Source of the DNA: a virus
DNA: 47,842 nucleotides
Virus record (IMG/VR): IMGVR_UViG_3300007276_000010
Location: 1-47,842 of that record
Direction: 5' to 3' (one strand)
The notes beneath the pieces are model-generated. The model saw only the letters and a list, made by a program, of their open reading frames with translations. It did no database searches and had not been told where the DNA came from. Both the position numbers and the translations under genes were made by a program. Numbering within the stretch: the stretch's first letter is position 1; each line of letters starts with the position of its first letter. Of the stretch, positions 1 to 47,842 are shown piece after piece.

Positions 1-123
1 CACATTGTGAAGGTAGTTACCCGCCCAAGACGGACGAGAAGCTAATCGAGAAAGCGCTTGGGTCCGCTGCAACTGCTACGGCTCAACAGATGTTTGGTGG
101 TGGCGTTATCCGCGCTTCGTTTA
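1..123. repeat. Terminal direct overlap, left copy
   Basis: Bases 1-123 are identical to the last 123 bases of the window (47720-47842). This is the usual sign of a circular assembly, or of a circularly permuted phage chromosome, cut at an arbitrary point. A true short terminal repeat is possible but less likely, because the break falls inside a gene that reads in frame across the join. Confidence 0.95.
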
Positions 124-1817
124 AAGATTTGTGGACGCGTAATGTCGAGGCGTTAGCTGGTACATATCCTGATGACGTTCGAGACTTTGACGAGTCGAGT
201 GCTGACGCTGCACTTGCTCAACATTTGGCATTTTGGACCGGTAACGATTGCGCCCGTATTGAACGCATTATGAGATTATCGGGTCTTGTTCGTTCAAAGT
301 GGGACTATCACAAGTCGTACATGGAACGCACCATCACCGGGGCGTGTGCACGTCAAGAAACGTTTTACAGTATTGGCGCACCTATCGAACTTGAAGATAC
401 TAGTATCGTTGTCGAGTCGGTTTTTCGCGAAGGGTATCAGTTGCTCAGTGCTGAACAACAGGTCGACATCTTCAAAGGCTGCGTGTATATCGCCGAGACG
501 AACAAAGTGTTCACACCTAATGGCGCGATGCTCAAATCTGACCAGTTTAACGCGATGTACGGCGGTTATTCATTCGTTACTGATAACGAGGGCGAAAAGA
601 CGACTAAAAAGGCATGGGAAGCGTTCACCGAATCGCAGTGTTTGCATAATCCTAAAGTCGATTCGATGACGTTCCGTCCCGACCTTAAACCGTGTAGTAT
701 TGTTGATGTCGACGGGTGGCGTTATGTCAATACATACGTGCCGATTAACGTGCAAATGGTTGAGGGCGATGTCACGCCGTTCACGACACATTTACGTAAA
801 GTATTACCTGACGAACGGGACCAGACAATACTACTTAGTTATATGGCAGCGTGCATTCAGTACAAAGGTTATAAAATACAGTGGGCGCCATTACTTCAGG
901 GTGTTGTTGGCAACGGTAAAACATTGTTTACTCGTTGCGTAGCGTATGCTATTGGTGACCGTTACACTCACATGCCGCCGGCGCTTGAAATTAGTGAGAA
1001 GTTTAACGCCTGGTTATTTAACACGATGTTCATTGGCGTAGAGGATATTTACGTACCGTCGAACAAAATGGAAATGATAGAAACACTCAAGCCGATGATC
1101 ACAAATAAACGACTGGCCCGTCGTGCGATGAATACCGACCAAGCAATGCATAATATTTGCTGTAACTTTATGTTTAACTCGAACCACAAAGACGGTATTA
1201 AAGACGCGACCAAAGACCGACGTTACTGTGTGTTTTATTCAGCTCAACAGGAGAAGATCGACCTTGTTCGTGATGGTATGGATGGTTCGTATTTCTCGAA
1301 GTTGTACGCTTGGTTAGATAACGATAAGGGTTATGCTAAGGTTGCCCAGTTTTTAACTGATTACGCGATACCAGACGAATTTAATCCGACGATGAGTTGT
1401 CAAACTGCGCCAATAACGTCAAGCACCGCCGAAGCTGCTACGATTGGCATGGGTAGTGTAGAGCAAGAAATTATCGAAGCAATCGACGAAGGGCGTGGCG
1501 GTTTTGCGGGTGGTTGGGTGTCATCGTTCAAACTCGACGCATTAATCGATAACATGCGTAAAGGTAATATGGTCACACGTAATAAACGACGCGAGTTAAT
1601 GCGCACGTTAGGTTACGATTATCATCCAGGTTTGAAAGACGGTCGTGTGAATAATGTCATACCGATGGAAGCGGGTAAACCTCGACTCTATATTCGCGTT
1701 GGTCATATTCACAGTAATCTGACGAGTGGTGCGGAAATAGCGAGGCTTTACGCTGCTGCTCAAGGTGATTTGTTGTCAGCGTCGATAAGTGTTGACAATT
1801 CCGTCAAGAACAATTAA
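3..1817 (+). CDS. Primase-helicase, C-terminal part (gene continues from the window end)
   Basis: This is the helicase part of a 796-residue replication protein whose first part lies at 47146-47842; joining the ends after removing the 123-base overlap keeps the frame. The first ATG in this part is at 90. It has a Walker A motif GVVGNGKT (about residues 492-499 of the full protein), a Walker B-like stretch ending in GVEDIYV, and a later FNSNHKD motif, the pattern of superfamily 3 helicases related to D5/VirE phage proteins. By family it should unwind DNA at the phage fork. The last codons contain an operator and promoter for the next gene (1792-1820). Confidence 0.9.
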   Translation, partial: HCEGSYPPKTDEKLIEKALGSAATATAQQMFGGGVIRASFKDLWTRNVEALAGTYPDDVRDFDESSADAALAQHLAFWTGNDCARIERIMRLSGLVRSKWDYHKSYMERTITGACARQETFYSIGAPIELEDTSIVVESVFREGYQLLSAEQQVDIFKGCVYIAETNKVFTPNGAMLKSDQFNAMYGGYSFVTDNEGEKTTKKAWEAFTESQCLHNPKVDSMTFRPDLKPCSIVDVDGWRYVNTYVPINVQMVEGDVTPFTTHLRKVLPDERDQTILLSYMAACIQYKGYKIQWAPLLQGVVGNGKTLFTRCVAYAIGDRYTHMPPALEISEKFNAWLFNTMFIGVEDIYVPSNKMEMIETLKPMITNKRLARRAMNTDQAMHNICCNFMFNSNHKDGIKDATKDRRYCVFYSAQQEKIDLVRDGMDGSYFSKLYAWLDNDKGYAKVAQFLTDYAIPDEFNPTMSCQTAPITSSTAEAATIGMGSVEQEIIEAIDEGRGGFAGGWVSSFKLDALIDNMRKGNMVTRNKRRELMRTLGYDYHPGLKDGRVNNVIPMEAGKPRLYIRVGHIHSNLTSGAEIARLYAAAQGDLLSASISVDNSVKNN

Positions 1818-1820
1818 TCT
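1792..1820 (+). promoter_or_regulatory. Promoter with TTGAC-N6-GTCAA operator (site 1, perfect)
   Basis: The -35 is TTGACA (1792-1797), the spacer 17 bases and the -10 TAATCT (1815-1820). The inverted repeat TTGAC-AATTCC-GTCAA (1792-1807) covers the -35. It lies in the last codons of the helicase gene and points to the gene at 1875. Confidence 0.65.
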
Positions 1821-1832
1821 AGATACAGATAA

Positions 1833-1853
1833 AGCGCTTCGTGTCGGGGCGCT
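1833..1853 (+). other. 5' leader hairpin AGCGC/GCGCT
   Basis: AGCGC (1833-1837) pairs with GCGCT (1849-1853) just ahead of the gene at 1875. The same hairpin stands before its paralogue at 35618 (35640-35660). It may stabilise the mRNA or control translation; the role is inferred. Confidence 0.45.
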
Positions 1854-1874
1854 ATCATTGAGAGAACGAATAAA

Positions 1875-2084
1875 ATGGCTAAAGTTAGAATTTTAAATGA
1901 CGGCGGGTTTGGTTTATCGGACGTAGATTTCCCCGTGGTTGTCAACGCAACACCGAGAAAAATGTGGAATGATATTATTGGTTTCGACGTCGATCGTAGT
2001 GAGTTTGGTGATACTCAATCTGTAGGTGTTAAGTTGTATTTTTCAATACTACATGACGAGTGTGAGGTATTAGACGATGAGTAA
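1875..2084 (+). CDS. Small conserved protein, paralogue of the 35403-35618 gene
   Basis: A 69-residue protein of unknown function. It is nearly identical to the protein encoded on the minus strand at 35403-35618, both starting with KVRILNDGGFG and differing mainly near the C-terminus. The duplication includes the operator-promoter, the leader hairpin and the start of the following overlapping gene. There is no membrane segment or metal motif. Position after an early-type promoter suggests an early gene. It overlaps the next gene by 8 bases. Confidence 0.75.
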   Translation: MAKVRILNDGGFGLSDVDFPVVVNATPRKMWNDIIGFDVDRSEFGDTQSVGVKLYFSILHDECEVLDDE

Positions 2085-2268
2085 TTGTAACGCAATCAGA
2101 CAGGGCGACCAAATGCAGTGTGGGCGATGTGGTTTATCGTGGGACATTGATGACAAAGACCGTCCGAAGTGTAACCCGCTTGACATGGCGTCACGTGCGC
2201 AACGGGATCGTTCGAACTGGAAATTAAGCCAAGTTCGTAAAACTCATAATTTTAAGCGGGGATGGTAA
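2077..2268 (+). CDS. Small zinc-finger-like protein
   Basis: A 63-residue protein with CGRCGLSWDIDD followed by a third cysteine in RPKC, a motif common in small phage proteins that may bind zinc. The N-terminus MSNC is shared with the unrelated protein that follows the duplicated gene (35416 minus), so the start codon region belongs to the duplication. No function can be assigned; it is part of a tightly overlapping row of small early genes. Confidence 0.65.
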   Translation: MSNCNAIRQGDQMQCGRCGLSWDIDDKDRPKCNPLDMASRAQRDRSNWKLSQVRKTHNFKRGW

Positions 2269-2567
2269 TTGTTATGCAAATTTATAGTAATGTTCGATTG
2301 ATGTTAAGAACGGTTCGACCTGTTAACGGAACTATTGGTTTACGTTGTTCAGTTGAAGAAGCAGAACGCACGTGGTACAACGACGTTAGCTATAACGACC
2401 GTAAAGATTTCGAACTCGTAGTCGAGTCGGCGCCACACGGTTGTAACGTGTTTGTTCGTCCGTGGAGTGAGTCGGGTATGATCACTGGTGGTGCTCCGTC
2501 GTGGGTCGGTTGGGGATTTATTGCTGTGTTTTCATTAGGTATGCTAGCGGGGCTGTATTATGTCTGA
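2262..2567 (+). CDS. Small membrane protein, hypothetical
   Basis: About 101 residues with a soluble N-terminal part and a C-terminal hydrophobic segment (roughly the last 22 residues, beginning WVGWGF and ending GLYYV), so a tail-anchored membrane protein is likely. The start overlaps the preceding stop; an in-frame ATG at 2274 is an alternative start. No family recognised. Confidence 0.6.
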   Translation: MVIVMQIYSNVRLMLRTVRPVNGTIGLRCSVEEAERTWYNDVSYNDRKDFELVVESAPHGCNVFVRPWSESGMITGGAPSWVGWGFIAVFSLGMLAGLYYV

Positions 2568-2739
2568 TTTTATTGACGAAACGTTAGAACGTGAAGACGC
2601 ATTACACCAAGCGACGATAGCGAATCGCGTTCGTTACACTGGTGTTAGTGCGACTCATTGTATTGAATGTGGTGAAGTAATACCACAAGGTCGCCGCGAT
2701 GCAGTGCAGGGCGTTAAATTATGTGTGGAGTGTGCTTGA
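2560..2739 (+). CDS. TraR/DksA-type zinc-finger protein
   Basis: A 59-residue protein. Its C-terminal half holds a four-cysteine zinc finger, CIECGEVIPQGRR then LCVECA, which is the signature of the TraR/DksA family. In the family these proteins bind the RNA polymerase secondary channel and change promoter choice; phage versions are short, as here. It starts 8 bases before the end of the upstream gene, which fits translational coupling. The role in redirecting host transcription is inferred. Confidence 0.8.
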   Translation: MSDFIDETLEREDALHQATIANRVRYTGVSATHCIECGEVIPQGRRDAVQGVKLCVECA

Positions 2740-2740
2740 T

Positions 2741-2896
2741 ATGAACGCTAATCTATTGATATTTATTTTGTACACGTTGATCGTGTGGTTCGCTGCGCCT
2801 AACATGGTAATACCTGGTATTGCATTATGTGGGTTCGTTCTGTCCATTCCAGCGTGGTTCGTATTGGCGTTCGTTAAGGGGAGTAGGATATCGTGA
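2741..2896 (+). CDS. Small two-helix membrane protein
   Basis: A 51-residue, very hydrophobic protein with two likely transmembrane segments (starting LLIFILYTLIVWF and IALCGFVL). The ATG at 2741 follows the previous stop at once; an upstream in-frame ATG at 2699 lies inside the TraR-like gene and is less likely. Unknown function. The next gene starts with GTG in a 4-base overlap. Confidence 0.6.
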   Translation: MNANLLIFILYTLIVWFAAPNMVIPGIALCGFVLSIPAWFVLAFVKGSRIS

Positions 2897-3435
2897 AACA
2901 TATAATGTTAGACATAGAAACGATGGGTGTGTCTGGTAATGCTGCGATCATGGCAATCGGCGCATGTTACTTCGACCCGTCTACGGGTGAAATTGGCGAT
3001 ACGTTCCACGAGCAAGTTGATATTTCATCGAACGGTCAAATCGATGCGTCCACTGTGTTGTGGTGGATGAAGCAAAGCGACGAAGCACGTTCGAAATTTT
3101 ACAACAACCATAAAGCCGAACCAATTCAGCATGTATTGAGTATGTTTTATCGGTTCGTTAAACCAGGTTGCCAAGTATGGGGTAACGGTATTGCATTCGA
3201 TAATGTGATCATCCGTAACGCATTTGACCACACGGGTTGTCTTGACCCTGTACCTTGGAAGTTTTGGAACGACCGAGACGTTAGGACAATGGTCGAGTTA
3301 GGTCAAGCTATTGGATTGGACCCGAAACGCGATTTTCCGTTTGAAGGTATTAAACACGACGCGTTAGCCGATGCTATACATCAAGCTAAGTACGTGTCGG
3401 CCATTTGGCAAGCGTTAACTGGCCCGTACTTATGA
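2893..3435 (+). CDS. DEDD-type 3'-5' exonuclease
   Basis: A 180-residue protein with the exonuclease signature LDIETMG at residues 6-12 (catalytic Asp and Glu), a central GNGIAFDNVIIR (second Asp) and HDALADAIHQA near the C-terminus (His and last Asp). This matches the RNase T/Rv2179c-like exonuclease group found in many phages. It should trim 3' ends of DNA or RNA; the substrate cannot be told. It starts with GTG overlapping the upstream stop. Confidence 0.85.
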   Translation: MKHIMLDIETMGVSGNAAIMAIGACYFDPSTGEIGDTFHEQVDISSNGQIDASTVLWWMKQSDEARSKFYNNHKAEPIQHVLSMFYRFVKPGCQVWGNGIAFDNVIIRNAFDHTGCLDPVPWKFWNDRDVRTMVELGQAIGLDPKRDFPFEGIKHDALADAIHQAKYVSAIWQALTGPYL

Positions 3436-3794
3436 TGTATAATTATTTAGCTGCACTCGTTGCGGTAGGAGCGTCCCTTGGGGGCGCTTTCGTGTATGGT
3501 CAACATACGGCCACAGTGAGCGCTGAACGTGACGCGCTTGAACGTGACGTCGCAATGTATCGCAGTATTGATACGCTTGCGACTAAGCTACGTGTGAGTG
3601 ATGAAGCGTTAACCATTGAACAACAACGTGTCGCCACGGTGCGACGCGAGGAGGTTATTAAATATGTCGATAAATACCGTACCAAGCTGGTCGACCGTCC
3701 CGTTATTATTGAGTGTGTTAACGATAGCGGGTTGTTGCAGCTCATCAACAGTGCCAATCCAACCGTTGCCGCCAGCGTTGACACCGCCGAGTGA
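3432..3794 (+). CDS. i-spanin (Rz-like)
   Basis: A 120-residue protein with an N-terminal membrane segment (YLAALVAVGASLGGAFVYG) followed by a charged helical region (AERDALERDVA onward), the plan of an inner-membrane spanin. The start overlaps the exonuclease stop (ATGA). A lipoprotein gene starts inside it in another frame (3664), the classic Rz/Rz1 layout. The pair links inner and outer membranes and completes lysis of Gram-negative hosts. Confidence 0.8.
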   Translation: MMYNYLAALVAVGASLGGAFVYGQHTATVSAERDALERDVAMYRSIDTLATKLRVSDEALTIEQQRVATVRREEVIKYVDKYRTKLVDRPVIIECVNDSGLLQLINSANPTVAASVDTAE

Positions 3795-3936
3795 GTTGCT
3801 TGTCGCGCCGGTACTAATGCCGCGTTATGAAGGTGCGGAAGGTGCCGAGGACGTTGCGGTTGAACAGGGCCGTATCGCTACCGATACGCGTGACAGGTTG
3901 ATACGTTTACAAGAATGGATAAAGGGGAAGATGTGA
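3664..3936 (+). CDS. o-spanin (Rz1-like lipoprotein), overlaps the i-spanin gene
   Basis: The first 131 bases lie inside the i-spanin gene in another frame. The ATG at 3664 gives a 90-residue protein with a signal peptide ending in the lipobox LTIAGC, followed by a proline-rich stretch (VPIQPLPPALTPP) as in Rz1. Maturation should attach it to the outer membrane. An upstream ATG at 3616 would add residues before the signal peptide and is less likely. Confidence 0.8.
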   Translation: MSINTVPSWSTVPLLLSVLTIAGCCSSSTVPIQPLPPALTPPSELLVAPVLMPRYEGAEGAEDVAVEQGRIATDTRDRLIRLQEWIKGKM

Positions 3937-4016
3937 TGGAATATTTAGATTGGATATTATTCGTTGTTGCCATAACAGGTGTTATTTTATGCCTTGCGAC
4001 CAAACCGAAAGATTAA
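3936..4016 (+). CDS. Tiny membrane protein
   Basis: A 26-residue product, one hydrophobic helix (LDWILFVVAITGVILCLA) followed by a short basic tail. The ATG overlaps the stop of the o-spanin gene (TGATG), so it could be translated by coupling. A terminator follows at 4036. It may be a small lysis accessory protein; no homology recognised. Confidence 0.45.
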   Translation: MEYLDWILFVVAITGVILCLATKPKD

Positions 4017-4035
4017 TACGTTCATGTTAAACATT

Positions 4036-4058
4036 GCCCGTCATGTGACGGGCTTTTT
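4036..4058 (+). terminator. Rho-independent terminator after the spanin operon
   Basis: An 8-bp stem GCCCGTCA/TGACGGGC with a 2-base loop, followed by five T. It ends the rightward 1.8-4.0 kb transcript and separates it from the convergent leftward genes. Confidence 0.85.
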
Positions 4059-4070
4059 GTTGTCTATGTT

Positions 4071-4298
4071 TTAGAATTTAACGCTTTGAACGACTTTTGA
4101 TTTACCTTTTCGTTCTTGTATTATTTCAAGACTGTCCCAGCTACAAGCTTTTGCCAACTCATGAAACTTATCATCGGCTTGAGTAAATGTTAAGTCCGTG
4201 AATATCGTTACAGTCCCTTGGCTCACGCGTCGTACATTGAATGTGTAACCTCTCAGTCTAGCGTACGTGTTGACCATCCATTCTATTATGATCATCAC
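4071..4298 (-). CDS. Hypothetical protein
   Basis: A 75-residue protein without recognised motifs; the N-terminus is mildly hydrophobic. The start overlaps the stop of the upstream leftward gene by 4 bases (ATGA), so the two form one operon read from the promoter near 5100. Confidence 0.6.
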   Translation of the reverse strand: MMIIIEWMVNTYARLRGYTFNVRRVSQGTVTIFTDLTFTQADDKFHELAKACSWDSLEIIQERKGKSKVVQSVKF

Positions 4299-5056
4299 TC
4301 ACCGTCCTTAGTGCGTAGGCACGTTATGCAATTACCTGTTGATACGTAGCGCCAATGGTCGTGTCCGTGTTTGCATTTCTGGCCAGTGCGATACACTTTC
4401 ATGTCATACGCGCGTGCATCTTCGCGACTGAGGATCATGTCAGGGTTAGCGTGCATCATAATCGAGTCGGGCGTTGAGCGGTCGTCGTTCTCGGGTTCAG
4501 CACGTTCGGCGCTACCTGGAGTATAGTCACATGCTTCGCATGTCTTGTCGTCAACGCTACGTAGCGTTATCTCGCCACACGAGCGACACGGGCTTGTGGA
4601 CACGTATTGTGAGTCACCGTCGGCGATAGCTTGCTCACGCGGTTTAAGTGCTGTTTTACATTGCATACATGGCGTGCCGTCGCTGCTCGATACTCTCACA
4701 TGTCCGTGTGTCGTACATGGTTCATAGTGTAATGTGTAACCGTCATTTGAACGTATCAATTCACGCATTGCTTTAACCTCACCGAGCAACATTGGGTGGT
4801 TAAATACTTCTGGTACGCCCTTTGGCCACATCGATATTGAGTCGTCATTAATGCGTGAATAGTGTCTCGTTAGCTCAATTTTATATCGTTGACACATGAT
4901 ACATTTTCCACTTTTAGTGTATCGCGTAGAGCTACTATTGCAGATTTCGCACTTTTTATAGTCAATATAGAAGCGGTGACGTATCTTTGCGGACACGCTT
5001 CGTAGGTCAGGATGTGGTGCTAATCCTCCCGTAGAGATTTTAAATAGCTTTCCCAT
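4295..5056 (-). CDS. Multi-zinc-ribbon protein (four Cys modules)
   Basis: A 253-residue protein with four successive cysteine modules: CEICNSSSTRY...CIMC, CTTHGHV...CMQC, CRSCGEI...CEAC and CKHGHDHWRY...CITC. The last module resembles the N-terminal zinc module of the HNH endonuclease at 10181 (CKYGHVAERK...CSAC). No nuclease core is visible, so this could be a nucleic-acid-binding protein built from homing-endonuclease zinc modules; that is inference. First gene of a two-gene leftward operon. Confidence 0.7.
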   Translation of the reverse strand: MGKLFKISTGGLAPHPDLRSVSAKIRHRFYIDYKKCEICNSSSTRYTKSGKCIMCQRYKIELTRHYSRINDDSISMWPKGVPEVFNHPMLLGEVKAMRELIRSNDGYTLHYEPCTTHGHVRVSSSDGTPCMQCKTALKPREQAIADGDSQYVSTSPCRSCGEITLRSVDDKTCEACDYTPGSAERAEPENDDRSTPDSIMMHANPDMILSREDARAYDMKVYRTGQKCKHGHDHWRYVSTGNCITCLRTKDGE

Positions 5057-5088
5057 ATGTTCCTCGTTGCTGTTTGTTAGTATACGGG

Positions 5089-5117
5089 ATTTTATCAGTT
5101 TTTTATTATAATGGCAA
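5089..5117 (-). promoter_or_regulatory. Leftward sigma70-like promoter
   Basis: Read on the minus strand: -35 TTGCCA (5112-5117), 17-base spacer, -10 TAAAAT (5089-5094), about 33 bases upstream of the ATG at 5056. It has no complete copy of the inverted repeat seen at the other leftward promoters. Confidence 0.6.
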
Positions 5118-5228
5118 TTATGACGTAATAATCACTGTTTCTAAGTTCGGGGTAAAACTCAGGTGGTAGCTGAAACGCAGTCGTGGCGCGGGCTGTAGAG
5201 GATTGGACATGTTACCCCGCTTTTTTCG

Positions 5229-5425
5229 ATACTCCCTATAGTATTCTTGTATATTCATTGTATATGTATATATATTATACCCTATATACTATACTCTCTT
5301 ATTATACATACTCATTATTCTTACAACATTAAAAGATAGAGGTATAGAGGTAAGTATGCTAAGTCATTGATTGTTAAATTGCTTTTAGTACCTTCAAAAT
5401 TACCTGAGTCGTTTTGATTCGGGGT
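5229..5425 (+). repeat. AT-rich noncoding element, copy A
   Basis: Homologous to 17943-18130. It begins with 27 identical bases (ATACTCCCTATAGTATTCTT and the next seven), runs through a TATA-rich stretch and ends in a conserved block with AGGTAAGTA, GTCATTGATTGTT, TTTTAGTACCTT, TTACCTGAGTCG and TTCGGGGT. AGGTAA (5348-5353) and TTACCT (5400-5405) form an inverted repeat. It lies directly upstream of the terminase genes. It may be a late promoter/leader, a replication origin or a structured RNA; the function is unknown. Confidence 0.75.
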
Positions 5426-5498
5426 ACTGCTCGATGTGTGGCGTTATGGGGCGAATTGTGGCATTATTGACGGCATGTTAGATAATGGGCTTAGGGTA

Positions 5499-6179
5499 AT
5501 GAAAATACGCATCGGGGATCGCACTGTGGAGTTGAGCGAAGAACAGCTCACCGCGTACGGTAATTTGACGAAATTGCAAAAGGGCGTTGCGCTCGCTTCG
5601 CTTGGTGGCAGCGAACCAGCCGAAGCGCATCGTATCGGCGGCGGGAAATGTAAAAACGAACCGCAGCGTTACGACCTTGGTATTCAGATCCTAGTCAATC
5701 CTAGCGTGAAGCGTTTCATGGCTACAATGGCCGTCAATCCTAGTGCTGAAATCGCCTCAGCGGTACTGTCACGCGACGAAATACTAATCGACCTTACCGA
5801 CATAGCCCGAACAACAATCGACCACGTAGCGACGTTCTCAGAGCGTCCGTTGGTCGACATGGAAAACGGCATGAAAGTGTTAATGTCGACGATACATGTT
5901 CGGTCAATTAGCGAAATACCAGAGGGAGCCAGGAAAGCGATTAAATCCGTTAAGCAAACGAAAAACGGTTTAGAAATCGTTATGCACGATTCGTTAGTTG
6001 CTCGCAAGCAGTTTTCCGAGATGTGTGGATACAACGCCCCGACCAAAACCGAAATTAGCGGACCAGGTGGAACGCCGATCCAAATCCAAGAAATACCAGA
6101 CGAAGAACTCGAAGCGAAATTGAAAGCGTTGGGTCTTGGTCGTTATCATAACCAGCTAGGGTCGAAACGTGTCGAGTAA
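5499..6179 (+). CDS. terS: Terminase small subunit
   Basis: About 226 residues from the ATG at 5499, which has an AGGG ribosome site close upstream; in-frame ATGs at 5436 and 5475 are alternatives. Directly upstream of, and overlapping, the large terminase gene. The middle carries predicted helices, and the C-terminus has a segment GPGGTPIQIQEIPDEEL typical of phage small terminases. It should recognise phage DNA and hand it to the large subunit. Assignment rests on position and overall resemblance. Confidence 0.75.
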   Translation: MKIRIGDRTVELSEEQLTAYGNLTKLQKGVALASLGGSEPAEAHRIGGGKCKNEPQRYDLGIQILVNPSVKRFMATMAVNPSAEIASAVLSRDEILIDLTDIARTTIDHVATFSERPLVDMENGMKVLMSTIHVRSISEIPEGARKAIKSVKQTKNGLEIVMHDSLVARKQFSEMCGYNAPTKTEISGPGGTPIQIQEIPDEELEAKLKALGLGRYHNQLGSKRVE

Positions 6180-7668
6180 TAACGCGATTTACGAAACGCT
6201 ACGTAAACGGGCAATCGAAGGAGCACGCGAATCGATGCTCGATTTCACGTTGTTTACGAAACCAGATTACGAAACGGGTTGGTTCAACGAACTCGTGTGT
6301 GCAGAACTCGACCAGTTCTTGCTCGACTGCGAAGCGGGTTTATCGCCGCGCTTAATGATATTCGCACCGCCACGCAGTGGTAAATCTGAATTAGCGTCTC
6401 GTCGTTTCCCTGCTTACGCCATGGGTCGCTTTCCGAAATGGAATGTGATTTCCACATCGTACGCTTCACCACTTGCCGAACGCATGTCACGCGACACCCA
6501 ACGTATTATCGACGCGGGCGAATACGAGTCAGTGTTCCCAGATACGCGACTCGTTCAGGGTCGTTCGATGGGACGTGGAGCAAGTAACACGGCTACGTTG
6601 TGGGAACCTGTGACAGCCGACGGGGCGTTGGCGGGAGGTTCGTATCGTGCGGCGGGTGTTGGTGGTGGTATTACCGGTCAGGGTATGAATATCGGTATTA
6701 TTGATGACCCGGCAAAAGACTACAAACAAGCCTCGTCGCCAGCGTATCAAGAAACCGTAATCGATTGGTATGATACGACGTTCTACACGCGACGAGACCC
6801 AAAAGTTAACGGTATTATTATCATTCTCACACGTTGGCACAAAAATGACTTAGCGGGTCAATTACTCGCTCGTGCAGCTGACGGTGGCGAGCAATGGCGT
6901 GTCGTATCGTTCCCTATGGAATGGGACCACGACGAACCCGAAACGCACACACTGAACGACATCACGTACAAACTGCGCGAGAAAGACGATATATTATTCC
7001 CTGAGCGTATGCCACGTGCGTTCGTCGAACAATGTAAAGCGTCCGGCTCGCTGACGTGGAATGCGCTTTATCAACAACGACCAAGTGCGAAGGGTGGTTC
7101 GTTGATCCGTTCCGAATGGTTCGGTGAGTACCAGGTATTGCCGAAGTTGAAATACTCGTACATCATTGGCGATACAGCACAGAAAATCAAAGAACGAAAC
7201 GACTTCTCAGTGTTTGAACATTGGGGTGTCGGCGAGGACGGTTATCTGTACCTTGTGGATTTAGTGCGCGGTAAATGGGAGTCGGACGAACTCAAGAAAC
7301 GCTGCGTTGCGTTCTGGCAAAAAGCGCGAGCCGTCCACGGAATGTCGTGTCGTAAATTGCTCATTGAGGACAAAGCGAGCGGTACGGGCCTGATTCAACA
7401 AATACGTAAATCAACTAAGCCATTGATCCCCGTGTTGGCGATTCAACGAAACACTGATAAACTAACACGATTCATGGACGTGCAAGGGTATATCGAGTCG
7501 GGTTATGTCAGATTACCAAGTGACGCACCGTGGCTTAACGATTTCTTAGCTGAGTGTGAAGGGCTTCAAAGTGACTTCAAAACGCACGACGACCAAATCG
7601 ACCCGATGATCGACGCCATTGACCAAATGCTCGATAAGAAACGACCGAACCTCAAGGATTACTTGTAA
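6169..7668 (+). CDS. terL: Terminase large subunit
   Basis: A 499-residue ATPase-nuclease that packages DNA. Walker A is APPRSGKS (residues 66-73), Walker B is IGIIDDP (about 175-181), and LTRWH is typical of the coupling region. The nuclease half has a first acidic residue in IIGDTAQK, then IEDKASGTGL, and a late HDDQID motif. It starts with GTG inside the end of terS. The portal gene begins at its stop codon. Confidence 0.95.
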   Translation: MSSNNAIYETLRKRAIEGARESMLDFTLFTKPDYETGWFNELVCAELDQFLLDCEAGLSPRLMIFAPPRSGKSELASRRFPAYAMGRFPKWNVISTSYASPLAERMSRDTQRIIDAGEYESVFPDTRLVQGRSMGRGASNTATLWEPVTADGALAGGSYRAAGVGGGITGQGMNIGIIDDPAKDYKQASSPAYQETVIDWYDTTFYTRRDPKVNGIIIILTRWHKNDLAGQLLARAADGGEQWRVVSFPMEWDHDEPETHTLNDITYKLREKDDILFPERMPRAFVEQCKASGSLTWNALYQQRPSAKGGSLIRSEWFGEYQVLPKLKYSYIIGDTAQKIKERNDFSVFEHWGVGEDGYLYLVDLVRGKWESDELKKRCVAFWQKARAVHGMSCRKLLIEDKASGTGLIQQIRKSTKPLIPVLAIQRNTDKLTRFMDVQGYIESGYVRLPSDAPWLNDFLAECEGLQSDFKTHDDQIDPMIDAIDQMLDKKRPNLKDYL

Positions 7669-9053
7669 TGACAGACCTTAAACCACCAGTATTAACAAAC
7701 CTTGACGGACTCACCAATGTGATGACCGGACTCGGTACGGCTAAATCGAAGCGGTCGTATAACGAATGGTTACCCGCGTTACTGAACGATTACGCTAGTC
7801 TCGATAATTGTTATCAGTCCAATTGGATAGCGCGTAAAATATGCGACATTCCAGCCGAGGACATGACGCGCGAATGGCGTCGAATCAAGTGTGACGGCGC
7901 GGAAGAAATCCAAGCGCTCGAACAGCAATTACTATTACCTAACGTCGTGCAAGAAGGCGTTACGTGGGGTCGATTGTATGGTGGCGGTGGCGTGCTGATG
8001 ATAACGGACCAAGACTTAACCAAACCGTTAAACGTTGGTCGTATCAAGAAGGGATCGCTCAAACGATTGCTCGTTCTTGACCGTTGGGACATGCAAGCCC
8101 AAACGATTAACACGTGGGACGTTCTCGCATCGAATTACCTGAAACCAGAACAATACACCGTTCGTGGCGGGTCGATGCAAATCCATCATTCACACTTTGC
8201 ACGATTCAGTGGTGAGCGTTTACCGTTGCGTTACATGGCGCAAACTCAGGGATGGGGCGATTCGGTTTTACGTAAATGTTTAGAAGATATCACCGATATG
8301 GTCGCGGCCAAAAACGGTATTGCCGAGTTAATGCAAGAAGCGAATATCGACATTATCAACCGTGAAGGGTTGACCGATGAGCTAAGTACCGACCAAGACG
8401 ACATGATTGTTAAACGTTACGAATTGTTCAGCATGATGAAGTCGAATATCAACCTGGCGTTACTCGACAAGGAAGAAGTGTTCAACCGCATGACGCTCAA
8501 TTTGTCAGGTGTCGCGCCGGTGATTGAACAGTTCATGACGTGGATTAGTGGTGCGGCCGATATTCCCGTCACGCGTATGTTCGGTACTAGCGCGAAGGGC
8601 ATGAACGCCACGGGTGAAGGTGACGACCGTAATTACAACAACTCGATACGTGCTGGTCAACGTTCGTATTTAGCCGAACCGATGCGCACGATTGACGAAG
8701 TGTTGGTTCGTAGCGCGTTAGGTTATTGGCCGGACGATTACGATTATGTGTGGAATCCACTGTCGTTACCAAACGACTTAGAGAACGCTCAAGCCGAACA
8801 GTTACGTGCGCAGAAGCACATGCAGTATCTCGAAGCTGGTATCGTTCAGAAGTCGCAAATTATGCGCGAGTTACAAGCTGCCGAAGAATACCAGTATGAC
8901 GAGGAGGAACTCGACGAACTTGAATCTCTTGAAGAAGGTAACATGTTCGACGAACCAGTCGATGAGAACGAAGCGGATCCACTCATACCAACTACGGTGA
9001 ACCAAGACGAAGACCCGTTAGCGTTTGCCGCTCGATACGTTGAGCAGATGTGA
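7668..9053 (+). CDS. Portal protein (DUF1073 family)
   Basis: A 461-residue protein resembling the DUF1073 phage portal family: an N-terminal region with LDNCYQSNWIARKICDIPAE, a central RFSGERLP, and ITDMVAAKNGIAELM before an acidic C-terminal tail (YDEEELDELESLEEG). It forms the DNA entry ring of the capsid and the docking site for the terminase. Its start overlaps the terminase stop. Confidence 0.85.
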   Translation: MTDLKPPVLTNLDGLTNVMTGLGTAKSKRSYNEWLPALLNDYASLDNCYQSNWIARKICDIPAEDMTREWRRIKCDGAEEIQALEQQLLLPNVVQEGVTWGRLYGGGGVLMITDQDLTKPLNVGRIKKGSLKRLLVLDRWDMQAQTINTWDVLASNYLKPEQYTVRGGSMQIHHSHFARFSGERLPLRYMAQTQGWGDSVLRKCLEDITDMVAAKNGIAELMQEANIDIINREGLTDELSTDQDDMIVKRYELFSMMKSNINLALLDKEEVFNRMTLNLSGVAPVIEQFMTWISGAADIPVTRMFGTSAKGMNATGEGDDRNYNNSIRAGQRSYLAEPMRTIDEVLVRSALGYWPDDYDYVWNPLSLPNDLENAQAEQLRAQKHMQYLEAGIVQKSQIMRELQAAEEYQYDEEELDELESLEEGNMFDEPVDENEADPLIPTTVNQDEDPLAFAARYVEQM

Positions 9054-9058
9054 TGAGT

Positions 9059-9090
9059 ACGCCCCTTGATGATAAGTCTCGGGGCGTTTC
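9059..9090 (+). terminator. Possible terminator after portal
   Basis: ACGCCCC (9059-9065) pairs with GGGGCGT (9081-9087) across a 15-base loop, followed by only a short T run. A weak terminator or mRNA 3'-end stabiliser. Confidence 0.45.
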
Positions 9091-9102
9091 ATCGTGTCAA
9101 CA

Positions 9103-9118
9103 TTGACAACACCGCCAA
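9103..9118. promoter_or_regulatory. TTGAC-N6-GTCAA operator (site 2, one mismatch)
   Basis: TTGAC-AACACC-GCCAA, 35 bases upstream of the extended -10 at 9153. Read leftward it is followed by GGTATATATTGG, resembling the leftward promoter at 11643. Confidence 0.5.
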
Positions 9119-9149
9119 TATATACCCACTCGTGATACGTGTCAAGCGG

Positions 9150-9158
9150 TGTTATACT
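9150..9158 (+). promoter_or_regulatory. Extended -10 promoter for the Mu F-like gene
   Basis: TGT followed by TATACT (9153-9158), 30 bases upstream of the ATG at 9188. The same extended -10 form occurs at 21238 and 24565. No good -35 is visible. Confidence 0.5.
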
Positions 9159-9187
9159 AATCGTATCGACACGACTGGACCAATCAC

Positions 9188-10084
9188 ATGACACTCGAAG
9201 AACAATTAGCCATGCCCACACGCAAGCGTCCAAAAGGTACGAAACCCGACGTTGCGGCTGGTATATCCTATAATGTGGAATTACAACGCCTCGTGCGTGC
9301 CGTAACGCGTGATATTAACGCTAATTTAATGCCGACGGTTCGTAACCTGGCGCCCGAGTATCAACGTGACTCAGCGTCGGACGTGACGGACAGTGCGCTT
9401 GTGATGGACTCGTGGGTCGATGTATTAACCAATGCGTTACGTGCGTTACGTATTCGCTGGTCGAGTCCACAGTTTCAAGCGTTGGCCAATGACGTAGCGC
9501 GTCGGTTCGTAACGAGCGCGAACAACTCGAATCGTCGTCGTACCGAACGTGATATGGGTATCGATATATTTAGCGATTCAACGACGATTAGCGAGTACGT
9601 ACAGGCGTCGATAGCTGATAATGTACGACTGATACAGTCAATACCTGAACAGTATTTAACGCAGGTCGAGTCGATTGTCATGACGAACGTTCGCGGTGGC
9701 GGTCGTCCGTCGAGTATCGCTAAGTCACTTCAACAACAATTTGGCGTTACGGAGCGTCGCGCTAAGATGATAGCACGCGACCAAACCGCTAAGGTTAACG
9801 GGCAGCTAAACGCCAAACGTCAACAGGATGTGGGTTTCGAATATTTCATTTGGACAACGTCGAATGACGAGAGGGTGCGTGATAGACACCAACACATAGC
9901 CGAAAAGACTACTGCGTATGGTAAAGGAGTGTACAAATGGAGTAACCCACCGCTAAGTGAAAAAGGTGAACCGATACTTTGCGGAACCGATTATCAATGT
10001 AGATGCATAGCCACCCCTATTTCAAATGAAGAAGTTAAAATGAACCAACGTAAAGGTTTGACTAACCCTAGTGTAAAACGTTAA
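9188..10084 (+). CDS. Mu gpF-like minor head protein
   Basis: A 298-residue protein with the C-terminal phage Mu F domain: RAKMIARDQTAKVNGQL, then FIWTTSNDERVRDRHQ, and CGTDYQCRCIATPI. The family forms a minor capsid protein linked to the portal and head assembly. The last ~200 bases are more AT-rich than the rest and lead straight into a homing-type endonuclease gene, so the 3' end may have been replaced by co-conversion; that is inference. Confidence 0.85.
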   Translation: MTLEEQLAMPTRKRPKGTKPDVAAGISYNVELQRLVRAVTRDINANLMPTVRNLAPEYQRDSASDVTDSALVMDSWVDVLTNALRALRIRWSSPQFQALANDVARRFVTSANNSNRRRTERDMGIDIFSDSTTISEYVQASIADNVRLIQSIPEQYLTQVESIVMTNVRGGGRPSSIAKSLQQQFGVTERRAKMIARDQTAKVNGQLNAKRQQDVGFEYFIWTTSNDERVRDRHQHIAEKTTAYGKGVYKWSNPPLSEKGEPILCGTDYQCRCIATPISNEEVKMNQRKGLTNPSVKR

Positions 10085-10085
10085 A

Positions 10086-10223
10086 ATGCAAAAAGTGGCT
10101 ACCTTTAGCGGGGGAACGTCGGGACGTAGAACCGATTGCCACACATCCTCAATTCTGCGCAACTACTCTACGGTGGTATTATGCAAATCATTTCTCGTTC
10201 GGAAGCTAAACAACAAAACTTAA
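10086..10223 (+). pseudogene. Possible PP-loop gene remnant
   Basis: An open frame of 45 codons begins MQKVATFSGG followed by TSGR. This resembles the N-terminus of PAPS-reductase-like phage proteins (compare MKKVVSFSGGRTSAYL at 45258), but the frame then loses any resemblance and stops inside the endonuclease gene. It may be what is left of a gene displaced by the endonuclease. A chance match cannot be excluded. Confidence 0.25.
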
Positions 10224-10795
10224 AACACTACTTCACTGGTAAACCATGTAAATATGGACACGTTGCTGAACGTAAAGTCGCTAATTCAAATTGTTCGGCG
10301 TGCAATAAAGATATAGTGTCCAGGTTCTATGCTAATAATAGAGATAAAGTGAAGAACAAATCCAAAGAGTATTACTCAGATAATAGCGATAAGATTAAGA
10401 AATATCAGAAAGAATATAACAAGATAAATAAAGATAAAATTAACAATAGACATCAAGAACGATATGATTCTGAACCGGATTATAAGATGAAGTTTAGACT
10501 AAGAGGTATACTGTCTAAGGTGTTGAAAAGAACGGGCACGGTGAAAGACTTAAAAGCTCACGCAATATTAGGATATAACTGTATAGACCTTAGACGTCAC
10601 CTTGAAGATTCTTTCGTTGACGGCATGTCGTGGGACAACTACGGTGAATGGCATATAGACCACATAGTGCCAATTAAAGTTTTACTAGACTATGGAGTCA
10701 CCGACGTGGCTTTCATAAATGGACTGGATAACTTACAACCGTTATGGGCCAAAGATAATCTTAAGAAAGGTGACTGGTCTAACCTGAGTACATAA
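10181..10795 (+). CDS. HNH homing-type endonuclease
   Basis: About 204 residues from the ATG at 10181 (GGTGG upstream); an ATG at 10136 is an alternative. The N-terminus has a zinc module CKYGHVAERK...CSAC, the middle is a lysine-rich helical linker (NKDKINNRHQERYD), and the C-terminus carries the HNH core WHIDHIVPIKVL ... GLDNLQPLWAKDN. It is AT-rich and unlike its neighbours in codon use, as expected for a mobile free-standing endonuclease between head genes. Confidence 0.85.
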   Translation: MQIISRSEAKQQNLKHYFTGKPCKYGHVAERKVANSNCSACNKDIVSRFYANNRDKVKNKSKEYYSDNSDKIKKYQKEYNKINKDKINNRHQERYDSEPDYKMKFRLRGILSKVLKRTGTVKDLKAHAILGYNCIDLRRHLEDSFVDGMSWDNYGEWHIDHIVPIKVLLDYGVTDVAFINGLDNLQPLWAKDNLKKGDWSNLST

Positions 10796-10817
10796 AAAAA
10801 GGGCGCTAAATGCGCTC
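10794..10817 (-). terminator. Leftward rho-independent terminator
   Basis: Read leftward, a 6-bp stem GAGCGC/GCGCCC (one G-T pair) is followed by seven T. It ends the leftward 10.8-11.6 kb island just before it would run into the endonuclease gene. Confidence 0.7.
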
Positions 10818-10823
10818 CGTCAA

Positions 10824-10982
10824 CTATCGTACACCTCCACATAATCTAACGTAATTTTCGTACTCGTTCATGTAGTGTTCGGACTGTTCGGCGCGTGCAT
10901 CGGCCGTCAGTGTCGCGTCGTCTAATACAGCTTGATACGCGTTGAACATCTCGTCGCGCTTCTTTTCGTACCATGTTTTCAT
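10824..10982 (-). CDS. Small hypothetical protein
   Basis: A 52-residue, charged, probably helical protein (starts MKTWYEKKRDEMFNAYQ). A good ribosome site (AAAGGTGAT) lies upstream and the ATG overlaps the previous stop (TAATG). Last gene of a three-gene leftward operon. Function unknown. Confidence 0.65.
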   Translation of the reverse strand: MKTWYEKKRDEMFNAYQAVLDDATLTADARAEQSEHYMNEYENYVRLCGGVR

Positions 10983-11161
10983 TATTTATCACCTTTGCAA
11001 AATTCGATAACGCTATTCGATGAGTCGGTATTAAGTACGTTATTACCTTCGAGGTCATATACTCTAAAATTCCAACAAGTACAAGTTTCGGGATGACACA
11101 TGTAGTGTCCCGATTCGCTTTTAAAATCTTTGAATTGTTCGTCTAACTCGAATGCTCTCAT
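10982..11161 (-). CDS. Small hypothetical protein with Cys cluster
   Basis: A 59-residue protein with MCHPETCTCW near the middle, a possible metal site. The start overlaps the upstream gene by 4 bases and its stop overlaps the start of the next gene. No family recognised. Confidence 0.6.
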   Translation of the reverse strand: MRAFELDEQFKDFKSESGHYMCHPETCTCWNFRVYDLEGNNVLNTDSSNSVIEFCKGDK

Positions 11162-11610
11162 CGTACCGCCCCGTTAAGTTCGTCTAAAATTAATTGTGAA
11201 TATCCGCAGATGTCGCGCCAATTATCATCATACATCGGATCACCATTTAGAATACGACCGATTTTGTGTTGTATCATTTCGAGCGCTTCGCGTTGACTCG
11301 GTGTTAAACATTCCCAGTTCGGCGTTTCGCGCATGATACCTTTCAAGTCTTGCATAATCACCGACCCGTCTTTGAACTTACCGTATCGTTCACCACGTTG
11401 CGTGATGGTCGTGTCGATATCGGTTGGTGCGGTTGTTGGTCGTGATTCGATAATTTCCCAATATGGATCGCCAATAATGAAATGGTCACCGGTATCGTCT
11501 AAGCATTCGTATTCCTTACCGTTGAAATATGCGAAATCCACTTCGCCATTTTTATAACGTAATGCATGGGTAGCTTCACTACTCGCTTTACTCCAATCTA
11601 TTTCATTCAT
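11158..11610 (-). CDS. DUF6378-like phage protein
   Basis: A 150-residue protein. The C-terminal half (RGERYGKFKDGSVIMQDLKG ... LTPSQREALEMIQHKIGRIL) matches the widespread phage family DUF6378, of unknown function. The N-terminal half is a short separate beta-rich region (HALRYKNGEVDFAYFNGKEY). First gene of the leftward island, behind a promoter that carries the shared operator. Confidence 0.75.
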   Translation of the reverse strand: MNEIDWSKASSEATHALRYKNGEVDFAYFNGKEYECLDDTGDHFIIGDPYWEIIESRPTTAPTDIDTTITQRGERYGKFKDGSVIMQDLKGIMRETPNWECLTPSQREALEMIQHKIGRILNGDPMYDDNWRDICGYSQLILDELNGAVR

Positions 11611-11628
11611 ATCGTTCTCGCTTCGTTG

Positions 11629-11644
11629 TTGACAATTACGTCAA
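11629..11644. promoter_or_regulatory. TTGAC-N6-GTCAA operator (site 3, perfect)
   Basis: TTGAC-AATTAC-GTCAA lies between the -10 of the leftward promoter and the gene at 11610, so bound protein would cover its start site. Confidence 0.6.
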
Positions 11645-11695
11645 TATATACCACAAATTAATAGTTTGCAACACCTTTGTGCATTACGTTATACT
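11643..11695. promoter_or_regulatory. Divergent promoters sharing one -35
   Basis: The palindrome TTGCAA (11666-11671) serves as -35 in both directions. Leftward: 17-base spacer, -10 TATATT (11643-11648). Rightward: 18-base spacer, -10 TATACT (11690-11695). The rightward start site lies inside the longest open frame, which supports the TTG start at 11724 for the protease gene. Confidence 0.55.
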
Positions 11696-11723
11696 AGCGT
11701 CAATACAGTTAGAGGTTAAACAC

Positions 11724-12821
11724 TTGAAACACATTATCGTTAGCGAGACATTCGACTTTGCACCGTCATCACGTGTTTACACTGACAACGGTTTTTTGCG
11801 TGTCACAGGTAAAGCTGCGCGTACTGGCGTTTATCAATATTTAGCATCCGAACTAGGTCTTACCGACCGCGCCCCGAATACAATCGTTAACGTTTACCGT
11901 CCAGCCGATGAGGTGTTCAACGCCGACTCGCTCGCGACGTATTCGAACGTTGACGTAACGAACGACCACCCAAGCGCTATGGTCGACGCCAAGACGTACA
12001 AATCCACAAGTGTGGGTCACGTTATCGGTGCGACACAGAATGGTGACTTCGTTGATGTGGAATTAATCATCAAAGACGCCCAAGCGATTAGTGACGTTGA
12101 ATCGGGCAAGTCTCAACTATCACCAGGTTACACCGCCGTTTACGTTGCTGAACTAGGTACGACCGACACGGGTGAATCATACGAATTTAAACAAACCGGA
12201 ATTGATGTCAATCACGTCGCGATCGTTAAGCGTGGACGTGGTGGCGCACAAGTCCGTATCGACGACAACCAAGGAGTAACACCCATGATTAAGGTAACAC
12301 TTGATTCGGGTCGCTCGATTGATGTTGCAGACGAAGCGGTCGCCGCACTCGTAACTGACTCAATTGAACGTTTGACCCAACGCGTAACAGACGCAGAAGC
12401 CAAGGCCGATAAAGCCGAAGCGGAAAAAGACATGAAACAAGAAGAACTCGAAGCGGAAAAAGCGAAGTCTAACGACGCAGCTATCAGCGAACGCGTTCAA
12501 GCTATCGCAGCGATGCAAGCAAGCGCACGTAAAGTTGTTGGTGACGAGTTCACTTGCGATAGTGTGAACACATTGGACATTCAACGTGCAGCGTTAACAG
12601 CTAAACGTCCAACTACTGATTGGGCTACCAAGTCCGAAACGTATGTTCAAGTCGCATTCGACGCAGCGTTAGAACTTGCCGACGCGGAACCCGCTCAGTC
12701 GGTTGATCAACTCGCACAGTTTTCGAAAGACGCTGCTAACGCAGTGGTTCCGGTAGTCGCACGTAAATCAGCATACGACGCTCACAAAGAAAGTCAGGCT
12801 AACGCTTGGAAGGGGAAATAA
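11724..12821 (+). CDS. DUF2213-type prohead protease fused to scaffold
   Basis: About 365 residues from a TTG start at 11724 with AGAGG upstream; an ATG at 11679 lies before the promoter start site. The N-terminal ~190 residues match DUF2213 proteins, likely prohead serine proteases: VTNDHP holds a candidate His and GKSQLSPGY a candidate Ser. The C-terminal part (VTDAEAKADKAEAEKDMK onward) is a coiled coil typical of scaffold. A strong internal start at 12285 could make scaffold alone. Confidence 0.8.
   Translation: MKHIIVSETFDFAPSSRVYTDNGFLRVTGKAARTGVYQYLASELGLTDRAPNTIVNVYRPADEVFNADSLATYSNVDVTNDHPSAMVDAKTYKSTSVGHVIGATQNGDFVDVELIIKDAQAISDVESGKSQLSPGYTAVYVAELGTTDTGESYEFKQTGIDVNHVAIVKRGRGGAQVRIDDNQGVTPMIKVTLDSGRSIDVADEAVAALVTDSIERLTQRVTDAEAKADKAEAEKDMKQEELEAEKAKSNDAAISERVQAIAAMQASARKVVGDEFTCDSVNTLDIQRAALTAKRPTTDWATKSETYVQVAFDAALELADAEPAQSVDQLAQFSKDAANAVVPVVARKSAYDAHKESQANAWKGK
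12285..12821 (+). CDS. Nested scaffold protein (internal in-frame start)
   Basis: Inside the protease gene an AAGGAG (12271-12276) stands 8 bases before an in-frame ATG at 12285. Starting there gives a 178-residue protein with only the short beta part (MIKVTLDSGRSIDVADEA) and the coiled coil. This copies the lambda C/Nu3 arrangement, where the scaffold is the C-terminal part of the protease gene. The ribosome site is better than that of the full gene. Expression is inferred. Confidence 0.55.
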   Translation: MIKVTLDSGRSIDVADEAVAALVTDSIERLTQRVTDAEAKADKAEAEKDMKQEELEAEKAKSNDAAISERVQAIAAMQASARKVVGDEFTCDSVNTLDIQRAALTAKRPTTDWATKSETYVQVAFDAALELADAEPAQSVDQLAQFSKDAANAVVPVVARKSAYDAHKESQANAWKGK

Positions 12822-12822
12822 C

Positions 12823-13305
12823 ATGTCAGTATTAGGTGGCAATAAAATCGATCATGGTGTCTCGTATGCTGGTCAAGTTTCAAGCTTGCAGTTATGTAAC
12901 GCCGTATCGAAATTAAACAAAGGTACTGTTGGTATTGCATTCGGTAAGGGTGTTGTAACTGACGGTGAAGACGGCGCGAAATTACCGTTAAGTGGTTCAA
13001 CGGCCGCTCAATTCATCGGTGTCGTTAAGTACGAATTAAACCGCGCGCGTACATCTACTGAATCGGGAGCAACAGCTAAGTACGACATGACTGTTGTAAC
13101 CCACGGTGAAATTTGGGTCAAGACGTTAGATACCGTAGCGAAAGACGCACCGGTTTATCTACGTGTGGGCGCAACTGGCAACGGTGACTTCTCAGGTGTC
13201 GTTGGTACTGGCGTAACTCTAGGTGTTCTAGTGCCTAACGCTAAATTCACAAGTGGCGGCGCTGCTGACTCACTGGTTAAAATTTCACTAGGATTAGGTG
13301 GCTAA
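12823..13305 (+). CDS. Head decoration/cement protein
   Basis: A 160-residue, glycine- and beta-rich protein between the protease-scaffold and the major capsid gene, the usual place of a capsid-stabilising decoration protein. Features include GVVTDGEDGAKLPLSGSTA and repeated small beta turns. It resembles structural cement proteins of DUF2184 capsid phages. Assigned from position and composition. Confidence 0.65.
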   Translation: MSVLGGNKIDHGVSYAGQVSSLQLCNAVSKLNKGTVGIAFGKGVVTDGEDGAKLPLSGSTAAQFIGVVKYELNRARTSTESGATAKYDMTVVTHGEIWVKTLDTVAKDAPVYLRVGATGNGDFSGVVGTGVTLGVLVPNAKFTSGGAADSLVKISLGLGG

Positions 13306-13306
13306 C

Positions 13307-14305
13307 ATGCAAAAGAATCTTATTAGCGTCGTATTGGACGCAGAATACCCACAGTTGGGTTTAACGGTTGGTCACACTGTATTGTTCCGTGACAATCTAC
13401 CTACTATGGACGACGGTATGGGTTTCTATATTTCTCAGCTCGCTAACTTAGAAGCTAAGATTTACGAAGCAAAATATACCAACATCAATTTCGCTGAAAT
13501 GGTGCCAATTAACACTAACGTTCCCGAGTGGGCCGATTCGTGGGATTATATTTCTTACGACGCTGTAACGCTTGGTAAGTTTATTGGTTCAAGTGCCGAC
13601 GACCTTCCGACTGTAGCGCTATCAGCTAACAAGACGTCTGTTCCGATTGGTTACGCTGGTAACGCGTTCGATTACTCGTTAGACGAATTACGTAAAACTC
13701 AACAGTTACGTATTCCAGTTGACGCCACTAAGGGTCGCGCTGCATTCCGTGGTTCACAAGAACATACTCAGCGTGTAGCTTACTTTGGCGACGCTTCTCG
13801 CGGTATGACAGGTTTGTTTAACAATCCTAACTTAGCATTAGATAACTCTACTGTTGACTGGGCTACTGCCACAGGTCAAGAAATTATCGACGACATGAAC
13901 TCGTTGTTAATCAAAGTGTGGATTGATTCAGCTAACACGCATATTCCAAACGCATTAGCGCTTGATTCGTCTCGTTACGCAATCTTAACGTCACGTCGTA
14001 TGGATATAGGTACTGACACAACTATCATGCAGTTCTTCATGCTTAATAACTTGTACACTACTACAACCGGTCAACAGTTACGCGTGTTCCCACGTTTGCA
14101 ACTTAAAGGTGCTGGTGTGGGTGGTAAGGACCGTATGTTAGCTTACGAGCTAAACGACGATAACCTAGGTATGGTTAACCCTATCCCTTGGCGCGCACTT
14201 GCTCCACAGATGAAAGGACTGAATATCTTAGTACCTGCGGAATACAAAGTTAGCGGCGTAGAATGGCGTTACGTATTCTCTGGTGCTTACAGAGATTCAC
14301 TGTAA
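13307..14305 (+). CDS. Major capsid protein (DUF2184 family)
   Basis: About 332 residues from the ATG at 13307 (AGGTGG upstream); a GTG at 13298 overlapping the previous gene is an alternative. The sequence matches DUF2184 capsid proteins: VPEWADSWDYISYDAV, then VPIGYAGNAFDYSLDELRKT, and a central FRGSQEHTQRVAYFGD. It forms the icosahedral shell. A 12-bp structured hairpin follows the gene (14320-14366). Confidence 0.85.
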   Translation: MQKNLISVVLDAEYPQLGLTVGHTVLFRDNLPTMDDGMGFYISQLANLEAKIYEAKYTNINFAEMVPINTNVPEWADSWDYISYDAVTLGKFIGSSADDLPTVALSANKTSVPIGYAGNAFDYSLDELRKTQQLRIPVDATKGRAAFRGSQEHTQRVAYFGDASRGMTGLFNNPNLALDNSTVDWATATGQEIIDDMNSLLIKVWIDSANTHIPNALALDSSRYAILTSRRMDIGTDTTIMQFFMLNNLYTTTTGQQLRVFPRLQLKGAGVGGKDRMLAYELNDDNLGMVNPIPWRALAPQMKGLNILVPAEYKVSGVEWRYVFSGAYRDSL

Positions 14306-14319
14306 ACTAGTAAAACTTT

Positions 14320-14366
14320 AAGTTGCTTCGGGACAATGTGGAAGGCCCGCCACACCGAAGCGACTT
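14320..14366 (+). other. Long hairpin after the major capsid gene
   Basis: AAGTTGCTTCGG (14320-14331) pairs with CCGAAGCGACTT (14355-14366), 12 pairs with one G-T; a second hairpin GTGG/CCAC sits in the loop. No T run follows, so it looks like an mRNA 3'-end protector or attenuator rather than a plain terminator. Confidence 0.6.
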
Positions 14367-14397
14367 ATTACTAATCTCGGGCTGAGGGCTATTTACC

Positions 14398-14736
14398 ATG
14401 TTATTAAAAAATACAGTTGCACGACTAATCACGATTAATGGCGCGTTCGAAAACGGCGCACGAGTGGTTACTTACCAAATCAAACCAGGTGACAACCCAT
14501 CGGTTGAAGTGCCTAATGATTTGTGCGATAACGCATTCGTTCAGTCACTAATCGCTGACGGTTCGTTACGTGTCGAATGTGAAGACGACGCAAGCGCACC
14601 AGTTGAAGCGGTGTCAGCGTATGAGTTAATGAGTAAAGCGGATTTAATCGCATTATGTGAGGCTCAAGACATTGAAGTCGGTTCGCGTGACACAGTTAAA
14701 TCATTAGCTGCCAAACTCGAAGCGCACGACGAGTAG
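14398..14736 (+). CDS. Small head-associated protein with HeH/SAP-like C-terminus
   Basis: A 112-residue protein. The C-terminus, LMSKADLIALCEAQDIEV followed by LAAKLEAH, looks like an HeH/SAP-type helix-extended-loop-helix motif found at the ends of several phage structural proteins. The N-terminal ~60 residues are beta-rich. Lies between capsid and completion genes, so a minor virion protein is likely. Confidence 0.6.
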   Translation: MLLKNTVARLITINGAFENGARVVTYQIKPGDNPSVEVPNDLCDNAFVQSLIADGSLRVECEDDASAPVEAVSAYELMSKADLIALCEAQDIEVGSRDTVKSLAAKLEAHDE

Positions 14737-14759
14737 TCGACGCTAACATAATCATTATT

Positions 14760-14785
14760 ACGGCTGCTTAATTGCGGCCGTTTTT
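14760..14785 (+). terminator. Rho-independent terminator
   Basis: An 8-bp stem ACGGCTGC/GCGGCCGT (one G-T pair), 6-base loop, then five T. It lies between head genes read in the same direction and so should reduce rather than stop downstream expression. Confidence 0.75.
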
Positions 14786-14802
14786 GTAAAAGGGTACATA
14801 AA

Positions 14803-15075
14803 ATGTCAGACACATTAGCTAACGTAAAGTTACCAGCAAAAACACCCGTGGATTTATACGCTGCGACAGGTATCGCAGTCGGTACGCAAATATCAGTACA
14901 GAACATAACCACAGGTGACGTTCGTGTTTATTCGGGCGCTACGTCACCAAACATGGCGACAAGCGGTTCGGCGTTGTTACGACCTGGTATTACGGCTAAA
15001 AACGACTCGGGCGATGCGGGTGCGTGGGCGTGGAGTACGTTACCGTCTGCCGTCAACGTGAAATTGGTGGTGTAA
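14803..15075 (+). CDS. Small virion-associated protein, hypothetical
   Basis: A 90-residue beta-rich protein (KTPVDLYAATGIAVGTQISV, then a segment on VRVYSGATSP). Its compact form and location suggest a head decoration or completion protein. No family assigned. Confidence 0.55.
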   Translation: MSDTLANVKLPAKTPVDLYAATGIAVGTQISVQNITTGDVRVYSGATSPNMATSGSALLRPGITAKNDSGDAGAWAWSTLPSAVNVKLVV

Positions 15076-15076
15076 T

Positions 15077-15904
15077 ATGGCGTGGTTAGCGGATAACCCG
15101 CCAGAAGTCGGACCATTATTTTTCGGTGGTGGCTCTAATATACTACCCATCCCAGTATTTACGCTGCAACCACAATCGCAAACTGTCGATGAATATGCAA
15201 TGGCAACATTTACCGCTGCTGCTGACAACGCAACAAGCTATCAATGGTCAAAGAATGCCGCTGGCGTCGGCACTGATAGCGCTAGCTACTCATTAACAAC
15301 AACTACCGCAGATAATGGCGCTGTTGTTAATGTAACGGCTACAGGTGATGGAGGTTCGACTGTAAGCAATAACGCAACATTGAGCGTTACTAGCTATGCA
15401 TATCAACTTGATTCACTTACAAGTAAGTTTGTTCTATCTTCACCAATTACGGTGGCAATAGGTGACAAGATTACAGTTAATGTTATTTGCTCCCCAAATA
15501 CAATAACGGGATCAAGTTATTCCCGCTTTATAGGTAGCGAGGATTTCACTATCACGGTTGATACTGGGGTTGACGGCAATAAATTCAGGCTATTAGGCTG
15601 CACCGCTAAGCTTGGCGGGGTTTCAATAGCTAGTGATGTAACGCCAATCCCTACTGATTTAGTAGCTAGAGATCTTGAGGTTACGTTAACAAAATCAGGT
15701 ACTATCGCAGCAATTGCTGGTTTAAAAGATACATCAGGGAGAAGTATCAACGCTAAAATGCGATATCTTAGCTTTACTCGTGCTGCTGGTAATAGATTCA
15801 TACCATTAAACAAAGTATCACAAGGAGGCGCTCAGCTTCCCACTGTTGGCACTATTAGCGCATCAATACTTAATTATAATCCAGCCGGGTGGATGTCAGT
15901 ATGA
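15077..15904 (+). CDS. Virion protein with Ig-like domain
   Basis: A 275-residue protein. Residues ~28-110 look like an immunoglobulin-like fold: FTLQPQSQTVDEYAMATFTA, then YQWSKNAAGV and DNGAVVNVTATGDGGSTVS. Ig-like domains are common on phage surfaces and are thought to bind cells or carbohydrates weakly. The part after ~residue 110 is different in composition and codon use and may be an exchanged domain. Function inferred from the fold only. Confidence 0.65.
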   Translation: MAWLADNPPEVGPLFFGGGSNILPIPVFTLQPQSQTVDEYAMATFTAAADNATSYQWSKNAAGVGTDSASYSLTTTTADNGAVVNVTATGDGGSTVSNNATLSVTSYAYQLDSLTSKFVLSSPITVAIGDKITVNVICSPNTITGSSYSRFIGSEDFTITVDTGVDGNKFRLLGCTAKLGGVSIASDVTPIPTDLVARDLEVTLTKSGTIAAIAGLKDTSGRSINAKMRYLSFTRAAGNRFIPLNKVSQGGAQLPTVGTISASILNYNPAGWMSV

Positions 15905-16194
15905 TGCGATTAACAGAATGGCTTAACTCTGGCTTATATGTATTTGTGGCGCTTTCTGAGAAAGGCTATCAAGATAATGAACTAGCTAAGAAGTCATGGC
16001 CTGACGCAGCTATATATGGAGATTACCGTTTAGTTAATTTTCATAAGGACAAAGCTCAATACTTTTTAGATTATTTAGATGGTATTGGATTGACTGCTAG
16101 TTACGGCATAAGCGAGTCAACGCCGATGCTGTTAACTTGGGATGAAGCAATGCAATTCGCAGCACAGTTTACTATGATAGAGGGACAATTATGA
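15901..16194 (+). CDS. Hypothetical protein
   Basis: About 97 residues, starting with ATGATG that overlaps the previous stop; an ATG at 15889 is an alternative. AT-rich with codon use like the second half of the preceding gene, so both may have entered together. Sequence such as WPDAAIYGDYRLVNFHKDKA gives no recognised family. The next gene overlaps its stop by 4 bases. Confidence 0.5.
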   Translation: MMRLTEWLNSGLYVFVALSEKGYQDNELAKKSWPDAAIYGDYRLVNFHKDKAQYFLDYLDGIGLTASYGISESTPMLLTWDEAMQFAAQFTMIEGQL

Positions 16195-16727
16195 GTTTTA
16201 ATATTGGTGATTTTGGTTTAACTCCATCGGATGTTGGCGGGATAATCAGCGGTCAATCTGGTTGGGCGATATTCGTCGACGGCGTTCACACTCTAGCTAG
16301 TCCGCAGGTTATCGTCGAAGGTGCGACCGCTACGTTAACGAACAACGCGGTGACGAGCATCACGACACAGACACCTTCCGACGCTACCGCCGCGATGTGG
16401 GACGGCTTAACAAGTAAATTCGGACCGATACACGTCGACGACTATTACTTGTGGTTTGTACGATTCAAAGCTAAAAATACAGCACCAAATGGTGGTTATA
16501 TCGACGCAGGCATTAACATCGGCGGCACGTTCGGAAGGTTATTTGATGAGAGTCATTTATTCGTTCGAGGCGCTAACGTTGAACAGTCATTTAACTGTTT
16601 AATGGGTGGCTATAGTGGCGCTACGTTTATGTCCAACGGTGGGTTACCTAGGGCGACGAGCGGTAACGGAACAACTTCAATATACGCCAAAGAATATCAC
16701 GTCGTTAGATTACACAAGGGTCGATAA
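16191..16727 (+). CDS. Putative virion protein, hypothetical
   Basis: A 178-residue, beta-rich, glycine-rich protein (for example GGYIDAGINIGGTFGRLF). Composition returns to that of the native head genes. Linked by overlaps to its neighbours in the head operon. Perhaps a capsid fibre or decoration protein; not recognised. Confidence 0.5.
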   Translation: MSFNIGDFGLTPSDVGGIISGQSGWAIFVDGVHTLASPQVIVEGATATLTNNAVTSITTQTPSDATAAMWDGLTSKFGPIHVDDYYLWFVRFKAKNTAPNGGYIDAGINIGGTFGRLFDESHLFVRGANVEQSFNCLMGGYSGATFMSNGGLPRATSGNGTTSIYAKEYHVVRLHKGR

Positions 16728-16728
16728 A

Positions 16729-17160
16729 ATGAGCGAACCAATAACACCGGAAATGATAACAGCGTTTCGAAGCGCTCAACCTGCGTTTAGTAACGTAACG
16801 ATGTGGCCTGATAATGTGGTCACGGAAGCGTTCTGCGAGGCGCTTCCCGAATGTGGTGGTCGTGGGTGGGGGGTATTGGATATCAACGACTGTCAGAACT
16901 TCAAGAGGCGTGGTGTGTTCTTATATGCTGCTCACCTGTTGAGTATTACTTACAACACCGCAGCGGGCGCCACAGACCCGTCAAACATCAACGCGGCGGC
17001 ACGTCTTAACCTCGCTGGTAAATCGGTCGGTGACGAGTCGGTTAGCTTTCGCATAACCCAGATTCAAAATTCTTCTGATGATTTTCTGTCGTTGACTTTG
17101 TACGGTGTTCAATATTTGAGGCTACGACGACGCGCAGCTATGGGCGCGTTAGCAGTGTAA
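16729..17160 (+). CDS. Head completion/adaptor protein (DUF4054-like)
   Basis: A 143-residue protein starting at 16729 with AAGGG upstream. The arrangement ITAFRSAQPAFSNVTMWPDN, an alanine-rich middle with WGVLD, and FLYAAHLLSI matches the DUF4054 family, found at the head-tail joining position of many myo- and siphoviruses. It likely forms an adaptor ring below the portal. The upstream in-frame ATG at 16606 lies inside another gene and is rejected. Confidence 0.75.
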   Translation: MSEPITPEMITAFRSAQPAFSNVTMWPDNVVTEAFCEALPECGGRGWGVLDINDCQNFKRRGVFLYAAHLLSITYNTAAGATDPSNINAAARLNLAGKSVGDESVSFRITQIQNSSDDFLSLTLYGVQYLRLRRRAAMGALAV

Positions 17161-17168
17161 TAAGTTGA

Positions 17169-17194
17169 CCCGACACGCAACGTAACGTGTCGGG
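17169..17194. terminator. Hairpin between convergent genes
   Basis: A 9-bp stem CCCGACACG/CGTGTCGGG with an 8-base loop between the rightward head operon and the leftward clamp gene. T tracts are poor on both sides, so strength is uncertain. Confidence 0.55.
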
Positions 17195-17202
17195 TGTTAC
17201 GA

Positions 17203-17757
17203 TTAAAGACGTGTAGGCATCAACGCGACTTGAAGCGTATCGACTTCATTGAATATACGAGTGATCAATACCGAGTCACTAGCGTCACGTAATGTAAACT
17301 TACCAACTTTGAAAGTGTGGTCATGTACTACAAGTTCACACGCTTTACATACGCGAGCCAGATGATTGAAGTTTAAACCTATCTCACTGCACGACGTACT
17401 AGTCGCGCCACTATATAAACGCATGGCACGCGCTAAATCAGGATAACGACCGTCGATAAATTCAACTTTATATTCACCGATTCGAGCTAACTCGTTGCTG
17501 ATACTGAATGTTGGTTTCGCTTTTGGTCCGAATAATTTAAGTAAATTGGCGAGCGATACACCACATAAAATCACGTCTGTATTAGGTTCAACGTTAAACA
17601 TTTCAGATTTAATCGTTAAAATCATACCACTGTGACCGTCAGACGCTTCCATTTTAACGATGCCGTCTTCACCACACTTGATATGAATACCGTTTAAATA
17701 ATAACGAATGTCTTTTTTTGCAGCAATCGTTAACAAACCTTTAAGTGTTTTTACCAT
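17203..17757 (-). CDS. Reduced DNA sliding clamp (beta-clamp-like)
   Basis: A 184-residue protein resembling the C-terminal two-thirds of bacterial DnaN: KDIRYYLNGIHIK then ASDGHSG near the N-terminus (compare DVRYYLNG and TDGHRL in E. coli beta), VEFIDGRYPD in the middle, and a C-terminal MPTRL matching the MPMRL end of E. coli beta. At half the length of a bacterial clamp it probably has two domains per subunit, and a ring might need three subunits. It would tether the phage family B polymerase. Leftward gene with its own operator-promoter. Confidence 0.7.
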   Translation of the reverse strand: MVKTLKGLLTIAAKKDIRYYLNGIHIKCGEDGIVKMEASDGHSGMILTIKSEMFNVEPNTDVILCGVSLANLLKLFGPKAKPTFSISNELARIGEYKVEFIDGRYPDLARAMRLYSGATSTSCSEIGLNFNHLARVCKACELVVHDHTFKVGKFTLRDASDSVLITRIFNEVDTLQVALMPTRL

Positions 17758-17808
17758 CTTCGTATTTCCCCGTAGCGCAACGAAGCGTATCCTCGTCGTC
17801 TGATTTAC

Positions 17809-17836
17809 ATACTATCACTATTGACGCTGTTGTCAA
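17809..17836 (-). promoter_or_regulatory. Leftward promoter with operator (site 4, perfect)
   Basis: On the minus strand: -35 TTGACA (17831-17836), 16-base spacer, -10 TAGTAT (17809-17814). The repeat TTGAC-GCTGTT-GTCAA (17821-17836) covers the -35 and spacer. Drives the clamp gene. Confidence 0.7.
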
Positions 17837-17942
17837 TCATTAATTTACCCGAACTTTGAGTTAACGACACACGGTTTGAGGTGGCGTAAAGTATTGATTA
17901 GAAAGAGTTACCTCGTTTATGCTGCAAACCCCGTATAGTTCA

Positions 17943-18130
17943 ATACTCCCTATAGTATTCTTGTATATTATCTGTATATGTATGTATGATCTATACTGTA
18001 TATACTATATGCATACTTATAATTCTTACAGTTATAGAAAGTAGAGTTACAGAGGTAAGTACGTTAAGTCATTGATTGTTTAAATGGTTTTAGTACCTTG
18101 AAATTTACCTGAGTCGTTTTTGTTCGGGGT
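17943..18130 (+). repeat. AT-rich noncoding element, copy B
   Basis: Homologue of 5229-5425: 27 identical bases at the left end, a diverged TATA-rich centre and a conserved right block (AGAGGTAAGTA, GTCATTGATTGTT, TTTTAGTACCTT, TTACCTGAGTCGTTTT, TTCGGGGT). AGGTAA (18053-18058) and TTACCT (18105-18110) form an inverted repeat as in copy A. It precedes the tail module. The rest of the gap 17837-18189 holds no gene that I can see. Confidence 0.75.
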
Positions 18131-18189
18131 TATTACCACATCACCTAAATTGTGTTAATATTGAGTCATTACTAATCACGAGTATCGTC

Positions 18190-18792
18190 ATGTTCAAACC
18201 TAAAGTCACCGTGACCAACGTTCAACAATCACGAGACGCTATTCAAAAAGCGTTACGCGCGTTGATGGTTGACAAATACGTGACGGTTGGAATACATGAA
18301 GACGCTGGGAATCACGAGTCGGACGACATCACGAACGCTCAATTAGGCGCCGTGCATGAGTTCGGTTCGGAGATTACTCACCCCGGCGGCACGTCATACG
18401 GTTACGCGAGTAAAGCGGCGGCGGATCGTAACGATGTGAGGTTCCTCAAGTCCGGCCGTGGTTACATGGAATTAGGCGTTACTGGTCCGCACATTATCAA
18501 GATACCAGCACGCCCATGGTTAAACCCTGGCGTCGCGTCTGGTAACGCTGAATATCTGACAATCATTGAAAAGACACTCAGTGACGGCGGCACGATGGAC
18601 CAAGCATTGAACAAAGTCGGAGTCGTGGCGGTCGGTAAGGTTCAAAAATACATGACGGATTTACGCACGCCACCAAACGCGGCAAGCACGATTAAAAAGA
18701 AAGGTTCATCAAATCCATTAATCGACTCGGGCGCATTGCGTCAAAGCGTAACGTATAAAATCATATCCGGTAAACCAAACGAGGGCTTGTAA
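18190..18792 (+). CDS. Tail completion / virion morphogenesis protein (HK97 gp10-like)
   Basis: A 200-residue protein. ITNAQLGAVHEFGSEITHPG, then IIKIPARPWLNPG and a C-terminal NPLIDSGALRQSVTYKI are the marks of the HK97 gp10/Mu gpG-like morphogenesis family. Such proteins act at the head-tail interface. First gene of the tail module, directly behind noncoding copy B. Confidence 0.75.
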   Translation: MFKPKVTVTNVQQSRDAIQKALRALMVDKYVTVGIHEDAGNHESDDITNAQLGAVHEFGSEITHPGGTSYGYASKAAADRNDVRFLKSGRGYMELGVTGPHIIKIPARPWLNPGVASGNAEYLTIIEKTLSDGGTMDQALNKVGVVAVGKVQKYMTDLRTPPNAASTIKKKGSSNPLIDSGALRQSVTYKIISGKPNEGL

Positions 18793-18794
18793 CC

Positions 18795-18935
18795 ATGGTG
18801 ACCAGTAAATTAGAGATATATTACAGAATTAAACATCCTAGATTACTATTTTGGATTAATGCACCGTTGGTGATTCTCGGTTTCGAACCATTATGTCCAA
18901 AATTCTGTATTGAAATGATAGGTTTAAAACCATGA
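18795..18935 (+). CDS. Small hypothetical protein
   Basis: A 46-residue protein with a hydrophobic centre (LLFWINAPLVILGFEPLC), perhaps membrane-associated. It starts two bases after the preceding stop and overlaps the next small gene by 4 bases (ATGA). AT-rich compared with its neighbours. No family recognised. Confidence 0.4.
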   Translation: MVTSKLEIYYRIKHPRLLFWINAPLVILGFEPLCPKFCIEMIGLKP

Positions 18936-19030
18936 AACAACGCGACGACGCACGACCTAAAATGTCGAAAGACGGATTTATTGACCGTGAACCACCTATA
19001 TTGATTAACGGCGATTATACAGGACCATAA
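18932..19030 (+). CDS. Tiny hypothetical protein
   Basis: A 32-residue charged product starting MKQRDDARPKMSKDGF, coupled by an ATGA overlap to the preceding small gene and followed after 3 bases by the next. Supported only by this tight packing. Confidence 0.35.
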   Translation: MKQRDDARPKMSKDGFIDREPPILINGDYTGP

Positions 19031-19033
19031 TTT

Positions 19034-19390
19034 ATGTCACTTGACATGGTGGGGCATATCGACCCCGTATTCGTATCGATACCTGCAACACGTTCGTCAT
19101 TCACTGGCGGCGACTACGTTGACGGCATTTGGCAAGACGGCACGACAACTGTCACACCGCACACTGTGAACATACAGCAAGCAACTGACCGTGAAATCGA
19201 AACGCTCGAAAAGGGTGGTGAACGTATTGTCGATGCGCGTCGTGTTTACATCAACGACGGACTCGACGCGAGCATTCAACAGTCTGACCTGTGGACGTTC
19301 GCGGGCCAACAGTGGAAATGCCACAAATTAGATAACCGATGGTGGCGCAATTATTGCCGTGCCATCGTGTCGAGGATTGACGATAAATGA
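19034..19390 (+). CDS. Head-tail joining protein, putative
   Basis: A 118-residue protein between the gp10-like and tail terminator genes. [20 protein letters not shown], a central [11 protein letters not shown] and [17 protein letters not shown] resemble stopper/neck proteins that form part of the joint. Assigned mainly by position. It overlaps the following gene by 4 bases. Confidence 0.55.
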
Positions 19391-20343
19391 ATAAATTTGT
19401 GATGGACGCGTTTAACGCTGGTTTGGTCGTTGATATGTGGGGAACGACATACACTGACAGCACTGTATTACTTCAACATGTCAACGACGAACGATGGATA
19501 ACAATAAATAACGCCAAAGGTCGTAAAGGTTCCAAGGTTAAAATATCAGCAAGCGGTGAAATCCTCGCCGGTATGGGTGGTAAATTCAACGGTCAAAAGA
19601 TTGACGAAATGGGAAAGGGTAGTAGCGAAAAAAGTGGTGAAGTAGATGTTAAAATTCCGAAGATAAGTAGTTCTACTGAAAACACTTACAATCGCGCCAC
19701 ACACATGGGTCGAGGTCGTGATTTTAACGCCGAATTAAAAACCATTAGTGAAAGTATAATTAAAAACATAAAATCATATAAATCATTATTAGAGACACCA
19801 GAACAACGGTCTAAAGCTGGCGAATTAATCGAAGCTCACTTAGAATCTCAAAAGAAGTTTATAGAACAAAGCGCATCAACCGCGGCAAATAACCCGTCGT
19901 GGTTTGTAACCGGTAGAAGCGGAAGAAATCAATCACGCATGGAAAAATCGAACGAACGTGAAATGAGTTCGTTACAAAAACATGTGGAGTCACAGAAAGC
20001 GAGCGAGGCTAGAATTATTAAAACCCTCGGTGCTATGAAATCTGAAAGTACCAAAACGAGCGAGGCGTTTAATAGCTCAAAAAGTACCGGTATTAAGAAC
20101 ATAGGTTATATTGCTGCCGAAATGCTAGGTAATCACCCGTCGTTAGCTGCTGGAACCAGAACATGGGCGTCGCCGAAAGTGGCCAAGGCGTTCACTGAGT
20201 TATCAGAGTCTAATAAAACAGAAGCTATAAAAGTCGCGAAAGAAGTCGACGCGTCTTTAAAGACTAAAGGTCTGAAAGGTTTAGTCGACGTGGTTGGGTC
20301 AAGATCCAAAGCCGGTAAACTTATTGCGGAACTATTGGTATGA
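19387..20343 (+). CDS. Accessory protein with GMGGKFNG module, within the neck operon
   Basis: A 318-residue protein. The N-terminus carries [20 protein letters not shown] followed by GKFNGQKI, a module I recognise as recurring at the start of large phage accessory proteins but cannot name. The rest is lysine-, serine- and glutamate-rich and largely helical ([16 protein letters not shown]), with no catalytic motif seen. It overlaps genes on both sides by 4 bases, so it is fully part of the neck operon, unlike ordinary cargo. It may be an ejected or virion-packed protein. Confidence 0.5.
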
Positions 20344-20894
20344 ATCGCGTAGAGATATTTAATATCATTCGACCAATCGTAGCGTCCGTTACGGGTATCT
20401 CGAAAGTGATACTTGCTGACCAGGTATCGAGTAGTGGTTCGGGTTTACCGTCGCCTAGTGGTGAGTATGCCGTCATCGAGCCGAAACAATCAATTAATCA
20501 ACGTGGCCAAGCGAACATATATCGCAACACGAGCGCTACGCCTCAGTCGATTGACGTTGAAGTACGTGCTCAGATTATCGTTGAAGTATCGGTTAACGTG
20601 TTTCGTGGAGTTGACGCGGTGAGTCGTGTCGAACGTCTGTTACAATGCAACAAGCGACCCGACGTGAGCGCTACGCTGTTTAAAAATAAACTCGGTTGGA
20701 ATCGTACCAGTGCGCCGAATAACCTCACACGGTTGCAATCAGGGAATCCTGAGCAACGTGCACAAGTTTATTTGTATTTAATGTACGAGACGCGCGACCC
20801 GGTTGTGATCAACAACATCGAGTCGGCAAGTTATAGCGTAGAATACGAGACGAGCGGTGAGATTGTAGCGAGTGGAGTGATTGAAACGCCCTAG
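20340..20894 (+). CDS. Tail terminator / neck protein (gp12-like)
   Basis: A 184-residue protein resembling phage neck terminator proteins: [20 protein letters not shown] at the start, [20 protein letters not shown], and a late region with [15 protein letters not shown]. It should cap the tail tube and sheath and dock the tail to the head. A hairpin that could end transcription overlaps its stop codon. Confidence 0.7.
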
Positions 20895-20905
20895 TTACGG
20901 GCGTT
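20885..20905. terminator. Hairpin terminator at the end of the neck operon
   Basis: AACGCCC/GGGCGTT, 7 bp with a 7-base loop that contains the stop codon. It lies between convergent genes and could act in both directions; T tracts are short. Confidence 0.5.
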
Positions 20906-20920
20906 AAATTTGACTAATGA

Positions 20921-21118
20921 TTAACTCTTTACATCGTTAATATCGTATGCTGTAAAGTGATGTCGACCTACCCATTTATTATGTATTCCAAATTGAAAAC
21001 CTATTTCAATACTTAAATCGTCGCTGTGTTTGTTTGATTTAGCTATGATAGCTACGTTGTATTTAATCATTAATTCACCGAGTTCTTTCTTGAACTCGTC
21101 GGTATAGACTGACGACAT
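20921..21118 (-). CDS. Small hypothetical protein (leftward island)
   Basis: A 65-residue protein (MSSVYTDEFKKELGELMIKY...). The ATG at 21118 has AAAGGTGG upstream; a GTG at 21127 lies within that ribosome site. It stands alone as a leftward gene between neck and sheath genes, with a near-perfect sigma70 promoter that carries the shared operator. No family recognised. Confidence 0.6.
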   Translation of the reverse strand: MSSVYTDEFKKELGELMIKYNVAIIAKSNKHSDDLSIEIGFQFGIHNKWVGRHHFTAYDINDVKS

Positions 21119-21169
21119 AATAACCACCTTTCATTAACGCAACAAGGCTAATCCTCGTCGTTACCTGTC

Positions 21170-21197
21170 ATTATATTACTATTGACGGTTGTGTCAA
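21170..21197 (-). promoter_or_regulatory. Leftward promoter with operator (site 5, perfect)
   Basis: On the minus strand: -35 TTGACA (21192-21197), 16-base spacer, -10 TATAAT (21170-21175). The repeat TTGAC-GGTTGT-GTCAA (21182-21197) covers the -35. This intergenic unit is duplicated at 24496-24570. Confidence 0.75.
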
Positions 21198-21234
21198 GCG
21201 TTGCAACGTAATTATTTTTAAATTATCAACCGCG

Positions 21235-21243
21235 TGGTATACT
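21235..21243 (+). promoter_or_regulatory. Extended -10 promoter for the sheath operon
   Basis: TGG followed by TATACT (21238-21243), 31 bases before the sheath ATG at 21274. It lies about 40 bases to the right of operator site 5, back to back with the leftward promoter. Confidence 0.55.
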
Positions 21244-21273
21244 ATGAGCGATTGCAATCAGGAGATTTAACTA

Positions 21274-22413
21274 ATGTCTTACAATATTGATAATATTGTT
21301 CCGATTAACGTGCGGATTTCACCGCAGGGACTCGGAAATGCTAACTTCGGTTCGGCGTGCGGCTTCGCACCAGAATCGGAATTACCTGTCGGCTTCGCTG
21401 TCGATACCCGTCGCGTCTACACGACTTTAACGGATCTATCTGTGGATTTCGCAGACACAACCGAAACGTATAAAATGGCCCGTTACTGGTTATCTGGTAC
21501 GCCTCGCATGAACTCGTTGACTATTTGGGCGACTGCTGACGCGGACGCAACGTGGGCGACTACACTCAATAAAGCACGTAATGAATTTTGGTGGTTCTTC
21601 ACATTCGTGACGGCTCCAGTATACGCTTCATTGACTGACGCCGAAGCGATTGCGCAGTGGTGTAACGACAACGAATCGTGGTTCCAAAACTGTCAAACTG
21701 GCGCGAGCGCTACGGCTATTCGTGCCAATGACGCAGGTAACATAGCGCAGAATCTAACATCTAGCGGTATACGTTTCGCGGGTACGTTCCCTCACGCGAC
21801 CGACGCGTATGCTGGTATTAAATTGTGTGTACCGTTCGCTAAAGTAAATTACAGTGCGGCAAACTCGACAATTACCGGTGAAGGTAAAGTATTAAGCGGC
21901 GTTGCTGGCGAAAGTTTAACCGGTACAGAATACGCTAACATGCGTTTACCAACTAACAAAGCGATGTTCTACACGCAAGTAGAGAACAAAGGTTCGACCG
22001 ATGCGGGACGTGTTATTAACACGTGGTCACATAGCTCATACGGCGAATTTATGGACGACGTGATCAACTTATCAGCGTTTACGAATGCGATGGGTGTCGA
22101 GTTGTACAACACGGTATTTAACCAAACGACTAAACTAGGTCAAGACCCTGTTGGTCAATCGGTGTTACTCGGTGCGGCTAAAGCCCAGTGTGAGCTTTAC
22201 ATTTCGAACGGTTATTTAGGTCCACGTAATTACATCGACCCTGACGACGGTTTGACAAAGTATACCGTAGGTTATGAGATTTTGACCACACCGGACGAGA
22301 TTTTAAACTTAACCGACACCGACCGTGACGCGCGTAAATCAGCGCCGATCCGAATCCGTATCTTCCGTAAGGGCGCTATCCATTCAGCACCCGTTGATAT
22401 CGACGTTTATTAA
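21274..22413 (+). CDS. Tail sheath protein (DUF3383 family)
   Basis: A 379-residue protein matching the DUF3383 group of contractile tail sheaths: an N-terminus with VPINVRISPQGLGNANFGSA, a middle region with FWWFFTFVTAP, and a C-terminus with LNLTDTDRDARKSAPIRIRI. It forms the contractile outer tube of the tail. It is followed directly by the tail tube gene. Confidence 0.85.
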   Translation: MSYNIDNIVPINVRISPQGLGNANFGSACGFAPESELPVGFAVDTRRVYTTLTDLSVDFADTTETYKMARYWLSGTPRMNSLTIWATADADATWATTLNKARNEFWWFFTFVTAPVYASLTDAEAIAQWCNDNESWFQNCQTGASATAIRANDAGNIAQNLTSSGIRFAGTFPHATDAYAGIKLCVPFAKVNYSAANSTITGEGKVLSGVAGESLTGTEYANMRLPTNKAMFYTQVENKGSTDAGRVINTWSHSSYGEFMDDVINLSAFTNAMGVELYNTVFNQTTKLGQDPVGQSVLLGAAKAQCELYISNGYLGPRNYIDPDDGLTKYTVGYEILTTPDEILNLTDTDRDARKSAPIRIRIFRKGAIHSAPVDIDVY

Positions 22414-22427
22414 TAAGGGGACATTAA

Positions 22428-22835
22428 ATGTCTATCGCTAATTTTAGTACAGATTTATTCGTCGTAACGGTCAACGGTCGTGTTATCAGCGATTGGGGCG
22501 AAACAGCGACGCCGTACACCGACGCGCCTATCGACGCCAAAACGCAAATTCGTCGCGGCCAAGGTGGTAACGCGGTTCGTTTGAATCGTATTAACCCTGG
22601 TCGTGCCGTGTCGTTATACTTGAACCCTGGTTCACCGGACAGCGCATATATGCAAGGTCTGTTTAATTCAGGCGCTAACATCACTGTGACCAAAACGCAA
22701 ATTGGCACACTTGAAGCGGCTATCGGAACGGAAGGTGCAATCATTAACGATGCGTCAACCGGTCGCGGCGGTTCAACGATTACTGACGATCAATACGATT
22801 GTGAGTTCAACGTCTGGAACGGAACCAAAGGATAA
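22428..22835 (+). CDS. Tail tube protein
   Basis: A 135-residue protein directly after the sheath gene, with KTQIRRGQGGNAVRLNRINP and GRAVSLYLNPGSPDSAYMQ, a small beta-barrel composition as in DUF3277-like tube proteins. It should polymerise into the inner tail tube. Good ribosome site (AAGGGGA) upstream. Confidence 0.75.
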   Translation: MSIANFSTDLFVVTVNGRVISDWGETATPYTDAPIDAKTQIRRGQGGNAVRLNRINPGRAVSLYLNPGSPDSAYMQGLFNSGANITVTKTQIGTLEAAIGTEGAIINDASTGRGGSTITDDQYDCEFNVWNGTKG

Positions 22836-22840
22836 ATATC

Positions 22841-23227
22841 ATGTCACAAACACGGGCCTTTACAGTAAACGAAAACACGTACAACATCGCGCAAGCGTCA
22901 GCCGTTGACCAAAAAAAACTGATGTTACTACTCGGTGGTAAAATTGCGTTACATAGCGCAGCGGGTCAGGAACCAATCAACACGCCATTGTTAGTTGGTG
23001 CGTTGATCACATTGCCTGAGTCGACATTTGACGAAGTGGCTAGTCTTGTTCTACGTCAAGCTTTCGTAGCTGGTACGACCGACAAGATTGATTTAAAGTC
23101 GTTCCAAGGTGGCATGATGGGCTATTTTCAGTTAGTGGCCGAAGTTGTCGCATATAACCTTAACGATTTTTTTACATGGCTCGACACCGGAAACGCCGAG
23201 CGTCGAGCAAAACCACAAGTGAAGTAG
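22841..23227 (+). CDS. Tail assembly chaperone, short form
   Basis: A 128-residue protein between the tube and tape measure genes, the usual place of lambda G/T4-type tail chaperones. In frame 0 it stops at 23227; a slippery run of seven T at 23167-23173 lies near its end and would produce a longer fusion by a -1 shift into the frame ending at 23403. Chaperones of this kind coat the tape measure during tail assembly. Confidence 0.8.
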   Translation: MSQTRAFTVNENTYNIAQASAVDQKKLMLLLGGKIALHSAAGQEPINTPLLVGALITLPESTFDEVASLVLRQAFVAGTTDKIDLKSFQGGMMGYFQLVAEVVAYNLNDFFTWLDTGNAERRAKPQVK

Positions 23228-23403
23228 ACGAAAAAGTCGAATGGTATTTTATGCGACCATGTGTGGGAATGGTGGGTATTTGTCCGCCACTCTGCACATG
23301 GGCTGAACTCAACGACGGTACGTACTCGTTGGGTGATGTAGAGCGGTTTCATTTAACGATGGACGAGCTCAAAAACGCGTACATTGCTGCACACGCTAGA
23401 TAG
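22841..23403 (+). CDS. Tail assembly chaperone, -1 frameshift fusion
   Basis: Slipping back one base at T TTT TTT (23167-23173) joins 111 codons of the upstream frame to 76 residues of the downstream one (through MARHRKRRASS and ending in NAYIAAHAR), giving 187 residues. The downstream frame has no good ribosome site of its own. This is the lambda G-GT arrangement found in most long-tailed phages. The frameshift is inferred from position and sequence. Confidence 0.7.
23167..23173 (+). other. Slippery heptamer for -1 ribosomal frameshift
   Basis: T TTT TTT in frame with codons GAT TTT TTT of the chaperone gene; both tRNAs can re-pair one base back. The product frame continues to 23403. Confidence 0.7.
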
Positions 23404-23406
23404 AAT

Positions 23407-23440
23407 AACGCCTCGTGACTGTAAAGCTACGAGGCGTTTT
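23407..23440. terminator. Strong hairpin terminator
   Basis: A 10-bp stem AACGCCTCGT/ACGAGGCGTT with a 12-base loop and a short T run to the right. It separates the chaperone operon from the convergent leftward island and may work in both directions. Confidence 0.75.
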
Positions 23441-23441
23441 A

Positions 23442-23705
23442 TTAAGTACGTAATGGGTGGTACCATACACCAACGTAATTTAGGTGCGATGACAGGTGAC
23501 CGACATGTCGAACTATTACTATGTCGCCAGTATCACATGTAATCTCCCACCGACCACCAATCAAATCGTACTCTTTACCCGCTGTGATGTATTCACAACC
23601 GTCGTAATCCGTAACGACTTTACTAGTGTCACGTAGCGCATCGAGTTTAGCGCACGTCATGCCTTTCTTGCTTCCGTGTCCTATCATTTTGGTAATACTC
23701 TCCAT
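23442..23705 (-). CDS. Hypothetical protein (leftward island)
   Basis: An 87-residue protein with a beta-rich C-terminal half (KEYDLIGGRWEITCDTGDIV) like small SH3-fold phage proteins. It overlaps the upstream gene by 22 bases and ends just before the terminator at 23407-23440. Function unknown. Confidence 0.6.
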   Translation of the reverse strand: MESITKMIGHGSKKGMTCAKLDALRDTSKVVTDYDGCEYITAGKEYDLIGGRWEITCDTGDIVIVRHVGHLSSHLNYVGVWYHPLRT

Positions 23706-24064
23706 TTATCACAATAACCAGCCGACCAACCGTGAAACGCTCGAACCTGATGTTTTCTATCATACGGGTTCGCTGCACCTTCGTTAGACCGTTGTCCGTC
23801 TTTGTAAAACTCACGAACACCGGCGGACATATTTTTAACCGCGTCACTAACATGGTCGTCGAACTCGTAAGGTTTACGATTAACATACTGTTCGAACTGC
23901 TCGCGATTACACACCCGTTGCCATGTGGAACTTAACGGTTCGTCACCCCACAGACTCCACATGTCAAACGTTCCGACCTTTCGATACACTACCCAGTTTT
24001 TATCATACGAGCGTTCCGGCCACGTACCGTAATGCTTAACCGCGTCGGCTACTGTTTTACTCAT
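23684..24064 (-). CDS. Hypothetical protein with ribosome-modulation-factor-like C-terminus
   Basis: A 126-residue protein. The C-terminal GQRSNEGAANPYDRKHQV followed by AFHGWSAGYCDKW recalls the G...NPY...W..GW pattern of ribosome modulation factor (RMF), which pairs ribosomes into inactive dimers. The N-terminal ~70 residues (YGTWPERSYDKNWVVYRK) are not recognised. A role in host translation is only a suggestion. It overlaps the upstream gene by 4 bases. Confidence 0.5.
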   Translation of the reverse strand: MSKTVADAVKHYGTWPERSYDKNWVVYRKVGTFDMWSLWGDEPLSSTWQRVCNREQFEQYVNRKPYEFDDHVSDAVKNMSAGVREFYKDGQRSNEGAANPYDRKHQVRAFHGWSAGYCDKWRVLPK

Positions 24065-24213
24065 AACACACCCCCAATGACGTCACGTAGACGTAAAACT
24101 TCAAACACTAGACCGATAGCGCAGCCACCAATAATAAATGCCACAGTCGTGATGACCGTTGCATATGTGCGCCAAAACGATAGCGCGGTACGTAAATTAG
24201 ATAATTGACCCAT
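24061..24213 (-). CDS. Small membrane protein
   Basis: A 50-residue protein with one transmembrane helix (YATVITTVAFIIGGCAIGLV). GGAG stands 7 bases upstream, directly after a GC-rich hairpin (24227-24242). It overlaps the next gene by 4 bases. Unknown function. Confidence 0.6.
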   Translation of the reverse strand: MGQLSNLRTALSFWRTYATVITTVAFIIGGCAIGLVFEVLRLRDVIGGVL

Positions 24214-24226
24214 GGTTTACTCCGTT

Positions 24227-24242
24227 GCGCCCCGTGGGGCGC
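24227..24242. other. GC-rich hairpin ahead of a leftward gene
   Basis: GCGCCCC/GGGGCGC, 7 bp with a 2-base loop, followed rightward by TTTT and leftward by the AACGGAG ribosome site of the gene at 24213. A similar hairpin plus AACGGAG precedes the gene at 39437. Confidence 0.55.
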
Positions 24243-24254
24243 TTTTGATTGATG

Positions 24255-24464
24255 TTAGTCGCAACGAGCAGCGATGAAATGTTCAACAGCTAATAAACCT
24301 TTAACCTTTTTAAAACCTGGTAAAAATTTACCGTCGTCGTCCATCGCGTAGATTGTACCGTCCGTCAAACAATAATCATCTTCGCCAAATGAGAAAACAA
24401 CAGTGTCGCTAAATGCTGTAATACCGTTGAATTTATTAGCTACTTGATTGATTAATGTTGTCAT
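24255..24464 (-). CDS. Small hypothetical protein (leftward island)
   Basis: A 69-residue protein (MTTLINQVANKFNGITAFSD...). The ATG at 24464 has GGAG upstream and lies downstream of the promoter; the longer frame starting at 24497 would begin inside the -10 and is rejected. First gene of a four-gene leftward island. No family recognised. Confidence 0.6.
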   Translation of the reverse strand: MTTLINQVANKFNGITAFSDTVVFSFGEDDYCLTDGTIYAMDDDGKFLPGFKKVKGLLAVEHFIAARCD

Positions 24465-24495
24465 GTCGTTTACTCCGTTTCGTTGTTGATACGTC

Positions 24496-24523
24496 ATATT
24501 AACACTATTGACGGTTGTGTCAA
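24496..24523 (-). promoter_or_regulatory. Leftward promoter with operator (site 6, perfect)
   Basis: On the minus strand: -35 TTGACA (24518-24523), 16-base spacer, -10 TAATAT (24496-24501). The repeat TTGAC-GGTTGT-GTCAA (24508-24523) is identical to site 5, and the flanks (CAAGCGTT, AATTATTTTTAAAT) are also shared. Confidence 0.75.
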
Positions 24524-24561
24524 GCGTTACGACTCAATTATTTTTAAATATCTCGGGGCGG

Positions 24562-24570
24562 TGTTATACT
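24562..24570 (+). promoter_or_regulatory. Extended -10 promoter for the tape measure operon
   Basis: TGT followed by TATACT (24565-24570), 31 bases before the ATG at 24601. Back to back with the leftward promoter, in the same layout as at 21170-21243. Confidence 0.55.
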
Positions 24571-24600
24571 GTGGATATTATTCACACGGGGTGACTATTA

Positions 24601-25779
24601 ATGTCTAACGTTATATCAAGCTTTTTAGTCGGTATCGGTTTTGATTACGATAAGAAGTCGGCGAAACAGATCGAAGGTGGCATCGACACGATAAAGTCGA
24701 AAGCACTACAACTCGGGGCGGTCGTCGCGGGTGGTTTCGGCCTCAAGTCGTTAACCTCTGATTTCGCATCAAGTGCCGATATGCTCGGTAAATTCTCGCA
24801 AGTGTTCGGTGTGAATGCCAACGAAATACAAGCTTTCGGTAACGCACTGGCCACCGAGGGCGGTACGCTCGAATCATTCATGAATCAAATCGAATCGATT
24901 GAACGGGCGCGCGCGCGTATCCGTGTCGGCGATGTGGGATTCTTCGCGCCAGCCGGCAAAGCTGGACTTGACCCAAACGTTATCGCCAACGCGAACAACG
25001 CAACAGATGCTTACCTGGCGCTTGCCGATTCGTTTCGTAGCATGAACAACCAGCAACGAATTAACGCAGCCGAAGCGCTCGGGCTAGATGAGTCGAGTAT
25101 CCGACTATTATCACAAGGTCGTGACGCCGTTGAAGGTCTGGTTAGTAAGTATCGCAACATCCAGCCGTTAACAGGTCAAATGACCGACGACGCCGCAGAG
25201 ATTAACCGTCAATGGGTCGAAGCGTCAGCTAACATCAAAGGAGTGGCCAACGCGATAAGTGCTGATTTATTACCTGTTATTAATGATATCACCAAACAGA
25301 TTAACGGATGGTTTGGCGAGAATCGTCAAGAATTAATCAAAGATATCGGTGCGGGCACTTCGTTTTTATTTGGCAACCCAACATCAAACCAAGCCGCGCG
25401 GGTAATGGACATGCTACATAGTATAGATGTGAGCGCAGGTGTATCAGAAGGCCCGAGACGTTATTCGTATCCGATACCCGATGATGACCCATTTTTACCA
25501 GATTGGTTAACGACGCCATTTAATAACCTCTTTGACCTTCAATTATCTAATCCGTTTGCGAGTCAACCCGATCCGTTCGCGCCTCGAATGATTGAACAAG
25601 ACGCATCGACTTCATCAATGACGCAAAAATATAAAACAACGACGAATCAACCGATACAGTCTAACGTTAACATATCACTGAACCTTGACGGTTCGGTACT
25701 TGACAGACGGACAGTTAAGATCGTTGATGGTATGGCGCAAACTGCAATCGACGACATATCGTCAAACACTGGGGGTTAA
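24601..25779 (+). CDS. Tape measure protein (short)
   Basis: A 392-residue protein after the chaperone pair and before baseplate genes. Helical N-terminal part (FLVGIGFDYDKKSAKQIEGG, then VVAGGFGLKSLTSDFASSAD), a middle RFA-type helical region, and a C-terminal part with NVNISLNLDGSVLDRRTVKI as in many tape measures. It sets tail length and is ejected at infection. At ~390 residues it predicts a short tail of roughly 60 nm; that is inference. Confidence 0.75.
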   Translation: MSNVISSFLVGIGFDYDKKSAKQIEGGIDTIKSKALQLGAVVAGGFGLKSLTSDFASSADMLGKFSQVFGVNANEIQAFGNALATEGGTLESFMNQIESIERARARIRVGDVGFFAPAGKAGLDPNVIANANNATDAYLALADSFRSMNNQQRINAAEALGLDESSIRLLSQGRDAVEGLVSKYRNIQPLTGQMTDDAAEINRQWVEASANIKGVANAISADLLPVINDITKQINGWFGENRQELIKDIGAGTSFLFGNPTSNQAARVMDMLHSIDVSAGVSEGPRRYSYPIPDDDPFLPDWLTTPFNNLFDLQLSNPFASQPDPFAPRMIEQDASTSSMTQKYKTTTNQPIQSNVNISLNLDGSVLDRRTVKIVDGMAQTAIDDISSNTGG

Positions 25780-25780
25780 T

Positions 25781-26431
25781 GTGTCATTATTAAGTATATT
25801 CACACCGAACGCGCCGACCATGGCGGGTTACGAGTTTGACGCGGTTCTCGAAGATACGTTTGAAGCAAGTGTGGACTTAACCGGTTACACGATTGAACTT
25901 GGAGCACGAGTAAGTGATCACCGCATCGTTAATCCGTTTCGTTGGTCTATCGTTGGCGCAATTAGTAACACACCATTGAAAGCGGGTTTAACTGATTTTG
26001 TTGGTGGCGCTACGAGTAATTTTATCGGTAATTCTGGCATCGCTTCTACTGTAGCGGGTTTGTCGGCGGGTTTCCTCGCGGGTAGTTCCGAGACGCGTGC
26101 GAGTTCAACGCTTGACTTTCTAATCACGTTGATGACCACGGGTGAACCATTCGACGTCGACACGGGTGACGTGCAATTAACCAATATGGTTATTGTAAAT
26201 TTACGTCGCACCAAAGACCCGTCAAATGAGAACGGTTTGATATTCGAAGCGGATTTACAAGAATATAACGTGTTGACCACTGTGCTACGTAAAAACCAAC
26301 CGAGTACGGCAATACTTAACGCTAATGACCCGAGCGTATCGCAAGCGAGCGCATTAACGAACCGTGGTGAGATTAAAGGGCTCTACCCGTTACCGTCATC
26401 AATCACAGCTACAAACGGGGTAATAGTATGA
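25781..26431 (+). CDS. Baseplate protein (Dit-like)
   Basis: About 216 residues from the GTG at 25781, which has GGGGG just upstream; the ATG at 25685 lies inside the tape measure gene. YEFDAVLEDTFEASVDLTGY at the N-terminus and TLDFLITLMTTGEPFDVDTG followed by MVIVNLRRTKDP resemble Dit-like baseplate proteins that connect the tube to the hub. Its order before the plug and hub genes matches the Pam3-type baseplate. Confidence 0.6.
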   Translation: MSLLSIFTPNAPTMAGYEFDAVLEDTFEASVDLTGYTIELGARVSDHRIVNPFRWSIVGAISNTPLKAGLTDFVGGATSNFIGNSGIASTVAGLSAGFLAGSSETRASSTLDFLITLMTTGEPFDVDTGDVQLTNMVIVNLRRTKDPSNENGLIFEADLQEYNVLTTVLRKNQPSTAILNANDPSVSQASALTNRGEIKGLYPLPSSITATNGVIV

Positions 26432-26727
26432 TAACCGTTCCATTACTCAACGGTGCGAGCAATGCGCATCAACAGTTTAACATTCAGTTAGGTGATAACT
26501 TACTCACGTTTATTGTTAATTACATTACCGTAGCTGGTCCGTCGTGGAGCGTGGACATAACGCGCGAAGGCGTGACGCTTATATCGGGCGCTATGCTCGA
26601 ACCGAACGCGGTGAACACTGATAATTATAACGCGGGTATTGGTCGATTAGTTTTCACAGGTGCGGCGGTAACGCTCGATAACCTGGGGACTGATAATCGT
26701 TTAGTGTGGGTGTCTGACGATGAGTAG
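26428..26727 (+). CDS. Baseplate plug protein (Pam3 gp18-like)
   Basis: A 99-residue protein: IPLL-type start with QQFNIQLGDNLLTFIVNY, then SWSVDITREGVTLISGAML and a late FTGAAVTLDNLGTDNRLVW. This pattern matches the small plug proteins of the cyanophage Pam3 type that close the baseplate channel. Overlaps both neighbours by 4-8 bases. Confidence 0.75.
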   Translation: MITVPLLNGASNAHQQFNIQLGDNLLTFIVNYITVAGPSWSVDITREGVTLISGAMLEPNAVNTDNYNAGIGRLVFTGAAVTLDNLGTDNRLVWVSDDE

Positions 26728-27589
26728 TTATAATAACCGACGTTGGTCGATGACGCTTGACGGTGAACCGTTTATCGAGGAAACAGAAGGGCGTCAGTTC
26801 AAGTGCACATTTGAGATATTACACGACTTTGGCGGCTATACGAGTTACGCCGATGTAGCGTTATATAACCTCAGTACGGATACAGCGAATAAGGCGTTCC
26901 CTCGTGGTACTGTAATGTCGTTCCGTGGTGGTTATACCGATTCAATCGACACGTTGTTCACAGGCACGATTAACAACGTTCTACGCGAGCGAGTTGGACC
27001 GGATACGATAACACGATTAATTTGTCGTGGCGGTAAACTTGTTGATAACCAAACACAGATAAATGAAACGCTCGGTAAAAACGCTAAAGTGACTGATATT
27101 ATACGATCGTGTGTTACGGCTATGGGTTACCCTATCATAATGGACGATGCGCAATTTGCAGATATTGACCCGTATGCGTTTGGTTATGCTCTCAGCGGCG
27201 ACCCACGTGTGTACATGGACGAGTTAGCACAAGCGCATAACTTTGATTACGTGATTGAAAATGAACGAATGGTCGTGGTACGTAAAGGTTATTCGCGTCA
27301 AGGTGAAGTACAAGTCGTGTCACAGTTCACGGGGATGGAAGGTATACCCGAAATCACCGAAGTCGGCGTCGACGTAACGGTTCGTTTAAATCCCAAACTG
27401 CACATTGGTGGTATGTATCGCATCGAGTCGGATTTGGCCACTTTCAACTTTAGCAACCTGTATTTTGTGGACATACCCAAATCGGCTGGTGTCGGTGAAT
27501 ATAAAATATTTCGCCTTACGCATACGGGTGACACGTGGGGCGACGCTTGGTCGACTAAAATAACAGGATATAAAGAGTTGACACCATAG
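26720..27589 (+). CDS. Baseplate hub protein (gp27/Mu gp44-like)
   Basis: A 289-residue protein. The N-terminal half has FKCTFEILHDFGGYTSYADV and FRGGYTDSIDTLFTGTINNV, as in gp27-type hub domains; later VYMDELAQAHNFDYVIENER is typical of the hub family. It forms the centre of the baseplate on which the spike sits. The spike gene follows only after a ~1-kb RNA-rich gap. Confidence 0.75.
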   Translation: MSSYNNRRWSMTLDGEPFIEETEGRQFKCTFEILHDFGGYTSYADVALYNLSTDTANKAFPRGTVMSFRGGYTDSIDTLFTGTINNVLRERVGPDTITRLICRGGKLVDNQTQINETLGKNAKVTDIIRSCVTAMGYPIIMDDAQFADIDPYAFGYALSGDPRVYMDELAQAHNFDYVIENERMVVVRKGYSRQGEVQVVSQFTGMEGIPEITEVGVDVTVRLNPKLHIGGMYRIESDLATFNFSNLYFVDIPKSAGVGEYKIFRLTHTGDTWGDAWSTKITGYKELTP

Positions 27590-28094
27590 TCATTAATGTA
27601 TAATATCGTACTCGTTGGTGACACAGTAGTGACGATACTGTAATCAGATGAACGAGAGCCCACTCGGTGTAGCGATACGGTGCGGGTGTAAACAGCGAGA
27701 TGAGTATGGTAAGCTGTTACGGGTAAGCAGGTAAAACGAGGCGTCGCTCACAACACGCCTATCGTCATCGAGTCGATAAATGTCACGACCACCAACCCGA
27801 CAAGTTACCGCACACGTGGTGAACATTAACCGACTGTTGTTGGTGTTTTAAAATCTTGACTGGCAAAGAGCCGTTACCGCACACGCGGTTTATTATATTG
27901 TTAAGACTCTTTAAAGTTGGGAGCAGCTTATAAGCCCTCGCCATGCTACGAATTGATGAACAGCTCAATCGGAAGATTCTTTAACAATGTGATTTATTTT
28001 CAGTTGGCCTAGATATCCGCTCGCGAGGCGGGGACGCAGGTTCAAATCCTGCAATCACATTCGATGGTTCATTCCATAACTGGAGGTGGTCCGC
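27590..28094. other. 505-base gap without a clear gene, with small hairpins
   Basis: No convincing gene. Contents seen: a 17-base near-repeat GTTACCGCACACGTGGT (27804-27820) and GTTACCGCACACGCGGT (27873-27889), each able to form ACCGC-ACAC-GYGGT; a tRNA-like element (27986-28061); and a hairpin AACAGC/GCTGTT near 27690. Unusual in an otherwise tightly packed baseplate operon. Confidence 0.6.
27986..28061 (+). tRNA. tRNA-like element, degenerate (possibly Arg GCG)
   Basis: A 9-bp acceptor-like stem AATGTGATT/AATCACATT and a perfect T arm GCAGG-TTCAAAT-CCTGC are present, plus CAGTTGG as in D loops. The anticodon stem TCCGC/GCGGG closes the loop TCGCGAG, which would read GCG but has C instead of T before the anticodon, and the D stem is weak. 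No CCA is encoded. It may be a decayed tRNA or a tRNA-like signal. Confidence 0.45.
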
Positions 28095-28238
28095 ATGTGG
28101 CAAGGCACAGACACCTTGCAGCCACGTAACGTCGTGTTAGACGTAACCGAGGCAAACCAAGTCCAGAACGTTGATTTTAACGAGGGCATTACAGAGAAAA
28201 CTGTACTCGCTACCCTGACTATAAAAGAGCCGCGATAG
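28095..28238 (+). CDS. Small hypothetical protein in the RNA-rich gap
   Basis: A 47-residue protein (MWQGTDTLQPRNVVLDVTEA...) with a strong ribosome site GGAGGTGG 5 bases before the ATG. The first 30 bases of the gene can fold: GTGG CAAGG pairs with CCTTG and CCAC (28097-28125), which could control translation. No family recognised. It lies between two RNA elements in the gap after the hub gene. Confidence 0.5.
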   Translation: MWQGTDTLQPRNVVLDVTEANQVQNVDFNEGITEKTVLATLTIKEPR

Positions 28239-28478
28239 ATAAACGGGTGATACGCTACCTTAAGTGCGAAGTTGAAATTAAAAAGACGTTAAGCTGACGT
28301 TAAAATCCTCGAATCGACCCATACTTAACTGAGCAAGTCGATAGGGGTAATACTAATTCAATCGGGTATGAGTTCCCCCTATTGTAAAACATGTAATGGA
28401 ATCTGCGACGCGCCTAATGTGGCCAGCAATAAGAGCGAATAACATTAACCTCAAGAGCAGTGAGGCACATTAAATTAA
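28239..28478. other. 240-base gap ahead of tRNA-Ser
   Basis: No clear gene. A stem ATAGGGG/CCCCTAT spans about 28341-28382. A 24-codon frame at 28368-28442 (MSSPYCKTCNGICDAP...) has a Cys cluster but a poor ribosome site and is doubtful. Confidence 0.45.
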
Positions 28479-28565
28479 GGAAATATCGCATAATGGTATT
28501 GCAACGGGTTGCTAACTCGTCGTCGAGAAATCGACCTATAGGTTCGAGTCCTATTATTTCCGCCA
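28479..28565 (+). tRNA. tRNA-Ser (anticodon GCU)
   Basis: Acceptor GGAAATA/TATTTCC, D loop with ATAATGG, anticodon stem ACGGG/CTCGT with loop TTGCTAA (anticodon 28511-28513), long variable arm GTCGA-GAAA-TCGAC as expected for serine, T arm ATAGG-TTCGAGT-CCTAT, discriminator G and an encoded CCA. It should read AGC and AGU codons. Confidence 0.9.
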
Positions 28566-28580
28566 AATTCCTCGTTATTT

Positions 28581-28605
28581 GCCCTCTATGTGAGGGCTTT
28601 TTTTT
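28581..28605 (+). terminator. Strong terminator after tRNA-Ser
   Basis: GCCCTC/GAGGGC with a 5-base loop and eight T. It lies only 18 bases before the spike gene, which is read in the same direction with little room for a promoter, so read-through or antitermination must supply the spike mRNA. Confidence 0.85.
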
Positions 28606-28622
28606 GTGTTACACTTGACGAT

Positions 28623-29288
28623 ATGAATACTGCATCGTTTACTGAATATACGAAACGCTCGTTTTTTGAAATGATGAAAAACGTTGCGACGTCAATACCG
28701 GGTCATGTCATAGCATTTGACCCGTCGACTCAACACGCCCAAATACAAATCGGAGTTGTCCGTAAGGACGTCAACGGTAAACTATTTACACCCACGCCAC
28801 TAATCGAAGTACCTGTCCATTTTGGCGGCGGTGCTGAGTTCTTCCTCGAATACGAAATTAACGTGGGTGACGAAGGTGTAATACTTTTCTCGCAACGTTG
28901 TATCGATGGTTGGAAAACAACTGGTGGTGTCGGTAACAATCCCATATTACGTTTTCACGACATGAGTGACGCGGTTTTTATACCTGGCGTCCGTTCACAA
29001 CCCAATGTGATCACAACGTTCGGTAACGACGGTATTCGCATCCGTAACAAAGACGGATCACATTTTATCTGGTTGAAGAAAGACGGCACGATTACAGCGA
29101 CCAATTCAAACGGGTCGTTAACCATTAGCGCGGCGGGTGGTTTTCAAGGTGACTTCACATCGTTTAACGTTCAATCGCCGTCATTCACACATAACGGCGT
29201 TAACGTTGGCGACGACCACAAACACACAGCTGGAACATATAAAGCAGGTACAACGCCTGTGACTGAATCATCGGGTAATCCATCATGA
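28623..29288 (+). CDS. Baseplate spike (gp138/Mu gp45-like)
   Basis: About 221 residues from the ATG at 28623; the in-frame ATG at 28590 falls inside the terminator hairpin. The N-terminal region VIAFDPSTQHAQIQIGVVRK and VPVHFGGGAEFFLEYEINVG is the OB-like domain of gp138/gp45 spikes; a beta-helix follows, ending with VNVGDDHKHTAGTY, a likely metal-binding tip. It pierces the host outer membrane. Confidence 0.75.
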   Translation: MNTASFTEYTKRSFFEMMKNVATSIPGHVIAFDPSTQHAQIQIGVVRKDVNGKLFTPTPLIEVPVHFGGGAEFFLEYEINVGDEGVILFSQRCIDGWKTTGGVGNNPILRFHDMSDAVFIPGVRSQPNVITTFGNDGIRIRNKDGSHFIWLKKDGTITATNSNGSLTISAAGGFQGDFTSFNVQSPSFTHNGVNVGDDHKHTAGTYKAGTTPVTESSGNPS

Positions 29289-29638
29289 CAGTGAGACTAA
29301 TCGACCCCGAAACGGGTGACATCGTTACTAGCGGTGTGCAATTCACGACAGAAGTCGAGGAAATAGCACAAACCGTTAAGACACGTTTACGTTTATTCCT
29401 CGGTGAGAATTTCCGCGACATCACCGACGGCACGCCATGGTGGGAGTCGATACTCGGTAAAGCGGGAACGCTATCGAGTAAAGAAGCGATCATTAAAAGT
29501 CGTATCATACGCACCGAGGGCGTTGTTCGTTTGACGTCGTTTAGCACTGATTTCGACATCAATACTCGCGTGTACAGCGTCAACGCTGGTATACTAACGA
29601 CATACGGCAACACGGAGTTAACAGTGACAAATGGCTAA
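29285..29638 (+). CDS. Baseplate wedge protein (gp25/GPW-like)
   Basis: A 117-residue protein with EEIAQTVKTRLRLFLGENFR followed by DGTPWWESILGK and SRIIRTEGVVRLTSFST, the pattern of gp25-type wedge proteins that initiate sheath assembly. Overlaps the spike and J genes. Confidence 0.8.
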   Translation: MTVRLIDPETGDIVTSGVQFTTEVEEIAQTVKTRLRLFLGENFRDITDGTPWWESILGKAGTLSSKEAIIKSRIIRTEGVVRLTSFSTDFDINTRVYSVNAGILTTYGNTELTVTNG

Positions 29639-30836
29639 TATAACGTCGACGGGCTACGTATTAAAGACGCAAAACGATTGGTACGCTCAAGAGCGCCAAT
29701 TATATTTAGATATCGACGCAAATTGGAACCTTGACGCGTCCACACCTGACGGCCTGAAATTATCATCAGACGCTGAGATATGGGCGAACCTAGACGAGAT
29801 TGGCCAACGGGCGTATAACTCGAAAGACCCAAACAAAGCGAAAGATTACGACCTAGATGTGATCTGTTCACTTACCGGTACGATACGCAGCCAAGGCACC
29901 CCGAGCAATGTGGAATTAACGCTCAGTGGTGTAGCGGGTACGGTTATCATCGCGGGTAAACTGATTGAGTCAAGCGTTGACGGTTCTCAGTGGGCTACTG
30001 ACATTAACGCTACGATTGGCGTCGGTGGTACTGTAACGGTCAACGCCACATGTACCAGTAACGGCGCGACGCAAGCGAGTATCGGAACGTTAACTCGTAT
30101 CGTATCGACTGTTGGCGGTTGGCAAGGTGTCACGAACGCCACGGTTGCCACACCTGGAACAAACGTACAGAATAACTCATCGTTGCGATTAGAACGTGCA
30201 AAAGCGGTCGCTCGACCTGGTTCGAATCAAGTTGATAACATGCTCGGTGAGATATTCGCCGTTGATGGTGTTAGACGCGCTATCGTGCTTGAAAACGACA
30301 CGGACGTTACGGACGCTAACGGATTACCTGAACACAGTGTCGCGCCAATTGTAGATGGTGGGACGGATGCTGACGTAGCGCTCGCAATATTCCGTAAAAA
30401 GAACCCCGGTTGTAAATTACACGCCGCCGGCACGAGTGTAACGGTTAACGGTGTTTATGATAAATATATCACCAACGCCCGCGACATTACGTTCAGTAGA
30501 CCAGTTTATGTCGACATGACGATTAACGTCACTATTCAAAACGATGGGTCGTTGCCGGGTAACGCGAACGACCTAATCGTTGCTGCAATACTGAATTACG
30601 CAGCGGGCGACCTCGTAGCTGCTGAATGTGGATTTAACGTATTAGGTTTCGACATCGGCGAAGAAGTCCCCGTGTCGCGCATGTACACGCCGATTAACCA
30701 AGTGATTGGAACATATGGTAACGCATACGTGACTAACCTAACGGTTAACACGTTAACAAGCGGTCAAGTCGCTATCGACTTTAATGAATTGTCGCGGTGG
30801 ACATCGGGGAATATCACGGTGGTGATCAATGCCTAA
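29631..30836 (+). CDS. Baseplate J-like protein
   Basis: A 401-residue protein matching phage P2 J-like wedge proteins: an N-terminus starting with YVLKTQNDWYAQERQLYLDI, a middle with NNSSLRLERAKAVARPGSNQ followed by VRRAIVLENDTDVTDANGLP, and EHSVAPIVDGGTDADVALAI. Forms the baseplate wedges with the gp25-like protein. Overlaps the following gene by 8 bases. Confidence 0.85.
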   Translation: MANITSTGYVLKTQNDWYAQERQLYLDIDANWNLDASTPDGLKLSSDAEIWANLDEIGQRAYNSKDPNKAKDYDLDVICSLTGTIRSQGTPSNVELTLSGVAGTVIIAGKLIESSVDGSQWATDINATIGVGGTVTVNATCTSNGATQASIGTLTRIVSTVGGWQGVTNATVATPGTNVQNNSSLRLERAKAVARPGSNQVDNMLGEIFAVDGVRRAIVLENDTDVTDANGLPEHSVAPIVDGGTDADVALAIFRKKNPGCKLHAAGTSVTVNGVYDKYITNARDITFSRPVYVDMTINVTIQNDGSLPGNANDLIVAAILNYAAGDLVAAECGFNVLGFDIGEEVPVSRMYTPINQVIGTYGNAYVTNLTVNTLTSGQVAIDFNELSRWTSGNITVVINA

Positions 30837-31467
30837 CAATCGGATATACGCACAATACGCCGACAAACCGAAAGCTGTTCAATGGTATAATATCACTCCG
30901 TCGCTGGGCGATGAAATTAGTTCAGCTTACGAATTGGTGCGTAATACATACGACATCGACGCTGCGGTTGGCGCTCAACTTGACGTCATTGGTCGGATTG
31001 TGGTCATTGACCGAGGTTTTGAGTCATTCATTGTGTTCAACCCAGACACGTATTTCGGAGGTGACGGGCTCGCTCCACAATTCGGCGGTGTTGACTCACA
31101 ATTCGAATCAGTGGGTGCCGTTCTAAGTGACGAAGTGAGTGACGCTATATTCCGCGTGCTAATTCGTGCTAAAATAGCAAAGAACAATTCAGAGGCAACC
31201 CTCGACGGCGTTGCTGGTGCGTTAAGTTATATTACGTCATCGAATAACATTCAAGTCATTGACCACGAAAACATGACAATGAGTGTATCATTCGGTTCAG
31301 AATTGACAGATATTGAAAGGTTTGTTTTTAACTCGTTCGACGTTGTTCCGCGACCTCAAGGTGTGCTATTCTTGGGTTACACGGAAGAAACGGCGATTAC
31401 ACAATTCGGTGGTGCGTTCGGTTGGGGCGACACACGAGCTAACTTTGGTTTCTACTTCGGAGCATAA
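30829..31467 (+). CDS. Baseplate protein (DUF2612-like)
   Basis: A 212-residue protein with YELVRNTYDIDAAVGAQLDV followed by IGRIVVIDRGF, a FRVLIRAKIAKNNSEATLDG segment and a C-terminal GVLFLGYTEETAITQFGGAF, as in DUF2612 proteins found after J in many contractile phages. Probably the wedge part that holds the tail fibre. Confidence 0.8.
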   Translation: MPNNRIYAQYADKPKAVQWYNITPSLGDEISSAYELVRNTYDIDAAVGAQLDVIGRIVVIDRGFESFIVFNPDTYFGGDGLAPQFGGVDSQFESVGAVLSDEVSDAIFRVLIRAKIAKNNSEATLDGVAGALSYITSSNNIQVIDHENMTMSVSFGSELTDIERFVFNSFDVVPRPQGVLFLGYTEETAITQFGGAFGWGDTRANFGFYFGA

Positions 31468-31473
31468 CCACAC

Positions 31474-33471
31474 ATGGCAATTAAAATTTACGACAAGTTT
31501 GCACCACGTGCCAACGTAGGTGACACGAATTATCCAAACGGTTCGATTAAAAACGAATCTGTACCTGGAGCTAAAGACGGTACACCATTAGACGCCGCTT
31601 GGGGTAACGACTACGCAGGTTTTGACGCCGCGTTATTCGCCGAGGTGGGTGTCACACCAAGTGGGTTGGCTGACACTGTTTTAGTATCGCAACGGTTAAA
31701 AGCACTACATAGAACGTTTGAAAAAACATTTTCAAACGTTTCAGATATGATCGCTTATGGTAACCATGTGATAGGTAACACGGTGTTCACTAAAAGTTTT
31801 ACAAACGGCGACAAAGGTGCGGCGAGGTATGAAATTTTGTCAGCTGGATCTGCTGGAAACGCATCTAATCTTTACATAATCCTAAATGATGGAAAGCGTG
31901 CAAAGTTAATCCATAATGGAGTTATTCACGCTGACCAAGTTGGGGCGGCGTCCGACCCATTAGCTGTACGCAATCTATTAATTGATATTCGAGTTCTTGG
32001 GTTGGAATATATTACGCTAAATCTAGAAGCTGAAAATTACAGCTTGAAAGATGCGTATTCTCATAATTTCAACCTTGGGGCGGGGCCGTTTGTTGGTAAT
32101 ACAGCTAAAGGCTTAAAAATCAATGGCGCTAAAATGCCTAACCTTAGCTCTGACGGTAGACAGCTTGAGAATGGCACTGTACTACAAGGTACTTTGTTTA
32201 ACTTAGCTGACGGATTTGAATGTTACGACTTAGGCATTGATTTCGGCACTAATGTAGTTGCTAACGTATACGCTGGTGTTTACGGTGAGGGTTTTGTACC
32301 TTGCGCTAATACTGATTATCCTAACCCGCAACCTAAGATTAAAAACTTAACGTGGGACAATGTAATCAGTTTAATAGCTGAACCAGTTGTAGGAAACTCA
32401 GCAACATTAAAACATTCGACATTGGCTGAAAACGGCCAGTTTGTTAATATCGGCTACACCGAAGCGATAGGAGGCACGCACTGCTTTGTCAGCAAGTGTG
32501 AGGATTTGTTTGCTGACACGATTATAGCTAGGGGTGGCGGTAATACCACAGCAAACGACGAGTGTGTGATTTTTAAATCTGATGACGCTAATACGTGTAA
32601 ACGTAATTATGTTAAAAATTTGACGGCTGACCAGTATACTCTAGATGGTACACCAATAAAGTGCGGCGGAGTGGTATATCAGACTAGTATAACAAACCCC
32701 ACTACTGAAATCGTAGTCACAAATTTGACAATGAAGAACTCAGTTAAAGCAATTAGGACGTCTGGTTCTGGTGTAATTGATAGCTGTTACATTGATAACT
32801 TGCACATGGATGGTGTTGTAGGTACAGGGCTAAACGTTGGGGATCAATTTAGGTTTTTGACAATCAACAAAGCTAGAGCGGTTAACGTAAATAACCCTCT
32901 AGTTATGGGTTCTGCAAATAAATCGACGTCACTAGGTGATTGGACTGTTGTGTTGGTTGGTGCAGACGCAAATACTAAATTTACATTAAACGGTGATTAT
33001 ACTCATGGAAAGTTTACTGTTGACACATCAATAGGCTCATTCTCTGGAACAAGTGTAATACAAAGAACGGCAGGAGATTTAAACCCTGAGTTATTAAAAT
33101 TCGGAAATATTGACAGAGCTAAGTATTACTCATCACTTAATGTTATTGCTACTGCTGCAAACTTAATCAACGGATGGACTGAAAAAGTTATTTCAGGGTT
33201 TAAGGCGTTTAAGGTAATTCAATATGGTGGTAAAATTCATTTACAAGGAAGATTGACCCCCCCTGCTGCTAATACTAATCCTTTTACGTTGAGCGCTTCT
33301 TTATTTGTTGAGTCTTCGCAGAACCAAGCAGTTGCTGAAACATCTGGATTTGCGTTAGTTCAATCTAAAATTGACGTTAACTCTACAAATGGTCAGTTTA
33401 CAGTTGCAGGAATATCCAACTTCCAGGGCGGTTACGTCATGTTAGATGGTATCTCTATACCTGTTAACTAA
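31474..33471 (+). CDS. Tail fibre/tailspike
   Basis: A 665-residue receptor-binding protein. The first ~110 residues (GNDYAGFDAALFAEVGVTPS, then RLKALHRTFEKTFSNVSDM) are the conserved virion-attachment part. Residues ~160-560 are repeat-rich and look like a right-handed beta-helix (NLTMKNSVKAIRTSGSGVID), as in tailspikes. From about 31.7 kb the DNA is more AT-rich with other codon use, a sign of exchange of the host-specific part. It converges with the endolysin gene, overlapping by 4 bases. Confidence 0.75.
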   Translation: MAIKIYDKFAPRANVGDTNYPNGSIKNESVPGAKDGTPLDAAWGNDYAGFDAALFAEVGVTPSGLADTVLVSQRLKALHRTFEKTFSNVSDMIAYGNHVIGNTVFTKSFTNGDKGAARYEILSAGSAGNASNLYIILNDGKRAKLIHNGVIHADQVGAASDPLAVRNLLIDIRVLGLEYITLNLEAENYSLKDAYSHNFNLGAGPFVGNTAKGLKINGAKMPNLSSDGRQLENGTVLQGTLFNLADGFECYDLGIDFGTNVVANVYAGVYGEGFVPCANTDYPNPQPKIKNLTWDNVISLIAEPVVGNSATLKHSTLAENGQFVNIGYTEAIGGTHCFVSKCEDLFADTIIARGGGNTTANDECVIFKSDDANTCKRNYVKNLTADQYTLDGTPIKCGGVVYQTSITNPTTEIVVTNLTMKNSVKAIRTSGSGVIDSCYIDNLHMDGVVGTGLNVGDQFRFLTINKARAVNVNNPLVMGSANKSTSLGDWTVVLVGADANTKFTLNGDYTHGKFTVDTSIGSFSGTSVIQRTAGDLNPELLKFGNIDRAKYYSSLNVIATAANLINGWTEKVISGFKAFKVIQYGGKIHLQGRLTPPAANTNPFTLSASLFVESSQNQAVAETSGFALVQSKIDVNSTNGQFTVAGISNFQGGYVMLDGISIPVN

Positions 33472-33932
33472 CCCCCAACACAAAGACGGTTCTCTACGAG
33501 CCGTCTTTTCCATATCCCATAACACCCGTTGGCTCGTATCGAACAATCTTTCTTATCGACGTATTTCCAACGTAACAATTGAGCACACGCGCCGTTAATG
33601 TCGCCGCGTTCAAGCATCTTGTAACCCGTGGAATTACTACACGCGCCGACACCCACGTTATAACAGAAGTCAGCCCACGCTATAATCACATTGTCGGGTA
33701 ACTGATACGGTAAGCGTTCGAGCGGTTTGGCGTGTTCGATTAGTTCTCTCATCAATGCCGTGTCGCATTCTTCAATCGTCGCGGTCGTACCAGGTTTAAC
33801 GCCTTTGGTTCGCCCGTAACAGTCCGTCCACACCCCGCCAACGTCAGGATACGATTCAGTACGTAACCCTTCGTTAGCTGCGACAAGCGCGACAGCGGCC
33901 AATAACGCCCCGCCAATTAATTTGTTGTTCAT
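33468..33932 (-). CDS. SAR endolysin (GH24 lysozyme)
   Basis: A 154-residue T4-type lysozyme. An N-terminal hydrophobic stretch (LIGGALLAAVALVAAN, residues 5-20) without charge acts as a signal-anchor-release segment. The catalytic triad spacing E21-8-D30-5-T36 is intact (NEGLRTESYPD ... GGVWT). It cuts the peptidoglycan. The holin lies divergently at 34517, while the spanins lie ~30 kb away at 3.4-3.9 kb. Confidence 0.9.
   Translation of the reverse strand: MNNKLIGGALLAAVALVAANEGLRTESYPDVGGVWTDCYGRTKGVKPGTTATIEECDTALMRELIEHAKPLERLPYQLPDNVIIAWADFCYNVGVGACSNSTGYKMLERGDINGACAQLLRWKYVDKKDCSIRANGCYGIWKRRLVENRLCVGG
33482..33509 (+). terminator. Terminator for the fibre gene, inside the endolysin gene
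   Basis: AAAGACGGTTC/GAGCCGTCTTT, 11 bp with a G-T pair and a 5-base loop, followed by more T. It lies within the last codons of the convergent endolysin gene, so one sequence does both jobs. Confidence 0.75.
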
Positions 33933-33998
33933 ATGTCCGCCTAATATGTGTTATTATTGAACATATAGTAACATAAACCCACACTTGGAGTAATTACC

Positions 33999-34076
33999 AT
34001 GCCCGTATCAAGCAAACAGACTTTACCCGTTAAGCAACAGCAACGCGACACCAGTAAACCGAAGAAAACCAAGTAA
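33999..34076 (+). CDS. Tiny basic protein
   Basis: A 25-residue, lysine- and glutamine-rich product (MPVSSKQTLPVKQQQRDTSK...). GGAG is 9 bases upstream. The next gene starts with GTG at once after the stop. Possible promoter elements (TATAGT near 33964) lie upstream in the divergent gap. Function unknown. Confidence 0.4.
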   Translation: MPVSSKQTLPVKQQQRDTSKPKKTK

Positions 34077-34520
34077 GTGTTATACCTAGCGTTGTGCGCT
34101 ATCCTTTTCGGGGTGTTGGCGATTTATCGCCCGTCTCGAATCGAGTGGTTAACATTATGTGTCGTCACGGTCATAAACTTTGTGTTGACGTGTGTACTCA
34201 GTAATGAAGACCCGATGTTATACAAACTCGTCCCGACCGTTACGTTTGTCGGTGCTGTTGTTTTGTGTATTCCACGCACTACGTTAGGTTTCTATCATTC
34301 GATAATATTACTTGTCACACTCGTAGCGTATGCAGCATTAGCGTACGATGTAGCGCACGGAATGCATATACTCATTTACAACAACTACGAGGCTACTATC
34401 TATGGACTGGTGGGGTGTCAACTTATCGCAATTTTTCCAACAATACGGCTTGCTTATCGTGATCATCATTCAGATATTCGCGCTTGGTTGGTCAATTTAC
34501 AAAGGGTTACAAGAGCATGA
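34077..34520 (+). CDS. Multi-span membrane protein
   Basis: A 147-residue protein with about four membrane helices (LYLALCAILFGVLAIY, LTLCVVTVINFVLTCVL, FVGAVVLCIPRTTLG, SIILLVTLVAYAALAY). GTG start directly after the preceding stop. It overlaps the holin start by 4 bases and a third frame at 34402. Its place in the lysis region suggests a holin/antiholin partner; not shown. Confidence 0.6.
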   Translation: MLYLALCAILFGVLAIYRPSRIEWLTLCVVTVINFVLTCVLSNEDPMLYKLVPTVTFVGAVVLCIPRTTLGFYHSIILLVTLVAYAALAYDVAHGMHILIYNNYEATIYGLVGCQLIAIFPTIRLAYRDHHSDIRAWLVNLQRVTRA

Positions 34521-34593
34521 GCGTTCACACACAAAATGTCGGCAATGTGGGGATTACAAGCTCGGGAGGGATCGCCGTCGCGACGACAGCTAG
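34402..34593 (+). CDS. Nested small membrane protein (third frame)
   Basis: A 63-residue frame bridging the membrane protein gene and the holin gene. It has one clear membrane helix (YGLLIVIIIQIFALGW) followed by a charged tail with CRQC. Its protein-like order (short amphipathic start, helix, basic tail) argues for use, but no good ribosome site is seen. It could be an antiholin or a by-product of overlapping frames. Confidence 0.4.
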   Translation: MDWWGVNLSQFFQQYGLLIVIIIQIFALGWSIYKGLQEHERSHTKCRQCGDYKLGRDRRRDDS

Positions 34594-34846
34594 TGGTGCG
34601 GTAGGTTGGATTAACGAGAACGCCGTGATTATCGGTTTGACGTTATCACTCGTGTCGTTGTTGGTCGGTATCTATTTTAAGATACGTTCCGAGCGTAAAA
34701 ACCGTGACATTGTTGAGCGACATCATCAAGAAGCGTTACAACTTCAACGCGAACAAATGCAAGCTGAACTAACGCAAAATGCGCAAGCACACGAGGCGTT
34801 ACGCATTGAATTAATTAAAGTGATGAGTCATAGATCTAGCGAGTGA
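34517..34846 (+). CDS. Holin
   Basis: A 109-residue protein starting at 34517 in an ATGA overlap. A soluble N-terminus, one membrane helix (AVIIGLTLSLVSLLVGIYF), then a long charged helix (IRSERKNRDIVERHHQEALQ), like holins that follow the pattern INENA...FKIR. It should time lysis by the nearby SAR endolysin. It overlaps the convergent gene at 34836 by 11 bases. Confidence 0.65.
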   Translation: MSVHTQNVGNVGITSSGGIAVATTASGAVGWINENAVIIGLTLSLVSLLVGIYFKIRSERKNRDIVERHHQEALQLQREQMQAELTQNAQAHEALRIELIKVMSHRSSE

Positions 34847-35165
34847 TTCCACTCAACGTATCTTCAAGATATCCCAAACCCTTACCGTCGTTTTCAGCTT
34901 TCAACAGGTAAGGCGTGCGACCCGAATCGAGCTCGTGAAGTATTACACGATGCGCTTCGGTAAGTGCCGCTTCGAGCGCTTCGATGCGTTCACCCATCGC
35001 TAACGTTAGGTTCTGTAACTCAAGTGACGAGGCTAATAGTACAGCTATTTTCTCAGTACGAATGTTATCTGCAATCACAGGTTTACCCTTTCCACTCGCG
35101 CTCATGTCGAGAATGCACCAACGATTCAATCTATCGTTTTTTGGTACAGCTTTTAGTTTCATCAT
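34836..35165 (-). CDS. Hypothetical protein
   Basis: A 109-residue protein starting at 35165 in a TAATG overlap with AAGGA upstream. Middle coiled-coil-like helix (LASSLELQNLTLAMGERIEA). Last gene of the leftward 34.8-35.6 kb operon. Not recognised. Confidence 0.6.
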   Translation of the reverse strand: MMKLKAVPKNDRLNRWCILDMSASGKGKPVIADNIRTEKIAVLLASSLELQNLTLAMGERIEALEAALTEAHRVILHELDSGRTPYLLKAENDGKGLGYLEDTLSGITR

Positions 35166-35416
35166 TATACTAATCCTTCTAATAAAATTGTTCGTGTCAT
35201 TTCGGTGCTGCACTTTGACTCAACGCAGCGTTTAATATTTTCAAGTAACGTGACGGGGTTTTCAAGTAACGCACCCGTAACGCCACGGTCAAAGTCACAT
35301 CGTTCAAGCACGTACACATACGCGTCGAGTTCTTCAAACGCTTCGATACGGTCACATAGCGTTCGTGTTTCGTCCGTGTGTTCAACTTGAACGTCGACTA
35401 TTTTACAATTGCTCAT
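35165..35416 (-). CDS. Hypothetical protein
   Basis: An 83-residue acidic protein (MSNCKIVDVQVEHTDETRTL...). Its start codon and first four residues (MSNC) come from the segment duplicated at 2077. The rest is unrelated to that gene. Coupled by overlaps to both neighbours. Confidence 0.6.
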   Translation of the reverse strand: MSNCKIVDVQVEHTDETRTLCDRIEAFEELDAYVYVLERCDFDRGVTGALLENPVTLLENIKRCVESKCSTEMTRTILLEGLV

Positions 35417-35618
35417 CGTCTAACACCTCACATTCACCGAGCATCATTGAAAAATACAACTTAACACCTACAGATTGAACATCACCGAACTCACTACGGT
35501 CAACATCAAAACCGATAATGTCATTCCAAACTTTTCTAGGGGTTGCGTTGACGACTACAGGAAAATCTACATCTGATAAACCAAACCCACCGTCATTTAA
35601 AATTCTAACTTTAACCAT
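35403..35618 (-). CDS. Small conserved protein, paralogue of the 1875-2084 gene
   Basis: A 71-residue protein from the ATG at 35618 (GAGGTG upstream). Nearly identical to the protein at 1875-2084, differing mainly at the C-terminus where it gains QL before the stop. Promoter, operator and leader hairpin are duplicated too. Unknown function; having two copies under the same operator suggests dosage or timing matters. Confidence 0.75.
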   Translation of the reverse strand: MVKVRILNDGGFGLSDVDFPVVVNATPRKVWNDIIGFDVDRSEFGDVQSVGVKLYFSMMLGECEVLDDEQL

Positions 35619-35639
35619 CACACATCACCTCGTTAAATT

Positions 35640-35660
35640 AGCGCCCCGATGTGAAGCGCT
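35640..35660 (-). other. 5' leader hairpin AGCGC/GCGCT
   Basis: The same stem and loop length as at 1833-1853, ahead of the paralogous gene. Confidence 0.45.
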
Positions 35661-35672
35661 TCGTTAGATGTA

Positions 35673-35701
35673 ACAGTACTCTACTTTGACAAACCCGTCA
35701 A
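35673..35701 (-). promoter_or_regulatory. Leftward promoter with operator (site 7, perfect)
   Basis: On the minus strand: -35 TTGACG (35696-35701), 17-base spacer, -10 TACTGT (35673-35678). The repeat TTGAC-AAACCC-GTCAA (35686-35701) covers the -35. It lies within the last codons of the upstream small gene. Confidence 0.65.
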
Positions 35702-35851
35702 GAGCGAGCGTAAATTAATTAAACTGAATATTTCCCACGCTTCCTGTAGAAAAGTGTCCTCATACCGTCCGACGTCGTCAACATCGAAACAATATCCTTT
35801 TTTACTAGCTGCCTTTTCAAATTCGACACGTGACTTTTCGCGGCTCATCAT
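35681..35851 (-). CDS. Small conserved phage protein
   Basis: A 56-residue protein of the type MSREKSRVEFEKAASKKGYC with GRYEDTFLQEAWE, a short conserved family widespread in phages of Gram-negative bacteria and of unknown function. Its start overlaps the polymerase stop, and its last codons hold the promoter of the next gene. Confidence 0.65.
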   Translation of the reverse strand: MMSREKSRVEFEKAASKKGYCFDVDDVGRYEDTFLQEAWEIFSLINLRSLLTGLSK

Positions 35852-38022
35852 TTTATCCCTTGTACGAGTGGTTTAACTAATTTCTCAGCTTGTTCGACGT
35901 AATAGTCGTAATTAACTGTTGAGCGGTCAAAGTTCGCCACGTTCGAACAGTCAGTCACACGCCAACCGACACAAATGCCCATTTCGCGTTTATCGTGTTT
36001 CGACTTATTCTTCGTGTGAATACGTTCGTCGTGAATGACACCGTTAGCGTCTTCATCGGTAAACCCGTCGTTCATTCCGTCTAGTTCAGCCATTACCGCT
36101 TTGAACGTTGCGTCACTCACTTTAGCGGCTCGTTTCCATGTGCCAGGTTCACCCGTTGGTGGTGCGATTTTATGAAGCGTTCCGCCACTGTTCGACACGT
36201 AATAACGTATAATCGTGGCGAGTGGTATTTCCGCGTTGTCATATTCGGCCCAACGCATAACAAGACGGTTCGAACGTGGCACCTTGGCGCGACACATAAA
36301 ATCATAATCGTCGTCGTGGTTCGTTATAAACTCGCGAATATCCACACCGCGAACCAGCGCTGCTTCGGCTGCTTTGGCAATGACGAGTTGTGACGGGTCT
36401 TTACCGTAGGGTACTTCACGTGTACCGGGGTTCTGATCCATGCGCTCGTGAGCATACGCGCCGATACGTTTTAATTTACCACCCTCATACTCGGCGATAT
36501 ACGAGTTAACGTCACGAATGAACATGCGACTATACTGTGCTTCTTCAAGTACCAAACACGTCAAACCTTCCCACCACTTACACAACGCTCGAGTGTGTTC
36601 AATGTATTCACGTGGGCAAAAATACGTTATGCCGTCCGTATTGGCTTGGATCATTTCAAGACCCGGTATTTTAATCATTTGTTCAACGAGCATACACAGT
36701 AACAACTGACCGTTAAGCGTAATGCTCATCGTGAACTTAGGGTCAAGAAACACACTGAACGCATTGTTACTGTTACCATAGTTAGCGTTTAATGCTTCTT
36801 TGTACGCGTTGTTTTCGGCGGTGCCTTTGGCGTAGGTTTTACGGGTGTGATAGACGCCCTCGTAAGCATCACAAAACGCTTCACCCAAATGTTCAGCGTA
36901 AAGACGGTTCTTAATCGCTAAGTTCGGATAGAACGACGCGACATCGACATCAATTATCTGGTGCGTGGCGTTTGACTCGAACACACGAGCCTCAACGCTA
37001 GCATGAATGCCGCCAGTGCCGAAATAATATTTAAGACCGTTAACGTCGGCGTTTGGTCCTTTAAATACACCTTTCGTTTCGGTGATTGTCTTACTGGCTA
37101 AATACGCGCGAACCGCTTCGAACTCTGGTCGCTCAAATTTAACATATGGGAAAATACACTCAGCGAGGTTAATCGATGGACGTATCGTTTGGCGCTTATG
37201 TTTAGCACGTCCAACTTGGTCAAAGAATTTAATACCTGCTTTTTCACACTCGTGAATGAGGATATCACCGCCCATTTTAGTGTTAGAATGGTTCAGGAAG
37301 TTTTTACCGAACGTTACAGATAATTCTTCACGTAGTTTAATTTGTGTCAATGACCGAACGTAAAACCAAATTGTGGCTATAACGTCATGTTCGTTGTATG
37401 TATGTAACACTTCAATTTCGTCACGCGTTAGGACAGTACCAACGGGGAACGGTAAATCCTCGACGTTGTCCATACGCATGGCAATTTCAAGCGCTTTAAG
37501 ACTTGTCGGTTCGGTGCCTGTGACGGGGTTTTCTTTGTTGTAATGCCATATCATGATCAAGTCGAGTTGTTCGAACAGACGGTCGTTGTCCCACACTTGG
37601 CGCGCGAACTTGTCGTCCTTTGAACCTTTGATTAATATCATGGCAAAATCGTAGATTAGTCGAGGGTCGTTAATCTGACCCATGACAATATAATGTAACA
37701 CTGGATAATCGAACCCGACGTTATTGTACCCAACGCCACGAGCGTTACACGCTTTCAACGCCATAACGAACTCAATTAACGCTACTGAGTCATCGACAAA
37801 TTCGGATATCTCGAATCGCCATTTATTACCCGTTGTGATGTGGATAACACGCATCGTAAAACAGTTAGGATACGTCTCGATATCGAGGGCATAGTCACGC
37901 GGGTTAATCGGTGCCTGACTCGAAAATTGTTCAGGTGTTCCGCAGTGTGGACAATGTGACATATCACCGGGATAAACCTCACCGCACCCGTTAATATCGT
38001 CACACATTGATAAATATTTCAT
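35848..38022 (-). CDS. Family B DNA polymerase
   Basis: A 724-residue replicative polymerase. An N-terminal Cys cluster (C7, C13, C24, C27) precedes the proofreading domain: ALDIETYP (ExoI, 45-52) and YNEHD (209-213, ExoIII). Polymerase motifs: A, IDVDVASFYP (357-366); B, KEALNANYG (408-416); C, ANTDG (460-464), where the usual DTD is NTD. It copies the phage genome, probably with the clamp at 17203 and the primase-helicase. Same leftward row as the SSB-like and nuclease genes. Confidence 0.9.
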   Translation of the reverse strand: MKYLSMCDDINGCGEVYPGDMSHCPHCGTPEQFSSQAPINPRDYALDIETYPNCFTMRVIHITTGNKWRFEISEFVDDSVALIEFVMALKACNARGVGYNNVGFDYPVLHYIVMGQINDPRLIYDFAMILIKGSKDDKFARQVWDNDRLFEQLDLIMIWHYNKENPVTGTEPTSLKALEIAMRMDNVEDLPFPVGTVLTRDEIEVLHTYNEHDVIATIWFYVRSLTQIKLREELSVTFGKNFLNHSNTKMGGDILIHECEKAGIKFFDQVGRAKHKRQTIRPSINLAECIFPYVKFERPEFEAVRAYLASKTITETKGVFKGPNADVNGLKYYFGTGGIHASVEARVFESNATHQIIDVDVASFYPNLAIKNRLYAEHLGEAFCDAYEGVYHTRKTYAKGTAENNAYKEALNANYGNSNNAFSVFLDPKFTMSITLNGQLLLCMLVEQMIKIPGLEMIQANTDGITYFCPREYIEHTRALCKWWEGLTCLVLEEAQYSRMFIRDVNSYIAEYEGGKLKRIGAYAHERMDQNPGTREVPYGKDPSQLVIAKAAEAALVRGVDIREFITNHDDDYDFMCRAKVPRSNRLVMRWAEYDNAEIPLATIIRYYVSNSGGTLHKIAPPTGEPGTWKRAAKVSDATFKAVMAELDGMNDGFTDEDANGVIHDERIHTKNKSKHDKREMGICVGWRVTDCSNVANFDRSTVNYDYYVEQAEKLVKPLVQGIK

Positions 38023-38198
38023 AATCTCATAGCCTCGCCACGTAGTTCTTCGAGTTTACTACGATCGTAATCGTCGAACAATCCGTGATTGTGGACACTA
38101 AAACCCGAACCTGACTCGTCAGTATCACTAGCTTGCATGATGTCAATCAGGTTAATTATTAGTAACTTTAACGCATCGATACGTTGTGAATCATTCAT
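38019..38198 (-). CDS. Small hypothetical protein
   Basis: A 59-residue protein (MNDSQRIDALKLLIINLIDI...), acidic in the middle. ATG at 38198 with GGAG upstream. Overlaps the polymerase start by 4 bases. Confidence 0.55.
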   Translation of the reverse strand: MNDSQRIDALKLLIINLIDIMQASDTDESGSGFSVHNHGLFDDYDRSKLEELRGEAMRL

Positions 38199-38216
38199 CG
38201 TACACACTCCAATTGT

Positions 38217-38247
38217 TAAAAAACGCCGCGTCACTTGATACGGCGTT
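38217..38247 (-). terminator. Leftward terminator
   Basis: Read leftward: AACGCCG/CGGCGTT, 7 bp with a 12-base loop, then a T run. It lies between the 38264 gene and the polymerase row, so it should lower polymerase expression relative to the SSB-like gene. Confidence 0.65.
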
Positions 38248-38263
38248 GACTGTTAACGTATGA

Positions 38264-38488
38264 CTACCATTGTTTAGGTTGTGGTGGACAAGCTGGCGCA
38301 CACGGTGACGGTGCTATATTTACTTGTTCGATGGCGTTCACATCTACGGTGACAATAGCCCCATCATCCTCGATGGTTAGGTAAATTTGAGATATTTCCC
38401 GCCCGTAACCGTTATCACTAATACATTTTTCGCGCACGTAAAGTTCTATCGCTGCTTTTATTTCGTCTTTGTTCAGTGTGATTTTCAT
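38264..38488 (-). CDS. Small hypothetical protein
   Basis: A 74-residue protein (MKITLNKDEIKAAIELYVRE...) with a proline-cysteine C-terminus (APSPCAPACPPQPKQW). No family assigned. Between the SSB-like gene and a terminator. Confidence 0.55.
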   Translation of the reverse strand: MKITLNKDEIKAAIELYVREKCISDNGYGREISQIYLTIEDDGAIVTVDVNAIEQVNIAPSPCAPACPPQPKQW

Positions 38489-38505
38489 AATAGTTCCTTA
38501 TTTGC

Positions 38506-38532
38506 CCCGAACTGTTAAGAACGAGGCGTTTT
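38506..38532. other. Intercistronic hairpin
   Basis: GCCCCG pairs with CGAGGC-type sequence (6 bp, one G-T) between the leftward genes at 38541 and 38488. A member of the GGGGC-type hairpins seen ahead of several leftward genes. Confidence 0.4.
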
Positions 38533-38540
38533 ATCAGTTA

Positions 38541-39437
38541 TTAAGCGGGTGTTAATCCGACTAAATGTGCTTCGGTCCAACCGTCCATGGCGAGTAGTGC
38601 TGAACGTGTGTACACAGCGCCTTGCACAACATAACTTTGTTCGACCGCTACAGGTGGTGGAGTAACGGCTAACACTGGCGGTGGCGTTGCGTTACCTGGC
38701 GTTTGTGGTTGAACTAGGTCGTGTGCTGGTGTTACTGGTACGTTTACCGCTTGTGGCGGTGGTGTCGTAGCTGCTTGCACTGGTGCGGACGTTGTCGGTG
38801 TCGCTACACCCGTATCGACCAATGCACCCTGTGGGATTACCGGAGCGCTACCGCCAAATGCAGCTGCCGCGTCTGGTGCGTTACCTGACATGATTTGCTG
38901 ACCAGCACGTGATAACTCGACCATTACTGGATTGATGTACATGCCTGGTGAATCTGACGAGTTATTGGTCGCAGTGGTAAATACTAAACGCACATAGTCG
39001 CCACGCTTAATTGCGTCCTTATTTTGAATAACTTGATGTGGTGCATAAGCGCCATTATTATAACAAGGTGTAGGGAAACATGACGATGCGAATAGTACCC
39101 AATGACCGGCGTAACCTTCACGACTAACAGGTGTAACCATTTTTTTGTTAGGTTCGGTCGAATCGCCGTCGGTGATCTTCCATGAGAACGTTTTCATCCC
39201 GTGTTCACCACGTGGCCACGCTGCTGCTGCTGCTTTAATCGCTGCGCCCCATTCGGTTTGGTCCCAATGCGTCGTACCGTTTTTAGGGAACGCAATACCG
39301 ACTGATTGACTGAACATTAACTCACCACTTGCGAACTTCTTTTGAACGTTTGTGCGATCATCGGTTACTGCGTGCATTTCCATCGGGTGACCTGAAACTA
39401 GACGACCTACTGGTGTTAAGATATCGTTATTAGACAT
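38541..39437 (-). CDS. Single-stranded DNA-binding-like protein (DUF2815-like)
   Basis: A 298-residue protein. Residues ~1-170 (VGIAFPKNGTTHWDQTEWGA, then SWKITDGDST and GDYVRLVFTTATN) resemble phage OB-fold ssDNA-binding proteins of the DUF2815/gp2.5 type. The C-terminal part is long, proline-rich (VTPAHDLVQPQTPGNATPPP) and without the acidic tail usual in SSB. It likely coats single strands at the fork. Confidence 0.65.
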   Translation of the reverse strand: MSNNDILTPVGRLVSGHPMEMHAVTDDRTNVQKKFASGELMFSQSVGIAFPKNGTTHWDQTEWGAAIKAAAAAWPRGEHGMKTFSWKITDGDSTEPNKKMVTPVSREGYAGHWVLFASSCFPTPCYNNGAYAPHQVIQNKDAIKRGDYVRLVFTTATNNSSDSPGMYINPVMVELSRAGQQIMSGNAPDAAAAFGGSAPVIPQGALVDTGVATPTTSAPVQAATTPPPQAVNVPVTPAHDLVQPQTPGNATPPPVLAVTPPPVAVEQSYVVQGAVYTRSALLAMDGWTEAHLVGLTPA

Positions 39438-39457
39438 TTGTATTGCTCCGTTGTATT

Positions 39458-39473
39458 GCGCCCCGTAGAGCGC
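39458..39473. other. GC-rich hairpin ahead of the SSB-like gene
   Basis: Read leftward, GCGCTC-TACG-GGGCGC (one G-T pair), then AATACAACGGAG and the gene at 39437. The same hairpin-AACGGAG order occurs before the gene at 24213. Confidence 0.45.
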
Positions 39474-39481
39474 GTTAATTA

Positions 39482-39658
39482 TTAACCGTGTTTGCGAATG
39501 TTGTTACGTTTTGTTGCAAGGCGTTTCGATGCTGCTACACCTGACGCTTTTGGTCGTGCGTTACGCTTTTGACCTTTGTCGGGACCAGCGTAATGATTGT
39601 AACGATTTGCTTCGTCTGGTTGTCCGTATGACTCGCTATTGATTTTAATTTCGTACAT
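39482..39658 (-). CDS. Small basic protein
   Basis: A 58-residue, strongly basic protein (KRNARPKASGVAASKRLATK) likely to bind nucleic acid. ATG at 39658 with GAGG upstream, two bases after the nuclease gene's stop. Not recognised. Confidence 0.6.
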   Translation of the reverse strand: MYEIKINSESYGQPDEANRYNHYAGPDKGQKRNARPKASGVAASKRLATKRNNIRKHG

Positions 39659-39659
39659 G

Positions 39660-40847
39660 TTAAACCTCTTGATGTTGCTTTCTGAATACGTTACGCGCTT
39701 TAGCGCCGTTGTCCTCGACGAGCTTCATGCTTGTCATTGGAGTTTCACTATATAGTTCTATGACGCTCGCGTCAATACCTTTTTTCAAAACTTGTGCAGG
39801 TGTATCGAGCGTAACGGGTTTACGGACATCAACGCCCATCAAATCACCCATCATGATCACTTCGTCACTTGGTGTATCTTTGCGCCAGCGTTTATTGCCG
39901 TAGCCTTGCTTGGTGATGAAACCTGGTAATATCTTACCGTTGCGTATTTCGGCCAACGCTTGTTCTTCAAGTCCACTCAGTCGCGCTTTTAACGTCCGTT
40001 CGGCACGTTTTAAAATACGTAACTCAAGCGCTAAATGATGACCGGTCAACGTTACACCTTCGACGTTACCGATATAATCTAATGAACCGTAACTAGCTTG
40101 CTGTAACGTATCGCAAGCGTATCGTGCCGGACAATATTCACATTGACGACCGACCTTGCATACCGCCGTGTCACTGTACGACTCGTTAGCGGCCGCAATT
40201 ACCGTGTTGATATAACCGCGTAGTTCGGACGCTTTACATTCCCACACGTCGGTTGTGCCACCGCTACGGAACGAACGGGGCTGTGATACCCGCATCGATA
40301 CGTTGATGTTTTGATCCATGTGACCATTAATACCCAATTGTCTGAGAATACCCTCGACGTAGGTGATCAATTGCCAGTTCTCGAACGCATCGACTTTACG
40401 GTGTCCGAACTTACCTTCCCACACGTAGAGCGTCGCGGCGGCTTTATCGAATAACCAACAGTCGATATAACCATACATGCCTTCGATGATACACGATAGG
40501 TCGATTTGTTCTTCGATATGTAAATCACGTAACGTACCGTTGATATTGCAAATACGTAGCACATCGTTTGAATATTCTAATGCGCCGTCGTAGATCTCAT
40601 CAGTGATCACAATATTATCTTTGCTCAACGTACCGACAACATGACTTGATGAAATTAGTTCACTACCTGGCGACTTAAACGATTCGAGAATACGTTGCGC
40701 TACTTCGTGGAACGCACGCCCTTCGAGGCGTGCCTCCGATGTACCTTCGCCCGATTCGATTGCGGGGAATTGCTGGTTAAGCTTTACGCTACCGGTGCAA
40801 TTAACCCACGTGTCGGCACCACTTGCTAACAATGTCGATTTGCTCAT
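39660..40847 (-). CDS. RecB-like PD-(D/E)XK nuclease (DUF2800-like)
   Basis: A 395-residue protein. ARLEGRAFHEVAQRILE at the start, DLSCIIEGMYGYIDCWLFDK then TLYVWEGKFGHRK (acidic residues and Lys of the nuclease core), and a C-terminal cysteine cluster CKVGRQCEYCPARYACD as in Cas4/RecB-like nucleases. It may act in recombination or in processing of replicating DNA. It overlaps the upstream gene by 4 bases. Confidence 0.8.
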   Translation of the reverse strand: MSKSTLLASGADTWVNCTGSVKLNQQFPAIESGEGTSEARLEGRAFHEVAQRILESFKSPGSELISSSHVVGTLSKDNIVITDEIYDGALEYSNDVLRICNINGTLRDLHIEEQIDLSCIIEGMYGYIDCWLFDKAAATLYVWEGKFGHRKVDAFENWQLITYVEGILRQLGINGHMDQNINVSMRVSQPRSFRSGGTTDVWECKASELRGYINTVIAAANESYSDTAVCKVGRQCEYCPARYACDTLQQASYGSLDYIGNVEGVTLTGHHLALELRILKRAERTLKARLSGLEEQALAEIRNGKILPGFITKQGYGNKRWRKDTPSDEVIMMGDLMGVDVRKPVTLDTPAQVLKKGIDASVIELYSETPMTSMKLVEDNGAKARNVFRKQHQEV

Positions 40848-41869
40848 AATAACTTCACCAATTCAGCGTGTATTTGCGGGATAAGGTCAGCACGTGACGT
40901 TAGTAACGGGATTGCGGTCACACCATTATCGTTCAATACTTTGTTAACCATATCGGATGTTAACTTTTTATTGTTCGTCGTTAACCACTTCATGAATAAT
41001 GGGAACGTGTTCGGCACGTCACTGTTGGTCGGTGGCGTTACCGTAACAGGTGGTGCGACTACCGGTGGCGTAACCGTGACGGGCGGTGTGATCACTGGTG
41101 GCGTTACGCTGTTAACGACTGGATTCGCCTCGAACGGGTTCTTTATTGGTGGTAAAACTATCGGTTGCGGTTCGACTTGCTCAAGGTCAGCGACGGCTAG
41201 TTCGTCAAGTGTTGGTGATGTTTCAGCCTGTGTAATATCTTCAATCGATATACCAGCTTCACCCGTTGCAACTGGGATGTCCATTAACTGTTTAAGTTCA
41301 GCTTTTACGCCGTCGACAAATTCGGCCCATTCTTCGTCGGTTTTGTCGGCTGGTTTGCGAGCCATACGCCATGTGTCGTCAGCGAGGCGGGTTTTACCGC
41401 GACTGTGAATGCGCTTATCCCACGGTAAATCGTCAGCGTCGATAAGTTCGCCACTTGTGGTCGTGGTCACAATTTCAGGGTAAATCGTTGTAGCTGGTTC
41501 GTATTCAACGACCGTTACGTGCGGCGATAATAGTTCGTCTTCTTCGATGTCACTAATAACGTCGTCAAAGTCGGTCAGTGATTTACCGTATTGTTCGGCA
41601 TCGCTCAATGACGCCCCATGGTTCATTACGTCACTAAACGCCTTTTTATCTTCTTCGCTTGCGTTATTTGACTCACCTTTTAACATGCTGGTAGGGATTT
41701 GTAATTCAGTCGCTAATTCTTCGTCGATTTGTTCGAACATTTCTTCCATTGACATCGTTTCGCTACGGTCAATATAGCCGTTTTCTTTCGCGATGTTACG
41801 TAACGCTTCGCCCATGTGGAATAATGCGCTCGGGTCGTTAGATGGTATTTCAAGTTTGATTGTTGTCAT
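40844..41869 (-). CDS. Hypothetical replication-associated protein, Pro/Thr-rich
   Basis: A 341-residue protein from the ATG at 41869 (GAGGA upstream). Acidic in the first half; DLPWDKRIHSRGKTRLADDT is a motif common in phage proteins near recombination genes. Residues ~245-285 are a repeat of VTPP units (VTPPVITPPVTVTPPVVAPP). First gene of the leftward replication block. Confidence 0.6.
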   Translation of the reverse strand: MTTIKLEIPSNDPSALFHMGEALRNIAKENGYIDRSETMSMEEMFEQIDEELATELQIPTSMLKGESNNASEEDKKAFSDVMNHGASLSDAEQYGKSLTDFDDVISDIEEDELLSPHVTVVEYEPATTIYPEIVTTTTSGELIDADDLPWDKRIHSRGKTRLADDTWRMARKPADKTDEEWAEFVDGVKAELKQLMDIPVATGEAGISIEDITQAETSPTLDELAVADLEQVEPQPIVLPPIKNPFEANPVVNSVTPPVITPPVTVTPPVVAPPVTVTPPTNSDVPNTFPLFMKWLTTNNKKLTSDMVNKVLNDNGVTAIPLLTSRADLIPQIHAELVKLL

Positions 41870-41906
41870 TTCGATAAATCCTCGGTTAGTTGTTGACGAC
41901 AGCGCC

Positions 41907-41936
41907 ATATTAAATGTATTATGACGTTCTTGTCAA
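41907..41936 (-). promoter_or_regulatory. Leftward promoter with operator (site 8, one mismatch)
   Basis: On the minus strand: -35 TTGACA (41931-41936), 18-base spacer, -10 TAATAT (41907-41912). ATGAC-GTTCTT-GTCAA (41921-41936) differs from the perfect repeat in one base. Drives the replication block. Confidence 0.65.
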
Positions 41937-41957
41937 CACACAACGGAAAATTAAATT

Positions 41958-42107
41958 ATGAATGTTAAGATAATACAAATACTACTGACACCTAACGATT
42001 ACTCGTGGCAGGGTGCTTTACTTGGGTTAGGTGACAACTGTGTAACTTACATTAACAATAACGGTGTTTGGGTTAGATACATGCGTAACGTGGACGATCA
42101 AGCATGA
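41958..42107 (+). CDS. Small hypothetical protein
   Basis: A 49-residue protein (MNVKIIQILLTPNDYSWQGA...). The stop overlaps the next start by 4 bases. No family recognised. Confidence 0.5.
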   Translation: MNVKIIQILLTPNDYSWQGALLGLGDNCVTYINNNGVWVRYMRNVDDQA

Positions 42108-42340
42108 TGTCAGTAACTAATCACGCGTTACAGCGTTGGGGTGAACGGTTCGGTAAGCGTTCAGCGTTGCGTGATATTCACAGTGAGTTTAGACGCGCCG
42201 ATAAGTGGAAACCGAACCAGGTGCGAAAATTAGGTGTACGTATCGACTCGACTCGACGATACTACGTAACCGAGTTATGCATTTTCGTCGTTGCTGTAGA
42301 CACCGGCGCACTCGTTACAATTTTACAAAGGAAGCGTTAG
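42104..42340 (+). CDS. Small hypothetical protein
   Basis: A 78-residue basic protein (HALQRWGERFG ... YVTELCIFVVAVDTGALVTI) that recalls small toxin/nuclease-like phage proteins, but no family can be named. Upstream of a possible promoter for the endonuclease-like gene. Confidence 0.55.
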   Translation: MMSVTNHALQRWGERFGKRSALRDIHSEFRRADKWKPNQVRKLGVRIDSTRRYYVTELCIFVVAVDTGALVTILQRKR

Positions 42341-42365
42341 ACAACACGTCACAATAGTGTATCAT
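42337..42365 (+). promoter_or_regulatory. Possible promoter
   Basis: -35 TTAGAC, 17-base spacer, -10 TATCAT, 35 bases before the ATG at 42400. A degenerate repeat GAC-N5-GTC overlaps the -35 but does not fit the N6 spacing of the operator family. Confidence 0.4.
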
Positions 42366-42399
42366 AGCGAAACGTTTCTTTATTCAATGAGGTCACATT

Positions 42400-43020
42400 A
42401 TGGCTAATAAGCGAAAAGATATATCAGGTAACCGTTACGGTAAATTAGTAGCACTTCACCCAACTAAACCGAACCATAAAGGGCTATGGAGTTGGTTATT
42501 CCAGTGTGATTGCGGGCAGGCCATCGAACGCTCAATCGTGTTCGTGTCAAAGATCAAACCTGGTGTTGTCAGTTCATGTGGGTGTGAGTGTCATTTGATT
42601 ACACATGGTTTGTCTTATTCAACCAAGAAGCTTAACTGGGTTTGGAGTGCAATGCGCCAACGGTGTACTAATCCAAATAACAAAGATTATATCAACTACG
42701 GCGCACGCGGAATAACTATATGCGATGAATGGGATGACTATGCTGAATTTGTAAAATGGGCTATGTCGTCAGGTTATAAAGATAAGGTGACAATCGAACG
42801 CGTGGATGTCAACGGTAATTACTGTCCTGAAAATTGCACATGGGTTGTAAACGAGCTTCAAGCGTTAAATACCACTCGAAACGTATATTATGAATATAAA
42901 GGTGGTTCGTATTCGATTCGTCAACTATCAGAGATTGCGGGAGTTAACTACAATACTATGCGAGGTAGAATTACTAACTACGGTTGGAGTGTTGAACGTG
43001 CTATGGGTGACATCAAATGA
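42400..43020 (+). CDS. HNH-type endonuclease-like phage protein
   Basis: A 206-residue protein of a widespread phage family. N-terminal RYGKLVALHP and CDCGQ with CGCEC form a zinc part; NWVWSAMRQRCTNPNNKDYI then YGARGITICDEWDDYAEFVKW and TIERVDVNGNYCPENCTWV are the family core. Members are thought to be homing-type nucleases. AT-rich like the first part of the following helicase gene, which it overlaps by 4 bases. Confidence 0.7.
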   Translation: MANKRKDISGNRYGKLVALHPTKPNHKGLWSWLFQCDCGQAIERSIVFVSKIKPGVVSSCGCECHLITHGLSYSTKKLNWVWSAMRQRCTNPNNKDYINYGARGITICDEWDDYAEFVKWAMSSGYKDKVTIERVDVNGNYCPENCTWVVNELQALNTTRNVYYEYKGGSYSIRQLSEIAGVNYNTMRGRITNYGWSVERAMGDIK

Positions 43021-44738
43021 TGATACAAATGCGACCTTATCAAGCTAAGGCGATTCAAGACATACATCAATGTTGGCACGACGGCAATCAATTTGTAGTG
43101 CTTGTTATGCCTACGGGGTCGGGTAAGTCGGCCACACTCTGTGAACTAGCTAAAACTGAACGTGATGACGGACAGGTGATATTGATTCTTGCTCATCGTA
43201 AAGAGTTGATCACGCAGTTGAGCCACACACTTGCTAGAAACGGTCTTAACCACAACATATTGGCGGCTAGGAAAACCGTTAAGTCAGCACATAGGCAACA
43301 GGTTAAAGAGTTCGGTAAATCTTTCGTTACTCCCAACTCTAAAGTGTTTGTGGGTTCGGTTCAGTCGTTGAAACCCGAAGAGATTAAACGGTTCTCATGT
43401 TACAGAAACAAACTCACCATGATCCAAGATGAATTTCATCACGCAACAAAGAAGTCTAAAACGTGGGGTAACATACTCACTCCGTTAGATGCGGCGGGAG
43501 CTAAAGGGATGGGAGACACGGCCACACCTTGTCGGGCAGACGGTCAAGGTTTGTCTCGTGAAACGGACGGATACGGTGACTGTTTAGTGTTGGGGCCAAC
43601 TGCCCGAGAACTTATCGAAATGGGTTACCTGAGTGATTATCGTGTGTTTTCTCCACCGAGTGACCTCAACTTAAACGAAGTTTTATTGAGTAAAACAACA
43701 GGTGATTATCAAGAGAAATCGTTAAAAGCCGAGATAGGTAAATCTCATATTGTTGGTGATATAGTTGAGAACTATATCAAAATTGCAAACGGTAAACCCG
43801 GTTTAACTTTCACTGTGGGTATTGAAATGGCTGAACGAGTGGCCGAACAGTACCGAAATCGAGGTATACCAGCGATCGCACTATCAGGTAACAGTGCAGA
43901 CAACGATCGTGAACAGGCGATAAGAGATATTCAAACCGGTAAAATATTACAAATAGTTAACGACATGTTGTTCACCGAGGGGACAGACATCCCATGTGTT
44001 GAGGTCATTACGTTCGCTAGGCCGACTCAATCTTACGGCTTATACTGCCAAATGTTCGGTCGTGGATTACGTCCCGCCGACGGTAAATCACACGCCATTA
44101 TTATCGACCACGTTGGTAACGTAGCGCGTCACGGGTTGCCCGATGCTAAACGTGAATGGTCGCTTGACCGTCGCGAACGTAACTCACCACCAGGTGACGT
44201 CGAACCGATACGTACATGTGTCGACCATAAGACGGATGGCATTGTGACGTCGACGGGTTGTTTTGCCGCTTATCCTAAGTATCTGCGTGAATGTCCTGAA
44301 TGTGGACTTGAAGTGGCGACACCGACGCCGGCCGAACGAACAGGACCGGAACACGTCGACGGGGATTTACTCGAACTTGACGCCGAAACGCTCGCACGTA
44401 TGCGTGGCGAGGTTGCCAAGGTTGATCGACCAATGGACGAAGCTGTTGCCGAGTATCGTGCCGACCTGATGCGTCGCCACACTCCGACGATTGGCGTAAT
44501 GGCACACACTAAACGGTTCGCCGTCAAGCTCGAAGCGCAACAAGAAGCGATTGCCGCACTTCGAAGCATAATGGCGTTATGGGCGGGACATCACCGCGCG
44601 GCGGGTCGTGACGACGGTGAAATATTTAGACGGTTCTATCTGCGTTACGGCGTGGATTGGTTAAGCGCTCAGGCGTTAAGTAGCGAAGCGGCTTTATCGC
44701 TCGGTTCGCGTGTTGCAATTGATATCGGGGATATGTAG
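43017..44738 (+). CDS. SF2 DEAD/DEAH-type helicase
   Basis: A 573-residue helicase. Motif I MPTGSGKS, motif Ia ILAHRKELI, motif II QDEFHH, motif III-like GDTATPCRADG, motif V FTEGTDIPC and motif VI QMFGRGLRPADGK are all present. A cysteine pair (CFAAYPKYLRECPECG) follows the helicase core. Likely acts in recombination or repair with the VRR-NUC gene right behind it. The first ~1 kb differs in base use from the last third. Confidence 0.85.
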   Translation: MMIQMRPYQAKAIQDIHQCWHDGNQFVVLVMPTGSGKSATLCELAKTERDDGQVILILAHRKELITQLSHTLARNGLNHNILAARKTVKSAHRQQVKEFGKSFVTPNSKVFVGSVQSLKPEEIKRFSCYRNKLTMIQDEFHHATKKSKTWGNILTPLDAAGAKGMGDTATPCRADGQGLSRETDGYGDCLVLGPTARELIEMGYLSDYRVFSPPSDLNLNEVLLSKTTGDYQEKSLKAEIGKSHIVGDIVENYIKIANGKPGLTFTVGIEMAERVAEQYRNRGIPAIALSGNSADNDREQAIRDIQTGKILQIVNDMLFTEGTDIPCVEVITFARPTQSYGLYCQMFGRGLRPADGKSHAIIIDHVGNVARHGLPDAKREWSLDRRERNSPPGDVEPIRTCVDHKTDGIVTSTGCFAAYPKYLRECPECGLEVATPTPAERTGPEHVDGDLLELDAETLARMRGEVAKVDRPMDEAVAEYRADLMRRHTPTIGVMAHTKRFAVKLEAQQEAIAALRSIMALWAGHHRAAGRDDGEIFRRFYLRYGVDWLSAQALSSEAALSLGSRVAIDIGDM

Positions 44739-45215
44739 ATGACACTAACACAATGGGCGATTAAGCACTCAGTCAGCCACGTGGCGTTAGCTGAGTTAAC
44801 CGCGATGTTTACCGAGCCAAATACCGACCCGTCACGGGTAATACCTGGAGCTAGTGAAGCGGCGGTCGTTAATAACGTCATGCTCGAAGCGTCGCGTGTC
44901 GGTGCTAGATTGTGGCGTAATAATGTGGGCGCGTGTAAGGACGAACGCGGTCGATTAATACGTTACGGCTTGTGCAATACATCGAAGCAGATGAACGACC
45001 AAATAAAATCACCAGACCTTATCGGTATTAAACCCGTGTTAATCACGCATGGGATGGTCGGGTCGACAATCGGTCAGTTTTTAGCGCGTGAGTGTAAGTC
45101 GGGTGATTGGAAATATGGCGCGACGGAACACGAACAGGCACAGTTGCGCTGTTTGGAGTTATTCGTCGGATTAGGTGCCGATGCGTGTTTTGTCACTTGC
45201 GAAGGGTCGTTGTAG
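44739..45215 (+). CDS. VRR-NUC-type nuclease
   Basis: A 158-residue protein. EASRVGARLWRNNVGACKDE, then IKSPDLIGIKPVLI and FLARECKSGDWKYG hold the conserved residues (Glu, Asp and E-x-K) of VRR-NUC nucleases, which cut branched DNA. It starts directly after the helicase stop and probably works with it. Confidence 0.75.
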   Translation: MTLTQWAIKHSVSHVALAELTAMFTEPNTDPSRVIPGASEAAVVNNVMLEASRVGARLWRNNVGACKDERGRLIRYGLCNTSKQMNDQIKSPDLIGIKPVLITHGMVGSTIGQFLARECKSGDWKYGATEHEQAQLRCLELFVGLGADACFVTCEGSL

Positions 45216-45223
45216 GTGGTACA

Positions 45224-45239
45224 GTGACGAACTTGTCAA
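45224..45239. promoter_or_regulatory. TTGAC-N6-GTCAA operator (site 9, one mismatch)
   Basis: GTGAC-GAACTT-GTCAA between the nuclease gene and the PAPS-reductase-like gene. A -10 like CAATAAT overlaps its right end. Confidence 0.5.
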
Positions 45240-45257
45240 TAATAAGGGTTTAATAAA

Positions 45258-46229
45258 ATGAAGAAAGTAGTTAGCTTCAGCGGTGGAAGAACAAGCGCGT
45301 ATCTATGCCATTTAATGATTGAGCTTTACGGTAAGGAGAATGTGGATTTTATTTATATGGACACGGGAGCAGAACACCCAAAGACGTATGAATTTATTAA
45401 AAAAGTAGATAAGTATTTAGGTTTAAATTTAGTTTGCTTAAGAGGTGATTTTAACCAGCCGCTAGGCAAAGGACATACTTACAAAATAATTAGTATTAAT
45501 GATATATGTCACGACCTTGGCCCGTATCGTGAAATGGTTAAAAAGTATGGCACTCCAGGATCATCATCTGCATGGTGTACCAGTAGAATGAAAGAGGAAA
45601 CGCACGACAAATACTGCAATGATAAATATGGTAAGGGGAATTATGAAACATGGCTTGGTATTAGGGCCGATGAACCAAGGAGGGTCATTGGTGAGCATCT
45701 TGGTATTAAGTGGGTATCTAGAGGCTTGAGCGCTTACGACTTAACAATAACATTACAACATATAGAGCTTAACCATCCAGTAATAAATGGCATTGGTGAT
45801 ATTTATAAAGACATACAGGATTTTATAAATAAAAAAATAGATAAAAATATAAGGTTTATGACGGAAGCTTGTGATGCTGAAAAAGAAGACGTTCTTAACT
45901 GGTGGGATAATCAGCCGTTTGATTTAGATATTCCTGAATGGCTAGGTAACTGCGTATTTTGCTTTAAGAAGTCAGACTTAAAGATTGCGGCAGCTGCACA
46001 TGACGAGCCAGAGCTATACCAAGAATGGTTAGAAATGATTGACAGCGCAACTGAACGGTCGGAACAAGAAAGAATAAGCCGCCATGTTATGTATCGTAAA
46101 AAAAGACGGATAGAGCAAGTTATAGCAACATTTGACGGCTCAACAGGTGATGAAATAAAAGCGAGAATGCGCGGAGCAAAACATCTTGACACAGGAAGTT
46201 GTTCAGAGTCGTGCGAAGTATTTCAGTAA
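45258..46229 (+). CDS. PAPS-reductase-like PP-loop ATPase
   Basis: A 323-residue protein with the PP-loop VSFSGGRTSAYL (residues 4-15), FIYMDTGAEHPKTYEF, SAWCTSRMKEE with a key cysteine, GNCVFCFKKSD and C-terminal CSESCEVF. The family uses ATP to activate or transfer sulphur groups; phage members are linked to sulphur chemistry or nucleic acid modification, but the substrate is unknown. AT-rich with foreign codon use, so probably a recent gain. Preceded by operator site 9. Confidence 0.75.
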   Translation: MKKVVSFSGGRTSAYLCHLMIELYGKENVDFIYMDTGAEHPKTYEFIKKVDKYLGLNLVCLRGDFNQPLGKGHTYKIISINDICHDLGPYREMVKKYGTPGSSSAWCTSRMKEETHDKYCNDKYGKGNYETWLGIRADEPRRVIGEHLGIKWVSRGLSAYDLTITLQHIELNHPVINGIGDIYKDIQDFINKKIDKNIRFMTEACDAEKEDVLNWWDNQPFDLDIPEWLGNCVFCFKKSDLKIAAAAHDEPELYQEWLEMIDSATERSEQERISRHVMYRKKRRIEQVIATFDGSTGDEIKARMRGAKHLDTGSCSESCEVFQ

Positions 46230-46417
46230 TGACCCACCACCACTTAACGATTTTCCACAACGGGGCGGTGTTGCCCGTTGGTGAGTCGGTCGAGATGGAT
46301 AGCGATCCGAGTGTATTTCTCGGGGTGCCTGATATCGAGGCGGGATCGATTAAAATTTACAATTGCGGTCAGTTGCGGATTATTGTCAGCATTGGGGTAT
46401 TGACGACCGCGCCATGA
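46229..46417 (+). CDS. Small hypothetical protein
   Basis: A 62-residue protein (MTHHHLTIFHNGAVLPVGES...). The ATG at 46229 overlaps the previous stop (TAATG); the in-frame ATG at 46199 lies inside the PAPS gene. Beta-rich, with no family recognised. Confidence 0.5.
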   Translation: MTHHHLTIFHNGAVLPVGESVEMDSDPSVFLGVPDIEAGSIKIYNCGQLRIIVSIGVLTTAP

Positions 46418-46426
46418 TGCTATATA

Positions 46427-46442
46427 TTGACGTTCTAGCCAA
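46427..46442. promoter_or_regulatory. TTGAC-N6-GTCAA operator (site 10, one mismatch)
   Basis: TTGAC-GTTCTA-GCCAA in the leader of the TetR-like gene, preceded by TATATA as at site 3, so it covers a likely -10/start region. Its place fits autoregulation. Confidence 0.55.
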
Positions 46443-46467
46443 TTTAATAACCAAAGGACTACCCAAC

Positions 46468-46797
46468 ATGTCAGACCAACGTACCCGAATGAAACCAGAA
46501 GCACGCCGAGACCAGATATTAGCTGCAGCGTTACAGATTGCCAACACTGAAGGGTATAACGCCCTGACACGTGACGGTGTTGCTCAAGTTGCTGGTGTGG
46601 CCACAGGTCAAGTCAACCACATCTTTAACACCATGACACAATTACGTCGCGCTGTGATGCGTGCTGCTGTTCACCGTGAGTTACGCCCAATCATTGCACA
46701 AGGTCTAGCCCAAGGCGACAAAGACGCCCACGCTGCACCTGAATGGCTCAAACGCGAATCACTCGAACTACTGATGGGCGGTAATGACGATGAATGA
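46468..46797 (+). CDS. TetR-like transcriptional regulator (short)
   Basis: A 109-residue protein. EARRDQILAAALQIANTEGY followed by LTRDGVAQVAGVATGQVNHI then FNTMTQLRRAVM is a full TetR/AcrR N-terminal helix-turn-helix (about residues 11-64). Only ~45 residues follow, so the usual ligand-binding domain is missing. Such proteins bind ~16-bp inverted repeats; operator site 10 sits in its own leader. It is the best candidate for the protein acting at the ten operators, which is inference. In-frame ATGs before 46468 overlap the operator. Confidence 0.75.
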   Translation: MSDQRTRMKPEARRDQILAAALQIANTEGYNALTRDGVAQVAGVATGQVNHIFNTMTQLRRAVMRAAVHRELRPIIAQGLAQGDKDAHAAPEWLKRESLELLMGGNDDE

Positions 46798-47149
46798 TAT
46801 CAAGCGTTACGAGTATATCGGTCATTCTTGCGATGGGATTGAACCAGATAACGATGGTGAATTTGTTAAGTTCGATGATTATGAAAAGCGTGTCAATGGT
46901 CAATTGCGACTATTGGAAGTTTCGGGTCGTTACAATGAAAAACTCGAAAAGCGTATCGCTGAGCTTGAACAATATGTCGAAACTCAGACAGAGGCCGTTT
47001 GTCGTCAAGCTAATAAATTACGTAAAATACGCGATACCGTTTCGATGTTTAACAACGGTATTCAGATTTTAAGCTGTGACGGTAATGTTATTCTTTCAAT
47101 GTCAGAATATAACGCACTGGTCAACGCTATCAACGAGGGGGAAGAATGA
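46784..47149 (+). CDS. Hypothetical coiled-coil protein
   Basis: A 121-residue protein with a central coiled coil (SGRYNEKLEKRIAELEQYVE). It overlaps the regulator by 14 bases and the primase start by 4. Unknown function; possibly linked to the primase through its place. Confidence 0.55.
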   Translation: MTMNDIKRYEYIGHSCDGIEPDNDGEFVKFDDYEKRVNGQLRLLEVSGRYNEKLEKRIAELEQYVETQTEAVCRQANKLRKIRDTVSMFNNGIQILSCDGNVILSMSEYNALVNAINEGEE

Positions 47150-47842
47150 AGCAATTCCCCCAAGCGCTCGCAGCGATGCGGGCTTATCCTCAGTTTGTAC
47201 TATGGAAAGCGATTGCGTCGAAGCGTCGCGCGGGTAAGTTCGATAAATTCCCGTGTGACATTCTCGGTAATATCGTCGATGCGCACGATCCGAAACATTG
47301 GGTCGACGCCAATACTGCCGTTACAGTTGCTCAGTCGTCCGACCTTGGTGTCGGGTTCGTGTTCACTGATAGCGACCCGTTTTTCTTCGTTGATATCGAC
47401 GGTGCGTATGTAGACGACAAGTGGTCAACACTCGCAACGGATTTGTGCAATCGATTTACCGGTGCGGCGGTTGAAGTGTTGCAGTCTGGTACAGGTTTAC
47501 ACATCATCGGTAAATACGACGGAGCGGAACCTGATCACGGTTGCAAGAATATCCCGTTACACCTCGAGCTTTACACCTCGGGGCGCTTCGTTGCGCTCAC
47601 TGGTAACGGTATTGTGGGTGATGCTGGGTTTGTTCACACTGAAGCGTTGAACACCGTTACCCCATCGTACTTCCCCGCGAGCATGTCGAGTGAACGTAAC
47701 GCACACGAATGGACAACGTCACATTGTGAAGGTAGTTACCCGCCCAAGACGGACGAGAAGCTAATCGAGAAAGCGCTTGGGTCCGCTGCAACTGCTACGG
47801 CTCAACAGATGTTTGGTGGTGGCGTTATCCGCGCTTCGTTTA
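47146..47842 (+). CDS. Primase-polymerase part of the primase-helicase (continues at 3-1817)
   Basis: The N-terminal part of the 796-residue protein. Its archaeo-eukaryotic-type primase signature is visible: FFFVDIDGAY (acidic pair, residues 83 and 85) and QSGTGLHIIGKY (Ser and His, about 114-119), as in D5/NrS-1-like primase-polymerases. Joined to the SF3 helicase part it should prime and unwind DNA in one chain. Start overlaps the previous stop (ATGA). Confidence 0.85.
   Translation, partial: MKQFPQALAAMRAYPQFVLWKAIASKRRAGKFDKFPCDILGNIVDAHDPKHWVDANTAVTVAQSSDLGVGFVFTDSDPFFFVDIDGAYVDDKWSTLATDLCNRFTGAAVEVLQSGTGLHIIGKYDGAEPDHGCKNIPLHLELYTSGRFVALTGNGIVGDAGFVHTEALNTVTPSYFPASMSSERNAHEWTTSHCEGSYPPKTDEKLIEKALGSAATATAQQMFGGGVIRASF
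47720..47842. repeat. Terminal direct overlap, right copy
   Basis: Identical to bases 1-123; see that entry. Removing one copy gives a 47719-bp circle with the primase-helicase gene intact. Confidence 0.95.

Follow-up and report, generated by a model that had tools for sequence, protein, structure and literature searches.

Several described regulators share individual features with the system presented here. P1 C1 is a phage repressor with dispersed operators, and phi29 p4 governs an early/late switch in which divergent early and late promoters surround one binding site. The TetR family protein RutR of Escherichia coli binds a box with the consensus TTGACCAnnTGGTCAA, and its recognition helix differs from that of the phage protein discussed below. 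According to the respective papers, the RutR box is a 16-bp palindrome (PMC10891134), a single mycobacteriophage repressor acts on many stoperators spread over the genome (PMC9283540), and EilR, a TetR family regulator of Enterobacter lignolyticus (structure 5vl9), has two operators per promoter region and contacts bases through His47 (PMC6127294). The window studied here (the whole stretch of 47,842 nt that was analysed) likewise contains a dispersed 16-bp palindrome that is predicted to form operators. However, stoperators and P1 C1 belong to temperate phages and involve unrelated DNA-binding proteins and asymmetric sites, whereas here the site is symmetric and the candidate regulator has a TetR helix-turn-helix (HTH). 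EilR differs as a full-length chain of 192 aa with a ligand pocket, a longer operator of 24 bp and a single efflux-pump locus, and RutR as a host metabolic regulator with a ligand domain and different inner box bases. With phi29 p4, the likeness lies in a candidate divergent early/late promoter logic around one site, while the protein is unrelated and activation in this phage is conjectural.

The palindrome TTGAC-N6-GTCAA occurs in six perfect and six one-mismatch copies in the whole window. These 12 copies are far above the mean of 2.25 at up to one mismatch in 100 dinucleotide shuffles (largest 7, none reaching 12), and when every 5-mer palindrome with gaps of 0-12 was ranked (13,312 tests), this one came first with six occurrences against 0.19 expected. 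The enrichment is limited to the 6-bp gap. A weight matrix was built from 121 sites of 12 relatives, leaving out the window. Its 14 best-scoring positions in the window are the same 12 copies and two weaker partners at 46400 and 41893 (lowest score 10.8 bits). Among 20 block-shuffled copies, none had a fifth-best score above 10.0 bits, although the single best score reached 19.4. A chance origin of the repeat is rejected by the shuffles, the palindrome ranking and the matrix scores. The first-pass annotation had listed ten sites, all of which exist (perfect at 1792, 11629, 17821, 21182, 24508 and 35686; one mismatch at 9103, 41921, 45224 and 46427), and the one-mismatch copies at 27578 and 39760 are added here. 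Its statement that all copies lie between genes or in last codons does not extend to 39760, which lies within an exonuclease gene, some 100 bp from its 3' end. The exact core TGAC-N6-GTCA is present in ten copies, six of them in non-coding DNA, which makes up 8.4% of the genome, and for nine a start codon of our own gene list follows within 150 bp. Moreover, in each of the five genomes examined coding sequence held fewer sites than expected, and the repeat is kept at promoters of relatives, so that the shuffle, coding-frequency and conservation checks suggested with the annotation all came out in its favour.

Most sites occupy one of two fixed registers on predicted sigma70-type promoters, with a half-site either serving as the -35 hexamer or completing the -10 hexamer (start register). 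Promoter prediction assigns the -35 register to TTGACAATTCCGTCAA (1792-1807, plus strand) in the last primase codons, ahead of gene 1875-2084, and to four minus-strand sites: TTGACGCTGTTGTCAA (17821-17836) at the RusA-like gene 17203-17757, two copies of TTGACGGTTGTGTCAA at 21182-21197 (promoter TTGACA-N16-TATAAT, gene 20921-21118) and 24508-24523 (gene 24255-24464, followed by further leftward genes), and TTGACAAACCCGTCAA (35686-35701) at gene 35403-35618, where the promoter is weak (7.5 bits, matched by 23% of shuffles). The site in the exonuclease gene, ATGACGCTCGCGTCAA (39760-39775, minus strand), has the same register and would serve gene 39482-39658 and the SSB gene. Between two divergent replication operons, ATGACGTTCTTGTCAA (41921-41936) is in the -35 register leftward and in the start register rightward, and a weaker predicted partner, TTGACGACAGCGCCAT (41893-41908, 10.8 bits), is 28 bp away. 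The start register is also predicted for TTGACAATTACGTCAA (11629-11644, minus strand) at gene 11158-11610, for GTGACGAACTTGTCAA (45224-45239, plus strand) at the PAPS-reductase-like gene 45258-46229, with a moderate promoter matched by 8% of shuffles, and for the one-mismatch site TTGACGTTCTAGCCAA (46427-46442, plus strand) at the promoter of the proposed regulator itself. There, a weaker predicted operator, TTGACGACCGCGCCAT (46400-46415, plus strand), precedes it by 27 bp in the -35 register of the same promoter. The remaining weaker site, TTGACACCATAGTCAT (27578-27593), lies where the baseplate hub gene ends, ahead of tRNAs. Finally, TTGACAACACCGCCAA (9103-9118, minus strand) is found between portal and head genes with a leftward promoter, TTGACA-N17-TATATT, identified by eye; no leftward gene stands in front of it and it is perhaps an emptied slot.

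Several of these promoters face antisense cargo genes on the minus strand. They comprise 11158-11610 in the head/protease slot (phrog_17775), the RusA-like Holliday junction resolvase 17203-17757 in the pre-neck slot (phrog_3007), 20921-21118, for which a family match was not found, and 24255-24464 in the slot ahead of the tape-measure-like gene (phrog_28095). The family of the first comprises 16 ORFs across two slots, a count of any antisense ATG ORF of at least 55 aa that includes some spurious ones. In relatives, operators sit at the same late-gene junctions while the antisense cargo varies.

The proposed regulator, a mini-TetR of 109 aa with a TetR_N HTH and a short helical C-terminus, is encoded upstream of the primase (46468-46797, plus strand), directly behind sites 46400 and 46427, so that a predicted pair of palindromic operators adjoins its own gene. 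The first-pass annotation had not named this gene. It matches Pfam TetR_N with 28.6 bits (cut-off 24, E 1.2e-6) as well as phrog_8723, and among the 20 window proteins scanned against Pfam it alone passed a curated DNA-binding-domain cut-off and no other regulator was found. The AlphaFold model (pLDDT 86.5) has six or seven helices. EilR is the best HTH match by both sequence and structure (Z 11.4, 2.5 A over 98 residues, where Z below about 13 can be common among helical folds), with recognition helices AAGQVHHHF in the phage protein and ATGQVNHIF in EilR. His51 aligns with the base-contacting His47 of EilR, which speaks for the mini-TetR as the binder, and Asp36 aligns with Arg32 of EilR, which speaks against it. 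RutR gave a profile hit at E 6e-6. A C-terminal ligand-binding or dimerisation domain (at least about 120 residues) is not present in a protein of only 109 aa, the chains matched by profile have 178-406 aa, and none of the stretches matched runs beyond profile position 85. Given this short length and the early end of the matches, we class the protein with the HTH family only. A Foldseek search of viral models returned three matches at E <=0.001, of 97, 166 and 98 residues. A unique C-terminal fold is not claimed, as matches to PDB structures cover the entire model.

Among 23 genomes with a homologue of the gene, the palindrome is enriched in 14, and in 12 of these the gene is preceded by a copy with no more than one mismatch; the nine more distant genomes have neither. 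These figures derive from 25 chosen genomes, several of them close kin, with near-identical sites dropped only if their letters were identical. TTGAC-N6-GTCAA also ranks first of 13,312 in G002, G016 and MSW-3, and the top palindrome of JD001 and Scuro has the same core. At four-base half-sites, TGAC-N6-GTCA ranks first to third in 10 of 18 genomes, with other palindromes above it in MSW-3 and JD001. The 27-bp operator pair ahead of the gene recurs in G002, G016, G006, G009 and G012, and 16 uncultured records, some of them near-duplicates, hold 132 occurrences at up to one mismatch against 14 for a reversed control. Only two-mismatch sites precede the gene in G016 and SppYZU01, the latter having just two core sites, and in G008 and G013, both partial records, the motif is present and the gene was not found. 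Gly at recognition-helix position 3 occurs in all 14 motif-bearing genomes with the gene and in one of nine motif-poor ones, a correlation noticed after the fact that weakens to p 0.0047 at clade level; Psp6 has the Gly without the motif. Outer bases of the site also differ between clades (chi-square p 1.7e-11). However, the G of the G006 clade ends a fused -10 (TATAGT), and these differences are therefore not used as evidence; coevolution of regulator and operator was dropped as an explanation for them.

The top rank of the palindrome in the window and in relatives, the fixed registers and the co-occurring TetR-type HTH gene behind operators strongly support, at the level of sequence, the earlier proposal of one phage-wide operator set under one regulator. 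We consider it likely that the repeat is the operator of the mini-TetR, acting as a dispersed, self-regulated early-shutoff repressor. This very small DNA-binding protein, shared with many relatives, would probably shut roughly a dozen promoters dispersed over the genome, its own and those of swappable accessory genes among them. A dimer would recognise TTGAC-N6-GTCAA, of which the core TGAC-N6-GTCA is invariant, and would occupy some 14 places. In the -35 register the half-site would double as the -35 hexamer and centre the operator near -27, while in the start register it would contribute the final bases of the -10 hexamer and centre it near the start point; in both, bound protein would keep RNA polymerase off the promoter. 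As operators are positioned at the -35 and the start point, a repressor is favoured over an activator, a choice that the first-pass annotation had left open, and this placement predicts steric repression. Through its two operators, which are spaced by 27 bp and differ in register, the regulator would repress its own promoter, and its rising level would close the replication operons' strong host-type promoters together with those of antisense accessory genes in slots between structural genes.

The same protein might act both ways, repressing leftward early promoters and activating divergent late ones from the same operators. Operators 21182 and 24508 each have, 53-54 bp away on the late-facing strand, an extended -10 (TGnTATACT) without a clear -35, and the candidate divergent late promoters are placed at 21234 and 24560. 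Another of the window type lies at 9148, and in relatives the same type is found 45-56 bp from 12 operator copies. The predicted centres of the operators fall at about -55 to -61 from the late starts. However, the spacing is variable (45-56 bp), and on the late-facing side the peak at offset 51 amounts to no more than 9 of 327, where the background averages 1.8 and reaches 9 at most. The listed cases are confined to uncultured clades, and compact divergent junctions by themselves would yield such distances. We regard dual action as unlikely. Binding by a host RutR-type regulator instead of the phage protein is very unlikely. Its box is a palindrome with the TTGAC-N6-GTCAA frame, but within the window's clade a C follows TGAC in just 2 of 52 half-sites, by which RutR is rejected as main binder and the sites are not assigned to a RutR orthologue or regulon. 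Besides, the motif is lacking in phages with other hosts or with other helices of the phage protein.

It is scarcely credible that there is no operator and that the palindrome is a by-product of facing -35 hexamers (TTGACA). TTGAC does make up the larger part of the -35 consensus, and many of the copies serve as a -35, yet the enrichment is found at one gap only, the half-site has no such role at start-register sites, and the core occurs once in T7 (1.14 expected) and is absent from lambda (1.02 expected). Moreover, a -10 is placed 16-18 bp behind 36 of 201 operator half-sites compared with 40 of 2,043 other TTGAC, and, with one genome per clade (clades being our own grouping), behind 14 of 70 compared with 12 of 713. 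This spacing and the T7 and lambda counts reject -35 hexamers alone. The start register is found at 30 of 318 operator half-sites against 90 of 6,821 others; restricted to TTGAC half-sites the signal is weak (5/201 versus 14/2,043; one genome per clade, 2/70 versus 5/713, p 0.12).

As regards a temperate-phage immunity repressor, which would be expected alongside integration or partition functions, no integrase or partition match was found among the 60 of 72 listed window proteins covered by the PHROGs scan. The motif-poor relatives VP16T and CKB-S1 carry the annotations 'putative integrase' and 'Xis'. Homologues of the mini-TetR occur at E 0.01 in 90 GenBank records, 64 of them Klebsiella phages; the Escherichia phages ZCEC13 and vB_Eco_CWW26 have one too, and a literature search did not find a regulon description for these phages. 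On a wider and rather doubtful view, a TetR HTH without ligand domain might be the master switch of a large, apparently lytic myovirus group and set the timing of the entire infection, repressing all operator-bearing early promoters and activating divergent late ones from the same sites, with operator-promoters as sockets for swapped cargo at fixed late-gene junctions. The mini-TetR reading, if true, would provide a transcription programme for the phages with a homologue of the regulator and turn annotations of a 'putative TetR regulator' into testable master regulators. Their target promoters would be predictable letter by letter, and accessory genes would become recognisable by an operator in front of them and by their place at known late-gene junctions.

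Since the first and last 123 bases (1-123 and 47720-47842) of this IMG/VR virus record of 47,842 bases are identical, the window probably represents a complete, circularly assembled phage genome of 47,719 bp. Matches to PHROGs identify a contractile-tailed phage. Its + strand encodes terminase, portal, head, sheath and baseplate proteins, and its replication module includes DNA polymerase, SSB, exonuclease, helicase and primase. At the DNA level GenBank has few neighbours, all of them short and confined to the portal region, and none was found for the second half. Two tRNA genes, tRNA-Arg(gcg) (27987-28062) and tRNA-Ser(gct) (28479-28565), lie within the baseplate region, and an AT-rich intergenic repeat of about 200 bp (80-83% identity) precedes both the terminase small subunit gene (5214-5425) and the neck gene (17928-18130).

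TTGAC-N6-GTCAA is the most over-represented spaced palindrome in the window. The ten copies which the first-pass annotation had reported at promoters are all present as described, along with two further ones, and a matrix built only from relatives' sites ranks the same window sites first while adding 46400 and 41893. Six of the ten copies with an exact core (TGAC-N6-GTCA) are non-coding, against 0.84 expected from a non-coding share of 8.4%, and nine have a start codon no more than 150 bp downstream. Counted on deposited annotation, core sites are non-coding in 10/14 cases in JD001 (10.1% of the genome non-coding), 8/12 in MSW-3 (11.0%), 6/13 in PEi21 (6.2%) and 10/14 in vB_KsaM-C1 (8.5%), with 12, 10, 11 and 8 sites, respectively, in the upstream zone. 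No enrichment of the core was seen in T7 and lambda. MSW-3 also strongly over-represents CCGG-N5-CCGG and CCGG-N14-CCGG (19 and 13 copies, each against 1.69 expected). In the window, one small gene occurs as an inverted duplication (1875-2090 and 35403-35618; 216 bp, 86% alike), each copy directly behind an operator (1792 and 35686).

The proposed binder of these operators is a regulator of 109 residues (46468-46797) with a TetR_N HTH above the Pfam cut-off, encoded between a PAPS-reductase-like gene and the primase. Its model, built from six sequences, is confident (pLDDT 86.5, pTM 0.77) and has EilR in complex with its operator as best structural row, rows within Z 1 of each other counting as tied. 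The regulator is much shorter than the full-length chains it matches; thus, it has no room for a normal ligand domain. Homologues occur in 90 phage records (tblastn, E 0.01), adjoin the primase in several annotated relatives and are often deposited as 'putative TetR transcriptional regulator'. Those of Scuro (21424-21924) and SppYZU01 (38065-38565) have 166 residues, with an N-terminal extension that by eye resembles a second HTH. No description of a TetR regulon for Jedunavirus, Yokohamavirus or their relatives turned up in our search of open-licence literature; one may have been published elsewhere.

Among 25 genomes (the window, seven uncultured records and 17 named phages), 23 carry a homologue, none being found in the partial records G008 and G013. 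In 14 of these 23, the core is one of the top seven spaced 4-mer palindromes, SppYZU01 being the weakest (rank 7, two copies). An operator with one mismatch or none precedes the regulator gene in 12 of the 14, and a two-mismatch site does so in G016 and SppYZU01. In the remaining nine (VP16T, Psp6, Vibrio 97.13, Vibrio 367.14, SFCi1, AeroV_348, CKB-S1, PD0307 and R9Y2) the core ranks 51 or worse or is absent, and no site ahead of the gene comes closer than two mismatches, the number in VP16T. All 14 motif-bearing genomes and 1/9 motif-poor ones (Psp6) have Gly at position 3 of the recognition helix, an association at a position picked post hoc (Fisher p 1.8e-5 by genome, 0.0047 by our own clades).

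Operators occupy promoters in two registers. The promoter beat 90% of shuffles in 51 of 64 site-gene pairs from five annotated genomes, and among the 58 pairs at 15% or better the operator centre lay at -30 to -20 in 36 and near -0.5 in six. This scoring is open to bias, since the operator itself supplies the -35, which we avoided by scanning -10 offsets and comparing operator half-sites with other TTGAC or NTGAC. Strong -10 hexamers around 327 oriented sites peaked at offsets -4 (32), 23 (23) and 24 (12), against a background mean of 1.8. A -10 at spacer 16-18 followed 36/201 operator TTGAC versus 40/2,043 elsewhere (p 2.7e-19), with no difference at a control offset (1/201 versus 19/2,043). 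In the start register, where the half-site completes the -10, the counts for NTGAC were 30/318 versus 90/6,821 (p 3.4e-15); this signal is weak when restricted to TTGAC. The registers are 27 bp apart, as are the paired operators that precede the regulator gene of the window (46400/46427) and of relatives G002, G016, G006, G009 and G012. Between the divergent replication operons, the window (41893/41921), MSW-3 and PEi21 have pairs 28-29 bp apart.

The sequence shows the operators, their registers and conservation, and the regulator gene with operators of its own; from these we infer binding by the regulator, repression and an effect on timing. Because a protein on the -35 or start point would exclude RNA polymerase, we commit to a putative repressor with negative autoregulation. 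A minority view, in which the regulator would turn early promoters off and late promoters on, draws on late-facing TGnTATACT sequences beside operators. These extended -10 elements (9148, 21234 and 24560) precede head, sheath and tape-measure-like genes as candidate late promoters.

Operators also mark junctions between late genes. One lies within 98 bp of the matched protease gene start at the head/protease junction in 12/12 compared genomes, and one is present at the portal/head junction in all nine genomes where the gap reaches 250 bp or more; the window's gap is short, yet operator 9103 is retained. This site (9103-9118) has a strong leftward promoter with no leftward gene behind it; relatives carry antisense genes there. 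The junction before the neck gene has an operator in 9 of 11 listed cases, MSW-3 and PEi21 having none. One family of 16 antisense ORFs, including 11158-11610 of the window, is found in two different slots. Across five slots there are 113 antisense ORFs in 66 BLASTP families; thus, the operator-promoter stays while its cargo varies.

Follow-up and report, generated by a model that had tools for sequence, protein, structure and literature searches.

The window (the whole stretch of DNA analysed here) is a virus record and 47,842 bases long; its bases 1-123 are identical to 47720-47842, and because of these identical ends it was taken as a circularised assembly of ~47.7 kb. Its gene content marks it as a phage with a contractile tail (terminase, portal, protease, capsid, sheath, and baseplate), which also encodes a DNA polymerase, a ssDNA-binding protein, an exonuclease, a helicase, and a large primase of its own. 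Two divergent intergenic gaps hold copies of the same element: copy A is located between a minus-strand gene (4295-5056) and terS, and copy B between another minus-strand gene (17203-17757) and the neck1 gene. According to a sigma-70 scan, the sigma-70-like promoters of the flanking minus-strand genes sit outside the element. The features of the two gaps and of the primase gene are as follows.

47146-47842 (+): PrimPol/SF3-helicase gene, 5' part; 796 aa in all, spanning the circular assembly ends; putative initiator
1-1817 (+): remainder of the same gene; 1-123 duplicates 47720-47842
5146-5426 (no strand): copy A, complete proposed origin unit, divergent gap before terS
5149-5154 (+): box GGGGTA, copy A left
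5160-5164 (+): box CAGGT, copy A left
5213-5218 (-): box TACCCC, the reverse complement of GGGGTA, copy A left
5229-5330 (no strand): AT-rich core, copy A, 80% A+T over 80 bp; putative site of unwinding
5339-5352 (+): direct box pair GAGGTA-TA-GAGGTA, 8-bp period, copy A
5360-5372 (-): IHF consensus match AATCAATGACTTA, copy A
5389-5405 (-): inverted box pair TACCT...TACCT, 12-bp period, copy A
5421-5426 (+): terminal box GGGGTA, copy A
5459-5467 (+): extended -10-like TG-G-CATTAT, downstream of copy A and upstream of the likely terS start; read by eye
5499-6179 (+): terS (terminase small subunit), likely start ATG 5499; heads the head operon downstream of copy A
17846-18130 (no strand): copy B, whole putative origin unit, in the divergent gap that precedes neck1 (tail completion)
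17846-17882: left boxes, copy B: TACCC 17846-17850 (-) and GAGGT 17878-17882 (+)
17887-17899 (-): IHF consensus match AATCAATACTTTA, copy B left block
17909-17933 (-): left boxes, copy B: TACCT 17909-17913 and ACCCCG 17928-17933
17943-18035 (no strand): AT-rich core, copy B, 79% A+T over 80 bp
18044-18057 (+): direct box pair, copy B: GAGTTA (degenerate) and GAGGTA
18065-18077 (-): IHF consensus match AATCAATGACTTA, copy B right block
18094-18110 (-): inverted box pair TACCT...TACCT, copy B
18126-18130 (+): terminal box GGGGT, copy B
18153-18161 (+): extended -10-like TG-T-TAATAT, downstream of copy B; read by eye
18190-18792 (+): tail completion/neck1 gene; heads the tail operon downstream of copy B

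The gene at 4295-5056 (-) is fast-evolving, has segments in common with an endonuclease-VII-like protein, and is retained next to copy A by most relatives (22-54% identity), L125 being an exception (L numbers designate loci of related phages). Related repeats at 17808-17842, 21167-21223, and 24493-24549 contain a TTGAC-N6-GTCAA palindrome within the sigma-70-like promoters of minus-strand genes and probably represent a shared operator; the same palindrome type also precedes copy B in phages KpV52 and PEAT2.

Anatomy and conservation of the duplicated element

A BLAST search of 5214-5425 against the window's own genome aligned this segment with 17928-18130 (79% identity over ~212 bp, E 1.7e-48) and returned no third copy in the window genome. 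An earlier note on this DNA had described a duplicated element with 27 identical nucleotides (ATACTCCCTATAGTATTCTTGTATATT) at 5229 and 17943, a TATA-rich centre, AGGTAA/TTACCT boxes, and TTCGGGGT, all of which were recovered, and the additional motifs that it had placed around copy A (TTCGGGGT at 5146, ACTCAGGT at 5157-5164, and ACCTGAGT at 5402-5409) lie at exactly these positions. The duplication is real, but its limits had been drawn too narrowly, since the comparison with relatives assigns the left-hand boxes to the conserved unit, which starts ~85-95 bp further left (5146 in copy A, 17846 in copy B).

The full unit extends over ~280-295 bp and is divided into a box-bearing left block, an AT-rich core of ~100 bp, and a right block, with RRGGT/GGGGTA boxes in both orientations (consensus roughly RRGGT(A)) and IHF-consensus sites placed around the core. 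The right block is ordered as a direct box pair 8 bp apart (GAGGTATAGAGGTAA), an IHF-consensus site, inverted boxes 12 bp apart (TACCTTCAAAATTACCT), and GGGGTA; across relatives, the direct pair with its 8-bp period is the best-conserved feature. A second conserved left block (CTGAAACGCAGTCGTGGCGCGGGCTGTAG, or CCCAGTGGTGACGCGGGTTGTAG in L014/L016) was observed at 5166-5199 of the window, where other copies have the left IHF site, and is also present in L017, L018, and L129.

Two copies at equivalent gaps (before terS and before neck1) were found in 9 genomes examined, i.e., the window, five metagenomic phages (3300006920_000138, L005/L006; 3300025645_000012, L010/L088; 3300007276_000012, L119/L090; 3300019762_000002, L124/L092; 3300038759_000120, L073/L095), and the cultured Pectobacterium phage PEAT2, Klebsiella phage KpV52, and Edwardsiella phage PVN06. 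Lack of conservation in both gaps among relatives had been named in advance as the observation that would speak against the element, and both gaps proved conserved. Copies A and B are alike in KpV52 (96%) and in PVN06, a likeness that is not general. With the KpV52 element as BLAST query, 71 cultured phage records were hit at 160 places, including dozens of Klebsiella phages/jedunaviruses, with two or three places per record among the matches listed, and the annotation beneath these matches reads 'none', 'hypothetical protein' or 'promoter'. An exact 22-mer had no match in bacterial genomes.

In 22 elements, RRGGT occurs 184 times (67.4 expected, maximum 88 in dinucleotide shuffles) and the IHF consensus WATCARNNNNTTR 23 times (0.8 expected, maximum 5 in the same kind of shuffles), totals that are descriptive, as the box pattern was picked after inspecting the elements and the 22 elements are mutually related. 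The A+T content of the core ranges from 72 to 88% over 80 bp. A predicted IHF-binding site that matches the consensus lies between the boxes; an exact match is missing in 6 of the 22 elements, and the genomes L127, L129, PEAT2, and PVN06 have none. Box enrichment within a single element is not significant by itself for L124A and PEAT2B. An unbiased scan for 6-mer clusters ranked the element first in L017, L018, L019, L125, NrS-1, and phi105, as well as in the part of KpV52 containing copy B; in the window, where the boxes are degenerate, it was not top-ranked.

Association with the primase-helicase type

The protein encoded by the window's PrimPol gene matches the NrS-1 polymerase HBD (PF22763, 73.8 bits, cut-off 27.9) and the SF3 helicase domain DUF5906 (PF19263, 55.7 bits, cut-off 27.6), and the NrS-1 polymerase is the biochemically known member of this PrimPol family. 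The C-terminal domain had no match in a PDB sequence search and was modelled poorly (pLDDT 39), so that a DNA-binding fold is only hypothetical for the window PrimPol.

The presence of the element was compared with the relatedness of the terminase large subunit (TerL) and of the PrimPol. Four loci (L121, L125, L127, and L129), in which TerL is 37-39% and PrimPol 59-72% identical to the window, have the layout and the box type of the window. Their TerS is at best weakly similar to that of the window, and in L125 and L127, which still have their boxes in common with the window, no TerS similarity was detectable. The opposite situation was found in L017-L019, where TerL is 76-77% identical and the PrimPol-helicase has no BLAST similarity to that of the window. 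Here the gap before terS has an equivalent layout with other boxes (GTTACA 12 vs. 0.6 expected, GTTACA 7 vs. 0.6, and GGAACA 12 vs. 0.2, respectively), while RRGGT is at background level or below in these arrays. The L019 primase-helicase corresponds to phrog_35045, with Prim-Pol and DUF5906 matches just under the Pfam cut-offs, and a scan for relatives of this PrimPol returned L019 alone. A separate 141-aa protein, encoded just before the box array of L018 (1810-2235), resembles by eye the C-terminal end of the neighbouring primase-helicase and is possibly a box-binding regulator.

Among 76 TerL loci, all those with a window-type PrimPol (L008, L010, L014, L016, and L073) carry the element. 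The loci L022-L082 except L073 (TerL mostly 65-69% identical) lack both the element and a close PrimPol in the sequence available, a comparison in which many loci are partial and relatedness was ignored. Judged from these sequences, the element follows the NrS-1-like PrimPol/SF3-helicase gene and not the terminase, and the box sequence appears to go with the cognate PrimPol type, a correlation drawn from three replacement cases (L017, L018, and L019).

The NrS-1 polymerase recognises the template sequence 5'-TTTGGTTA-3', and GTGA/GTGG as well (PMC8718748); such recognition sites, counted twice in NrS-1, have been suggested as a possible origin (PMC7102993). We found one exact match to TTTGGTTA in the NrS-1 genome (AB746912), as opposed to those two. 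This match falls within a GTTACA array (11-12 boxes) that lies between PrimPol and terS and makes up ~1.1% of the genome, so that the position of the match is suggestive, not proof. The annotated gene NRS1_29 (L135:17055-17456) coincides with the array and is probably not a gene. The location of the template site inside the repeats suggests where the self-priming polymerase may start in vivo. In Bacillus phage phi105 (L136:3860-4090), the primase-helicase gene is directly followed by an AT-rich stretch with GTAAC boxes in opposite orientation at its two sides, an arrangement that we regard as a candidate origin. The array lies directly 3' of the primase-helicase gene in L019, NrS-1, and phi105; the window copies are ~3.3 and 16 kb from the PrimPol gene, i.e., not directly 3' of the initiator gene.

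Candidate replication origins and alternative readings

The two copies at conserved positions, the enrichment of boxes and IHF-consensus sites, the AT-rich core, and the association with the PrimPol type make it likely, in our view, that each copy is a PICI-like iteron origin of replication and that the pair serves the NrS-1-like PrimPol-helicase encoded by the phage itself. The earlier note had left four functions side by side (late promoter/leader, replication origin, packaging site, and RNA switch), among which the data favour the origin and contradict the packaging site and the RNA switch. According to the origin model, the PrimPol-helicase would bind the short boxes that flank the AT-rich core, with IHF bending the DNA between the boxes and bringing them together; helicase rings would then assemble and melt the core, and the PrimPol domain would prime there for extension by the phage DNA polymerase. 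Both copies would fire, and the complex at each of them may also time late transcription. GC skew has no switch at either copy and tracks gene strand. A DnaA-dependent iteron plasmid origin was rejected, as DnaA boxes (TTWTNCACA) are absent from both elements (genome-wide 5 vs. 6.0 expected).

The proposed origins were compared with known systems. The layout of PICI/SaPI origins, in which a Rep or Pri-Rep helicase acts with iterons, has been reported as common to PICIs and absent from every other bacterial replicon known (PMC6092414). The window resembles them in that the iteron sequence seems to go with the cognate initiator helicase, and differs in being a tailed phage and not a satellite, in having two copies per genome, and in the IHF-consensus sites added between the boxes. 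We do not class the element as a PICI origin, because its copies do not immediately follow the initiator gene, as a PICI origin does, and its replication role is a prediction; it would nevertheless work like one, in a different kind of replicon, with two copies and with IHF-consensus sites added, and would extend the PICI-type layout to tailed phages. NrS-1 has a homologous PrimPol-HBD-SF3 helicase and an array between PrimPol and terS that holds the published recognition sequence, but its boxes are GTTACA instead of GGGGTA, and its single array is without the IHF consensus. In P4, separate cis elements with short repeats are bound by a primase-helicase, and the P4 alpha primase is of the Toprim type, whereas the window protein has NrS-1-type domains (Pfam found the NrS-1 HBD and DUF5906 and no Toprim). 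The P4 alpha/ori1/crr system is partly summarised in PMC4234260, together with the pRN1 origin, which is served by a protein with an AEP primase and an SF3 helicase. The latter is a PrimPol-helicase origin as proposed here, yet it consists of a 100-nt stem-loop and has no iterons.

If the copies were origins and nothing else, their precise placement in front of the head operon and the tail operon would be left unexplained. Each copy might be a combined origin and late-operon switch, the same boxes being bound by the PrimPol-helicase, an extension that we put forward tentatively and hold to be on the unlikely side. If true, head and tail genes would be expressed mainly from replicating DNA, and there would be a reason for the retention of exactly two copies, one in front of each late operon, from metagenomic to Klebsiella, Pectobacterium, and Edwardsiella phages.

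Improbable, by our assessment, is a late-gene control element without any replication start, at which a phage regulator and IHF would act on the boxes to activate or repress the two late operons. Such control would fit the position of the copies directly in front of the head operon and the tail operon in every two-copy genome, as well as the extended -10-like motifs after both copies, to which comparable sequences exist in relatives, in some of them with a box near the -35 position. These motifs, however, are unsupported by the promoter scan: a search with the sigma-70 consensus at both gaps did not detect them and gave no convincing promoter for the plus-strand operons. Moreover, the AT-rich core and the left block are conserved though they lie > 100 bp from the -10-like motif, the box type tracks the primase-helicase, and the NrS-1 and phi105 arrays directly follow the primase-helicase gene, with that of phi105 not before terS. 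A late-promoter role for the DNA just downstream of each copy is possible and compatible with an origin.

A packaging site (cos/pac) would have the terminase small subunit bind boxes around an IHF bend, as in lambda cosB, where repeated TerS sites are joined with an IHF site near the terminase genes. Copy A does adjoin terS, but copy B precedes a tail gene at a distance of 12 kb, the boxes are kept in L125 and L127 in spite of no detectable TerS similarity, L017-L019 have other boxes despite their closely related TerL, and TerL relatives that lack a window-type PrimPol lack the element. This reading was rejected as very improbable: neither presence nor sequence of the element follows the terminase, and the association expected of a cosB-like site was tested and is not seen.

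The inverted boxes permit a hairpin in single sequences, on which a structured RNA leader, riboswitch or put-like antiterminator could be based. The element has no Rfam match at the gathering score, it folds no better than shuffled sequences (z -0.98), and its IHF-like central motif is found in both orientations among relatives. A covariation search had been proposed as a check; the consensus of 14 aligned right blocks amounts to 4 pairs (-0.12 kcal/mol), i.e., no conserved structure. An RNA element was rejected on these grounds (Rfam, shuffle-controlled folding, and consensus folding) and hardly merits belief. We give as little credence to a recently duplicated mobile or recombination element (MITE, att or homing target), since the terminal-repeat-like ACCCCG/CGGGGT at the ends and the endonuclease-VII-like gene next to copy A are outweighed by there being two copies only, in a fixed pair of gaps across diverged genera, with no copies at varying sites seen in close relatives.

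No origin was found described in the literature for jedunaviruses and their relatives. For this common group of lytic Klebsiella phages, the origin model provides a pair of candidate origins in each genome, the boxes within them, and a candidate initiator, and it thereby becomes testable in cultured phages. Two minor observations were made in related genomes: terL of L020 and L021 contains a large insertion with intein-like sequence, and PVN06 (L134) has dense 6-mer clusters (ACCTGC x11, CTGCTA x9) at L134:40576 and L134:33401.
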